Assembly: GCA_900128565.1 (NCBI GenBank)
Contig: LT635925.1
Span: 1-48,899 of the forward strand
DNA: 48,899 nt
Direction: 5' to 3'
Source of the DNA: Stramenopiles sp. TOSAG23-6
Taxonomy: Eukaryota > Sar
Shown: in pieces, positions 1 through 48,899 of the stretch
Position numbering within the stretch: position 1 is the stretch's first letter
How the letters are laid out: each line of letters begins with the position of its first letter
Notes under the pieces: generated by a model
Told to the model about the DNA's origin: nothing
What the model saw: the letters and a program-made list of their open reading frames with translations, nothing else
Databases searched by the model: none
Position numbers and translations under genes: made by a program

Positions 1-60
1 TACTTGAATCACGTCTTTTTCTCGTTTTTTTTGTAGATATGTTTGCTGGTGGTACTATTT
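1..60. repeat. Left arm of inverted repeat (partner 1121-1180)
   Basis: The reverse complement of 1-60 matches 1121-1180 at 59 of 60 positions; the one difference is A versus G five bases into the arm. The arm continues off the left edge, so its true length is unknown. GCTGGTGGTA at 45-54 recurs directly at 1110-1119 and, inverted, at 1127-1136. The right arm therefore begins in a small hairpin, the mark of a template switch or fold-back at microhomology. Confidence 0.9.
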
Positions 61-538
61 TTGTCATACACTTTTTTCTTTGTGTTTTTCGTTTATTACT
101 ACATAGATTTTCTTTTGTTTTTGATGGTATTTTCCTCTGAGTTGATGGTGGTGGGGTATGTGGGAACAAGTCGCTTTCGTGAGCGTTTTTGTTTTCTTTA
201 AATGTATCACTTTCACGTATTCTATTTCCAACATATAAAGCTTTGCAATTTACAATCGTTTCCTTCTTTTTTGGTTGAGTGTTGCATTTCTTCAACTCTT
301 TTGTTGTTGTAGTTAACGATGATACTTCTGGAGTGTTTGGTATTGAGTTGGAAACCTTTCGCTTCCAAATTGTCTTTGGGGTGCTTGATGAACTGAATAA
401 AGGTGTAGATGTTTTACTCTTTGGTTTCGAAAGACACGGTGATACAAAGGATTTCTCCACGTTTGCGTTCGATGATATTTTTGTAGGTGTTGAAAATTTT
501 GATAACGGTTGAACTTCACGCTGGGTAGTGGAGTCCAT
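1..538 (-). CDS. S/T/P/K-rich protein, N-terminal part, runs off window
   Basis: An open frame starts at ATG 538 (first residues MDSTTQREVQPLSK) and stays open for 179 codons to the left edge. The product is rich in Ser, Thr, Pro and Lys with no recognisable domain, so it is probably disordered. Its last 60 bases (60 down to 1) are 59/60 identical, in inverted orientation, to 1121-1180, where the copied reading frame continues to 2529. The simplest reading is that this is the true 5' end of the same gene, and that the plus-strand copy shows what follows beyond the edge. Function unknown. Confidence 0.7.
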   Translation of the reverse strand, partial: MDSTTQREVQPLSKFSTPTKISSNANVEKSFVSPCLSKPKSKTSTPLFSSSSTPKTIWKRKVSNSIPNTPEVSSLTTTTKELKKCNTQPKKKETIVNCKALYVGNRIRESDTFKENKNAHESDLFPHTPPPSTQRKIPSKTKENLCSNKRKTQRKKCMTKIVPPANISTKKTRKRRDSS

Positions 539-1028
539 TTTCACAGAAATTTGAAACGAGTTGGACTGTAGAGAACACCGGAATTAATCGAGTCGTTTTC
601 AAAAGAAAGAGAACTCAACAATAACAAATAAAGATAGATGAAATAGTTAATTTGTTACAACAATGATTAAATTGCACGAAAAGATAAGCAATTATTCAAC
701 CCTTCGATTCGACAACAACAACACATACAAAGAAGAGAATCTGATAGTTTCATTTTCGAATTTGAATTTGAAATGCATTTGAAATTCAAAAAATAATATT
801 ATAAATTTAGAAATTGGAAGAAAATGTCTTGATTTCGTGTATTGGTCAACGCGCGTGACAATTTTTATCGCGACATATATATGTACACTCCCTTTATTCG
901 TATTGTGGTACACAACAACTGTCGTCCGCGTGAAATTAAACGTGAATTTGTGTCACTTATATTTTTCTAATTTGTGGAGTCATACTTTTTAGAGGCATAA
1001 ACAGTGTCGTATATAAAATAAATACAGT
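539..1028. other. Intergenic spacer, head-to-head
   Basis: The 490-bp AT-rich spacer lies between the gene starts at 538 (minus) and 1029 (plus). TATAAAAT at 1012-1019 is the only promoter-like motif I recognise. Short frames inside it have no coding character. Confidence 0.5.
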
Positions 1029-1172
1029 ATGAATTGGATAAAAACTCTTGCTAAAAAAGTGCAACACTCTATGGAGTTCATGCCAAAAGGAAAAAAATTC
1101 ATCAATGAAGCTGGTGGTAAAAATGGTACCACCAGCAAACATATCTACAAAAAAAACGAGAAAAAGACGTGA
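1029..1172 (+). pseudogene. Broken start of another gene at a fold-back junction
   Basis: A short frame begins at ATG 1029 (MNWIKTLAKKVQHS...), just downstream of a TATAAAAT at 1012-1019. It runs in sensible lysine-rich coding-like sequence until about 1110, where it enters the inverted copy of the neighbouring gene out of frame and stops at 1170-1172. It could be the first 27 or so codons of a gene that in the intact genome is divergent to the gene at 1-538. The fragment is too short to identify and could be chance. Confidence 0.3.
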
Positions 1173-2529
1173 TTCAAGTAAAAGATATACACCAACACCA
1201 GAATCAACAAAATATTCGGGAACACCTCCGTTATCGAGGAGGTCGCAAAAAAAGATAGAATCTTCGAAATCGTGCTTTATAAAAGCACAACCATATAGTC
1301 TTCAAAATTCCCCAGTGATGCATCAATGCTGTTCAAATAGTATACAAATACACAATCAAACACGTGAAAATTGTTCATATTCTTCGTTTACTCAAAAATT
1401 ATGTTTGAATGAAAAAAACGTTCAACCAAAATGTATGCAGTATCATCCAAGTCATTGTCGGGTCTTTTGTTCTAACAAAACGAATTCTGGACATGTTTCA
1501 CATACGTCATCTCCATACAGACAAAAAAAAATTGGGTATAATAAAGTACAACACCAAAGTCCATTACCACCAAGGCATAATACCCCAAAAGATTTATATA
1601 CGCCACCTACCCGAAATTCTTCAAATATACGAATTAGAAATGTTTATGTTAGCCCTAGCAATAGTGCCACAAGTATATGTAGTCATTCGAGTACCTCTTC
1701 ATCTTCAAGAAATTCTATCTCCAAAAGGAATACATATGTTAAAAAGATATCTACTAAAAAAAAGCAAAAAAATATGAATAGAAATCCAATTATAAGTAAT
1801 ATAGAATGTATAAGTAGTACACAAGTATTACATAGTGTAACACCTATTGGAAATAATTGTCATCGATATAATACTAGTAATGTAGGAAATGTTGAACCTT
1901 GTATAGAAAAAGGTACCCCGTGTTTAGGTAAAGAGAGAGGTACGACACGACTTCGAAATTTAGCTCCATTTACATTTGGACAATTTGACAAGGAAAATTC
2001 TTTTGATAGGGAAAATACTTTTGACAATATACAATCTATGAAGCAACTCCGTGCTTCTTCCGCCATCTATGTGACAAATCCGCAAAAATTACAATACAAT
2101 CTTAGTATTAACACAACTAGTAATGTGGAGTTTTTAAAAAAAGAATTAAAATCCCAAAAAAATGAAAATAGTAAATTGTTACAAAAAATAGCAAAGTTAG
2201 AACTTCAACTTGTTGATGAAGCTGAGAGAATCCATCAAGGTATAACTTCAAGAGAAAAATATGATAATTGTTGTAAGAGATCCTCGACCTTTTCTAACAT
2301 TTTATACAAAAGTCCAAAAAATATTTGGGGAGGTGACAGTGGAACTTATAATACAAACAAAATTGCTGCTAGTAATACTCAAAATATTTGGGGAGGTGAC
2401 TGTGGAACTTCCAATACAAACAAAATTGATGATCGTAATACTCAGTCTGATGTAAAACGGGATGATAGCTCTCAAATAAACTCACCTGCTTTACTAGGTA
2501 AACATCTTGCAAGTATTCTGAATAAATAA
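1105..2529 (+). CDS. S/T-rich coiled-coil protein, 5'-truncated inverted copy
   Basis: The frame is open from 1048, but only through a TTG. The first ATGs are 1105 and 1123, both at the inverted-repeat junction, so the real N-terminus is probably missing and is represented by the gene at 1-538. From 1121 on the product is Ser/Thr/Asn/Lys-rich and has no known domain. Near the C-terminus there is a short coiled coil (encoded about 2130-2230). It is followed by two copies of a 21-residue repeat, NIWGGDSGTYNTNKIAASNTQ-like (DNA 2318-2380 and 2381-2443, period 63 nt). It ends with TAA at 2529. Function unknown. Confidence 0.6.
   Translation: MKLVVKMVPPANISTKKTRKRRDSSKRYTPTPESTKYSGTPPLSRRSQKKIESSKSCFIKAQPYSLQNSPVMHQCCSNSIQIHNQTRENCSYSSFTQKLCLNEKNVQPKCMQYHPSHCRVFCSNKTNSGHVSHTSSPYRQKKIGYNKVQHQSPLPPRHNTPKDLYTPPTRNSSNIRIRNVYVSPSNSATSICSHSSTSSSSRNSISKRNTYVKKISTKKKQKNMNRNPIISNIECISSTQVLHSVTPIGNNCHRYNTSNVGNVEPCIEKGTPCLGKERGTTRLRNLAPFTFGQFDKENSFDRENTFDNIQSMKQLRASSAIYVTNPQKLQYNLSINTTSNVEFLKKELKSQKNENSKLLQKIAKLELQLVDEAERIHQGITSREKYDNCCKRSSTFSNILYKSPKNIWGGDSGTYNTNKIAASNTQNIWGGDCGTSNTNKIDDRNTQSDVKRDDSSQINSPALLGKHLASILNK
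1121..1180. repeat. Right arm of inverted repeat (partner 1-60)
   Basis: See the left arm. Immediately upstream, GCTGGTGGTA (1110-1119) pairs with TACCACCAGC (1127-1136) across a 7-nt loop. This marks the breakpoint where the sequence folds back on itself. Confidence 0.9.
2318..2443 (+). repeat. Two tandem 63-nt coding repeats
   Basis: The segment with ATATTTGGGGAGGTGAC is repeated with period 63 nt (2321 and 2384), encoding two 21-residue units with the core NIWGGD-GT-NTNKI. Few mismatches suggest a recent duplication. Confidence 0.85.
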
Positions 2530-2822
2530 AGATAAATAAACATTCAAAAAACTGTGACAAAAAGCACGAAATCCATTAATTTTTGTTGACACACGCCACG
2601 CTGACTAGTGTCTCTTATTACTATTGATATCAGGTACTGTGCAGTTAGTGTACCTGTATTGCTAATAGACGGTAGTGCGAGTTTTATCCGAAACTGGTTT
2701 AATTATTCATATCATTACAATTTTATTAATTGTTCTAAGTATTTATCAAAGTTACTTGATACTGGTTGCTGTATTAGCGCGATTTTACCAAAAAATATTA
2801 CTTTCGACAACTTTCTCAGATA

Positions 2823-3674
2823 ATGACGAACACGTCAACGTCTAATAAATCTGAAGCAACTGAACACCCAACAGTTGTCATCTCTGGGTTAAAACTTTGG
2901 CATCATGGTGCGAAGTCTAGTACATTTATTCAACGTGCTCATGAATATTTTGTCATGTTATCATTGGGACTCTACAGTAAAGTGGTTATGAATGTTTTAA
3001 ATGACACACAAATCACAGAAGGTCAAAAATTGGGTGACTTAATTCATAAGAAAAGACCACAAATTGGTGGACATTCCAGAGGTTTAGTCACTGTCTCCAA
3101 TCATGTGACAGCTGTAGATGATCCTGGCGTTGTTGCTGCTGTGACCCCATGGAGTGCAATTGTAAATGTTGATATAATGCGATGGACACTTTGCGCTGAA
3201 AATCGTTGTTTCAATAAATCAATACTTAGTTCGTTTTTTCGTGGTGGTAAAGTATTGCCGGTAATACGGGGAGGTGGTGTTCTACAACCTGCAATGCAAA
3301 ATATTGTTGATAAATTATCAGCTGGCGAATGGATTCATTTTTTCCCTACTGGAAAACGATATGGTGAAGGAAAATTAGGTCAAGTTAGAAACGGTGTTGG
3401 TAGAGCCATAAAAGATGCTTCAGTCACACCCTTAGTTGTTCCTTTTTATCATCGTGGTATGACCCAAGTTCTGAATAAAGCGAATGGTGAAAAAATCCCT
3501 ATAACACTTGGTAAGAAAATGTATATTTCGGTCGGAAGGGTTTTAGATTTTCATGATTATATTATGACGGCAAGAGCTGAAGGACTACCAGAAGAGGATA
3601 TACAAAGTTATATCACAAATACTATAAAAAAGGAACTCATTCACTTGCAAGAAAAGGTGAACTCTAATTATTAA
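2823..3674 (+). CDS. TAZ: Tafazzin-like phospholipid acyltransferase
   Basis: This 283-residue protein matches the tafazzin family, which remodels cardiolipin by CoA-independent acyl transfer on mitochondrial membranes. The acyltransferase HX4D motif is in NHVTAVDDP (His94, Asp99), with the family signature WTLCAENRCFNK, then FFRGGKVLPVIRGGG. The glycerolipid-binding block that normally reads FPEGK is FPTGK (residues 174-178), so Thr176 replaces a normally conserved acidic residue. The N-terminal hydrophobic stretch around residues 42-60 could be the membrane anchor. ATG at 2823 is the first in this frame. The next gene (start 4887) is on the other strand, tail to tail. The family call is firm; activity is uncertain because of the E-to-T change. 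Confidence 0.85.
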   Translation: MTNTSTSNKSEATEHPTVVISGLKLWHHGAKSSTFIQRAHEYFVMLSLGLYSKVVMNVLNDTQITEGQKLGDLIHKKRPQIGGHSRGLVTVSNHVTAVDDPGVVAAVTPWSAIVNVDIMRWTLCAENRCFNKSILSSFFRGGKVLPVIRGGGVLQPAMQNIVDKLSAGEWIHFFPTGKRYGEGKLGQVRNGVGRAIKDASVTPLVVPFYHRGMTQVLNKANGEKIPITLGKKMYISVGRVLDFHDYIMTARAEGLPEEDIQSYITNTIKKELIHLQEKVNSNY

Positions 3675-3945
3675 GAAGATAGTATATGTATTAGAATATA
3701 AAACAATATGAAGATAAAGCCAAAGAAGTATAAGTTACAAATTTTTGACCCTCCTTGAAAGTGAAAAGTGAAAAAAATAATTTCATAATGAGAAAATAAA
3801 TATTTCGGAACATAATTTATTTTAACGTCTTTTTTTGTTTCATAAAGAATTTTCCATCGGGAAGATAAGAATAATCCTTACATCATTAAGGTAGATATAT
3901 ACTTATAATTTTGTTTAAGCAGATACTGAATGGAGGAATATCTTC

Positions 3946-4887
3946 TTAGATCGGTAGAACTAAAGGAACCCACGAGAAGGGTGAAATAGTAAATTCAACC
4001 GTACTTAGATAAAGGAGGGTATTTCGTAACTTCAGCACAGTCCATTCGAAAAAAGTCATTTCAGGAAAGTAAACATGATACGCTTTAAGTAACGAGGCTG
4101 AAAGCATGTGTGGCATATCCCAAGTGTAAGTAGGCTCTCCGCGGAGTCCATCCTCCATATGAGAAGAGTCTAAATACAACTCATAGGTCTTCAGAACAAC
4201 GATAGTAAATATGAGAGCATAGAAGAAACTTTCGAGAAATGAGATAAGCATCCCAAGTTTATCAACATATTTGTCTTGGATTTTGCAAATGGTGGATTCA
4301 ATTTCCTTAACTTCATTTATGGTCTCTTCAATGTTTTTTTCTGTTTCGGTCACCCCTTCTTCGCTGCGAAATACTATATTTTCAGCTTCTCTTCGTAATT
4401 CATCTGCGTGGTCTGTTGATTCCTGATATATCTTATACTTCACCTCCAAATCCGACTTCAAGCCACTCATTCTCTTAAAAGTATCTCCGCGTAACGCTTC
4501 AATCGTTTCACAGTCACTTTCGAAAGCGGCTAAATATTCCTCATTTTTCAGTCGGTTGTCCGCGATTCCGTCTTTGGTCTCACTTTTTACTTGAGTAAAC
4601 TCTCCTTTTTGGCGGGTCAGTGCTCGGAAAACTTTGGCAATTTCTTTGAAATGGTAAGTCGTTCCTAGATCTTTTGTATGGTGTGTCTTTCTATGCACAA
4701 AATCACTATCTAGTGGCCTCCTAATTCTTTCCACGGATTGTACAGCGTCCTTATTACGCGTTGAACCTTCAGGAAAGTTATAGTGAGTAGTTTCCCATCC
4801 GTCGTCTTTTTTTGTTCCTCCTTTCTCTTCACGTCCTGGAGGATGCCATCGATATTTGTCAATGTTTTCACCATCAGTAGATATCAT
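3946..4887 (-). CDS. Coiled-coil protein with C-terminal membrane segment, unknown
   Basis: The frame extends upstream to a GTG at 4923, but the first ATG is 4887, giving 313 residues. The N-terminal third is hydrophilic. The middle (about residues 85-225) is a long charged coiled coil (ESDCETIEALRGDTFKRM and onward). It is followed by a strongly hydrophobic stretch (LESFFYALIFTIVVLKTYEL) that looks like a transmembrane helix, and by an aromatic-rich tail with further hydrophobic segments. I do not recognise the family. It is transcribed divergently from the zinc-finger gene at 5228. Confidence 0.65.
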   Translation of the reverse strand: MISTDGENIDKYRWHPPGREEKGGTKKDDGWETTHYNFPEGSTRNKDAVQSVERIRRPLDSDFVHRKTHHTKDLGTTYHFKEIAKVFRALTRQKGEFTQVKSETKDGIADNRLKNEEYLAAFESDCETIEALRGDTFKRMSGLKSDLEVKYKIYQESTDHADELRREAENIVFRSEEGVTETEKNIEETINEVKEIESTICKIQDKYVDKLGMLISFLESFFYALIFTIVVLKTYELYLDSSHMEDGLRGEPTYTWDMPHMLSASLLKAYHVYFPEMTFFEWTVLKLRNTLLYLSTVEFTISPFSWVPLVLPI

Positions 4888-5227
4888 GGAAGAGCGTTTC
4901 GGTAGTGTAAACAAATTATCCACTGGAATGGAAGATGTATAGATTTTTTATGTAATAACGTTACTGTGTATGGTATATGGTATCTTACGTCTGCGTACTG
5001 CGTCTGTAACGGAACTGGAGCGGTAGCAAATCTTTGTTATAAAATAGCATAGGCGACGAAACGGTATATGGTCCTAACCGTAAGTCGCATTAGCTAGATA
5101 AACTACTGTAAAGTACGAAACAATTTGGGTGATATATTGCTTCCTCTACAGTGTACTCTTGGTACCCTAAAAAGAAAGCTATCATTCACTTAGTAAACTC
5201 CAGCTCAGAATACAGCACAGAAATAAT
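4888..5227. other. Head-to-head intergenic region
   Basis: This 340-bp spacer contains the 5' regions of both neighbours. GGTATATGG occurs twice (about 4976 and 5062). Nothing else is recognised. Confidence 0.5.
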
Positions 5228-6556
5228 ATGGTTGATACTGTCGATACTGATGGATATTCAGAACAAGGCGTCGAAGGAAATGGTAATGGATATTTAGAAC
5301 AAGGCGTTGATACTAAAGGCGAAAATTCAACAGATGAAGGTGATGGTGACAATTCCGTTGAAAACGATGGAGAAAGTAAGAGTAAGAAAGAAGTGACCCC
5401 GAAGTGTTCGTTAGTGGACGGATTCCCGATGATAGCGTGCCTCCTTCAAACAAAATTTAAATTGAAGCATTTTGGCAAAACAAAACTGAAGCATTTTGAC
5501 GAAAAAGAAGACAGTGAAGAGTGTGAGAAAGAAGACAGTGAAGAGTACAAAAAAGAAAACAGTGAAGACTGTGTTTATGTTACAAATGATACTCATTGTT
5601 ACCTTAGAATCAAAGATCAAGTTTTCTGTGATGTATGCGGTTGTAATTTAACAGATAACAGTTGGTTTCATAAAAAAAACTGTGACTATGACTTGTGTAT
5701 ATCACACTGGGGTAAACTACCTCGCAAAAGCAAAGATAAATTTATCTTCATCAAGAGGCTTGATGTTGCAGAAAATGAACTCCACGAGATGATTGCAATG
5801 CGTATGGGAAATTCGGAGGATAGAAATTTGATAGAAACCAGTAAAAATATTCCAACCTTTTTTGCTACAAAGTTACATGAGGATCAACTTTTCTGTCGTA
5901 TATGCGGTTGTAATTTAATAGATAACAGTTGGTATCATAAAAAAAACTGTGACTATAACTTGTGTATATCACACTGGGATAAGCTACCTCGCGAAAGCAA
6001 AGATAAATTTATCTTCATCAAGAGTGTTGATGTTGCAGATAATTTTCTCCAAGAGGTGTTTGCATTGCACAGGGGAAATTCGGAGGATAGAAATTTGATA
6101 GAAAACAGTAAAAATATTGAGAATAGTGAGCATAAAATACATGAGTTAATTCCAACCTTGTTTGCTGTAGAGTTACATGAGTTGATTCCAAGCTTGTTTA
6201 CTGTAGAGTTAGTGATTCTGTTGCTGATATCACATTCACTCTATAATAGTCAAACAAGTGTATTTTTGGAAAAAAAAATAAACAGTATCATGGAGGCCAT
6301 TGCGAAGAGCGTGGAATATTATACCATATATATAACTGCTCGGATTCCATTTAGTGCAACAGCCAACTCGGGTGAAGATATAGTATCATGTTTGACACAT
6401 CACATTCCGACTTCATTTAGTGAAACAGTCAACTTGAGTGAATGTATGATATCATGCTTGACAAATTATATTTCGACATGCTCTGAAGAAACTCCTTATA
6501 TCATGACTATTCTTTTTGGGTTGACGATGTTCACAAAAAGTATCTTTTTAGTTTAA
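5228..6556 (+). CDS. Tandem ZZ-like zinc-finger protein with C-terminal hydrophobic region
   Basis: This 442-residue protein starts at ATG 5228 with an acidic N-terminus and short SEECEKED-type repeats. Two copies of an 89-residue unit (DNA offset exactly 267 nt: 5615 and 5882) each contain FC-x2-CGCNL, WxHKKNCDY(D/N)LCISHW, then a KLPR-SKDKFIFIK segment. The C-x2-C and CDYDLC elements resemble ZZ-type zinc fingers, but a His and a CxxxH pair replace some usual cysteines. Downstream are short repeats HELIP(T/S)LF, a hydrophobic stretch VELVILLLISHSLY, and a second repeat containing SCLTHHI and SCLTNYI, ending in a hydrophobic tail. Membrane association is plausible. The specific function is unknown. 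Confidence 0.7.
   Translation: MVDTVDTDGYSEQGVEGNGNGYLEQGVDTKGENSTDEGDGDNSVENDGESKSKKEVTPKCSLVDGFPMIACLLQTKFKLKHFGKTKLKHFDEKEDSEECEKEDSEEYKKENSEDCVYVTNDTHCYLRIKDQVFCDVCGCNLTDNSWFHKKNCDYDLCISHWGKLPRKSKDKFIFIKRLDVAENELHEMIAMRMGNSEDRNLIETSKNIPTFFATKLHEDQLFCRICGCNLIDNSWYHKKNCDYNLCISHWDKLPRESKDKFIFIKSVDVADNFLQEVFALHRGNSEDRNLIENSKNIENSEHKIHELIPTLFAVELHELIPSLFTVELVILLLISHSLYNSQTSVFLEKKINSIMEAIAKSVEYYTIYITARIPFSATANSGEDIVSCLTHHIPTSFSETVNLSECMISCLTNYISTCSEETPYIMTILFGLTMFTKSIFLV
5615..6148 (+). repeat. Tandem duplication of an 89-codon zinc-finger unit
   Basis: The unit beginning GATCAA at 5615 recurs at 5882, 267 nt later, with long identical stretches including the NSEDRNLIE segment. An exact codon multiple and low divergence point to recent in-frame duplication. 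Confidence 0.85.
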
Positions 6557-6637
6557 ACATGGGTTGAAAAATGTTTCCAATTTATTTCTAGAAAGGAATA
6601 TCAAGACCTTTGAAATTTATTTATAATTTTTTTGGTA

Positions 6638-8623
6638 TTAACTACTAATAAAGGGATTGCATTGACACATGATTGCACGGAGTAAGAATGAAAATAAAGA
6701 ACCTAGTGCTAATCCAAATGTTAGACCTGATATCATGATTGTTCCTGCGGTAGCAGAATCTTTACTATCAACCAACGCTGGTCCTTGCATCATTGCAATA
6801 CTTCCTATAAATCCATTTGAGATTGCAAATAGAGACATCAGAAGAGTGGGATAAACATCATTATGAAATAAAGTATATTTTTTTACATCTGTTAAACTTG
6901 TAAACATCTTCATTTGCACAAAACGCTCTGTTTTTTCATGAGTGAAGTTGCAGAGTAAAAATAATGGAAAGAATATTAATCGACTTATTGATAATGCTGT
7001 GATGACTTTCCTATTCGATAAAAGATGATGCTTTGAGTCATTGAAGTACGCCGAAGCCGCTCGTCCTAAAAAATCAAATAAATTAAAATTGACAAATTGG
7101 AGTGGCTTCCACAAACTGTGGTACAAATTATTACTCGTTTTTTTGATGCTTACAATATTCGATGTTAAACCTGGGAAGATCGAGAGAGTTACAAAAAATA
7201 CAAACCCTGATGCAAACACCGAATGTCTCATTATATATAATAAGTGATATTGTGAAGTTTCGGCCCAAGCATCATCGTGAGAATTAGAGGCAAGGTTTGG
7301 TATACCATTGTCGTCATGTATATCTTGTATCAGGTAAAAACTATTTTCCTCAAAGTTATCATGGTTGTCGATATCTTGTGCAATATAACTATCATCTATT
7401 GGATGTAATATTGGCGATGTTATATCATATTCTTCATTATTTCTATAACTATGAAATTTTTGAATTTCATGTTGATAGTTCTGTCTTGAATGTGTTCTTG
7501 GCGTAAAAGAATGCCGCCTCTGTCTTATTGAAACAGATGTTTCCGGCCTTGTTCGTAGTGGCGACAAGATAAAATGAGACAATCGCTGGAATAAAGATTC
7601 TTTCACGTTTGGATAATAATCAGGTGTGCTGTTACTTCTCCCTCGAACAATATCTCCTTCAATACGTTTTCTTGGATTTTTTAATTTGTGAAAATTCTCA
7701 AAATTGTTAAAAGTAGTAAAAGTACATTCGCTACTACACTCTCTATCAATACAATGATCAGTACCACTAAAATTATCAATATGTCTAGAATTATCATTAT
7801 CTTTCAATATGAATACATGATGGCGCGCAAACTTATTATTTTCAAGTTTTAAATACGTTAATAAACAACTTAATAAAACAATTGTAGTTATTAAAAAGTA
7901 AATAAATGTTGAAAGCCTCTGAGCTAAACCTATGTGTATATTTTCTATTCCAAAATTACTGCTTAGTACAAAAAAAAATCCACTTTTCTTTGATTTATTT
8001 TCAATTGTACTTTGAAATATCGTTGTCAGTAGTGAAATTAATGAAATCAGCAAACCTGCCCATCCTTGTCCTGCCATAACAGCTTGTGTGTAATTTTGGG
8101 GGAAATATGCTGCGAGACCAAAAATGCCACTGCTCAAAAGCGCACCAAAAAAAGCACAAAAAGTGACGGATAATATCGAGAGCCAAAAGTATAATAGACC
8201 ATTCAATTCCGACAATAATACCAATATTGTAGTGCAAGCAAATATTATAAAGAAAACAAGTAGGGGCCAAATAATCTTCGTTCTTTGTCGTAAACGATGA
8301 CGTAAACCAAGAGCAAGGAGAAGCCCAAAAACATTGACGACTTGATAAGAGATACTAAAATAATTTTCGAAATTATTCTCAAAAATTGTTCCATGAAAAC
8401 GCGCTTTGAAATATGAAGATGCAGTAATAAAAGCATTCCAGGGAAACAACATTCCACACCCTTGTAAAAACAAAATCCAATATACTGAAAAACAACCTTT
8501 ATCTGCTGGGGTCTCTGTTTCATCAAAAATTGGTTGCTGTATTGCCCATTTTTTTGGCTTTTTGTACTGTGAGTAACTTTTGCTTTCATGTTCCATACTT
8601 GCAACTAAAACTTCATCATGCAT
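6638..8623 (-). CDS. Equilibrative nucleoside transporter (ENT/SLC29 family)
   Basis: This 661-residue polytopic membrane protein matches the ENT family, which moves nucleosides or nucleobases down their gradient. The family hallmark in the first helix is present (GCGMLFPWNAFITA), followed by several hydrophobic helices including the FFGALLSSGIFGLAAYFP segment. Helices at the C-terminus include SISRLIFFPLFLLCNF, SNGFIGSIAMMQGPALV and the final GLTFGLALGSLFSFLLRA. The loop between the two helix bundles is unusually long (roughly residues 265-460), hydrophilic and Ser/Arg/Asp-rich, which makes the protein longer than the typical 450-500 residues. ATG 8623 is the first in frame. Its 3' end lies 81 bp from that of the zinc-finger gene. 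Confidence 0.85.
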   Translation of the reverse strand: MHDEVLVASMEHESKSYSQYKKPKKWAIQQPIFDETETPADKGCFSVYWILFLQGCGMLFPWNAFITASSYFKARFHGTIFENNFENYFSISYQVVNVFGLLLALGLRHRLRQRTKIIWPLLVFFIIFACTTILVLLSELNGLLYFWLSILSVTFCAFFGALLSSGIFGLAAYFPQNYTQAVMAGQGWAGLLISLISLLTTIFQSTIENKSKKSGFFFVLSSNFGIENIHIGLAQRLSTFIYFLITTIVLLSCLLTYLKLENNKFARHHVFILKDNDNSRHIDNFSGTDHCIDRECSSECTFTTFNNFENFHKLKNPRKRIEGDIVRGRSNSTPDYYPNVKESLFQRLSHFILSPLRTRPETSVSIRQRRHSFTPRTHSRQNYQHEIQKFHSYRNNEEYDITSPILHPIDDSYIAQDIDNHDNFEENSFYLIQDIHDDNGIPNLASNSHDDAWAETSQYHLLYIMRHSVFASGFVFFVTLSIFPGLTSNIVSIKKTSNNLYHSLWKPLQFVNFNLFDFLGRAASAYFNDSKHHLLSNRKVITALSISRLIFFPLFLLCNFTHEKTERFVQMKMFTSLTDVKKYTLFHNDVYPTLLMSLFAISNGFIGSIAMMQGPALVDSKDSATAGTIMISGLTFGLALGSLFSFLLRAIMCQCNPFISS

Positions 8624-8952
8624 TCTAATTCACGAGTATTGCCTGTTGTATTGTAATTTATTTACTAGCTACTAGTAATATAGTATAGTAGTTATACGTA
8701 AAACCCAAACGTAGGAGCGCGCGCAAACAAAAGAAGATTTTGAGCAGCGCCGTATATAAAAACGGCAAACAAATGGAAGCGAGTCAGTTCGAGTTGAGTT
8801 CGATCTGATCTGAAGATCGATCAGCAGGCGATTTCAACTTTGACTACAACCTACAATTAAAAGTTAACGTGGACATTGAGCAGTTTCACACATTTACAAC
8901 GTCATTTGTTTTAACGTTTGTATGTTCAGTAACAATAGCTGATTGAAGTCTC
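8624..8952. other. Head-to-head intergenic region, transporter / DPH4
   Basis: This 329-bp spacer shared by the ENT and DPH4 promoters contains an alternating GCGCGCGC-type patch near 8716, a TATA motif within an inverted repeat (8749-8766), and a GATC-rich cluster near 8800-8825. Confidence 0.55.
8749..8766 (+). promoter_or_regulatory. TATA-like box inside an inverted repeat
   Basis: GCCGT and ACGGC flank ATATAAAA symmetrically, and TATAAA is at 8755-8760. It lies about 190 bp upstream of the DPH4 start codon and 126 bp from the ENT start codon, so it could serve either direction. The promoter role is inferred from the motif alone. Confidence 0.35.
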
Positions 8953-9489
8953 ATGGATTGTCCGTATAATGTTCTTGGAGTATCTCCGAATGCAACATTT
9001 TTGGAGATAAAAAAAAGCTATCGAAAAGAAATTCTATTGCTTCATCCAGACAGGCATTTCGCCGTAGAGGCAAGTAGAAACAATGTCGATATTTCGAATG
9101 AAAATGAAGCCAAACGGTGTAAATTAGTAATTAATAGATCTAGTGACACAGTTGATGTAATAGCTAATAAATCGAATAGAGCTGATCAGTTTACAAAGGT
9201 ACAAAAGGCGTGGGAAATCCTTCGGAACTCCAATACACGTTTACAGTACGACCAAACAGTCCAGCACAAAATAGACCAAACGGAGCGAATTTCATTAACT
9301 AGTGCACGTGATGAACGTAGTCTTGATGATTTTAAGTATAATGAAGAAAATGATTCCTTCACTTTATCATGTCGCTGTGGTGGAACGCTTTTCATTCTGG
9401 CTTCTGAACTTGAGGATGGTTATGACATAGTTGAATGTTCAGATTGTTCAGTTATTGTTCGAATACTTTATGATATTATTGATGAATAG
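8953..9489 (+). CDS. DPH4: Diphthamide biosynthesis protein 4 (J-domain + CSL zinc finger)
   Basis: This 178-residue protein has an N-terminal J-domain (PYNVLGVSPNATFLEIKKSY) with the HPD motif in LLHPDRH, a variable insert, and a second J-domain part (KVQKAWEILRNSNTRLQYD). It ends in a DPH-type zinc finger with CxC (SCRCGG) and CxxC (CSDC). This J plus CSL-finger architecture is that of DPH4/DNAJC24. That protein is a metal-binding co-chaperone in the first step of diphthamide formation on elongation factor 2. Start ATG 8953. A 50-bp tandem duplication overlaps the stop codon. Confidence 0.85.
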   Translation: MDCPYNVLGVSPNATFLEIKKSYRKEILLLHPDRHFAVEASRNNVDISNENEAKRCKLVINRSSDTVDVIANKSNRADQFTKVQKAWEILRNSNTRLQYDQTVQHKIDQTERISLTSARDERSLDDFKYNEENDSFTLSCRCGGTLFILASELEDGYDIVECSDCSVIVRILYDIIDE

Positions 9490-9551
9490 ATCTTTATTAT
9501 GTTATTGATCGAGTACTGTATGGTGTAATTAATGAATAGATCTTTATCATG
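9452..9551 (+). repeat. 50-bp tandem duplication across the DPH4 stop codon
   Basis: 9452-9501 and 9502-9551 align with a 50-nt period (both contain AATGAATAGATCTTTAT-like sequence) and about ten mismatches. The first copy encodes the last residues of DPH4; the second lies in the 3' flank. Confidence 0.8.
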
Positions 9552-9627
9552 TCATACATATATTATATATAGATAATTTATATACAACCATAAATAAATG
9601 ATACGAAATATAAATAAGATAGGATAG

Positions 9628-11544
9628 TTAAAAACCTTCAAAACAGTCTTGCTTACCTGTATAAAGTACAATTTCTTCATCTTCTTCAAATTCATCAAAA
9701 TTGCTTCGATCTAAATTATTCTGAACATTTGGAAGAAACGGTGGTTCATATTTTCCACCTTGTAATTTAGACCAATCTATACCTCCAAACCAACGATGAT
9801 GTAGAATATCTTCACAGCCACCAATATGCATTCCAAGACGTAATGTATGTGTATGTCGTAGTAATTTATCCATTAAATCTTTCGAATCGGGTGAACTGCC
9901 ATCCGGGAAAACTAAACAACGTTCGGAGTGCACAATCTGTAAAAATATTTTACTTTCATCATTGTTTGCAAAAGGTGTTCTACCGAATAAGAGTTCATAT
10001 AAAAAAATTCCAAGTGACCAATAATCAACAGCGCGATTATGACCTTTTGCGAGAACAATTTCTGGAGCTAAATATTCCGGACTTCCACATAACGTCATTG
10101 TTTTTTCATCATCTGTTACATACTTAGCAAATCCAAAATCACTCACTTTTATATATCCGCTTCTTGTGATTAATATATTTTCTGGTTTAAGATTTCTAAA
10201 AATGTAAAATGATTTATGGATGTGCTGAATTGCAAGAAGAACCAAACTAACATAATTTCTTGAAATATTCTCTTTGAGGCCACCAAAGCGAGTGAAAGGT
10301 AATACATCCGAATCATACAAGACTGTCCACAAGTCACCACCAGGTACAAATTCTAGAAACATATAAAGAAAATCTTTGTTTTGCCACGTACCAAATAAGT
10401 GCAAGATACAGGGATGATTCAATTTCTGTAAACAATGTTTTTCAGAAAATATATTTTGTATTTGATGTGTTTTTTCAATATAACTTTTTTGGAAAGATTT
10501 CAATAAGTAAATCTTCCCTGATGCATCGTGACTAATTAGTTTACTCCGAGAAAATGTACCAATACCAATAACTCCATGGGAAGTCACCTCCACATCTATA
10601 TCAGAAATTATTATGTTTGACTTTTGCAATGATTCACTGGTATCATCTATTTGATCATTTACAGAATTATTTTTTTCATTTGATATCTCTTGGTTCTTTC
10701 TATTAGAGTTAGGGCCGTTTTCTAGGAGATGGGTTAGGGGTCCAAGCAAATTATTGAAGTCTACTCTATCTAATACTAAACAAATTAACGGACTGCCAGC
10801 AGCACTACACGTAGCATCCCTTGGTTCATTCTTTAATAAGGCCCTTTCTCCAAAAAAATTACCCGAATAAAGTTTTGCTAATACAACCTTTTGTTTTTCT
10901 TTTGTTTGACTGACTTCGACACAACCTTCCTCAACTATGTAAAACTTAGTCCCTTCTTCGCCTTCAACTACAACATGCTCACCATCTGCGTAAGAAACAG
11001 ATTGTAAAGTTTCTGCGATACGAGTAATTTGAGACATCTGAAGACTTTTTAGTAAAGGAACTTTACGGAGAAATTTTATACGCCTTCGTAATTTCTTTTC
11101 TGATTCAGCGGCAAGCACCTTACGAAAACCAAGTCTTTCTATGGTCCATAATACTCCATATTCACAGCATAGTATAGATGCTGCACGTGGTGAGTTGTAC
11201 ATGAGACCTAATTCCCCAAACGCGGCAGGTCCTTCAATATTTCCTATTTTGTGACCAGCGACAATAACATCAACTTTTCCGTGTTCAATGACATAAAACA
11301 CGTCACCTATCTCTCCTTCTCTAATAATATATTCGCCAGGTGCCATTAGTCTTCGGTTCATTGAATCAATCACAGCACTGAGAGAAACTTTATCAAGAGC
11401 TTTAAAAAGAAAGTGTTTATGCAAAGCTTGCTCAATCTTTGTACGTACCTCTTGAGATTTAGGAACCAACGTAAATTTTTCATCTGCGTTTGTCGAAAAC
11501 GACTCGTTTGCTATAACACCACGTCTTATCGAACTTCTACTCAT
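9628..11544 (-). CDS. Cyclic-nucleotide-dependent (PKG-like) AGC kinase, HRD Asp changed to Asn
   Basis: This 638-residue protein has two cyclic-nucleotide-binding domains (about residues 45-155 and 165-275) followed by an AGC kinase domain (about 325-600), the layout of cGMP-dependent protein kinase. Phosphate-binding cassettes are FGELGLMYNSPRAAS (Arg120) and FGERALLKNEPRDA (Arg242). Kinase landmarks seen: beta-3 Lys349, alpha-C Glu368, DFG 469-471, the TMTLCGSPEYLAPE activation segment (Thr484), and an acidic C-terminal tail. The catalytic loop reads FRNLKPEN, so the HRD aspartate is Asn451 (codon 10194-10192, AAT). The glycine loop (GIGTFSRS) lacks its third Gly. Phosphotransfer may be impaired or lost while cyclic-nucleotide sensing is kept. 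It shares a promoter region with aconitase. Confidence 0.85.
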   Translation of the reverse strand: MSRSSIRRGVIANESFSTNADEKFTLVPKSQEVRTKIEQALHKHFLFKALDKVSLSAVIDSMNRRLMAPGEYIIREGEIGDVFYVIEHGKVDVIVAGHKIGNIEGPAAFGELGLMYNSPRAASILCCEYGVLWTIERLGFRKVLAAESEKKLRRRIKFLRKVPLLKSLQMSQITRIAETLQSVSYADGEHVVVEGEEGTKFYIVEEGCVEVSQTKEKQKVVLAKLYSGNFFGERALLKNEPRDATCSAAGSPLICLVLDRVDFNNLLGPLTHLLENGPNSNRKNQEISNEKNNSVNDQIDDTSESLQKSNIIISDIDVEVTSHGVIGIGTFSRSKLISHDASGKIYLLKSFQKSYIEKTHQIQNIFSEKHCLQKLNHPCILHLFGTWQNKDFLYMFLEFVPGGDLWTVLYDSDVLPFTRFGGLKENISRNYVSLVLLAIQHIHKSFYIFRNLKPENILITRSGYIKVSDFGFAKYVTDDEKTMTLCGSPEYLAPEIVLAKGHNRAVDYWSLGIFLYELLFGRTPFANNDESKIFLQIVHSERCLVFPDGSSPDSKDLMDKLLRHTHTLRLGMHIGGCEDILHHRWFGGIDWSKLQGGKYEPPFLPNVQNNLDRSNFDEFEEDEEIVLYTGKQDCFEGF

Positions 11545-11904
11545 ATTTCCAATCCGTTATTCACGGGTATATTAATAATAATTGTAAATAATATATAATA
11601 CAAAGAGATTGTGCGTCAAATTCTTTTACACGGAGATCGAAAATTTAAATTTAATGCCTGTGTCACGTGTAACTGTTGGTTAAACTGTGCACTGCTATAT
11701 ATCATCTTTGCTAGCCCTAACCCTAGTACGTAATTAAATTTAATTGTCCTAATAATTTCGGTCCTAATATTTTCCTAATATTTCCGTTGCGGTCAAAAAG
11801 TCGTCAAAAAAATCGCTTCACGGTTTCTTGCCATCTTCTTCGCTGATGAAGTGTGTGAAAGAAGGTCCACACAATTATTTTACCTGTTGAATTTACCTTT
11901 CCCA
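11545..11904. other. Head-to-head intergenic region, kinase / aconitase
   Basis: This 360-bp spacer holds a CACGTG palindrome near 11665, a CCCTAACCCTA telo-box-like motif at 11715-11725, and repeated CCTAATATTT-type sequence near 11763-11785. Confidence 0.5.
11715..11725. promoter_or_regulatory. Telo-box-like motif CCCTAACCCTA
   Basis: Two CCCTAA-type units sit between divergent genes, 180 bp from the aconitase start codon. The following bases (GTACGTA) resemble those after the motif at 43223 (GTACCTA). In plants such telomere-like motifs are promoter elements; a similar role here is inference. Confidence 0.35.
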
Positions 11905-14628
11905 ATGCAGCATTTTGTCAGTCGAGCATCTCGTTCGATTCGTGTTAGTACTGTCCACCAAAAACTTAATTGTATTCGTAGTTTTTCAGCTTTTAAGGAC
12001 GAATATGAAGTTCACGTCGCTGAACGTGCTTCAGAAGGGCTTGTGCCACTTCCAATTGATGCGACTCAAGCTGCCCAGTTAGTTGAACTTGCAAAAGCTC
12101 CTCCAGCTGGCGAAGAATCTATGATTGAGGATTTACTAGTGAATCGTGTTCCGCCAGGTGTGGATGATGCAGCATATGTTAAAGCTGCTTTTTTGTCAGA
12201 TGTGGCTAAAGGAGAGGTTACTTCACCCCTCTTTTCAAAAGAACGCGCTGCTGAATTACTTGGTACAATGCAGGGTGGCTATAACATTTCTAGTCTTGTT
12301 GAACTGCTGGATGACTCTGGTAAACTTGGCGAAATAGCCGCAACGCAATTGACAAAGACGCTTTTAATGTTTGATGCATTTTATGATGTTGAAGAGAAAG
12401 CTAAAGCTGGTAACAAAAATGCTCAAAGAGTAATGCAATCTTGGGCAGATGCTGAGTGGTTTACTTCCCGGCCTGAAGTTGCCGATAAAATTAGTTTAAC
12501 TGTGTTTAAAGTTACGGGAGAAACTAATACGGATGACTTAAGTCCAGCTCCTGATGCGTGGTCTAGACCTGATATTCCTTTGCATGCCAAAGCTATGCTG
12601 AAAATAAGTCGAGATGGTATAAAACCTGACGTCGATGGTGAAGTTGCTCCGTTGGCTCAATTGGAAGAACTTAAAGCAAAAGGTTTACCTTTGGCATATG
12701 TCGGTGATGTTGTTGGAACAGGTTCGTCCCGTAAATCGGCAACAAATTCTGTTCTTTGGTTTATGGGTGAAGATATTCCTTATGTTCCAAATAAGAGAGC
12801 TGGTAGTGTCTGTATTGGTGGTAAGATTGCACCAATATTTTTTAATACCATGGAAGACTCAGGAGCTTTACCATTAGAGATGGATGTATCAAATTTAAAT
12901 ATGGGTGATCAAATTGATATTTACCCATATGAAGGTAAGGTATGTAAACATGGAACAGATGAAATAATAACAACATTTGAAGTAAAAACCAAAGTCATCT
13001 TAGATGAAGTCAGAGCTGGAGGTAGAATTCCACTCATTATTGGTCGAGGTTTAACTACAAAAGCAAGAGATTCTCTATCATTGAAACCAACGGATGTTTT
13101 TAATACGCCTCATACCGCAGAAGACACGAATAAAGGGTATACTTTAGCACAAAAAATGGTAGGTATTGCTTGTGGTGTAAACGGTGTTCGTCCAGGGAGT
13201 TACTGTGAACCAATTATGACAACTGTTGGGTCACAGGATACGACTGGACCAATGACCCGTGATGAATTAAAAGATTTAGCATGTCTTGGATTTTCTGCAG
13301 ATCTTGTTATGCAATCATTTTGTCATACAGCGGCATATCCTAAACCCGTTGATGTCACAACACATCACACTCTGCCTGACTTTATTATGAATCGTGGTGG
13401 TGTTTCACTACGACCTGGTGATGGTATTATTCATTCTTGGTTGAATAGAATGTTATTACCTGATACAGTAGGTACTGGTGGCGATTCACACACACGTTTT
13501 CCTATTGGGATTTCTTTCCCTGCTGGTTCAGGGTTAGTTGCATTTGCGGCAGCTACAGGTGTAATGCCATTAGACATGCCAGAATCTGTCTTGGTTCGAT
13601 TTTCAGGAGAAATGCAAAAAGGAATTACTTTACGTGATCTTGTACATGCTATTCCATTGTATGCAATTAAAGAAGGTCACCTGACTGTTGAAAAGGCAGG
13701 TAAAAAAAATGTATTTTCCGGTCGTGTGCTTGAAATTGAAGGTCTTGAAGATTTAAAATGTGAACAAGCTTTTGAATTAAGTGATGCGTCAGCAGAAAGA
13801 TCAGCTGCTGGTTGTTCAATTAAATTGAATGAAGAACCGATCAAAGAATATCTATCATCTAACATTACCATGTTAAAATGGATGATTGATAGTGGTTATG
13901 GTGATAAACGTACGATTGAACGTCGTATATGTAATATGGAAGCTTGGTTGGAGAATCCTACATTACTTCGAGCGGATAAGGATGCTGAGTATCATACTAC
14001 GATTGATATTAATATGTCAGAAATTAAAGAACCTATACTTTGTTGTCCAAATGACCCTGATGATGCAAAAACATTAAGTGAGGTTCAAGGTGAAACCATT
14101 GATGAAGTTTTTATTGGCTCTTGTATGACCAATATAGGTCACTTTCGCGCTGCTGGGAAACTTTTGGAGAACTTTGATGGTCAATTACCAACGAGATTAT
14201 GGATCGCTCCACCAACAAAAATGGATGCTGAACAATTGAGTTCTGAAGGCTATTATGCAACATTTGGTAAAGTGGGAGCACGATCGGAGATGCCAGGCTG
14301 TTCATTATGTATGGGAAATCAAGCTCGCGTCGGTGATGAAACAACTTGTGTTTCCACATCAACGAGAAACTTTCCAAATCGGTTAGGCAAAGGAGCAAAT
14401 GTCTATTTAGCGTCTGCAGAATTAGCAGCAACAGCGGCTATTTTAGGGAAGTTACCAACCAATGAAGAGTATCAATCATACGCATCAAGTATTAATACAC
14501 AATCCGCTGATGTATACCGATACCTTAATTTTGATCAATTGCCTGCCTTTGTAGATTCTGCTGCTAATATAGAACTGTCTACTGAGATGATGGCGGCTGC
14601 GAAAAAATTAAGAGGAAAAATGTTGTAA
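11905..14628 (+). CDS. acnB: Aconitate hydratase B, mitochondrial
   Basis: This 907-residue enzyme is close to bacterial aconitase B along its whole length, from the N-terminal HEAT-like domain (VAERASEG, NRVPPGVD, GTMQGGYNI) to the end. It isomerises citrate and isocitrate in the TCA cycle. The three [4Fe-4S] ligands are Cys740 (GSCMTNIGHF) and Cys799/Cys802 (GCSLCMGNQ). They sit exactly 30 positions after Cys710/769/772 of the E. coli enzyme, so the N-terminus carries about 30 extra residues. That extension (MQHFVSRASRSIRVSTVHQK) is Arg/Ser-rich without acids, a typical mitochondrial presequence. The frame opens at a GTG (11851), but the first ATG, 11905, gives the presequence directly. No intron is seen. 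Confidence 0.95.
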   Translation: MQHFVSRASRSIRVSTVHQKLNCIRSFSAFKDEYEVHVAERASEGLVPLPIDATQAAQLVELAKAPPAGEESMIEDLLVNRVPPGVDDAAYVKAAFLSDVAKGEVTSPLFSKERAAELLGTMQGGYNISSLVELLDDSGKLGEIAATQLTKTLLMFDAFYDVEEKAKAGNKNAQRVMQSWADAEWFTSRPEVADKISLTVFKVTGETNTDDLSPAPDAWSRPDIPLHAKAMLKISRDGIKPDVDGEVAPLAQLEELKAKGLPLAYVGDVVGTGSSRKSATNSVLWFMGEDIPYVPNKRAGSVCIGGKIAPIFFNTMEDSGALPLEMDVSNLNMGDQIDIYPYEGKVCKHGTDEIITTFEVKTKVILDEVRAGGRIPLIIGRGLTTKARDSLSLKPTDVFNTPHTAEDTNKGYTLAQKMVGIACGVNGVRPGSYCEPIMTTVGSQDTTGPMTRDELKDLACLGFSADLVMQSFCHTAAYPKPVDVTTHHTLPDFIMNRGGVSLRPGDGIIHSWLNRMLLPDTVGTGGDSHTRFPIGISFPAGSGLVAFAAATGVMPLDMPESVLVRFSGEMQKGITLRDLVHAIPLYAIKEGHLTVEKAGKKNVFSGRVLEIEGLEDLKCEQAFELSDASAERSAAGCSIKLNEEPIKEYLSSNITMLKWMIDSGYGDKRTIERRICNMEAWLENPTLLRADKDAEYHTTIDINMSEIKEPILCCPNDPDDAKTLSEVQGETIDEVFIGSCMTNIGHFRAAGKLLENFDGQLPTRLWIAPPTKMDAEQLSSEGYYATFGKVGARSEMPGCSLCMGNQARVGDETTCVSTSTRNFPNRLGKGANVYLASAELAATAAILGKLPTNEEYQSYASSINTQSADVYRYLNFDQLPAFVDSAANIELSTEMMAAAKKLRGKML

Positions 14629-14890
14629 TTTTTGAGTAGATGGTATATGCGTATACCATTTTTTTATACGTGTTGATACACATAGTGTGTATCGCGTAGA
14701 TAATGATAAAAAACAAGAATAATTTTGTTGAGTGAGATTTCTTTGCGACATAATTCTAAAGAAAGCTGTGCAATGTGGATTATGTATAGCTTTGTATCAC
14801 TATATATGTATCGTGCGGTTCTATAGTTGTAATAAAATGGTAAACAATACACCAATTAAAAGTTCTTGTGATAAAAATCAAGTAAATCGT
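14629..14890. other. Tail-to-tail intergenic region
   Basis: This is a 262-bp AT-rich 3' region. A TATACCATTTTTTTATAC stretch follows the aconitase stop. Nothing else is recognised. Confidence 0.4.
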
Positions 14891-15292
14891 TTATTCTTGT
14901 GCATTTTCAGCTGCAGCTTTCTCCTGCTGTTTCTTTTGAAGAGCTAAAATTTCTTGTCCCATGGACTGCCTTTTTACGTGGATCGCTTTAATATCCTTAT
15001 CAAGTGCATCCATTTGTCCGACTATCAAGTTGATGCGACTTTGTACCATTGACTTTGCTTCATCCACGTCTTGTTTGATCAGTACTGGACCAACTTGTTT
15101 GAATACTTTATTTGAATCAGTTAAACCATTTAATTCGGTTTCAACAATTTTGTTTTCATTAAATTTAGTAATAAAACCTTGTTTTTTGGCAACAATATCC
15201 TGAAGTTCGCCTTCCAATTTTTGGTATTCTTCAAACCTTGCCTTCAACTCATTGCTTTGACGTGGGGCTATTTCAAAGGAACGCTGTGACAT
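14891..15292 (-). CDS. PFDN6: Prefoldin subunit 6 (beta-class)
   Basis: This 133-residue protein has the prefoldin beta-type layout: an N-terminal coiled coil, a beta-hairpin core with the subunit-6 signature FKQVGPVLIKQDVDEAKSMV, and a C-terminal coiled coil. Prefoldin subunit 6 belongs to the hexameric cytosolic chaperone that hands nascent actin and tubulin to the CCT chaperonin. Length matches the family (about 125-135). Start ATG 15292; the stop lies tail to tail with aconitase. It shares its promoter region with the gene at 15643. Confidence 0.9.
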   Translation of the reverse strand: MSQRSFEIAPRQSNELKARFEEYQKLEGELQDIVAKKQGFITKFNENKIVETELNGLTDSNKVFKQVGPVLIKQDVDEAKSMVQSRINLIVGQMDALDKDIKAIHVKRQSMGQEILALQKKQQEKAAAENAQE

Positions 15293-15642
15293 ATTATTGT
15301 TATTTGACTTATTGTGATTTCTAGAGGGTACTATATATTTGGTGAATTTCGCACTTTCCCAAAATTATGTATACAATCAAACTAGAATATACTCTTAATA
15401 ATACTGCGTATTCTATGAGCTTTATATTTGCGCATGAGAGAGGACAGAGAGGCCAAGCGAATTGTCAATTGACCGAGTCACGGCCGACTTACAAAATTGA
15501 CAAAATTAAGGGTTAGGGTTAAATTTTTTATTATTTCGTGATTTTTTTCTTCCGCGATATCGAGATCTCAGAATCAGATCGTATCCATATATCGTCGTGC
15601 GCACAAACTCCACCAGAACAGTATTGCGATTTTCTAGTTACA
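15293..15642. other. Head-to-head intergenic region, PFDN6 / 15643 gene
   Basis: This 350-bp spacer contains a telo-box-like AGGGTTAGGGTTAAA at 15509-15523. A non-ATG open stretch (15538-15642) precedes the chosen start of the downstream gene. Confidence 0.45.
15509..15523. promoter_or_regulatory. Telo-box-like motif AGGGTTAGGGTTAAA
   Basis: The reverse complement is TTTAACCCTAACCCT, matching the motifs at 11715, 40853 and 43220. It is 120 bp upstream of the start at 15643, between divergent genes. Confidence 0.35.
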
Positions 15643-17281
15643 ATGTCAGCATTATCACCTAGTAAATGCAAGGCATGCTCAGGTAAACATGTTGCTCATG
15701 TTTGTAGCCGTTCAACAAAGTATCGGCAAGATAATGGTGAATATGCCGGGAAAAGGCTTGCAAATAAGCGTCGAATGAATTCTGTAGGTCATGACGTAGA
15801 TAATATTGATCAGAAAGGGATAAAACGTCCACGAAAAGCATGTATGTATCCACGTGATAATGGAAGAGGTTCGCGGAGGACTTTTTTAAAATTAGCAAAT
15901 AGTTCAAAAAAAACGCCGAAGGACACTGTAGCTGATCTTCGCTCTGAATTATTGTCGAGAACTGTTGTTTACAACCCAGAAACAAAAATGCATTGCCGTG
16001 AGTGGGATACAACCGATGTTGTAAAGGGTGTAATTTCGGCCCTTCAAAAAAATGGTACACTGACTAGTTCACAAGTTGCATCAATAATTGGTGCCCCTGA
16101 AGGACACGTATGTTTTCATCTTGAATTTCAATTTTTTTTCTACCAAATTTCGTACCTAACGAATTTCAAGTGCAATATATTTTCCTAAAATACATGTTCA
16201 AGTTGTTTTAGATATTTTAGTGACAACTCCTTTAGCAAGTGAAGTTTTGGTTGGTACACGTGAACAAGTAAAAAAGTATACTGAAAATTTATCAAGAAGA
16301 GAAATACGGCGTCGTTTTAAAATGTTAGTAAAAGGTAATCCTGGTAGTTTGGCAGCCTTGGATGATAGAAAGAGCAAAAAAAATGAATCTAAAGGAAAAG
16401 TAATTGAATCCAAAGGAAAAGTAATTGAATCTAAAGTAGAACAAGTTGAATCTAAAGTAGAACAAGTTGAATCTAAAGTAGAACAAGTTGAATCTAAAGA
16501 AAAAGAAATTCAAAACCTGGTAATCATTGAAAGTATAGATAAGAAGTCTTCGTCAGTTACAAGTAATACTTGCAATACAAGTGATACGAATGAAAAGACC
16601 ACTACTCTTACTTCTAAGCCTAATGAAAGTGATGTGAATGAAAAAGCTGTTCAAGAATGCTCTCATCCGAATAGTCAAAAATTAGAAAACGAAAATGTTG
16701 TAGTAAAGACAAATATTTCTCCAACCAAAGTTACAGATTTGGAGAAGAAGGAGGATGATATAGGGCATACTTCATCTGTACCTCCTTCATCAATACATAA
16801 TAAGCAACATAATACTATTACGGCTTCTACTGCTTCACCATCCAAAACAACTACGCCTTTAGTAGCACCACCAGCAACAACACAGACAACATCCCAGACA
16901 ACATCTCAAACAGCTTCATTACAAGAAATACCAGCAACAACAACAACAACAACAACCATGAAAATACTAACAAAAAATTTCACTCAGGATATAAAACCAA
17001 CTGTTACACAAGATGGCCTGACTGTGACGTATATTTATAGAGACGGAAATCCGCTTCCATCAAGCATTCCATTAGGTAATATTGCCGATGCTATTAGATT
17101 AGAACGATTGCTCGTTCTTCGTAGCTCATCAAGAATCAAAATGTATAAAGCTGAAATGAAGAAACCTGTGAAAGAACGAAAGGTTCAAGATTTGTTGAAG
17201 AGGTATATTAAAAGTCATAAAGAACTGAATAGAAATGATTTCTATTCAGCAATTGCAGAAACCTTATTATCAGAGGAGTGA
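15643..17281 (+). CDS. Nuclear-looking CxxC-knuckle protein, interrupted by an intron element
   Basis: Two exons, 15643-16107 and 16196-17281, give 516 residues once the element at 16108-16195 is removed; they join as EGH|VQVVLDILVTTPLA. The N-terminus has a Cys/His cluster (CKACSGKHVAHVC) and a basic, probably nuclear, stretch (KRPRKACMYPRDNGRGSRR). A helical segment around the junction (NGTLTSSQVASIIGAPEGHV) could be a winged-helix or HTH-like fold. The middle is low complexity, with six 7-residue repeats (ESKVEQV type) and Thr-rich runs. The C-terminus is a conserved-looking region around TVTYIYRDGNPLPSSIPLG. The upstream non-ATG frame was not used. Function unknown; DNA or chromatin binding is only a guess. 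Confidence 0.65.
16108..16195 (+). mobile_element. Introner-like element 1 (88 nt), non-AG 3' end
   Basis: It starts GTATGTTTTC and ends AAAATACAT, immediately before GT. The core AAATTTCGTACCTAACGA is shared with the other copies, and the TACCTAAC branch-like A (16159) is 36 nt from the 3' end. Precise removal joins the two halves in frame (…GGA CAC|GTT CAA…). Every AG downstream in reach (16170, 16202, 16211, 16220) used with this GT gives an immediate stop. The junction is ambiguous by the shared GT. Confidence 0.85.
16385..16510 (+). repeat. Six 21-nt tandem coding repeats
   Basis: Six units of 21 nt encode ESKGKVI (2), ESKVEQV (3) and ESKEKEI (1). The three central units are identical at the DNA level. 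Confidence 0.9.
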
Positions 17282-17339
17282 GTAAAACATATAAAGTGTG
17301 TAATATAGTATAGTATAGATTCAAATTTATTTTAAATCA

Positions 17340-19556
17340 TCATAAATCAACTATTTTGTAGCATGCTTCATCCTCTTCAGACTCTTCAGAAGAAGTAGCA
17401 AGGAAATTATTCAGATTTTCTATAGATTCGGGTGTAGCAATTTGTATATCTCTCGCAGTCTCTGTTATACTATCTTTGTCTTTTTCTGTCATATCTTTGT
17501 TACTTTTATCAGTCTCGATTTCATTTTTGTTGTCTGTTTGTGGCATAACGTCTGTATTCTTTGCAGAGAACGTAGTATTGTCACTATCCGTCGCAGTAGC
17601 TACTAATGTCTTGGTGGTAGTATTTTTTGTACTATCTTTTCCAAATAAAACAGACGGGCTTGTCAAAGTATCTACAACATATGATGATTTAGATTTTCGA
17701 GAAGAAGATGAAATATTTTTCTCACTTGATACGCTACCTCTGGTTGTACCTTTTTTAGGTGTCATCCTTGCGAGAGGCCCACGGGATTTTAACTTTCTTT
17801 CTAATGCTTGAATATGAGAATTTTTTTCGCGTAATTCTTTATTCAAAATTTGAACATTTTCTTGTAAAAATCGAATTTCCTCACGTACTTTAGCATTTTG
17901 TTGTAAAAGTTGTTGCAATCGTTTAGCTAAAGCTTTCTTTACACCATCTTTATCATTTTGAGAATGTACACCACCATTGTTATTACTTAATGGAGAATCA
18001 AAATCGCTAAAAAGTGTTCTTGCTTTTGCAGCTGCTGCAATTGCACGTGCTTTAATACTACTGGAGGTTTTTGCAGATTTTGCACTTGTTATTGATTGCG
18101 TCAAGTTTGAATTTTTTAACTGGTTATCTGGAGACTGGAATGATGGAGTTTTTTCTGTAGAATTTGAAGATTCAAAAGTGATAGGCGAAGATGAATTTTT
18201 TGATACGGGTACTGCCATAGTTTCCCTATGCACATTCGCTGTCGACGTTGATTGGACCACATGCTTATATGTAGACTCTAATTGTCCATATTTAGTATGT
18301 AATTTCTGTAATTCTTTTTTGAGTGTTTTAATCAATGCTACTTCTCTTTTGCCTTTAACAACAGCATCATCTTTAACATCTTGAATATCAATTTTTAATT
18401 TCGCCATTTGCTCCGTTGATTCATTTAATTGAACTTCAAGCTCTTCTGCTTTTAAGCTTGCATTTATTCTACGTTTTTCTATCATTTCACATTTATTTTT
18501 TAAGTTTTGAATTTCTTCAGTCAAGATTTTGTTTTTTTCACTCAGATGATTTTTATCTGTTTCTGAAATTTCTAAAGATTCCTTCAACTGTGTAAACATT
18601 TGTCTTTCCTTATTTAATGTTTCCTGTATACTACAAATTTCGTCATTTTTTAATTGTATCGAATTTTCTGCTTTAATTAACGCAATCTTTGCCAGACTAG
18701 TTTTTTTTTGTGTTTCTTTTTCTGTGGCTTCCAATGCTTTCAAATCAATACGCAATTTACTATTCTCGCCCATGGCCTCCATTAGTGCGTCATCAAGCTG
18801 ACTACGTTGATCAGATTCGTTCAGTAACTGTGTTCGTAAGTGGCTGAGTTCCTTCTCCATTTTAGTATTTACAGCAACATTATCCTGAAGTTTCTTAATT
18901 GAGGATTTTGAGGATTGGGATTTGGTAGCCTGTAATTGCGTCTTTAACTTATCAATTGTTTCAGTAGATGTTGATACTTGAAGTTTTAACTCTTCTACTT
19001 CACTCATGGTTTTCTGTAGGGTAGCATCAGATTGAGAACGACTTATTTGTAAAACGTCAATCTCATCGAGTAAGTCTTCATTATGAATCTCTAAAGTTTT
19101 TAATTTTGTTTTTAACTCTGTCTCGTTAAAATCTTCAATCTGTTTTAATAAAGCATTTTTTTCCTTGGTCGCGGCAACTTTAGTTACACACAGCTCACCT
19201 TGTAATTTTTTAATGTCAGCGCGCAGTGTTTCCAATTCTGCCTTTGTCTTTAAAGTCTCATCACTTACGCTACCATTATTCACTGCTTCTAACGCCTTTT
19301 TCTTGGCATCTGCAATCTGTTCACGCATTATACTTTTGATCTGCTGAACTTGCAATTTAAGTTGCTCGTTTTCATCGGCAAGATTTCGCATCTGACGCTT
19401 CCTGGCGTCGTTTTCCTGCTTAGAGATTGTCGTCTTTTTGTTTGCGGAATTGCCACGTTTCAACCATCCCTGTAACCCTGCTTTGATGTCGGAAACACGC
19501 TGTTGAGCACTTCCAGCTGTAGCAGGCGAATTCGTCTTTGAGGGGTTTGACGACAT
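17340..19556 (-). CDS. Large coiled-coil protein, unknown
   Basis: From ATG 19556 the product is 738 residues, starting MSSNPSKTNSPATAGSAQQR. A further in-frame ATG at 19670 would add a very hydrophobic leader, but that region is AT-rich and looks like 5' UTR. Residues about 50-420 are nearly continuous coiled coil (heptads of Leu/Ile with Lys/Glu/Gln). A Ser-rich linker follows, then another coiled coil (KRLQQLLQQNAKVREEIRFL...) and a Ser/Thr/Asp-rich acidic tail. The amphipathic motif DIKAGLQGWLKRG near the N-terminus is distinctive. Golgin-, centrosome- or myosin-tail-like scaffolding is possible; I cannot choose. Tail to tail with the previous gene (58 bp). Confidence 0.7.
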   Translation of the reverse strand: MSSNPSKTNSPATAGSAQQRVSDIKAGLQGWLKRGNSANKKTTISKQENDARKRQMRNLADENEQLKLQVQQIKSIMREQIADAKKKALEAVNNGSVSDETLKTKAELETLRADIKKLQGELCVTKVAATKEKNALLKQIEDFNETELKTKLKTLEIHNEDLLDEIDVLQISRSQSDATLQKTMSEVEELKLQVSTSTETIDKLKTQLQATKSQSSKSSIKKLQDNVAVNTKMEKELSHLRTQLLNESDQRSQLDDALMEAMGENSKLRIDLKALEATEKETQKKTSLAKIALIKAENSIQLKNDEICSIQETLNKERQMFTQLKESLEISETDKNHLSEKNKILTEEIQNLKNKCEMIEKRRINASLKAEELEVQLNESTEQMAKLKIDIQDVKDDAVVKGKREVALIKTLKKELQKLHTKYGQLESTYKHVVQSTSTANVHRETMAVPVSKNSSSPITFESSNSTEKTPSFQSPDNQLKNSNLTQSITSAKSAKTSSSIKARAIAAAAKARTLFSDFDSPLSNNNGGVHSQNDKDGVKKALAKRLQQLLQQNAKVREEIRFLQENVQILNKELREKNSHIQALERKLKSRGPLARMTPKKGTTRGSVSSEKNISSSSRKSKSSYVVDTLTSPSVLFGKDSTKNTTTKTLVATATDSDNTTFSAKNTDVMPQTDNKNEIETDKSNKDMTEKDKDSITETARDIQIATPESIENLNNFLATSSEESEEDEACYKIVDL

Positions 19557-19999
19557 TGAAACAATTGAAAATAAGCGCCAATCAAAAAAAGGTAAAATGT
19601 CGCGCAATAATATCAATAAAAATATTATATTGAATCCAATAATATGTGTGAATGTGAGAAAGAAAAACATCAAAACAATATCAATAATATTTTGATGATG
19701 ATTTGCAATTTTTTGACACTTTGCTGAACCTTTTCAAAACTTATATTTCGTGTTGTTCAGTGCTGCGTCACCATCTTGGGGGAATCGTCTGCCGATTATA
19801 AGGACTTAGAAGCTATAATGTCATGTGTAATGCTGCAGAATACATACATTAATCACAACGGTCGATAGCATGTGATACAACATACTAGATTTTTTCATCT
19901 GTTTGGAAAAAAATTCTAAAATATAACATAATTTATAAAATGATGAAAAATATCAAAACCAACAGAAAATAAATGTGGTCAGCACTACAACCGTATTTT
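19557..19999. other. Intergenic, 5' of the coiled-coil gene and 3' of RPB8
   Basis: This 443-bp AT-rich region contains repeated AATATTATATTG-type sequence near 19620-19690. No RNA gene or promoter motif is recognised. Confidence 0.4.
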
Positions 20000-20449
20000 C
20001 TATCGACGCAAAGTTTTACGAATCAGACAATATACATTAGAATCTAATTCAATATTAATAAGATGCCTCTGTTCGCCTTTAATACACATCAGCAAGCCAC
20101 CGAATGAAACATATGCAGCAACACGGTGTTCTTTCTCGTGCTCGTATTTGAAAACTTTACCGTACATTCCGTACTCATATTTATCCAAAAGCGTAGGTTT
20201 ACCAGATTGATCAAACTCACCCGAATCTGGCTTTCCGTCTAAAGATAATGTTCTCGCAAGCGCAAAACTAATCTTTTCACCTTCATAGATTGGATATGCG
20301 TCAGTATTAATGTCAATGACAAGGTCGGTTTCATAAGCAACACCTTTACACTGAATTCGGTCAACTTTGTCGAACTTTTTACCATCTGGATTCTTTACAC
20401 GAACATCAAAAAGATCCTCAAAGAGAATAGAACTAGATCTATCACTCAT
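20000..20449 (-). CDS. RPB8: RNA polymerases I/II/III subunit RPABC3 (RPB8)
   Basis: This 149-residue protein matches the RPB8 family end to end: ILFEDLFDVRVKNPDGKKFDKVDRI at the start, the YEYGMYGKVFKYE strand and the AYVSFGGLLMCIKGE motif near the end. RPB8 is a shared OB-fold subunit of all three nuclear RNA polymerases. Length fits the family (about 145-150). Start ATG 20449. It is divergent from phosphate acetyltransferase with a 298-bp shared upstream region. Confidence 0.95.
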   Translation of the reverse strand: MSDRSSSILFEDLFDVRVKNPDGKKFDKVDRIQCKGVAYETDLVIDINTDAYPIYEGEKISFALARTLSLDGKPDSGEFDQSGKPTLLDKYEYGMYGKVFKYEHEKEHRVAAYVSFGGLLMCIKGEQRHLINIELDSNVYCLIRKTLRR

Positions 20450-20747
20450 TATACAATTACTACTATCCAGTCGTTAGATATCTAATTGCTATCGCGAGAG
20501 AATTTCACAAGAAGTGCTTGAATATAGTTATGCGAGTCGTTGATTTGAGTAGAGAGAAGCCAGTTCACTATAAAAAAAACGGATGACGGAACAGGTTTGT
20601 TCTTTCGCGATTTGCTACCACGCTCTTCAGAGTCCTTCTTAAACCTGTGCAATTTGCAAAAGAAAAATATTATTCTGAAAATACGCGAAATATTTATACG
20701 ACAACCCAACTCAAACAAAGCTCCATACGAATCGAGTATCAATATCA

Positions 20748-22025
20748 ATGGGTAGGATGCTGAAATTTATGCCACTTAGGTCTTTAAAAATGCAGCTTTA
20801 TCGGATGCGTGGTCGTCCAATAAAATACTTTGGCAATTTCGTTCACGACGGTATAAAATCTTCCCATAGACAATTTACAAATGTTGTATTAACTGAGTCT
20901 TTTTCTTCAAATGAGTCTTCTACAGTAAGCGATTTAAATTTGGTTTCAGAATTTGATACGTACCAGCCTTCATTATTAGATGAGCTGCACCTCCGTGTGA
21001 AGAATAGGCCACTGAAACACATTATTCTTCCTGAAGGAAATGATAAACGAGTTCAAGAAGCAGCTTATGAAGCCGTCACTCAAGGTTTAGCAAAAGTCAC
21101 TCTGTTCGTTGAATCGCCTCAAGAAGCCGCTCTTATTCCGCATGTGAAAGGGGTAAATGTAATTGTCCCCAATGATCATTCGGATATGAAACGTTTAGCC
21201 TCTGAATTTTATGCTGAACGTCTGAAGAAAAAATCGAATATTCTTGTTAAAGATACAGTTGACCCTCATTACTTTGCTAATTTGTTGGTGAAGGACGGCC
21301 AAGCTGATGGTGTAGTTGCTGGTGCTCTCTTAACTACTGGAGATGTTGTCCGTTCCGCCATTCAATGTATTGGGCCAGCAACTGGTAACTCGGTGATTAG
21401 TAGCTTCTTTATAATAGAATTTCCAGAGAATCATCCGAGGGCAGGCGCAGTTCTATTTGCAGATTGCGGAATAAACGCCGAACCAACAGCTGAACAACTT
21501 GCAGAAATCACTTTACAAACGGCATCCAGTGCGAATCAATTATTATCATCTACAGCATTACCACCGCGTGTGTCTATGTTATCATTTTCAACACATGGAA
21601 GTTCAGCTCATAAAAATGCAAAAAAAACACGAAATGCTTACGAAAAAGTATTACTGAAAAGGACTGAATTAATTTCCTCATACGAAAGTAGTAATACACA
21701 AAATACTGGAAAAACTCCATTTGGTACAGTTAATGAATTAAAAGAATTAATTATTGATGGTGAGCTTCAGTTTGATGCTGCTGTTGTACCAGATATTGCA
21801 AAGAAAAAGGCTCCTCAATCAGCAATACAAGGAAATACAAATGTTTTTGTATTTCCTAATTTAGACGCAGGTAACATTGCATACAAAATGGCTGAGCGTT
21901 TTGCCGGAGCGAAAGCGATAGGCCCTATCTTACAAGGTTTAAAAAAACCTTCAAATGATCTTTCTAGAGGTTGTGATATTTCAGATATTATTCATTCTAT
22001 TGTTATCACATCCCTACAAAGTTAA
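20748..22025 (+). CDS. pta: Phosphate acetyltransferase (PTA/PTB domain), probably organellar
   Basis: This 425-residue protein has a C-terminal PTA_PTB domain of about 330 residues: KHIILPEGNDKRVQEAA, the DGVVAGALLTTGDVVRSAI segment, GPATGNSVISSFFI, ADCGINAEPTAEQLAEI and NVFVFPNLDAGNIAYK. It interconverts acetyl-CoA plus phosphate and acetyl phosphate plus CoA. About 75 extra N-terminal residues are basic and hydroxylated (MGRMLKFMPLRSLKMQLYRMR), consistent with a mitochondrial or plastid presequence. Several Met near the start leave the exact start open; ATG 20748 is the first. Acetate kinase, the usual partner, is not in the window. Tail to tail with the H+-pyrophosphatase (121 bp). Confidence 0.92.
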   Translation: MGRMLKFMPLRSLKMQLYRMRGRPIKYFGNFVHDGIKSSHRQFTNVVLTESFSSNESSTVSDLNLVSEFDTYQPSLLDELHLRVKNRPLKHIILPEGNDKRVQEAAYEAVTQGLAKVTLFVESPQEAALIPHVKGVNVIVPNDHSDMKRLASEFYAERLKKKSNILVKDTVDPHYFANLLVKDGQADGVVAGALLTTGDVVRSAIQCIGPATGNSVISSFFIIEFPENHPRAGAVLFADCGINAEPTAEQLAEITLQTASSANQLLSSTALPPRVSMLSFSTHGSSAHKNAKKTRNAYEKVLLKRTELISSYESSNTQNTGKTPFGTVNELKELIIDGELQFDAAVVPDIAKKKAPQSAIQGNTNVFVFPNLDAGNIAYKMAERFAGAKAIGPILQGLKKPSNDLSRGCDISDIIHSIVITSLQS

Positions 22026-22146
22026 AACACATGTAAATGACTTCAAAAAGAAAAAAAAGTAATAAAAAAAAGTTTTTTTTACTTTGTCTAATTTATGAGA
22101 GTAAAAACATATTTCAAATTGTAATGGTAAGTACTACATACTGTAG

Positions 22147-24741
22147 TTATTCATTTGGATTTTTTCCAATAAAAATTGGTCCAAGGACTAAGCATGTCGT
22201 CGTCATTGTAGTAATAATTACGTGTAATGCTGGACCAGCTGTATCCTTAAATGGGTCGCCAACGGTGTCGCCAGTCACGGATGCCATATGAGCATTGCTT
22301 CCTTTCCCACCATGAGCTCCAGCTTCAATATATTTTTTTGCATTATCCCAAGCACCACCACTATTATCTAAGAACATTGCCATCATAAGCCCAGTGAGGG
22401 TTTCAAACATCATCATTCCACACAAAACTTCAACACCTAAGTCGTATTGACCAGTATATTCTCCGATAAATCTAAATAGTAGACCAATACAAATTGGTCC
22501 ACCTAAAGCAAAACATGCAGGCTTAATCATTTTCTTCAATGCTTCACCTGTGACTATAGCAACACACGCTTGATAATTTGGCTTTTGTTCATATTGAAGA
22601 ATTCCCGGCATTTCGTCAAGTTGTCGTCTAACTTCTTCGACAACCTTTTTTGCCGTTTGACCCACTGCATCAAGTGATAAGCCTACAAAAAGAAATATAC
22701 TCATTATTCCGAGTAACCCACCTACTAAAACTTCAATTTTACCTATATTAACATCATAAAAAGGTCTCCCAATAAATTCACTCATTTCATCTAAAAAGGC
22801 ACGAAATAATACAAAACATGCAAGTGCACTTCCTCCAACAGCATATCCTTTCGTTGCCGCTTTAGTAATGTTTCCAACCGCATCAAGTTCATCTGTAATT
22901 GCGCGGACTGTCTCTGGTTGCCCAGACATTTCAACAATGCCTCCAGCATTATCAGCAATTGGACCAAAATTATTCATACTCAAAACAAAAACAGCAGTAC
23001 ACAAAGTTCCCATCGTAGCACACGCTGTCCCGTACAACCCTGCAGCAACAGTGTTTGGTAAACCACTATTTTTACCTAAGTAATACGATACTAAAATAGA
23101 GATACTAAGTACAATTGTAGGTACAAAAGTTGATTCCATCCCAACAGAGATTCCAGATATAACATTTGTACCATGTCCTGTTGTTGATGCAGCAGCTATT
23201 TTTTGTACAGGTCCATGCGTATAATCAGTGTAATACTGTGTGGATAGAAATAGACAAAATGAGGATAAAATTCCAACTAAACCACATAGAAAGTAGTTAT
23301 ACCATGCAGAAGGTGCAATGGGGTCACTTAATAAAGCATAACAAGAAATAGCATATGTACAGATCGCACATATAATAGATATAATATAAGCATTCTGCAT
23401 AATTTTTAGTGGACTACCACGTGACGTTGAATTAACACACATAATACCAACAATACTTACAACAAGGTCAGTTCCATGAATAACTACAGGGAAAAACACG
23501 AAATGTTCAGGATTTGTCACACCTGACTTTGCCGCAAGTTCACCACCAAGAATCATTGCGCCTATAATTTCCCCACTAATTGACTCAAACACATCCGCCA
23601 TACTACCAGCACAATCACCCACATTATCTCCCACTAAATCTGCAATGACAGCAGGATTGCGTGGGTCATCTTCGGGAATTCTGTTTTCTATTTTACCAAC
23701 CAAATCTGCGCCAACGTCAGCTGCTTTTGTGTATATTCCACCTCCCAACTGCATAAATAAACCTACAAATGATGCGCCAAAACTATACCCAGCGATAAAT
23801 AAAGGAATTTTTTTTGAGTCCACGCCACCAAAATATGAAAAATTTAAGTAGGCTGCAATGTATAAAAGTGAAACTCCAAGAATGCACATTCCTGCTGACA
23901 ATATACCAGATACTGCTCCACCACGGAATGCTAATACTAAAGCTTCACGAGTCAGGCCACATGTATTGTGAAAAAAAATATCAACAAAAAAAAATTGTTA
24001 GGTATGAAATTTTGTACAAAAAAATAAATTTGAAGTTAGGGTGAGGGTTGATAATGAAAGCGTACGTGATGCTGCGCTGGCTACTCTGACATTAGCACGT
24101 ACTGAAAACCATACTCCCACATACCCTGCCAATGCAGAGCAAAACGAACCCAATAAAAATGAAAAACTTGTAAATAAGGCTAACGACAGTTTATAATTCT
24201 CCAATTCAGGAGAAATAGCTGGCCTATTTAAATATAGTAGACATAATAAACATGATGTTATTAAAGAAGATATAAATACGGCATAATACTGGACCTTCAG
24301 GAATCCATCCGCGCCTTCTTTTATAGTCGATGCGATCTCTTGCATTTCTACCGTTCCGCAGTCCGCTTTTAATATGCTCTCTGAAAGGTGTATTGCAACA
24401 AAAAATGAACCAAGAACGATTAATAGTGTCATCATCATATATACACCACCTATTTCACTTCCTAGAAATGCTACAGCTAATATAGCGAGTACATTTAGAA
24501 CCATGACAAAGGTTACTAAATTTCCTACCCATTTTGGGACATCTTGTGATGAAAACCTCTGAGACGAAGAGACAACCCTGGGAACTCCAAGCGATTTAGC
24601 AAGTCCCATAGGAAGACCAAAACGTGAGGATATCCCTCTATTTTTTCGTTGCGAGTCATCATCACGTGGCGACGAGGGTATACCTGCTGAACCTCCTTCA
24701 AGACTAGTATATTGATGACCGCCTCTTCGTGTAGGTAACAT
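22147..24741 (-). CDS. K+-independent (type II) H+-translocating pyrophosphatase
   Basis: Exons 24741-24066 and 23960-22147 give 829 residues when the element at 23961-24065 is removed. The enzyme couples PPi hydrolysis to H+ pumping across acidocalcisome, vacuole or Golgi membranes. Substrate-binding motifs are present: DVGADLVGKIE (from about residue 307), NPAVIADLVGDNVGDCAGSMAD, ADNAGGIVEM and the C-terminal GDTVGDPFKDTAGPALH. The K+-site position reads GNITKAATKG, with Lys and Thr as in K+-independent enzymes. The splice junction AASR|GLTREALVLAFRGGAV aligns with the family pattern AA-x-x-GL...AFxGGA, while the uninterrupted reading hits TAG. An N-terminal cytosolic Arg/Ser-rich tail of about 65 residues precedes the first helix. 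Confidence 0.93.
23961..24065 (-). mobile_element. Introner-like element 4 (105 nt) in H+-pyrophosphatase
   Basis: Read on the minus strand it starts GTACGCTTTC and ends CACAATACAT before GT. The core GTACAAAATTTCATACCTAAC includes TACCTAAC, whose A (23998) is 37 nt from the 3' end. Its length is a multiple of three but it contains an in-frame TAG, so it must be removed. Excision at the GT rule restores the conserved R|GL residues. The nearest AG acceptor (after GTGAAG) would keep frame but delete GLTREA, six residues of a conserved helix. Confidence 0.88.
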
Positions 24742-25005
24742 TCTCTACAATTAGATAACCTATAATTCCTATAATTTCTGGAAGCAACAACAACAACAAG
24801 CACCGAAGTCCTTTGAATTCACATTCAAAAATACACGAAATCCTAAGAAAAAATCGGAACTCACAATTTAATTGATTGGAGTCAAATTGTGACTGTCATA
24901 ATATTAAAGCTGCATTCGCATAAATTGTTCTTCTGCAGGTACTACTGTAACCAAATTCTAAAAGTTTTGCTTCATACTCTGCTAGGAAAACCATTCTAGA
25001 TAAGA
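24742..25005. other. Head-to-head intergenic region
   Basis: This 264-bp spacer lies between the H+-pyrophosphatase start and the proposed first exon of the next gene. No clear motif is seen. Confidence 0.4.
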
Positions 25006-27866
25006 ATGGCTGGATCAGTGTAAGTTTTGTTCATTTGTATTATTTTTCTACACAAACTTGGTACTTTATTGGGTACATTTTTAGATAATATAGTTATTCT
25101 CAATGGAGAGTTTATCTCTGTTGAAAACTTGTTTATTTTTTATTTTTTGCCTAGTTGTCCTTAGAACTATTACACATTACATTACGTAAAGCCTTTTAAT
25201 TTCATAAAGTTATACTTGACGTATCCATTTTTCACTGTAGTACTTGCGATTTTGCAATCCTTGCGGGTTCGGACAGCGACGTCGAAGAAAGAATTCCTCG
25301 GAAGTCCAAGTCACAGCGTAAACGAAATAAAAAAAATAAAATGTCAAACTCTTTACAAACAACGAGTACACATGTACAAGATACTACATCGGTTGAAGTA
25401 AGTCATAATCCGGAAGATGCTAGTATCATACGTCAAGTGTGTCGTGGAGGTTTCTCAAAAAAGGAAATCGTAAATGCCTTGCAAAAGCTTCGAGCTCTCG
25501 ACTTTGTGATTGATGCTCGAAACGTTTTACAATACCTCAAAGAGGCAGATTTAAAAGAAGTATCCGGAGAATTATATGATCCATGCACTTCTGATTATTT
25601 TGCAATGTATGGAAAGAAAACCCCTACCCCTACTCAAAATAATTCTCCTTTCTACCAAAATTCATTCACAAATATACACTTGCCAAGGTCGTCCACTCCA
25701 GTTTTTGGTGGCAAAAATCAAACTAAAAATACTTCGCCAACAACGTCAACCATAATTAATGTTGAATCTAAATCTATGAACAATGAAACCGTCATTGAGA
25801 ATCAAAAGCGAACTCTTGAAAAAGTGTCTGATCTCGAAAATTTAGAAGAAATTCTTGATGCGTTGTCCTCCTATTTTAAAACATTTCCAAGTATGTTTTC
25901 AAAATTGAATGTAAAATATTTTTCAAGTTCGAATTTATTTTTTTAAAAAATTTTTCGTAGTTAATTTTGTACCTAACAAAACCTAACGAAACCTAACAAA
26001 ACAGTTGAATGTAAAATATTGTTTCACAATACATGTATGTTTATTTTTTTCAATTTGGAATTTTTTTTTCGTACAAAATTTCGTACCTAACAAATATATA
26101 TATATATATATATACTTTTTCATAATACAAGTATTATTCCAGTATTTTTTGAAACTTCTGCCTTACAAAAAATACTGATGAATCTTTACACGAAATCATA
26201 CAAACCAAAACGAATTGACAAAAAACTAAAATTATTCTTTGAAAGACTTTTTTTTCAGAAATTGGAAAATCAGAATTTGAACGCAAGTGAAAAAGAAAGA
26301 AAAATATTTCCTCAAAATGTTGTTGTCTGTGTTATCCGTGATATTTTTAATGTAGTATCCAATTGGAAACATTCTGAGAATTCTGACTTACCACAATTAA
26401 GTGAGATTATTGAATGGATCTCAAGATGTATAAAAGAAAGTTGTGATATATTCAAAACTTCAACTAAAGCATTTTTAGTATGTACAGAAATGCGTAAGAA
26501 AATTGAGGAGACTCGAGAAAAAGCAGCAAAATTATTAACTGTACCATTGGGTATTACTAATACTTTGAATACAACTAAAACGATGTTTGCTCTGCGTGAT
26601 ATTCAGTATAATCTTGCGCGTTTGTATAAGCAAAAACAATGTATTTTTCAAATTCAAAATTCGTCAAGTGCGAAATTTGGTACCAATTTAATTTCAAATA
26701 CACCAAGTACTATGCTGACTGAATTGGTAGTAGACACCGCAACTGATGATCCCAAAACTGCATCACTTCAAAATGACTCTTTATTAACAGTTTTAAATGA
26801 AATGTCAAAAATAACGGATGAAGATTTCAAGATAAATGAAGAATATGAAAAAATACAATCTGAAATGATGAAAGCTCATGAAAAGAGTTGTACTGAAATA
26901 AATTGTAGAAAAGATGAAAAAATGAATCGAATAAAGACAATAAAAGAACAAAGAAGAAAATTATTGGATGAATTGGCAATTGTTGATGAAAGTCTCAGAA
27001 ATGAAGAAGAGGGGTATACAATGCTACTGAAAGAAAAGACAGATTTAGAAAGCAAACGTTTGGAGATTTTGAATTCAAAACTGGGACAATATGAAAAAAC
27101 TGTACAAATGGTGAAAACGAATAAAAAGTGTTTGGCAATGAAAAATCTTTTGATTTCTTTACGTACGAAATGTTCTGACAGTAGCCATATTTATCAAAAT
27201 AAATGTAGACAAACCTGTTTTGGATATGGAACGGATAAATATGAGGAAATGGTTCAAAAATCAAATCTTGAACATTATAATGCAGTGTTTGCGTATTTAA
27301 TGACAGAAATTAAATGTATTGATTACTTAAAGAATCGTATTAAAAACAGTACAACCGAGGAAAACTTTTGCAATAAAGAAATAAATTACTACCAGAATAT
27401 GGGAAGTATGAATAAAACCCTTCAAAATCTTATAGAAAAACGTACGAAATGTTGCCAAATTAAAAATGAAGATGTACAAGCTTCAGAAGCAATCTTGAGT
27501 TTGTGCCACGAAATATTTAAAGACGTTTGTTCATCAAGTAAAATATTGAAGAAAAAAAATAATGATAATGATATTCATAGTATTGATAATGATGAAATTG
27601 AAGCTGTACGTCGTCTAGTGATACCATTCAGACAACTTGGTATAGGATTGTCGAATGATTGGATACCTGGTGCAATAATTGAACCTATTTCTATATCTAA
27701 AGACTCATCAAATAATTTTGAAGACAATATTGAAGAAAAAAATCCAATATCGAACAAAATTATTGAGACGTCAAGCTCAGTGAAGAAACCACTACAAAAT
27801 GATTGTAATAATGACACGTCGCTTTCGAAGCATCTTACGTGGATTAGAACAACAAAATTAAAATAA
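25006..27866 (+). CDS. Coiled-coil protein, unknown; one GT-AG intron and one double introner
   Basis: Proposed exons are 25006-25019, 25241-25890 and 26131-27866 (2400 nt, 799 residues). The first exon (MAGSV) is inferred because the upstream part of exon 2 (GSDSDVEERIPRKSKSQRKR) is open and coding-like without its own ATG; otherwise the start is ATG 25341. An N-terminal helical domain (SIIRQVCRGGFSKKEIVNALQKL) resembles a UBA-like or small helical bundle. A Ser/Thr/Asn-rich linker follows, then a helical region after the second junction (IIPVFFETSALQKILMNLY). Residues from about 500 on are a long Lys/Glu coiled coil with interspersed Cys. No family recognised; a cytoskeletal or kinetochore scaffold is possible. 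Confidence 0.65.
25020..25240 (+). other. Probable conventional GT-AG spliceosomal intron (221 nt)
   Basis: The 5' site is GT|GTAAGTTTTG, the 3' site TTTTTCACTGTAG. The phase-2 junction joins ATGGCTGGATCAGT to TACTTGCGAT, giving MAGSVTCDFAILAGSDSD in frame with the downstream gene. It lacks the repeated TACCTAAC core and the ACAT end, so ordinary introns coexist with the element family. It could alternatively be 5' UTR. Confidence 0.55.
25891..26034 (+). mobile_element. Introner-like element 2a (144 nt), first of a tandem pair
   Basis: It starts GTATGTTTTC and ends CACAATACAT, followed directly by the GT that begins element 2b. It contains three 10-bp tandem copies of ACCTAACRAA (25971-26000). 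The A of the last CTAAC (25996) is 38 nt from the 3' end, the spacing of the other copies. A 15-nt direct repeat TTGAATGTAAAATAT lies near each end (from about 25905 and 26006). Confidence 0.75.
26035..26130 (+). mobile_element. Introner-like element 2b (96 nt), second of a tandem pair
   Basis: It starts GTATGTTTAT and ends CATAATACAA before GT. It has the core GTACAAAATTTCGTACC followed by TAAC, with the branch-like A (26090) 40 nt from the end, and a (TA)n tract at about 26095-26114. Removing 2a plus 2b (240 nt) joins CCA A|GT ATT ATT in frame (FPS|IIPVFFE). CAAGTAT occurs at both outer edges, a 7-nt direct repeat like a target-site duplication. Confidence 0.8.
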
Positions 27867-28030
27867 ATATGTTGTTTTTCAAGTATCTTTCTTTGGGTTT
27901 GAGAGAACATCAAAATATAAATTAAAATTAATAAGGATTGAAAAATGTTGTTTCACGATTACTAATTAAAAAAGAATAAAAAGTTTATCTTGAATAAAAA
28001 TTGATATTTTTATAGAAATGACATTAAACC

Positions 28031-29071
28031 CTAACTGAGTGCCGTTTGTAATGCTTGTTGTCCTCGTTTCGCCATTACACTCACTTCTCCTTTTCGTGTT
28101 TTATCAATAAAACCAATTTTTTGCGTGATTGAAGAATCTGGAACATATTTCCATGCGTCACTATATATAGGTTTATGTTTATTATGATTATTTGTTTTTT
28201 TTGGCTTTGGAAGTTCCTCAATATTGTAATGATCAAATCGTAAAGAACTATTAACAAGACTCTCCCCGGGGGATAAAATGTCGAGTTTATCTTTTTGTGA
28301 TGGATGTTCTTTCATCATAGACTCGAAGTGGCCGTACGGTGTTGCTTCAATAGCACCACTTGCCCAAAGACGTGGGTCTAATACCAATCTTTGCCTGGAT
28401 TTTGCTATACTTACTTGTTTATTAGAAGTGGCAGTATCTAATGTTTCTTCCGCGAGTCGTTGAAGAACCCGGCGAGTTGGATTATTTAAATTATTTGTAT
28501 TTACTCTTGGAAACATAATTGGCGTTTGTGGTGCAAAACCTGAAGGCGTTTCGGAATCTAAAAACATACCCCCTGTAGCTCGATTTGATAACTTTAGAAA
28601 GTCAGTAAATTGTCGAAATTTCATTTCTTTTAATGTTTTTGAATCCATCGACTCTAAGGAATTGGCCACACCATTCTGTATTTGGGAAAACACTTCATCA
28701 TGCCAATCAAGATACAACTTTGATTTCTTTTGTTTGTCCGTTTGTTGTTGCATTGTTAGAAAACGATCAATCTCTTCAACGAATTTCCCTCCTTTTTTCA
28801 ATTTTACCATAGAATCAGCAAATTTCTTTTTTCCAATCTCTCTTTGGAGTTGTTTTTTTTCCTGGAAACGGTAGTCACTTTCTTTTTCTTTTAAAGATTG
28901 CATCTTGATCCATTGTGCGTATCGAAGTTTTGCTCGAACTAATTCTTTTTCTTTTGGAGTGAGCTTCTTTCTTGGCTTTAGAAGTTTGTTTGTTTGCGTT
29001 GGAGATGATAGACCATTGGTCAAACCAGCAAAAAGCTCTTTGTTATAGACTTTACAGGTATCGGAGGACAT
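28031..29071 (-). CDS. Basic helical protein, possibly FAM228-like, ciliary
   Basis: This 346-residue protein starts at ATG 29071. The N-terminal half is Lys/Gln-rich helix (KEKELVRAKLRYAQW... QEKKQLQREIGKKKFADSM). A segment LYLDWHDEVFSQIQNGVANS...FLKLSNRATGGMFLDSE resembles, from memory, the FAM228-type pattern found in ciliary proteins; this is a weak match. The C-terminal half has conserved-looking motifs DPRLWASGAIEATPYGHFE and YSDAWKYVPDSS. The stop codon lies within a TTAGGGTTTA sequence. If the ciliary reading holds, the organism is flagellated. It is divergent to the HEAT-repeat gene. Confidence 0.5.
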   Translation of the reverse strand: MSSDTCKVYNKELFAGLTNGLSSPTQTNKLLKPRKKLTPKEKELVRAKLRYAQWIKMQSLKEKESDYRFQEKKQLQREIGKKKFADSMVKLKKGGKFVEEIDRFLTMQQQTDKQKKSKLYLDWHDEVFSQIQNGVANSLESMDSKTLKEMKFRQFTDFLKLSNRATGGMFLDSETPSGFAPQTPIMFPRVNTNNLNNPTRRVLQRLAEETLDTATSNKQVSIAKSRQRLVLDPRLWASGAIEATPYGHFESMMKEHPSQKDKLDILSPGESLVNSSLRFDHYNIEELPKPKKTNNHNKHKPIYSDAWKYVPDSSITQKIGFIDKTRKGEVSVMAKRGQQALQTALS

Positions 29072-29393
29072 ATTGAGTACTACGTACTATTAATACTAAC
29101 CTTATACCTACTATATATTCAAGAATATATCTTATCGCTATTTAGGACCGAAAAAAATGTAACTGCCGCCACGACTACGTAGTACTACGGAAGGACTTCT
29201 ACTATTATACGTTGTAGTGGCATTCAGTACGTATTAATATCTACTATTGTAGTAGTATTAGTCTTACTTTAACATTAGACAAAACTAGAAGAGCAACATT
29301 ACAATTGAGTTTGGTGGTACATCATAGGAATACAAAGGTGCCATAAATATAGAGTATACATTTATTACAAATATTACAAAAGATACCACAATA
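29072..29393. other. Head-to-head intergenic region
   Basis: This 322-bp spacer is rich in TACTACGTA-type palindromic words (about 29083, 29187 and 29228). Their function is unknown; they might bind a dimeric regulator. Confidence 0.4.
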
Positions 29394-32300
29394 ATGAGGT
29401 CAATTCGTCCTGAGAGAAAGCACTTCAAGAGACAAAATAGCAATAATATTGTGTTTCAGGATGACTTTGCAGAAGCCAATAAAAAGTCAAACAAACATGC
29501 AGTTGAAGAGAAAACAAACATTTCTGTGTCAAAAATACAAAATCAATCCAACGATTTTCGACATAGAGCAAATAATCATCGTCAAGTAGATGAAACTCTA
29601 CAAAATCACACACATCATTCAAAGTATCATAGTCACAGGTACGCTACCCAAAATGAAGACTTTTCTTCAGCCACACAAAAGCACAAACGTGGTCAATATG
29701 ACTACGTCAATCAAAAGCAATCACAATTACAATCCTCAATATTCGATGATCCTTCGGAAGAACCATCAATTCAGCATAGGTATCAAAGAAATTGGACATC
29801 GAAAAAGAATCCGAATAAACTAAAAAAAAAGGGAAAATATACTGAGTATCCTATCTACTCTAACCCTAACCTTTCTCCCAACAGACCCTCGCAACGTCGA
29901 TATGAGAATTCTCTCTCAGATTCTTTTAGTGACAATATTGAAGATGATTATAGATATGAGCAATCCCGTTCTTATAGTAGTGAACGATCTCAAGGTGGAC
30001 GTCATTTGAAAAACCCGAATTGGAGAAGTTTTAAAAACCATGACACTCCACAAAAACAGAGACGCAGACGAGATGTAGGTATTCAAAAATATCGTGAGGG
30101 TAATAAAAATGGTGAGAGGCATATTCAATGGAAAAATAATCCAAAATATCAAAATAATCCAAAACAACAAAATAATCAAATATATCAAAAAAATCAAAAA
30201 TATCAACATAGTAATCAAAAATATCAACATAATAATAATGGGAAAAGGTCTCAATATAGTGAAGATTGGCGCAAAGATCTTGAACGGCTTGATAATTATG
30301 AAACACAAGATACTGCAGTAGAAAGTCTAAATGTTTATATTACACGAAATATCATAAATTTTTCACAATTTCGAATATTTTTGTCTGCATCAGAGAAAAT
30401 TTTGAAAAAGTTTCGTTTATCCTCCGCAAAGGAATTAATGGGGAATTTATTAACAAATGTAACAAAGCGATATAGACTACACTGTTGTAAGAGTAGACGT
30501 CAAATTATGCGAGTCATTTTGCGCTTTATAGAAGATAATGATATTAAAGTTCGTCTATCTGGTGCTCGACTTTTACAATCTCTAGTTGGTCGTGTATTTC
30601 CGAAATTAAATGAAACGAGTTCTGGCGGTCGAGGAGCAGCAGCTATGCAACCCAATATTAACCCCAAGGCTCAATTTACGGAAATTATTCTCTCCCCCAT
30701 TTTTGAAATATTGAAGAGTAAGAGTTTTGAATCTCAGCGACAAGGTGCAGCATTATGTCTTTCTTATCTTGTAGCCCAGCAAAAAGCCTCAGCTGTAGAT
30801 TTATTGGCGTCTTCTCTTGGCTTCATAGCAACAAAACTTCAGCAATGTATCTGGACTGAGCGTGGTCGAGCAGGGTCGTTCCTCTGTGATGCAATTTCCA
30901 ATTTAGTAAATTCGGTTGGACCTCGAACTAGTGCGCCACATATTGAGCGGTTTGTCGAATGTATGTTACATTGTTTGCATGATAAAGATACAGCATGGCA
31001 AATGTGTACATCTGGAATTCATTCATTATCCGTTTTAGGTACTTTAGGTAGGCATTCAGGAACAAATCTAAAATACCAAAATAAAATATTACCAGAAAGA
31101 AAATTAAATGAAATAAATTTGAAATTGGAAGATTTGATGCACTATCACGAAGTGAATAAAGTGCGCCAAGCTGCTCAAGATGCACTTGACAAAATTAATT
31201 CGAATCATTCAAAACAAGAATCAAGTGTTTCAAATAAACATCAAAATGTTGAGAATGATCAATATAATCCATTACTTTGGTACAAAAAAAAATATAATAT
31301 AATGAATAAAACAGACGCACCTAAAACTGTTGTTTTACAAAGTAGCAATATAGGGAAATATTATATTGGGCAAAGTGTATCTGGTTTAGGTGAACAAAAT
31401 GAAATTAGTGGAATTATAATTAGAAAAACAAATAATTCTGGTAAAATTTCAAATTCAAATACTGTAGAACCTGGGATTATAACAATACAAGTAGTGACAA
31501 GTGAAAATAAATCTGCTAAATATAATAATCATGATATGATTGATATAAATAATGATAACAATGATGAACAAGATAGTGATTCGTATTACATTCCCATTTC
31601 ACCAAGGAATCGACAGAAACGTAGAAATATCAGAAATATTAATAAAAATGAAAATACAAAACTTAGTGCTGCGTATCATCCACACTCTAATCCCCAAAAT
31701 TATTCAAGTTATAATGAATCAAATGAAAATGATGAGATGGAAATGGATTTTAAAATAAATGAAAAAAAGAAACATTTCGATGCACAAAATAAACACAAAC
31801 AAAAAAAACGAAATACTCACAAAAATTTACACGGAAAACAAAGTAGTAAGCCCAGTATATCACAACAAATACAACCTCAGCAAATGAAACTTCTTTCAAA
31901 ACACATGTCTGACTTAATGATGCAAAATAATGAGTTAAAGAGTGAAATAATAGAAATTCGTAAATCCATAGAACAACATCAAATGGAGCCAAAGTATAAA
32001 GTATATGAAAAGCAAGAGCAAAGCAGTACAAATAAAAAAATCATAATTCCAAATTTTGAAAAGAAAAATGAAAATGTTCAATCAGATAATACTTATAGGT
32101 CCAAAGATAACAATGATTTATATAGTTCCAAAGACGACAATAATTTACCCAACAATTTGAATATGATTTCGAAAGTAAAGTATGAGAATGAAGTGAGATC
32201 GGATGATATAGAAATTAAAAATGATACAANACATAAAAAAANGTCATAGAAANCAANGAAAACAAAGAAAACAAAAATATGAAAAACATGAAAAAAAGAA

Positions 32301-33450
32301 AAAAAAAAAGAAGAGGCAAGGACAAGAAGAACAGGAACAAAAAAATGATTTAGTGACAGCGACATTGGATGCAAATACGACACCATTTACAAACGTACTA
32401 ACTTCGCTTCAACCAAAATTAACTGTAGTACCAACACTACAAACTGAATTAATAAAAAGTAGAGAACGACAACAAAACATGCACTTAAGTCACATTAAGG
32501 AAACAAACCATCTAGGAATGATACCCGGTTCACCCAAAAAATATTTTGAAGTGAATGAAACTACATCTAATGACAACCTTAGTGACAAGAATCATGTTAT
32601 ACAAAATAATATTGATAGTCATACATACGCAAATGAAGCTTTTTTGAACAGTTTTTCGAGTACATTTAGTAAAAATCACAAAATGTCAACTGTTCCCGGC
32701 TCACCTATAAGAGGTGGGGGTTTATCAGCGAGTCGTCAAATTAGATCAAGTTTGCTTCATAATAATAACACAATGAATCGTCATTTATTTGATGTTACAC
32801 TAACCTCATCGTTATTGCATGATGATATACCGGTTGAAAATACTGTTTCATTGTCGGAGGGTAGGGTGGATAGTACCCAGCAAATTCGAAATTCATTAGG
32901 TGCAAAATCAGATTCATTATCGGATGGGCCAAGTGCCCCCGATCTGACTGAGACTCACCAAAGTAAAAACCTCGCAATATCTGGTACAGATATAGCTTCA
33001 GAAGTAAAAATTAAAAATGATTCACTCGCGCAGACTCATGAAGATTTTCGAACAGCTTTATCATTAAACCCTAACCCTACAGAAATAGCAGATACAACAG
33101 AAACAAACCATGGCACGAATACAAGTAAATCACGAAATCCTATAATAGCCACTGAAGCTGATTTATTAGAGTTATTACTCTCAGAAACACCATCATCACT
33201 ATCTACCATGCCCCAAAATACAACCAATATATTAATGCAGGTTTGTGCAAAAAGTGTTTTAGCTGATGAACATCTTGATGCAGTGTTACCATGGTTGAGG
33301 GAAGGTGCTTTAGTAGGTGTACATCTCGATGAGGACACTAAATCAACTGTGCTTTCAGCATTGCATCATCTCAGTTACTCAAGTAATCAAGACGGTATTC
33401 TTGCAGCTGAGCTAATACAACGAGAAGCTTTTCAAACAAACACGTTGTAA
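29394..33450 (+). CDS. HEAT/TOG-like repeat protein, frame broken at ambiguous bases
   Basis: ATG 29394 opens a frame to 32249, and a second frame (32221-33450) continues the same kind of protein. The break coincides with four N bases at 32230, 32242, 32253 and 32257 in an A-rich tract, so one gene of about 1,350 residues with an unresolved sequence is likely. The N-terminal 300 residues are disordered and rich in Asn, Gln, Lys and His. A HEAT/ARM-like region follows (encoded about 30300-31190; VRLSGARLLQSLVG, RQGAALCLSYLVA, DKDTAWQMCTSGIHSLSVLG), resembling the N-terminus of TORTIFOLIA/SPIRAL2 microtubule proteins. The C-terminus has a second helical region (about 33140-33440). A microtubule role is inference. 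Confidence 0.65.
32230..32257. other. Ambiguous bases (four N) at a frame break
   Basis: N at 32230, 32242, 32253 and 32257 lie in a poly-A-rich coding tract. The reading frame changes by +1 across them. Haplotype collapse or consensus error is more likely than a biological frameshift. Confidence 0.85.
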
Positions 33451-33878
33451 AATTTTTAATGATTGTTATAAATATATAAACAAAAATGAATTTTGTTTTT
33501 GAATATATATATTGGTCAATATGCTCTTTCCAATGTAAAGTGTCATATGATGCTGATAATAATTGCCTTGGAGTCTGGTTATTATATTGTTGGTCATCAC
33601 AAATCAAAAATAGCAAAAAACATCTAGTTTAATTTTTTAAATTTTATTTCAAAATAGCAATCCTTGAATTCGCGATCTGATCAAGTCAGCGCCGTAAACA
33701 GAATATAATTTAAATTAGTAATTACCCTTTATAAATTTAGCCCGCAAATTGAGAAATTGAATTAATAATATGCGTGTGACTGATCTGACTTCTGATCATC
33801 GATGATGCATGTGAACAATACGAATAGTACTCGTGAGTAGAGCTATTTAAGTAGACTGGTATCAAATGAAATAAGATT
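33451..33878. other. Intergenic region before VPS54
   Basis: This 428-bp region between tandem plus-strand genes contains GATCTGATC- and GATCATCGATGATGCAT-like palindromic words near 33680 and 33795. No gene is seen. Confidence 0.4.
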
Positions 33879-36800
33879 ATGCATAGTTCGATAACATCAA
33901 TGAAAGCTCATTCTCTCTTGGGTATTCCTGATGAAGAAGAATACACTATTGTCCAAACATCAGAGGAGAACGTTGCAAAAGTTCCCCAACCAGAAACATC
34001 TCGTCAACATACACTGCTACGCCGACACGACACGCCGCCACTCATTAAACTAGCAAACATTTCTGACCCCAATGGATTTACTGCAGTAATTCATGATCCA
34101 CTAGATAATCCTACAACATTCAATAGATCTCTGAGCTATACATCATCGTATACTCTTCCAACAGCACAAATTTCATCGGTAGAATTTTCAGAATTCGAAG
34201 GATACATTGCAGAGATTGAAAAGCTTCATTATAAGTTAGTTGAAAACCACAAAACGAATGGTGGCACGATTGTTGAAGAATCAGCATCAGAAGAAAAAAT
34301 ACGTCAACTTTTACGAGATGTAGAAAACGTTGTACCTAAATTATTTTTCAGCAAACAATTTGCCTTTTCCGATGCATCTACTTTTAAAACAGTGACAGAG
34401 TCGCATGTGAGAGAAAATAGCAACCTTTCAAACTTAGGTGCGATGAATTCTAATCGTAACTATGATAAAGGTGGACAGGTACAAGATGAAAATCTGTTTA
34501 ATGAAAACAATCAGCACAAAGAATGTATCCAGAAACTTTCGCAATATTTAGAATTTGTCGAGTTTGTCATGCTGACGATAGTTTCTTCTAGGTCTCAGTC
34601 ATTTTTTGGTGCTCTCGAAGGTCTACAACTTTTTAAATTACAAATATCTTCTACATGTTATAAAATTAGATCTTTACGTGGACTCTTGCGGAGACTTAAA
34701 GGTGCCTTAGTTACAGGTTCATTGAAAATTATTCAACTTCGTCGACGTCGAGCTAATGTTTGTTTTCATATCAAATTCTGTACCTATTTTGTTTTGTGGT
34801 TTTGTGGTTTTGTGCCAAATTCTGTACCTAACAAATTTCAAACTAAAACATATTTTTCAATTACATGTGAAAAAAATCCAAGAAAAACTTAATTTTGTGT
34901 GTGGTGCAATGCAGACTCAGGAGTTAGTACAATTATTACTAGAAAGTGAAAATTATAGTGGTGCCCTAGATGTCATTGATGAAGTAAGAAATACTTTAAA
35001 AAGAGAAATTTGCGGTTTACATGCCTTGCAATTTCTTGAAAATAAGTTAACTCAATTTGTCAATTTAACGTCTAATACAATGACAAGTCAGTTTCTACAT
35101 TTGGCAATGCATCTTGGTTCAAATAGCAGCGATAATACAAATATTGAGGATGAGTCATCTACAGGTATTTTGAACAATGACAAAAATAATATAAATACAA
35201 GAATTGCAAAAATGTCCACTTCCAAAGATAGAGCTCGTTTTTTCCGATTACTTCAAGGTCTCCTTCAAGTAGGGAAATTACGTACAGTTTTGCGAGAATA
35301 TCGAAATCGTGTTGCAGAAATGGCTACTTCTGTTGTAAAAACCGCCGTACAAGCTGCATTAGGGACCCATAATAGCACAGTTACTATGAATGAAAAGGAC
35401 TCTCTGCAATCATCTCCGAATTCATCCAACTTAAGTACAAAAAATACTACAGAAAAACGTCCATCTATCAGTGTTGTCCGCCAACTACAAATGTTGGACG
35501 AACATTCATTTTTAGAACTTTTCGATATTGTTCGTGAACAACTTGGAATAGTCATTATTCGTGCTGTTGCTGTACATGAAATATTACAGAATTGTCTTGA
35601 AAAATGTCAAAATGACGTCGAAAGACAAATTTCAGAAAAAAATATAAATAAACCCAATAATAATCTCCATGAGAAGAGTAATGTCGATATGAATAGAAAT
35701 AATAGTAATACTAAAACGAGTGAAATTTTCCAAGTAAAACTAAAAGATACAAAAGATACAAAAGATACAAAGGAAACAAAACCAAAATTGAATGAAAGTG
35801 TCACTGACATTTCGACTTCTCAGTTAATCACAAAAATCACAAATTCTGGAAATATTGTTAATCCTAAAATTTTAAAATTTCGTGTAGATAAAAAAACATC
35901 ACTGCGTGAAAGTCGGGAATCTCTAATACATTTTTGGGTATTAGCTCAACGGCATATCGGCCGAATGCTCGAAGTACGAGCTGAGCTTCACAAATCTTCT
36001 GCATTAACACAGATGAATCAACTATCGCTGAAGTGCACTTCTTTTATTCATCAATATGCTGTTCTTTGTGGGAGTGATGGAGCAGTACTGCTTAATGTAT
36101 TAAAGTCTCAATTACAAGATCAATTTGAAATGATGCACATGACACATATACAACATATGATGCATATTCTTGCTACTGAAAGTTGGGAATCTTACCAAGT
36201 GTCAAAATTGTTACAAAAATTGTTAGACTTTGTCATTGAAATTTGTAATGAAAAAAAATTGGAAATGGAAGATTCAACGAATAAATTGTACAATCTTACA
36301 AATACTCAAAATACACAAAGAATAACACTTATTGAAATGATAGAATATGTTGAACACTTTGAAGTATTTAGTACAAAAACAACTGTATTACCTACGACAT
36401 ATAGTAGTACAAAACAACACGAAAAGAAGAATCGCACAATACCAAAATTATCAAAATTATTTGCTAAATTTCATGGACAAAAACAGAAGATGTGTTCCTT
36501 AAAAAGCATTGACTATTGTGTACCAAAAGCTACAATATATGTCGTATATATTTTAACTACTTGTATTCAAACTTGTCGTCAATGTCCCCATTTATTATCA
36601 CAAGTAGTACAAAAAATTGTACTAACTATTCGGAAATATAATTTCCGTTCATCTCAACTTATTTTAGGTGGTAAAAGTGTCGAGTCACGAGACTCGCCGA
36701 TAAAAAAAGTGACTGCGAGGCATTTATCGTTGGTTGCACGAAGTCTCTCATTTTTGGTCGTTTTCGTGTCGGAAATTAAAAAATATTTAGGTATTACATT

Positions 36801-37290
36801 TAGTTCAGTTGAGGATAAAAAAAGTAATGATGCATTGCTGTCTGAAATATCAGGTGTTATATATGAAATGGAAACTCATAGAAGAAATATATTTAAAAAA
36901 TTAGTTCACATTACTGAACAGCTCTGTACAAGCTCCTGTCAAAGTGCTGTTGATGTAGCCACATCTGACAGTGTTGTTCCAATGGTAGTGAGTCCTTTTA
37001 TGTCAAATCTTACGAGAGGATTAACTACATTATATCGTGTATTACAGCATATACTTACTGTAGAAGATGTGTTGTCTATATTTACAGATGTGGTAACAAT
37101 GATGAATAATGTAGTTCCAAAATCCTATTCTTCGATAAAAGTTGAAAATATTTCAGATCAACAAAAAAAACAGATATTATTTGATATTGGACATTTAGTA
37201 TCTACATTGAAAAAAGTTCGTGGCCTCAGAGATCGTGGTAAAACAATTGATAGACACTTTAGAGACAGGTTTGTTCTCTGTATTATATAA
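33879..37290 (+). CDS. VPS54: VPS54, GARP complex subunit
   Basis: Exons 33879-34757 and 34867-37290 give 1,100 residues. VPS54 is a subunit of the GARP tethering complex that captures endosome-derived vesicles at the trans-Golgi. Family signatures are RRRRAN|VKKIQEKL followed by QTQELVQLLLESENYSGALDVI (VPS54 family: QTQ-x-x-VQLLL...GALDLI) and a C-terminal VPS54 domain around RKYNFRSSQLILGG and the TARHLSLVARSLSFLV helix. The element at 34758-34866 splits the first signature, and its removal rejoins it exactly. The region between the N-terminal coiled coil and the C-domain has Asn/Lys/Thr-rich insertions, including KDTKDTKDTKETK from 9-nt repeats near 35744. Start ATG 33879. Confidence 0.9.
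34758..34866 (+). mobile_element. Introner-like element 3 (109 nt) in VPS54
   Basis: It starts GTTTGTTTTC and ends TTTTTCAATTACAT before GT. The core CCAAATTCTGTACCTAAC contains TACCTAAC with its A (34831) 35 nt from the 3' end. Direct repeat ATGT flanks both ends. Removal joins GCT AAT|GTG AAA in frame and rebuilds the conserved VPS54 motif. A canonical alternative ending at GCAATGCAG (34914) is also in frame but would delete VKKIQEKLNFVCGAMQ, which resembles the conserved family sequence. Confidence 0.88.
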
Positions 37291-37360
37291 TTAAATAAAG
37301 TTTGTGGTGAACTATTTATTAATCTAATCGATAGACTCACAAAACACAATAACAAAACAA

Positions 37361-39463
37361 TTATTGGAAGCCCCTGGATTTTTTCGGTCTAGATTTCTTT
37401 CCATTGATGTTAGGAAAACTTCTACCGGATTTCCCACCACGACTAGGTCTATTTTGAGTTTGCCTAGCTCGACCTTTTCGTATTCTATTATCATTATAAT
37501 TAGTACCACCTTTTGTTTTTGTCATTTGTTTGTACAATTTCAACGAAGCTTTCTTCAGTTGTGTTCTATTCCTTGACTTGTTCTTATGTTCATGTGGAAT
37601 TCTTTCATATGTTGCCTCGACTTCTTCAACTGGTTTACCCAATCGAAGAGCGCGAGCTCTAAGTTTCCCTTTGAGTAATCTCTCCTTGATTTTTTTCTTC
37701 TCTCTTTCTTCCTCTGTGACAAATAGTTCACTCAATTTTTCATCCTCGGAGTCTTCTTCAACTTCAAGAGTAGAGAGAGATTGAATTTCAGAATCCTTAG
37801 GTTTAATTCGAATGTTGTTTGCATTATCTACAACTGAAGCTTCAATTAAATAGCTCAATTTACTAATTTGCTCTTCATCTAATTCATTATTATCACCTTC
37901 AATCAAGACCCTTTGACGCTCTTTTTTACTGAGCAACGAAAACGGATTTGTCAAGGCTTCGATCGCTTTCCCAACTTTCATTCCAATAATTTCTATACGC
38001 CGCACATACTCAGTTTCAGGGGTGCCATCTGAAACGGGTATTTCTGCTTGCTGTTTCGGATCGTCAATGGTTATAGGTCGTAACATTTTAGATAAACTTT
38101 CAAGTGTTTGATCAATCTCAACAACAATTTTAGATAGTTTACTTAAATCTTTACTACTACGAGCTTCTTGGCGTCTACCATTATCATATCGAATAGTTAA
38201 ATTATCAATCAATTCTCTATTAAAATCACTACCACTAGAACCTGAATATTTCGTATTATTTAGTTTTGTCTTCAAGATATTATGTCTCTCAGACGCTTCT
38301 GCAACTTCTTCACGTAATTTTTCAATTCGATCATCAATCTCTTGAATGTAATGTTCTCGATTTATATAACGTTCGACAATTTCTTCTTCGTCTGTTAATC
38401 CTGTTGCCATTTGTATTTTTCTGAATGCTTCTTCATGAGCATTAACATGACCAGCAACAGTGCGTAATTTAGTTTTGACAGATTGATTACCCATAGCCTT
38501 TGAGATTTCTTCTGCTTGTTCCTTTGCCTTTTGATTTGCTATTGCACCCGATAATGCATTTTCCTGCTTTTGTTTCAACCAATTACGCATTTCTTCTTGT
38601 TGCTTTGCCAAAGCTCTTCTCTCACTCAATTCTCCTTCCCAACCATCTAAACGTTCTTTGCATTGTGAAGCTACACGTTTTAATTTATTTTCCTCCTCGT
38701 TTTTCAAGTGTGTGACATGCGCTTCCATTTCCTTTATTTCTTCTATTTCACCGTGGCGTACCTTCAAAGCTTCCTCAAAACTGCGCAACGTTTTTTCATA
38801 GGAATGTCTCTGGTTAGTCAGTCGATCAGCCATACGCTGCATGATTTTTCCATAATGGGTCAGTCTTTCAATTTCATCATGGGTATTTTTAAGAATATTA
38901 GACTCTTCTAGAATTCTAGATTTTGTTTTTTCCTGAGCAATAGCTCCAGCTGACTGACTCTGTAACAGATTTAACTCGCTCTTTAAGTGGTTTAGTTTAC
39001 GCGATTTTTCTTTATACTTTGCATCCAAACTATTATACTCGCGACTTAAAGAATTTAATTTTGAATGTAAACGGTCCTGATGACTGTAAAACTGCTGTTC
39101 CTCTGCACGACGTAGTTCTTCTTTTTTTAAATTCATACCTGTATTTAATTCCTCCAGCTGGTTGTTGAGTGCTTTTTTCCGTCGTGCTCTTTCGACTGCA
39201 TCCTCCTTTTCACCTTCTTCTTCATCCATATCTAATGGATTTTCTTTTTTTTCGTGTTGGTATTTTATCTTTGCAGCATCAGCCTCAGCCTGTTGAATTG
39301 GCCCGAGGCGAATTCCGGCTCTACGTCTCTCACGCTGTTGGGCACGAATTACTTTTATTTCATCATCTATTTGCTCGTATAATTTTTTTTTCTCCTTCGG
39401 TTTACTTCCATGAGCCTGACTCAAGTCACGCCGTGGCTTTGAACTTTTCTTTTTGCGAGCCAT
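37361..39463 (-). CDS. Highly charged coiled-coil protein with basic tail, unknown
   Basis: An in-frame extension to 39571 begins only with TTG, so ATG 39463 (MARKKKSSKPRRDLS) is chosen, giving 700 residues. The N-terminus is strongly basic (nuclear or nucleolar-like). Residues about 90-420 are continuous coiled coil. An acidic patch (VEEDSEDEKLSELF) follows, then KRLLKGKLRARALRLGK-like basic sequence. The tail is Arg/Gly/Lys-rich (GRARQTQNRPSRGGKSGRS). The charge pattern suggests RNA or ribosome biogenesis, but no family is recognised. Its stop lies 70 bp from the VPS54 stop, tail to tail. Confidence 0.65.
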   Translation of the reverse strand: MARKKKSSKPRRDLSQAHGSKPKEKKKLYEQIDDEIKVIRAQQRERRRAGIRLGPIQQAEADAAKIKYQHEKKENPLDMDEEEGEKEDAVERARRKKALNNQLEELNTGMNLKKEELRRAEEQQFYSHQDRLHSKLNSLSREYNSLDAKYKEKSRKLNHLKSELNLLQSQSAGAIAQEKTKSRILEESNILKNTHDEIERLTHYGKIMQRMADRLTNQRHSYEKTLRSFEEALKVRHGEIEEIKEMEAHVTHLKNEEENKLKRVASQCKERLDGWEGELSERRALAKQQEEMRNWLKQKQENALSGAIANQKAKEQAEEISKAMGNQSVKTKLRTVAGHVNAHEEAFRKIQMATGLTDEEEIVERYINREHYIQEIDDRIEKLREEVAEASERHNILKTKLNNTKYSGSSGSDFNRELIDNLTIRYDNGRRQEARSSKDLSKLSKIVVEIDQTLESLSKMLRPITIDDPKQQAEIPVSDGTPETEYVRRIEIIGMKVGKAIEALTNPFSLLSKKERQRVLIEGDNNELDEEQISKLSYLIEASVVDNANNIRIKPKDSEIQSLSTLEVEEDSEDEKLSELFVTEEEREKKKIKERLLKGKLRARALRLGKPVEEVEATYERIPHEHKNKSRNRTQLKKASLKLYKQMTKTKGGTNYNDNRIRKGRARQTQNRPSRGGKSGRSFPNINGKKSRPKKSRGFQ

Positions 39464-39878
39464 TGTGTGAATTAATCTTCTGACACAGAATTGTCTGTTA
39501 CTAGGTAGAAGAGTACTGGTTGTGTATTTGATACCAAAAGATTGAAAACCTAAAAAAGTTGAAACGGCCAAAGGTAACGTTATTAGGGTTACCTGGTACC
39601 GGTACCCAAGACAGTTTTGTGTGGGTGATAATTAAGGGAAAGAAAGCTTAATCCTAAAAACTCACATCCTAATTGTCATTGCTGTCATCATTAGAGGTTG
39701 AGTGAGCATAGATATTTTAACCACATCACTAAAAGAGAACTTTATTTTTTTTATACAATTAATACTCATACAAACACCAGAAAAACATATGTTGAAATTC
39801 CATTTTTTTCTTTTGAATAAAAAATGGAAATTAAAACGAAGTTTTTATTTCGAATTTGAGACAAACTTTCCTCTTTTT
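39464..39878. other. Intergenic region between two minus-strand genes
   Basis: This 415-bp region contains a palindromic GGTACCGGTACC at about 39594-39605 and T-rich tracts. No gene is recognised. Confidence 0.4.
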
Positions 39879-40691
39879 TCATTTAAAATACTTTTCGGTG
39901 TTGAGAAAGCTCTGTTGGGCTGCTTTGGATGCTTCAAGGGCTATATTTGCTGCTTTTTTAGCCTTTCTTGCACAATGTATCTTCAGCTCGGAAGCACCGA
40001 CGGGTCCTTTTTTCGTAGGTAATTGGTTTATTACATATTTTGCACCTTTTATAGGTTGCTGCTCATATTTAGCCCAAGTTGCAAATCGATGAAAAATAAT
40101 AGATGCAGCCACAGTGACGTTTAATGACGCAGTTCCATTACCATAATGTGGTATATATATAGAACGGTCGCAATATTGTAATTCTTTTTCGGAGAGTCCT
40201 TGGCCTTCATTTCCTAAAAAAAAGGCAGTATCTCTGAGAAAAGGTGATTTTGAAACACTTTCAGCCGATGATCCAATCTCAACTGCAAGAATTTCAATTC
40301 CATGCAAAATACAATGTGCTCGGCATTTTTCTAAAGAATCAAAATATTCTATTTTGACAAACGCTTTCGTACCCTTACTACCAAAGAAATTTACTTTTCT
40401 CTGTTTTTTTCCAGGTCTCGCAATGACAAATACTGACTTACAATTGAAAGCAGCACAGCTACGTATCATTGTTCCAATGTTACTTCTTTTGGATACATTA
40501 TTTATAATCACATGCCAACTAGGAGAGTCGCGACAAGGTTTCTTAGAATTTTTGGAGGTATATAACTTAGCATAACTTGATGTGGATGATAATACGCTTG
40601 CAAAGAAAGTTGACACCGCATTCATATGAGGATAGGCAAAAGCACCAGCCATAAATCCAATACCAAAACCTAAAATACCACGAGATACCAT
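39879..40691 (-). CDS. SpoU/TrmH-family RNA 2'-O-ribose methyltransferase
   Basis: This 270-residue protein has all three SPOUT (SpoU) motifs: motif 1 NVSKRSNIGTMIRSCAAFN, motif 2 FFLGNEGQGLSEKEL, and motif 3 SLNVTVAASIIFHRFATW. These form the trefoil-knot SAM site, and enzymes of the family methylate ribose 2'-OH in tRNA or rRNA. A short hydrophobic N-terminus (GILGFGIGFMAGAFAYPHM) could be an organellar targeting sequence or membrane anchor. The tail is Lys/Ala-rich helix. The substrate cannot be assigned from sequence. It is head to head with the gene at 41131. Confidence 0.88.
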   Translation of the reverse strand: MVSRGILGFGIGFMAGAFAYPHMNAVSTFFASVLSSTSSYAKLYTSKNSKKPCRDSPSWHVIINNVSKRSNIGTMIRSCAAFNCKSVFVIARPGKKQRKVNFFGSKGTKAFVKIEYFDSLEKCRAHCILHGIEILAVEIGSSAESVSKSPFLRDTAFFLGNEGQGLSEKELQYCDRSIYIPHYGNGTASLNVTVAASIIFHRFATWAKYEQQPIKGAKYVINQLPTKKGPVGASELKIHCARKAKKAANIALEASKAAQQSFLNTEKYFK

Positions 40692-41130
40692 GTTTTACTA
40701 ACTCAGGTGATATTGTGTAGCCTTACGGGTAGTGAATAATCTGTTTTGATCGTTTACGAGGTACTACTAGGACTCTTATATACACGAAGTGTTGGCAGAT
40801 GAAGACTCAAAACAAAACAAAACGAGCTGAATCCAAAAGAAAATCCAAAAGAAAACCCTAACCCTAATCTAAATCATATATAACCTAAATTAGTAAATTT
40901 CCTTTTTCTTTTTATCGGAGATTATTGGATTCAAAAAAAAAAATGTTTGAAAAATAAAAAAGAGTGCAGAAAAAAAAAATCGTATCTACTATTGACATAA
41001 CTATGCAATGGGTGTCGCGCTCACACAAATTCTCTACAGGTGCGTCTTCAAAACTGAAGAATCATCCCCCATAATATTGTATATTAATATTATCCATAAC
41101 CGCCATAACCCTAAGTCTTACCCTTAAGTA
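40692..41130. other. Head-to-head intergenic region
   Basis: This 439-bp spacer contains a telo-box-like AAACCCTAACCCTAA (40853-40867), tandem AAAATCCAAAAG words just before it, poly-A tracts, and a degenerate CCATAACCCTAAG just upstream of the next ATG. Confidence 0.5.
40853..40867. promoter_or_regulatory. Telo-box-like motif AAACCCTAACCCTAA
   Basis: This exact two-unit telomere-type motif lies between divergent genes, 264 bp before the start at 41131 and 162 bp before the start at 40691. See the related motifs at 11715, 15509 and 43220. Confidence 0.4.
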
Positions 41131-42315
41131 ATGATGGTTTTGTACACTTTAGTACTTGGATACATGGTGCTAGCGTCTGGTACTCTAGAGGCGACGTCAC
41201 TGAATAAAAGACAAAACGAACAACAAAAGCTACTACGATTTCCATCTGATGAAGACATCTCAAGTAGTTCTCCCTCAGATGCCTCAACTGTTTTTCTTAG
41301 TGAAGTCGACAAAACTGAGAAAGGGAATGTGAGGATATTAAAGCGGAACGCCAACGACGCAAAAAAGGAAAAAATATCTCAGGGTAAACCAAACATTTCA
41401 AATTCGACAATAACACAAAAGAGCGTCTTTTCCAAAAGAGTAGAAGAAGTGATTCGCCAACAAGAAAGATCTTTCATCAAAGAAGTAGCCCACGTAGAAC
41501 CTCAAAGTTCGCAGAGAATTCTCATTGAAAAGAAGAAGTTTGTAGCAAAAATTAAAGAACCTATGATAATTACAGATTATAAGGCTCCAAAACTACCACC
41601 TCCAGCGCCAGTACCTGTGAGAAGACCTCCCGCACCAAAACCAAAAGAGCCAGAATGTAACATTGAAGTTGATAAAAATGGTAACATATGCGATTGCGAT
41701 TGTCAAAAAGCACGAAATATTCAACGTCAAAATGAAATCTTAAACGAAGAACGAGAGGAAAATGATCTTTTAGCTGAAGCTAAGGCATTTGAACAACAAA
41801 GACAGGAAAATTATAATACTGCACTTGCAGTAAAGAGTGTTCAAAATGAAGTCAGGGAAAATGCGAAAAAGAAAAAAAATGCAGAAAAACAATCTCTAGA
41901 CAACAAGAAAAAAGATGCAAAGAATGCAAAAGACGAATTAGATTTAAAGTTAAACATTGCCGCGAGAGCAACACCAATCACTCAAGGTCCTGGAGGAAAT
42001 CTTCAAAGTGCAATGAAGGCTGTGAAGCGATTGAACATGCCAAAAAAAGAGAAGGAAACAGATGCAAGTGATACAGAATCTTTACAGGAAAACATCGCAA
42101 AGTCAAAAGCTTATTATAAACATTTTCAGAAAGAAGCTCTTAAAAATTTTCTAGACCCGGAGAGAAATAGTAGTTCACTGGCATATGCTAAGGATGAAGA
42201 TAAACCTGAAATGAATACTGCTACAAAAATGGCACAGTTGCGATTACTACCAGCAATGCAACAAGGTTTAATTGGGACAGACTTGGCTAGTGTATTTGCA
42301 AATGCAGCGCGTTAA
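41131..42315 (+). CDS. Secreted or lumenal coiled-coil protein, unknown
   Basis: This 394-residue protein starts at ATG 41131 with a hydrophobic signal-peptide-like leader (MMVLYTLVLGYMVLASG). A charged region follows, then a Pro-rich stretch (APKLPPPAPVPVRRPPAPK), a Cys cluster (CNIEVDKNGNICDCDC), and a Lys/Glu/Asn coiled coil (about residues 190-270). The C-terminus is helical and Ala-rich. No family recognised. Together with the neighbours at 42409 and 44614 it is one of three nearby genes with predicted signal peptides. Confidence 0.65.
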   Translation: MMVLYTLVLGYMVLASGTLEATSLNKRQNEQQKLLRFPSDEDISSSSPSDASTVFLSEVDKTEKGNVRILKRNANDAKKEKISQGKPNISNSTITQKSVFSKRVEEVIRQQERSFIKEVAHVEPQSSQRILIEKKKFVAKIKEPMIITDYKAPKLPPPAPVPVRRPPAPKPKEPECNIEVDKNGNICDCDCQKARNIQRQNEILNEEREENDLLAEAKAFEQQRQENYNTALAVKSVQNEVRENAKKKKNAEKQSLDNKKKDAKNAKDELDLKLNIAARATPITQGPGGNLQSAMKAVKRLNMPKKEKETDASDTESLQENIAKSKAYYKHFQKEALKNFLDPERNSSSLAYAKDEDKPEMNTATKMAQLRLLPAMQQGLIGTDLASVFANAAR

Positions 42316-42408
42316 AAAAATAAAAAAGTGAAACAAAAGATATAAAGGGAATATAGTTTAAATCTATGAAGTATTTTATAAAAACAGAATCTCGAGTCTT
42401 ATATTTTA

Positions 42409-43104
42409 TTATATATCAATCTCACCCCATCGGTCGCACCAATTGAATACTACTGCTAAAAATGAGACTTTTTTTTCTCTTTTTGTTTTTGCATTTTCGC
42501 ATATTGTTACCCGACATTTTTCAAGTTTTTGAATACGCTTCGCATCAAGTAAGCTTTTCTCTGGTACCTCGTCATAGTCAAAATTCAGTGATTCTTTTTT
42601 AACGTCTTGTAAAGAAAGATAATAAAGTGCTGCATCATAAATTTTTCGGGCTTCTTCTTTAGTTTTGCCATTACCTAAATTGCAATTAATTCCACCAAAG
42701 TATAGCTGTATTCTCCACATACCGTTATATGCTGGTGATACCCCATGTGTATCATCCTTTGCACCGTGCAATTTCGATCTCTTCGCTAAGGGAGTTTCAT
42801 CTAAAGGAGTTGCTTCGACAGTCGCTAAATCCTCTAATGGATGTCGTCTCGCTCGTCCCTTTTTTCCACGCATTATTTTTTTCAGTAACCCTTCATAATC
42901 ATTTTTGTCATAGTTGCTGAGTGGCCTCATCACCCCCGGGGGTGCAATGTTGAAATGTGGTACATTTTCTTTTTCTGGTAAGTCAGCAAGACCACTATAT
43001 ATAGATGCTTCAAAACCTTCTCGAGACATGCTGGTATCAGTCGACGCGAAACTTTCTTGGAAAGCAAATATTAAGAATACGCTATGTATAAAAAGACATT
43101 TCAT
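42409..43104 (-). CDS. AP2-domain protein with possible signal peptide
   Basis: This 231-residue protein carries an AP2/ERF-like domain at about residues 120-180: GVSPAYNGMWRIQLYFGG, LGNGKTKEEARKIYDAALYYL and SLNFD. This matches the family pattern GV-x-x-x-x-x-GxW-x-x-I...LG-x-x-xTxEEAAxAYDxAA...LNF. AP2 domains bind DNA. Basic residues precede it (RGKKGRARRH). Oddly, the N-terminus is a signal-peptide-like leader (MKCLFIHSVFLIFAFQESFA). Initiation at Met26 would give a plain nuclear protein, so either the leader is unused or the protein enters the secretory or plastid route. Start ATG 43104. Its stop lies 93 bp from that of the preceding gene. Confidence 0.75.
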   Translation of the reverse strand: MKCLFIHSVFLIFAFQESFASTDTSMSREGFEASIYSGLADLPEKENVPHFNIAPPGVMRPLSNYDKNDYEGLLKKIMRGKKGRARRHPLEDLATVEATPLDETPLAKRSKLHGAKDDTHGVSPAYNGMWRIQLYFGGINCNLGNGKTKEEARKIYDAALYYLSLQDVKKESLNFDYDEVPEKSLLDAKRIQKLEKCRVTICENAKTKREKKVSFLAVVFNWCDRWGEIDI

Positions 43105-43384
43105 TGTTACGTTTTTTACTTATCAAGTAGAGAATACAAATACGCTTTGTTCTCAAGATTATGGACGGTATATATTACCAGTCGGTACAGGAACTCGTCT
43201 CTCGCACTGAATATTTTTTAAACCCTAACCCTAGTACCTAGTTATTTGAACGTTGAAATCGTCTAAAAAATCAAATTCACGCGGGTGTAGCTATTTGTAT
43301 GAGTAGACGAATGCGTCAATATTGTTAAATAAAGTAAAGAGAATACATGGTAATAAGGTTTTAAAGAGATGAATTTATTTATTT
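43105..43384. other. Intergenic region between AP2 and RNase H1 genes
   Basis: This 280-bp region carries the telo-box-like motif AAACCCTAACCCTAG at 43220-43234. No gene is seen. Confidence 0.4.
43220..43234. promoter_or_regulatory. Telo-box-like motif AAACCCTAACCCTAG
   Basis: It lies 116 bp upstream of the AP2 gene start. It shares the extended word CCCTAACCCTAGTAC with 11715-11729, longer than the telomere unit alone would require. Confidence 0.4.
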
Positions 43385-44272
43385 TTACACATTCTGCACA
43401 AGGGCAGCACCGGCAACTGCTAAGCGATCTGCTGCTTCGTTTCCGGGTTCCCCACTGTGACCTTTCACATGTTCTAGTGTAACTATTACGTTCCATTTTT
43501 GTTTTAACTCAGTAATAGCTTTATCAATACTTTTCCACAAGTCAATATTTTTAACTAGAGAACCTTTAGAACTACGCCAACCATTTTTTTTCCAATTTTT
43601 TGTCCACATTTGTATACCTTTAATTGTGTACTTACTATCTGTTTTTATCAAAATTTCAAGCATTTTTGTATCATTCTTACTTGGTGTTGTATTTCTCTTT
43701 TCATTGATGAAATATTCTGCAACACGGAGTACTGCTGTCATCTCTGCTCTTTGATTTGTCTGTTTTTCTCCTTCAAGGGGTGCTGAAATATTGCGGATAT
43801 CACCATCACCAAACCATGCACCATATCCAGCTCTTGCAATGCCCTGATCTTGATTATTCGAACAAGCTCCATCTGTATATACAATAATCTGGTTTGAAAT
43901 ACTTCCAGGAGCATCACATCCCATAGTATCAGAGATATTACAATTTGGACGATGACGCTTGGTACTGCGAGACGTTGTCGAAGCGGTCGTTGGCATGAAC
44001 GGCTCTGAACGCTTCTTCGTCCCTGATAAATATTTTGAAGCACCATCAACTGAAGTGCTCACTCTCATAACACCAATACGAATATCTGTCGTATTTCCAC
44101 CGAGACCAACAAAGGCAGTTGCTTCAGATTTTGTTTTGAAACTTTTGTACTTCACACCACCTTTGACCCCGTTGACAAGTTTTTTGCACTCGTCCCACGT
44201 CTCAACAACACCACAAAAGCCACTTTTTCCTTTAACAATTGCGTAATATTTTTTACCCTTGGACTTTCCCAT
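43385..44272 (-). CDS. RNH1: Ribonuclease H1 with viroplasmin-type RNA-binding domain
   Basis: This 295-residue protein (ATG 44272; the TTG six bases upstream is not used) has an N-terminal viroplasmin/Cauli_VI domain (KYYAIVKGKSGFCGVVETW...KYKSFKTKSEATAFVG), which binds RNA-DNA hybrids in eukaryotic RNase H1. A Ser/Thr/Arg linker follows, then an RNase H domain. The four catalytic carboxylates are seen in YTDGAC, QRAEM, IKTDSKYTI and GNEAADRLA, and the His of HVKGHSG is present. It degrades RNA in RNA-DNA hybrids. No organelle leader is obvious. Tail position relative to the AP2 gene: same strand, 280 bp apart. Confidence 0.93.
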   Translation of the reverse strand: MGKSKGKKYYAIVKGKSGFCGVVETWDECKKLVNGVKGGVKYKSFKTKSEATAFVGLGGNTTDIRIGVMRVSTSVDGASKYLSGTKKRSEPFMPTTASTTSRSTKRHRPNCNISDTMGCDAPGSISNQIIVYTDGACSNNQDQGIARAGYGAWFGDGDIRNISAPLEGEKQTNQRAEMTAVLRVAEYFINEKRNTTPSKNDTKMLEILIKTDSKYTIKGIQMWTKNWKKNGWRSSKGSLVKNIDLWKSIDKAITELKQKWNVIVTLEHVKGHSGEPGNEAADRLAVAGAALVQNV

Positions 44273-44613
44273 ATTCAACTACTGTTGATATCAATAATAA
44301 TACGTATTCAATATAATATTAAGCTAGACCTAATGAGTGTTTGTAGATATTATGCGGTACTCCCACCATGTAATTCTGATGGTACCGGTAGTATCGACTT
44401 TCATTCAGTAAGTCAGGTATATCGGTACATGGCCATTGGCCAGAGAATGCATTGCGAATCAATTTCTGATTGGCCAAGATGTTGATGTGTGTGGACATCA
44501 CCAACACTGGCATTACTTATACCATTAGTGTTTTGCCTTTGCGTCCTAGCATACTGGTACCACCATGTTATTATCTTTATGGTAACTAAAATATTTGACA
44601 CCAACAGACCGAA
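44273..44613. other. Head-to-head intergenic region, RNase H1 / DUF4116 gene
   Basis: This 341-bp spacer contains ATTGG/CCAAT words (GGCCATTGGCCA near 44430, GATTGGCC near 44467) and GGTACCGG (about 44380). CCAAT-box function is inference. Confidence 0.4.
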
Positions 44614-45228
44614 ATGATATTTTACATTTCGTTTCTTATGATTGTATTTTTGTTGCAGAGTATCTGTTGCGCTACAGTTGCATCAACTAGAGCCTATGTC
44701 AATTGGGACGATAGGTATACTGTCTTAGACCTTGTGAAAATCGACGGCCGTGCTTTGAGGTTCGCTTCCCCAAAGTTAAAGAGAGACCAAGATATTGTAG
44801 TAGCGGCTGTATATCAAAGTAACGAAGCATTTTACTACGCAGCACCTGAAATGCGGAATAATCGAAGAGTCGTATTGAGCGCTGTTCATAAAAACGGTAA
44901 AATTCTAAAAGATGTTTCTTCTTCTTTGAAGGAAGACCGAGAAATTGTATTTGCTTCACTTTCAAATTATGGTATGGCACTCAAGGAAGTATCTAAAACA
45001 TTACAGGAAGATTACGATATTGTACTAGTAGCTGTCAAACAAGATGGAAATGCATTACAATATGCTGCAAAGTCTTTGAAAAATAACTATTCAATTGTTA
45101 TGGCTGCAGTAATCAGTGATGGTAACGCACTGTTTCATGCATCCTCTACTTTACAAAAGAATGATAAAATTCGGTCGGCCGCTTATAATCAACTATGGAT
45201 AAGAAGTGTGAATCGTTGGAACCTATAA
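44614..45228 (+). CDS. Secreted or lumenal DUF4116-repeat protein
   Basis: This 204-residue protein has a clear signal-peptide-like leader (MIFYISFLMIVFLLQSICCA). It is followed by about five repeats of roughly 33-35 residues of the DUF4116 type, each with the pattern (D/R)-x-x-IV-x-A-(A/S)-V-x-x-(D/N)G-x-AL-x-(Y/F/D)-(A/V)-S/A-x-x-L-(K/Q)-x-(D/N). Examples are DQDIVVAAVYQSNEAFYYAA and DYDIVLVAVKQDGNALQYAA. DUF4116 repeats are of unknown function and are expanded in several algae and protists. Start ATG 44614. Tail to tail with the next gene (78 bp). Confidence 0.8.
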   Translation: MIFYISFLMIVFLLQSICCATVASTRAYVNWDDRYTVLDLVKIDGRALRFASPKLKRDQDIVVAAVYQSNEAFYYAAPEMRNNRRVVLSAVHKNGKILKDVSSSLKEDREIVFASLSNYGMALKEVSKTLQEDYDIVLVAVKQDGNALQYAAKSLKNNYSIVMAAVISDGNALFHASSTLQKNDKIRSAAYNQLWIRSVNRWNL

Positions 45229-45306
45229 AAGAGGAGCATATAATAAAAAATTACAATCCATAAATACGAAAGACTATTTTATTTTGTCAACCCTTTTTTT
45301 GCCTCT

Positions 45307-47691
45307 TCATTCAAAGACAATACCATTTGTTTGTTTAAACCCTTCTAACCATAAATGTAAATTTTTAGTAGACTTTGCAAATAAAAGGAAATATTCAGTA
45401 GAAAAACGATTATATATTTCAATGACATGTAAAAAGTCTTTGTCAAGAATCTTTGGAAATATTCCTAGTGTTGAAAGACGATTTCGAGTTACATTTGGTC
45501 TGATATCAATATCTTTGGTATAAAGAATAATGTCTCGGTGTAAGCATTGACCTGATGTAAAAATCATGACTTCTTTTGACAAGAAAACATTCAATAATTG
45601 CGGTGTAAGCCAAGATCTTTGACTATTTTTTCTTCTGGTTGTGATTACCCTCAAAGAACCTGCCAAAATAATGTTTGTTGTAACAACACATACATCTTCA
45701 GTGTCTGTTACACAATCACTATCTGATTCATTGTACTCTGGTGGAGACACATCAGAATATGGTGGAGACACATCAGAATCTGGGAGGTTCTCCTTTTCTG
45801 GTGCAGATGTTTCTGTTGATGTCTTCTCTTCATTTTTCTGTTCTACATCTATTATTTTATTATCATCCTCTACCTTGACTTGCTTGATTTTTGTATCCAC
45901 TATTTTTTTGCATTTATCTTCTATTTGAATGCATTCAACACTACTGACTGGTGCAATACCTATCCTTTCACATTTTTCATATTTTTCTTCTAGATGTGTA
46001 AGTAGATCATCTGGATTTTTCAGTGTTGTACGTATTGCTTCATTTTGTGCTAGTAATTTCGTATCTAATGGTATTAAGTGCACATTTTGGTTATCATAAT
46101 ATTGATTTGTTCTGACTTCTGGAATCCTTTTACATCCATCTTGGTCATGAAATTGAAGAGATTGCGACTTGGATTTTAATTGAGCAGAGCAAATATGCGT
46201 TTGTGATTTAGTGCAATTTCTGTTTCTTTCATGACGAAACATTCGTTGAAAATGCTCCAAGTTCATTTCTAGCTCATCATCATTTTCTAATAGAAAATCA
46301 AGATTTAGCGTTGCTCTTCTATTTCCTTGTATTGTTCGTTTTGATTCATATATTGTACTTTCATCACCGTCATTCTTAGGGATTCTTGGGAGTTCATCAA
46401 AATGTTTTTTCCTACGGCGTGTCCTTCGATATTTAGCATTCAATATTCTTTCAGAAAGTGTATTTTGAAAGTTGCAACTTTTTCGTTTAATACGAGCTAC
46501 ATCAAGTTTCCTATTTATGGTCTCGCGAATTTGCTTACGTTCTAAAAAGTTCACAACCTGGAGGAAATTTGAAACTTCTAATTCAGCCGCCGAAACTTCG
46601 TTAATGAGTGAACACTTAGCAACATAACCTTTCTGTAAAGATGATTCTAAGGCATGTGCACCAGAATCTTGTATAGTAGCTGTATTTTCAATCTTGAGCG
46701 AAGCAGTGGGAAGCTTGTCTTCAATATCTATGTTTTTGTTTGTACTCTTCTCTTCAACTTTCAGTGTAGTAGCTACATCTTCATTGGTAGCTGTTTTCAC
46801 TTCAACTTTTGGTGTAGCAGCTACCCCTTTACTAGTATTTGTTTTCTCTTCAAATTGATCTTTACTAGTAGTTGTTTTCACTTCAACTTTATCTTTAATA
46901 GTTGTTTCCACTTCAACTTTATCTTTAATAGTTGTTTCCACTTCAACTTTATCTATACTAGCAGTTGTTTCCTCTTCAACTTTATCTTTAATAGTTGTTT
47001 CCTCTTCAACTTTATCTTTACTAGCAGTTGTTTTCTCTTCAACTTTATCTATACTAGCAGTTGTTTCCTCTTCAACTTTATCTTCACTAGCACTTGTTTC
47101 CTCTTCAACTTTATCTTCACTAGCAGTTGTTTCCTCTTCAACTTTATCTTCACTAGCACTTGTTTCCACTTCAACTTTCGATGTAGTAGCTACATCTTTA
47201 CTAACATTTTTTTCCACTTCAATTTTTGGTTCATGTTTCCCATCAATAGCAATAGCTTTACTTAAGTGCTTCATTGTAGCACTATTTTCAATTCCATATT
47301 CTGCATCTTTTTGTGCTTCAACGTTGATAGCCTGTTTTACGTCTTCTGCAAGTAATTCTACTTTCTCTTTCAAAGTGAAACTTTTAAAGCTATCAAGTTT
47401 TTCCCTCAAACTTTTTATTTTTATTTTCAATTTTGTTTCTTTGGCATTTTGGTGTGCATCTAGAGTATTTGTTGTATTTTTTTTGTTATCACCGGTAGAC
47501 TCTACAAGGCTAAGGTTGATGCACTTGGAAATTTCGTCTATTTTTTTATTCCCCAATACCGTTCCTGTGAGAAGCGTTTGGGTATTCATGCGTTTTATAC
47601 CAACAGCATTAAGCTTCTGCATAGCTGTACGTATATTACTCGTGGTGATTACACTATTGTTTGTTTTTGGTGTATTCTTCTTTACTTCCAT
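45307..47691 (-). CDS. Repeat-rich protein with C-terminal PH-like domain
   Basis: This 794-residue protein starts at ATG 47691. Residues about 160-305 are a degenerate tandem array of KVEEETTASEDKVEEETSAS-type units (Lys/Glu/Thr/Ser). The middle is basic, with Arg-rich segments (AKYRRTRRRKKHFDELPR). An acidic linker follows (PDSDVSPPYSDVSPPEY). The last 140 residues look like a pleckstrin-homology-like fold: TTNIILAGSLRVITTRRKNSQRSWLTPQLLNVFLSKEVMIF ending in a helix containing STKNLHLWLEGF with the conserved Trp. Lipid or protein binding by that domain is inference. The function of the whole protein is unknown. Confidence 0.65.
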   Translation of the reverse strand: MEVKKNTPKTNNSVITTSNIRTAMQKLNAVGIKRMNTQTLLTGTVLGNKKIDEISKCINLSLVESTGDNKKNTTNTLDAHQNAKETKLKIKIKSLREKLDSFKSFTLKEKVELLAEDVKQAINVEAQKDAEYGIENSATMKHLSKAIAIDGKHEPKIEVEKNVSKDVATTSKVEVETSASEDKVEEETTASEDKVEEETSASEDKVEEETTASIDKVEEKTTASKDKVEEETTIKDKVEEETTASIDKVEVETTIKDKVEVETTIKDKVEVKTTTSKDQFEEKTNTSKGVAATPKVEVKTATNEDVATTLKVEEKSTNKNIDIEDKLPTASLKIENTATIQDSGAHALESSLQKGYVAKCSLINEVSAAELEVSNFLQVVNFLERKQIRETINRKLDVARIKRKSCNFQNTLSERILNAKYRRTRRRKKHFDELPRIPKNDGDESTIYESKRTIQGNRRATLNLDFLLENDDELEMNLEHFQRMFRHERNRNCTKSQTHICSAQLKSKSQSLQFHDQDGCKRIPEVRTNQYYDNQNVHLIPLDTKLLAQNEAIRTTLKNPDDLLTHLEEKYEKCERIGIAPVSSVECIQIEDKCKKIVDTKIKQVKVEDDNKIIDVEQKNEEKTSTETSAPEKENLPDSDVSPPYSDVSPPEYNESDSDCVTDTEDVCVVTTNIILAGSLRVITTRRKNSQRSWLTPQLLNVFLSKEVMIFTSGQCLHRDIILYTKDIDIRPNVTRNRLSTLGIFPKILDKDFLHVIEIYNRFSTEYFLLFAKSTKNLHLWLEGFKQTNGIVFE
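46780..47205 (-). repeat. Degenerate tandem coding repeat, 36-51 nt units
   Basis: The AACTTTATCTTTAATAG / AACTTTATCTTCACTAGCA words repeat about a dozen times, encoding DKVEEETTAS / DKVEVETTIK units. Two unit lengths (12 and 14 residues) alternate irregularly, so copy number may vary between strains. Confidence 0.85.
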
Positions 47692-48131
47692 ACTGAAATA
47701 TTGTCTTCTCTTGGATCACTGAGGAAGATTTAAGTTTGTACTATAAATTTTTAAAAACTTTCTTTTGTTTCAAAGCAAGGATTCATGTTTACACTTAACG
47801 GTACCCATGTAAAATTACAACTCCGTATATTTCAAAAATGATAAAGGTATGCATAGAGTACACATTGAAATTGGATCGTCTGTGATTGTTAAACAAATGT
47901 GTTTATGATCCCGTGTATGGATTTTAGATTCATTCAGAAAAGTAACTGTCGATCCATATGGATGACGATGACGTCATCTTTTTTCTGGGACATTTTCGTT
48001 TAATTTTCAAAATTGTTTTTTTGTCTAAAATATAACGAAAGTCGAATTCTCCATCCATAATATAGACTTCCGTCAATTCTTTTTTTCTTCCCGAGGATCA
48101 TTCTGAAAGAGTGACCAAATATTAATAATTC
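47692..48131. other. Head-to-head intergenic region
   Basis: This 440-bp spacer includes ATGGATGACGATGACGTCATC (TGACGTCA CRE-like palindrome) near 47957-47977. No gene is seen. Confidence 0.4.
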
Positions 48132-48899
48132 ATGGCGGACCCCATTGATATTGCAAATAAGTCAACTCTTGAGTTAGACAATATGATTGAAGCTCAGCAG
48201 AATCAGATAAAGCATGACATAGCCCAAGCGCAAGAATTTATTGGTGAGTTGCAACCCATTGAAATCTTGACTGAAGTTTACAAAGCCAACGTCCCTTTCC
48301 ATTCAAAGATTCATGCTATCCAAAAGATATATTCGAATATTCGGTGTGCTAGAGCGGATGGCAACTGTTTTTACCGAGCTCTTGCATTCGCTTGGTTTGA
48401 ACAGCTTTTACCGTTTGCTAAAACAAAAGAAGGGAAAGAAAGAGCTGTTGTTGTTCAGGCAAGCTTTCTTTCGTCAACTTCTGCTGAAAACCCATTGTCT
48501 TCTACAACCAGTGCAGACAAAACAAGTATAGAAAATAATGATTCTTCGTATGCAAAATCTGATGCTAGTGTAGATGAAAATTCAAAAAAGCACAAAAATG
48601 GTAAAATAGATGCAACCGAAGAGAACGACGTTAACATTTATTGCGTCGCTTTAGATTATTTTTGTACCAGTGTTGAGAGATGTAGTAAAGTGGGTTACAA
48701 AAAATACCTGGTGGAAGATTTTCTTGAAGTATGCATTGAATTACTTCTGGAAATGTCAGCTCCTGAATTCACTGTTTCTGACCTCACCAAAAGATTTCAA
48801 GATCAAAGTGTGTATGTTTTATTCTTTTTCAAATCCGAATTTGTTTTCGTACGAAATTTTGTACCTAACGATTTTTTTTTGAAATATTTTTCCAAAATA
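48132..48899 (+). CDS. Otubain-like deubiquitinase (peptidase C65), partial
   Basis: The frame opens at ATG 48132 (MADPIDIANKSTLELDNM) and remains open to the window edge. The active-site motif RADGNCFYRALAFAWFE matches otubains (catalytic Asp and Cys in DGNCFYRA). Upstream helix IEILTEVYKANVPFHSKIHAI fits the ubiquitin-binding N-terminus. A Ser/Asn/Lys-rich insert (about residues 125-165) is unusual. The helix IYCVALDYFCTSVERCSKVGYKKYLVEDF precedes the conserved C65 core. At about 48812 the frame enters an introner-like element, so coding sequence really stops there and continues beyond the window, where the catalytic His should lie. Confidence 0.85.
   Translation, partial: MADPIDIANKSTLELDNMIEAQQNQIKHDIAQAQEFIGELQPIEILTEVYKANVPFHSKIHAIQKIYSNIRCARADGNCFYRALAFAWFEQLLPFAKTKEGKERAVVVQASFLSSTSAENPLSSTTSADKTSIENNDSSYAKSDASVDENSKKHKNGKIDATEENDVNIYCVALDYFCTSVERCSKVGYKKYLVEDFLEVCIELLLEMSAPEFTVSDLTKRFQDQSVYVLFFFKSEFVFVRNFVPNDFFLKYFSKI
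48812..48899 (+). mobile_element. Introner-like element 5, cut by window edge
   Basis: It starts GTATGTTTTA (48812; a start at 48810 is equally possible because of GTGTATG). It contains the palindromic core GTACGAAATTTTGTAC and TACCTAAC with its A at 48868. From the spacing of the other copies the 3' end should fall at about 48903-48908, just outside the window, as ACAT before GT. Confidence 0.8.

Follow-up and report, generated by a model that had tools for sequence, protein, structure and literature searches.

Introner-like elements in the window

The window, which is the whole analysed stretch of 48,899 nucleotides of contig LT635925.1 from Stramenopiles sp. TOSAG23-6, carries about 25 genes as defined by open reading frames (ORFs), and no clear conventional intron was apparent among them in a reading of the ORF list alone. 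Related short elements lie within the coding sequence at four loci, as a sequence-only reading of this DNA had stated, and their excision yields single ORFs of about 517, 809, 1104 (VPS54) and 830 (H+-pyrophosphatase, H+-PPase) residues. All four loci are confirmed. The stretch 25891-26130, previously taken for one element, is composed of two abutting elements, and a sixth element, starting at 48812 and cut by the contig end, is added to the tally. The features are as follows, with a caret marking each join:

16108..16195, plus strand: introner copy 1, in a 517-aa gene (15643-17281) with no Pfam match
within 16146-16161, plus strand: branch-like core of copy 1
25891..26034, plus strand: introner copy 2a, leading member of a head-to-tail pair within an ORF of 809 codons (25200-27866)
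26035..26130, plus strand: introner copy 2b, which follows copy 2a directly without any intervening exon (ACAT^GTATG)
34758..34866, plus strand: introner copy 3, in the VPS54 gene (33870-37290); join RRRRAN^VKKIQEKL
23961..24065, minus strand: introner copy 4, in the H+-PPase gene (22147-24744, minus strand); join AAS^RGLTREAL
48812..48899, plus strand: introner copy 5, interrupted by the contig end

Copy 2b has AA as its terminal bases, and the exon preceding copy 2a likewise ends in AA. A second copy placed exactly at the end of the first, as in 25891-26130, was also observed at another locus (L012).

A genome-wide family in sense orientation

The elements of the window are related to one another and to hundreds of further sites in the genome. 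In the 8.0-Mb assembly, exact matches to the core TTCGTACCTAAC number 347, against four for the reversed pattern, and a separate 5' pattern gives 118 against 0, both counts taking in duplicated contigs. A total of 140 introner copies were located in the genome DNA scanned, and none in the reversed sequence; these copies were picked by the family's own motifs from part of the genome, and at its working threshold the scan passed over two copies of the window, 2b (26035-26130) and 3 (34758-34866). The elements are about 70-200 nt long (median 96). Sequence-similar copies occupy many unrelated coding sites, as is typical of introners. Viral carriers were sought with two exact element patterns, and no match was found in the viral contigs (viral_contigs).

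Within genes, 135 of 138 copies are in sense orientation; a single antisense copy inside an ORF was noted at locus L010. Elimination at the DNA level, as for the internal eliminated sequences of ciliates and with the sequenced DNA representing the germline, would account for short direct repeats of which one copy is left after removal, and for the precise restoration of reading frames, but it gives no reason for the orientation bias, since excision of the ciliate type is independent of orientation. Moreover, the elements carry a splice-site-like 5' start and a branch motif (see below), and no element-free copy (empty site) was matched in the assembly for any of 20 joined sites. The top match of that search was an exon flanked by two of the selected introns, the probes for these having stood side by side in the query. 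In a comparison among the loci, four spanning matches were attributed to the loci themselves or to duplicated contigs, not to empty alleles. We consider DNA elimination very unlikely.

Sequence anatomy of the elements

The elements start with RTAYGTTTT, where position 1 is G in 123 of the 140 copies, A in 13 and T in four, and positions 2, 3, 5 and 6 are nearly invariant as T, A, G and T. A second GT is therefore found at positions 5-6 in nearly every copy (G 137/140, T 138/140), and the 5' GT stands in a GTRNGT-like context, as in U2-type introns. When copies were selected solely by their 5' motif, 22 of the 29 contained a putative branch motif, TTYGTACCTAAC, with no more than one mismatch, compared with 0/29 after shuffling; this motif conforms to the YTNAY pattern of U2-type branch sites, and its candidate branch A lies at a median of 38 nt upstream of the element end. 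In their sequence, both the 5' end and CTAAC resemble the signals of U2-type introns. Introns of the U12 type (AT-AC) start with RTATCCTTT, have a branch site close to the end and terminate in AC or AG. The present elements do not fit this pattern, given their RTAYGTTTT start, the distance of about 38 nt from branch A to end, and terminal AC and AG in four and three of 103 copies, respectively.

The 3' terminus consists of ...CACAATAC or ...CCAAAATAC followed by two bases. Among the 103 copies whose removal keeps the frame (see below), these bases are AT in 77 and another dinucleotide in 26, including the four AC and three AG, so that the AG of U2-type introns is absent from nearly all of them. 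They repeat the last two bases of the preceding exon exactly in 62 of 103 copies and differ from them in the other 41 (shuffles for the exact repeat: mean 39.3, maximum 50 in 5000), and for ends other than AT in 14/26 where 3.8 were expected, whereas the third base has almost no repeat signal (80/140 vs 75.4). The repeated dinucleotides include AT, GT, TT, AC and others. The sequence-only reading had proposed a class of GT...CAT or GT...CAA introns with a boundary made ambiguous by the shared GT. The non-AG boundary and the ambiguity are supported by the restored frames (103/110) and by homologues; the fixed end is not, as shown by the 26 ends other than AT, and a 3' end that for the most part duplicates the last two exon bases accounts for the data better than a fixed CAT.

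Between branch and end, AG was observed in 36 of 140 copies and is rarer than in shuffled segments (69.9). This scarcity may indicate that such an AG would still be used, or merely that the ancestral element had none.

Pairing between the 16 nt at either end of the element is slightly stronger than between shuffled ends (mean -1.9 vs -1.0 kcal/mol; stronger in 115/136). Such pairing, together with the ambiguous boundary repeats and the missing AG, would be in line with removal from RNA by a non-spliceosomal route, either as hairpin-joined introns like those of euglenids and hemistasiid diplonemids or through an endonuclease and ligase. The end pairing is weak, however, and the fold reaches a mean z of only -1.0. 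A conserved internal hairpin, GTACGAAATTTCGTAC, was considered and rejected because its left arm decays and the palindrome has no clear compensation or covariation. The yeast-like 5' site and CTAAC are conserved here, unlike in two hemistasiid species, and we regard a non-spliceosomal route as unlikely.

One boundary rule restores the reading frames

When RTAYGTTTT...AYNN is excised, the reading frame is recovered in 103 of the 110 copies that could be tested (binomial p ~1e-40 against 1/3); of the seven misfits, one contains Ns and one is a tandem. The lengths of the 140 elements are evenly spread modulo 3 (47/42/51), and read-through is for this reason no alternative. At zero shift, the joins of the 103 in-frame copies have no stops in the inspected stretches, while shifts of -2, -1, +1 and +2 give stops in three, one, two and four copies, respectively, and each of these was rejected as a single rule.

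We also weighed ordinary GT-AG introns that use the first or second GT with overlooked nearby AGs, in which case the proteins would differ by some codons. With any GT near the 5' end and any AG, the frame can be kept in 85 of 103 copies (six without a change in length), and with the element's own GT and some AG in 47/103. The sequence-only reading had held that element 1 has one GT donor and no workable AG, and that the AGs at the edge of element 2 give stops. Neither claim survives: the second GT of element 1 gives in-frame, stop-free AGs (best at net -1 codon), and that of element 2 (25891-26130) allows one at net +1 codon, its own GT also having an in-frame AG at net -4 codons. Its statement that the in-frame AG choices in H+-PPase and VPS54 would delete residues is borne out for the element's own GT, the loss within the range scanned being at least six codons in H+-PPase and at least 16 in VPS54. 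Against these permissive pairings, definite rules that take the nearest AG downstream of the branch or of the element end, at five donor offsets, bring back the frame in 29-45 of the 110 copies (26-41%), near chance, and were rejected with either GT. Only 27/110 copies contain any AG in the segment from branch to end, and it is in frame in 5, 6, 16, 6 and 16 of them at the five offsets, and GT-AG is among the equivalent registers of only 3/103 copies. The GT-AG reading is thus set aside because of the family statistics and the conserved proteins described next, not because of elements 1 and 2 alone, and we judge it very unlikely.

Joins in conserved proteins

Gapless joins against homologues were obtained for RPA2, a MiaB-type enzyme, MCM5, XPR1 and VPS54, all but the last of which we count directly against GT-AG introns. 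Joins are also conserved in diaminopropionate ammonia-lyase, and for MCM5 at two junctions. For RPA2 and the MiaB-type enzyme, the join settles the codon but not the register, because the homologues differ from one another at these positions. The VPS54 join RRRRAN^VKKIQEKL, proposed earlier, aligns without a gap at that point to a fungal Vps54 (26% identity over 180 residues). The VPS54 search yielded no more than three relatives, all of them fungal and distant, and none from GSMAST32.

For H+-PPase, the join under the boundary rule scores 426.9 bits and the best GT-AG join 412.5, or 14 bits lower; 13 of 1659 stop-free joins outscore the rule, by at most 3.4 bits. At zero shift the junction residue is R, which homologues have in 98/239 cases (K in 38/239), while shifts of -1 and -2 give C, outside the eight commonest residues at that position. 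The junction falls in a variable loop and so distinguishes the boundary rule from GT-AG, though not from close registers. The protein record that matches this enzyme carries the label GSMAST32 and is consistent with a GT-AG join; it lacks GLTREALV and retains intron-coded residues, and we conclude that it mis-models the junction.

Proposed removal and spread

From sequence, these elements are best read as introners, probably excised by the ordinary spliceosome at a 3' site that lacks AG. PRP8 was found, a stretch of 255 aa aligning end to end with a solved PRP8; the open frames of the PRP8 and HSP90 genes extend over 2021 and 730 codons. Family and pattern searches found neither U2 nor U6 snRNA in this assembly, which looks partial, and matched no control genome either. 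No transcript of the species appeared among the best 120 of 7995 matches to one junction-centred H+-PPase peptide; the best of these listed matches is 69% identical and hence from another organism.

In the account that we favour, and hold to be fairly probable, the family would consist of non-autonomous mobile introns inserted in sense orientation inside the genes of an uncultured marine protist, for which a protein record is labelled MAST (a stramenopile group). The copies would be removed from RNA by a U2-type spliceosome that uses conventional signals at the 5' end and the branch and makes its 3' cut after ACNN, without an AG. In most copies the terminal two bases match the end of the upstream exon, which is the pattern expected from a target-site duplication, and the family may have spread by insertion at the DNA level. 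For the spreading step, it is possible, though we lean against it, that introners removed from RNA were propagated by reverse splicing into AT^G sites and not by target-duplicating transposition. The sense-only distribution in genes, the second copies exactly at the ends of the first (25891-26130 and L012) and an AT^G exon context resembling a preferred site are consistent with this. The agreement between the exon dinucleotide and the last two intron bases beyond base preference, and the antisense copy in L010, argue against reverse splicing.

More tentatively, the lineage may have largely given up AG, with nearly all of its introns belonging to one transposon-derived family and the 3' site being set by its position after the branch and by the element's terminal ACA. 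An otherwise ordinary spliceosome could then, again as a tentative suggestion, accept whatever dinucleotide the insertion had duplicated. Hints of this come from the ORF list, with no clear conventional intron among about 25 window genes, and from the open PRP8 and HSP90 genes.

Relation to known introners

The nearest precedent is the introners of Amoebophrya A25 and A120 (syndinian dinoflagellates), many of which lack GT-AG and have RNA-seq support; they possess inverted repeats of 8-20 nt and direct repeats of 3-5 nt, with no clear splicing signature (PMC7789003). Repeated introns in a marine protist, direct repeats at boundaries of ambiguous position and most spliceosome proteins are common to both systems (PMC7789003). 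The present family, known from DNA, differs in its conserved RTAYGTTTT and CTAAC and in its direct repeats, which overlap the boundaries over 2 nt. Its end pairing is weak: inverted repeats of 8-20 nt were absent near the ends, as judged on the first and last 16 nt, and a pairing hairpin of the Amoebophrya kind was rejected.

Introners of diverse eukaryotes are likewise similar introns at many loci, and in some families the duplicated target supplies splice-site bases; the donors described there are GT, rarely GC and GA, and the acceptors AG (PMC9860276), whereas here AT, GT, TT, AC and others stand in the place of that AG. In the larvacean Fritillaria borealis, a massive departure from GT-AG occurs with a conserved U2-type spliceosome and has been connected with the duplication of U2AF subunits and with modified snRNAs (PMC13326754); the lineage is another one, and the 5' site is conventional in the present family. 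Hemistasiid diplonemids have introns without GT-AG, a nearly complete spliceosome and extensive end pairing, and two species are reported to lack conserved splice sites, only 2.4% and 6.8% of their introns containing the branch motif (PMC12621601), in contrast to the strong motifs and weak pairing found here.

Implications

Conventional 5' and branch signals combined with a nearly free 3' dinucleotide represent a natural separation of requirements, and the family amounts to many parallel tests of 3' site choice. The AG at the 3' splice site is among the most universal signals of eukaryotic genes. The elements show a possible route by which a transposon makes introns without bringing AG, and, provided that the label is correct, they would add a stramenopile to the hosts of non-canonical introners. 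At such sites the gene models of this genome can be in error, and the H+-PPase record is one example.

Probable introner copies in the window

The four elements that the sequence-only reading placed within genes are all present, and single long open reading frames remain once they are taken out, as it had claimed. The element at 25891-26130 lies where it was described but consists of a head-to-tail pair of copies rather than one, and an additional copy is found at the end of the window, which is contig 383 of a 408-contig assembly totalling 8.03 Mb:

16108-16195, plus strand: introner copy
23961-24065, minus strand: introner copy in the H+-PPase gene
25891-26034, plus strand: first copy of the head-to-tail pair
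26035-26130, plus strand: second copy of the pair
34758-34866, plus strand: introner copy in VPS54
48812-48899: additional introner copy starting at 48812, truncated by the contig end

The starts of contigs C42, C57, C84 and C85 likewise fall within elements or immediately beside them, as at window 48812-48899, which is expected where a repeat halts assembly. Elsewhere in the window, two overlapping plus-strand ORFs (29328-33450) join at several N bases near 32230-32257 and are probably one gene split by assembly. The motif AGGGTTAGGGTTA, possibly a promoter motif or a telomere-like box, occurs at 15508 and 40842-40865, upstream of one gene and as the reverse complement elsewhere.

Size of the family

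The exact core TTCGTACCTAAC has 347 matches genome-wide (194 + 153) and its reversal 4; an independent 5' pattern, RTAYGTTTTCATNATGAATTT, has 118 against 0, both counts being somewhat inflated because some contigs are duplicated or mirrored. Matches in contigs C2, C4 and C58 are mirrored on opposite strands, suggesting palindromic contigs that are probably amplification artefacts, while C13 and C14 appear to be near-duplicates. Using weight matrices for the 5' end, core and 3' end, with de-duplication by flanks, we located 140 copies in 129 sequences that include the window and total 316,634 bases with overlaps kept (only part of the genome, chosen through family matches), and none in the reversed sequences. 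At the working threshold the scan missed the window copies at 26035-26130 and 34758-34866, and a lower threshold misplaced the end of the latter. The copies are 71-197 nt long (median 96) with a G+C of 0.20. Conservation of the core is biased since most loci were retrieved through it; of 29 copies picked solely through the 5' pattern, 22 have TTYGTACCTAAC with one mismatch or none, against 0 of 29 shuffled windows.

Frame restoration and position of the cut

Testable copies, with an unambiguous open frame in each flank, numbered 110 of the 140; the other 30 had short flanks or indistinct frames. Excision from the R of RTAYG through the second base past ...AC restored the frame in 103 of these 110 (binomial p ~1e-40), whereas rules using the first AG, past either the branch or the element end and with donors at five offsets, kept it in only 29-45. 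Just 27 of the 110 copies contain any AG between branch and end, and it is in frame in 5-16 of those. Element lengths are spread about evenly over the three remainders modulo 3 (47/42/51). Among the seven exceptions (loci L005, L013, L040, L075, L084, L122 and L124), one contains Ns and one is tandem.

Since frame fixes only the excised length, modulo 3, the register must come from proteins and stops. In the printed stretches of the 103 copies, the rule gives no junction stops, while the same length displaced by -2, -1, +1 and +2 nt gives stops in 3, 1, 2 and 4 copies, respectively. At the H+-PPase junction the rule encodes R and shifts of -1 and -2 encode C; in 239 homologues this residue is R in 98 and K in 38, with C outside the eight commonest. 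For diaminopropionate ammonia-lyase the rule yields I, matching all three aligned chains, and a +1 shift yields M. The cut is not readable from single loci, because some shift gives identical mRNA in 93 of the 103 copies; if one rule holds for all, it is NN/RTAYGTTTT...AYNN/ (slashes marking the cuts).

Several joins produced by this rule are conserved. Alignments around the junction are gapless in RPA2 (HFRS^VHRG), XPR1 (WDIK^MDWGL), a MiaB-type enzyme (GCNNM^CSYC, inside the cysteine motif) and at two junctions of MCM5 (LPDG^M and PIS^VYTSGKG). The VPS54 alignment is gapless there too, against a fungal Vps54 at 26% identity. For H+-PPase the rule scores above the best GT-AG alternative (426.9 versus 412.5 bits) but is not the top join, ranking 14th of 1659 stop-free joins, 3.4 bits under the best.

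Orientation, direct repeats and probable removal from RNA

Flanking ORFs and element share a strand in 135 of 138 copies, and in none of the 138 are both flanks open for fewer than 30 codons. One exception, on the minus strand of locus L010 near 1469, is an antisense copy within an ORF that runs across it as coding sequence; both of the others are ambiguous. This sense bias is consistent with removal from RNA, not from DNA, and we infer that the elements are removed from RNA.

The exon dinucleotide before the element equals the intron's last dinucleotide in 62 of the 103 in-frame copies (average 39.3, maximum 50 in 5000 shuffles), and in 14 of the 26 copies without an AT end, against 3.8 expected from shuffling. 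By position, matches in all 140 copies number 99 versus 74.6, 108 versus 94.1 and 80 versus 75.4. The repeat looks like a 2-nt target duplication, and the family presumably spread at the DNA level. The last dinucleotide of the 103 copies is AT in 77, GT in 7, AC in 4, TT in 4, AG in 3 and others in 8. Where the two dinucleotides differ (41 copies), the intron side is AT in 29, which suggests later selection for AT at the intron end.

The 5' end GTAYGT resembles the donor of yeast-type introns, and CTAAC resembles the usual branch site. The genome contains PRP8, of which 255 residues match solved PRP8 at 557 bits and whose fetched portion is one ORF of 2021 codons. U2 and U6 snRNAs were not found in the assembly, but this carries little weight as the assembly looks partial and the control genomes gave no match either. 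Removal presumably uses the spliceosome.

Source organism and gene models

Among the papers listed in literature searches on introners, introns and non-canonical introns in MAST, MAST-3, MAST-3F and stramenopiles, subscription journals lying mostly outside, no title or abstract opening describes these introns, nor do passages of PMC7789003, PMC9860276, PMC13326754, PMC12621601, PMC5778133, PMC9903769 and PMC8163842; the word "intron" is absent from the main text of the last of these.

The top H+-PPase match is the EukProt record GSMAST32.ASY1.ANO1.489.1 (92% identity over 96% of the query), which by eye equals the window translation save for omitted stretches and the junction. There it retains the intron-coded residues TLSLSTLTLTSNLFF and lacks GLTREALV. 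The omitted stretches are several short ones that stay open in the window, apparently spurious gene-finder introns. We infer that the source genome is a MAST single-cell assembly, probably the MAST-3 of PMC5778133. According to passages of that paper, complete proteins matching MAST-3F were too few for gene-finder training, a shortfall for which these odd introns could partly account.
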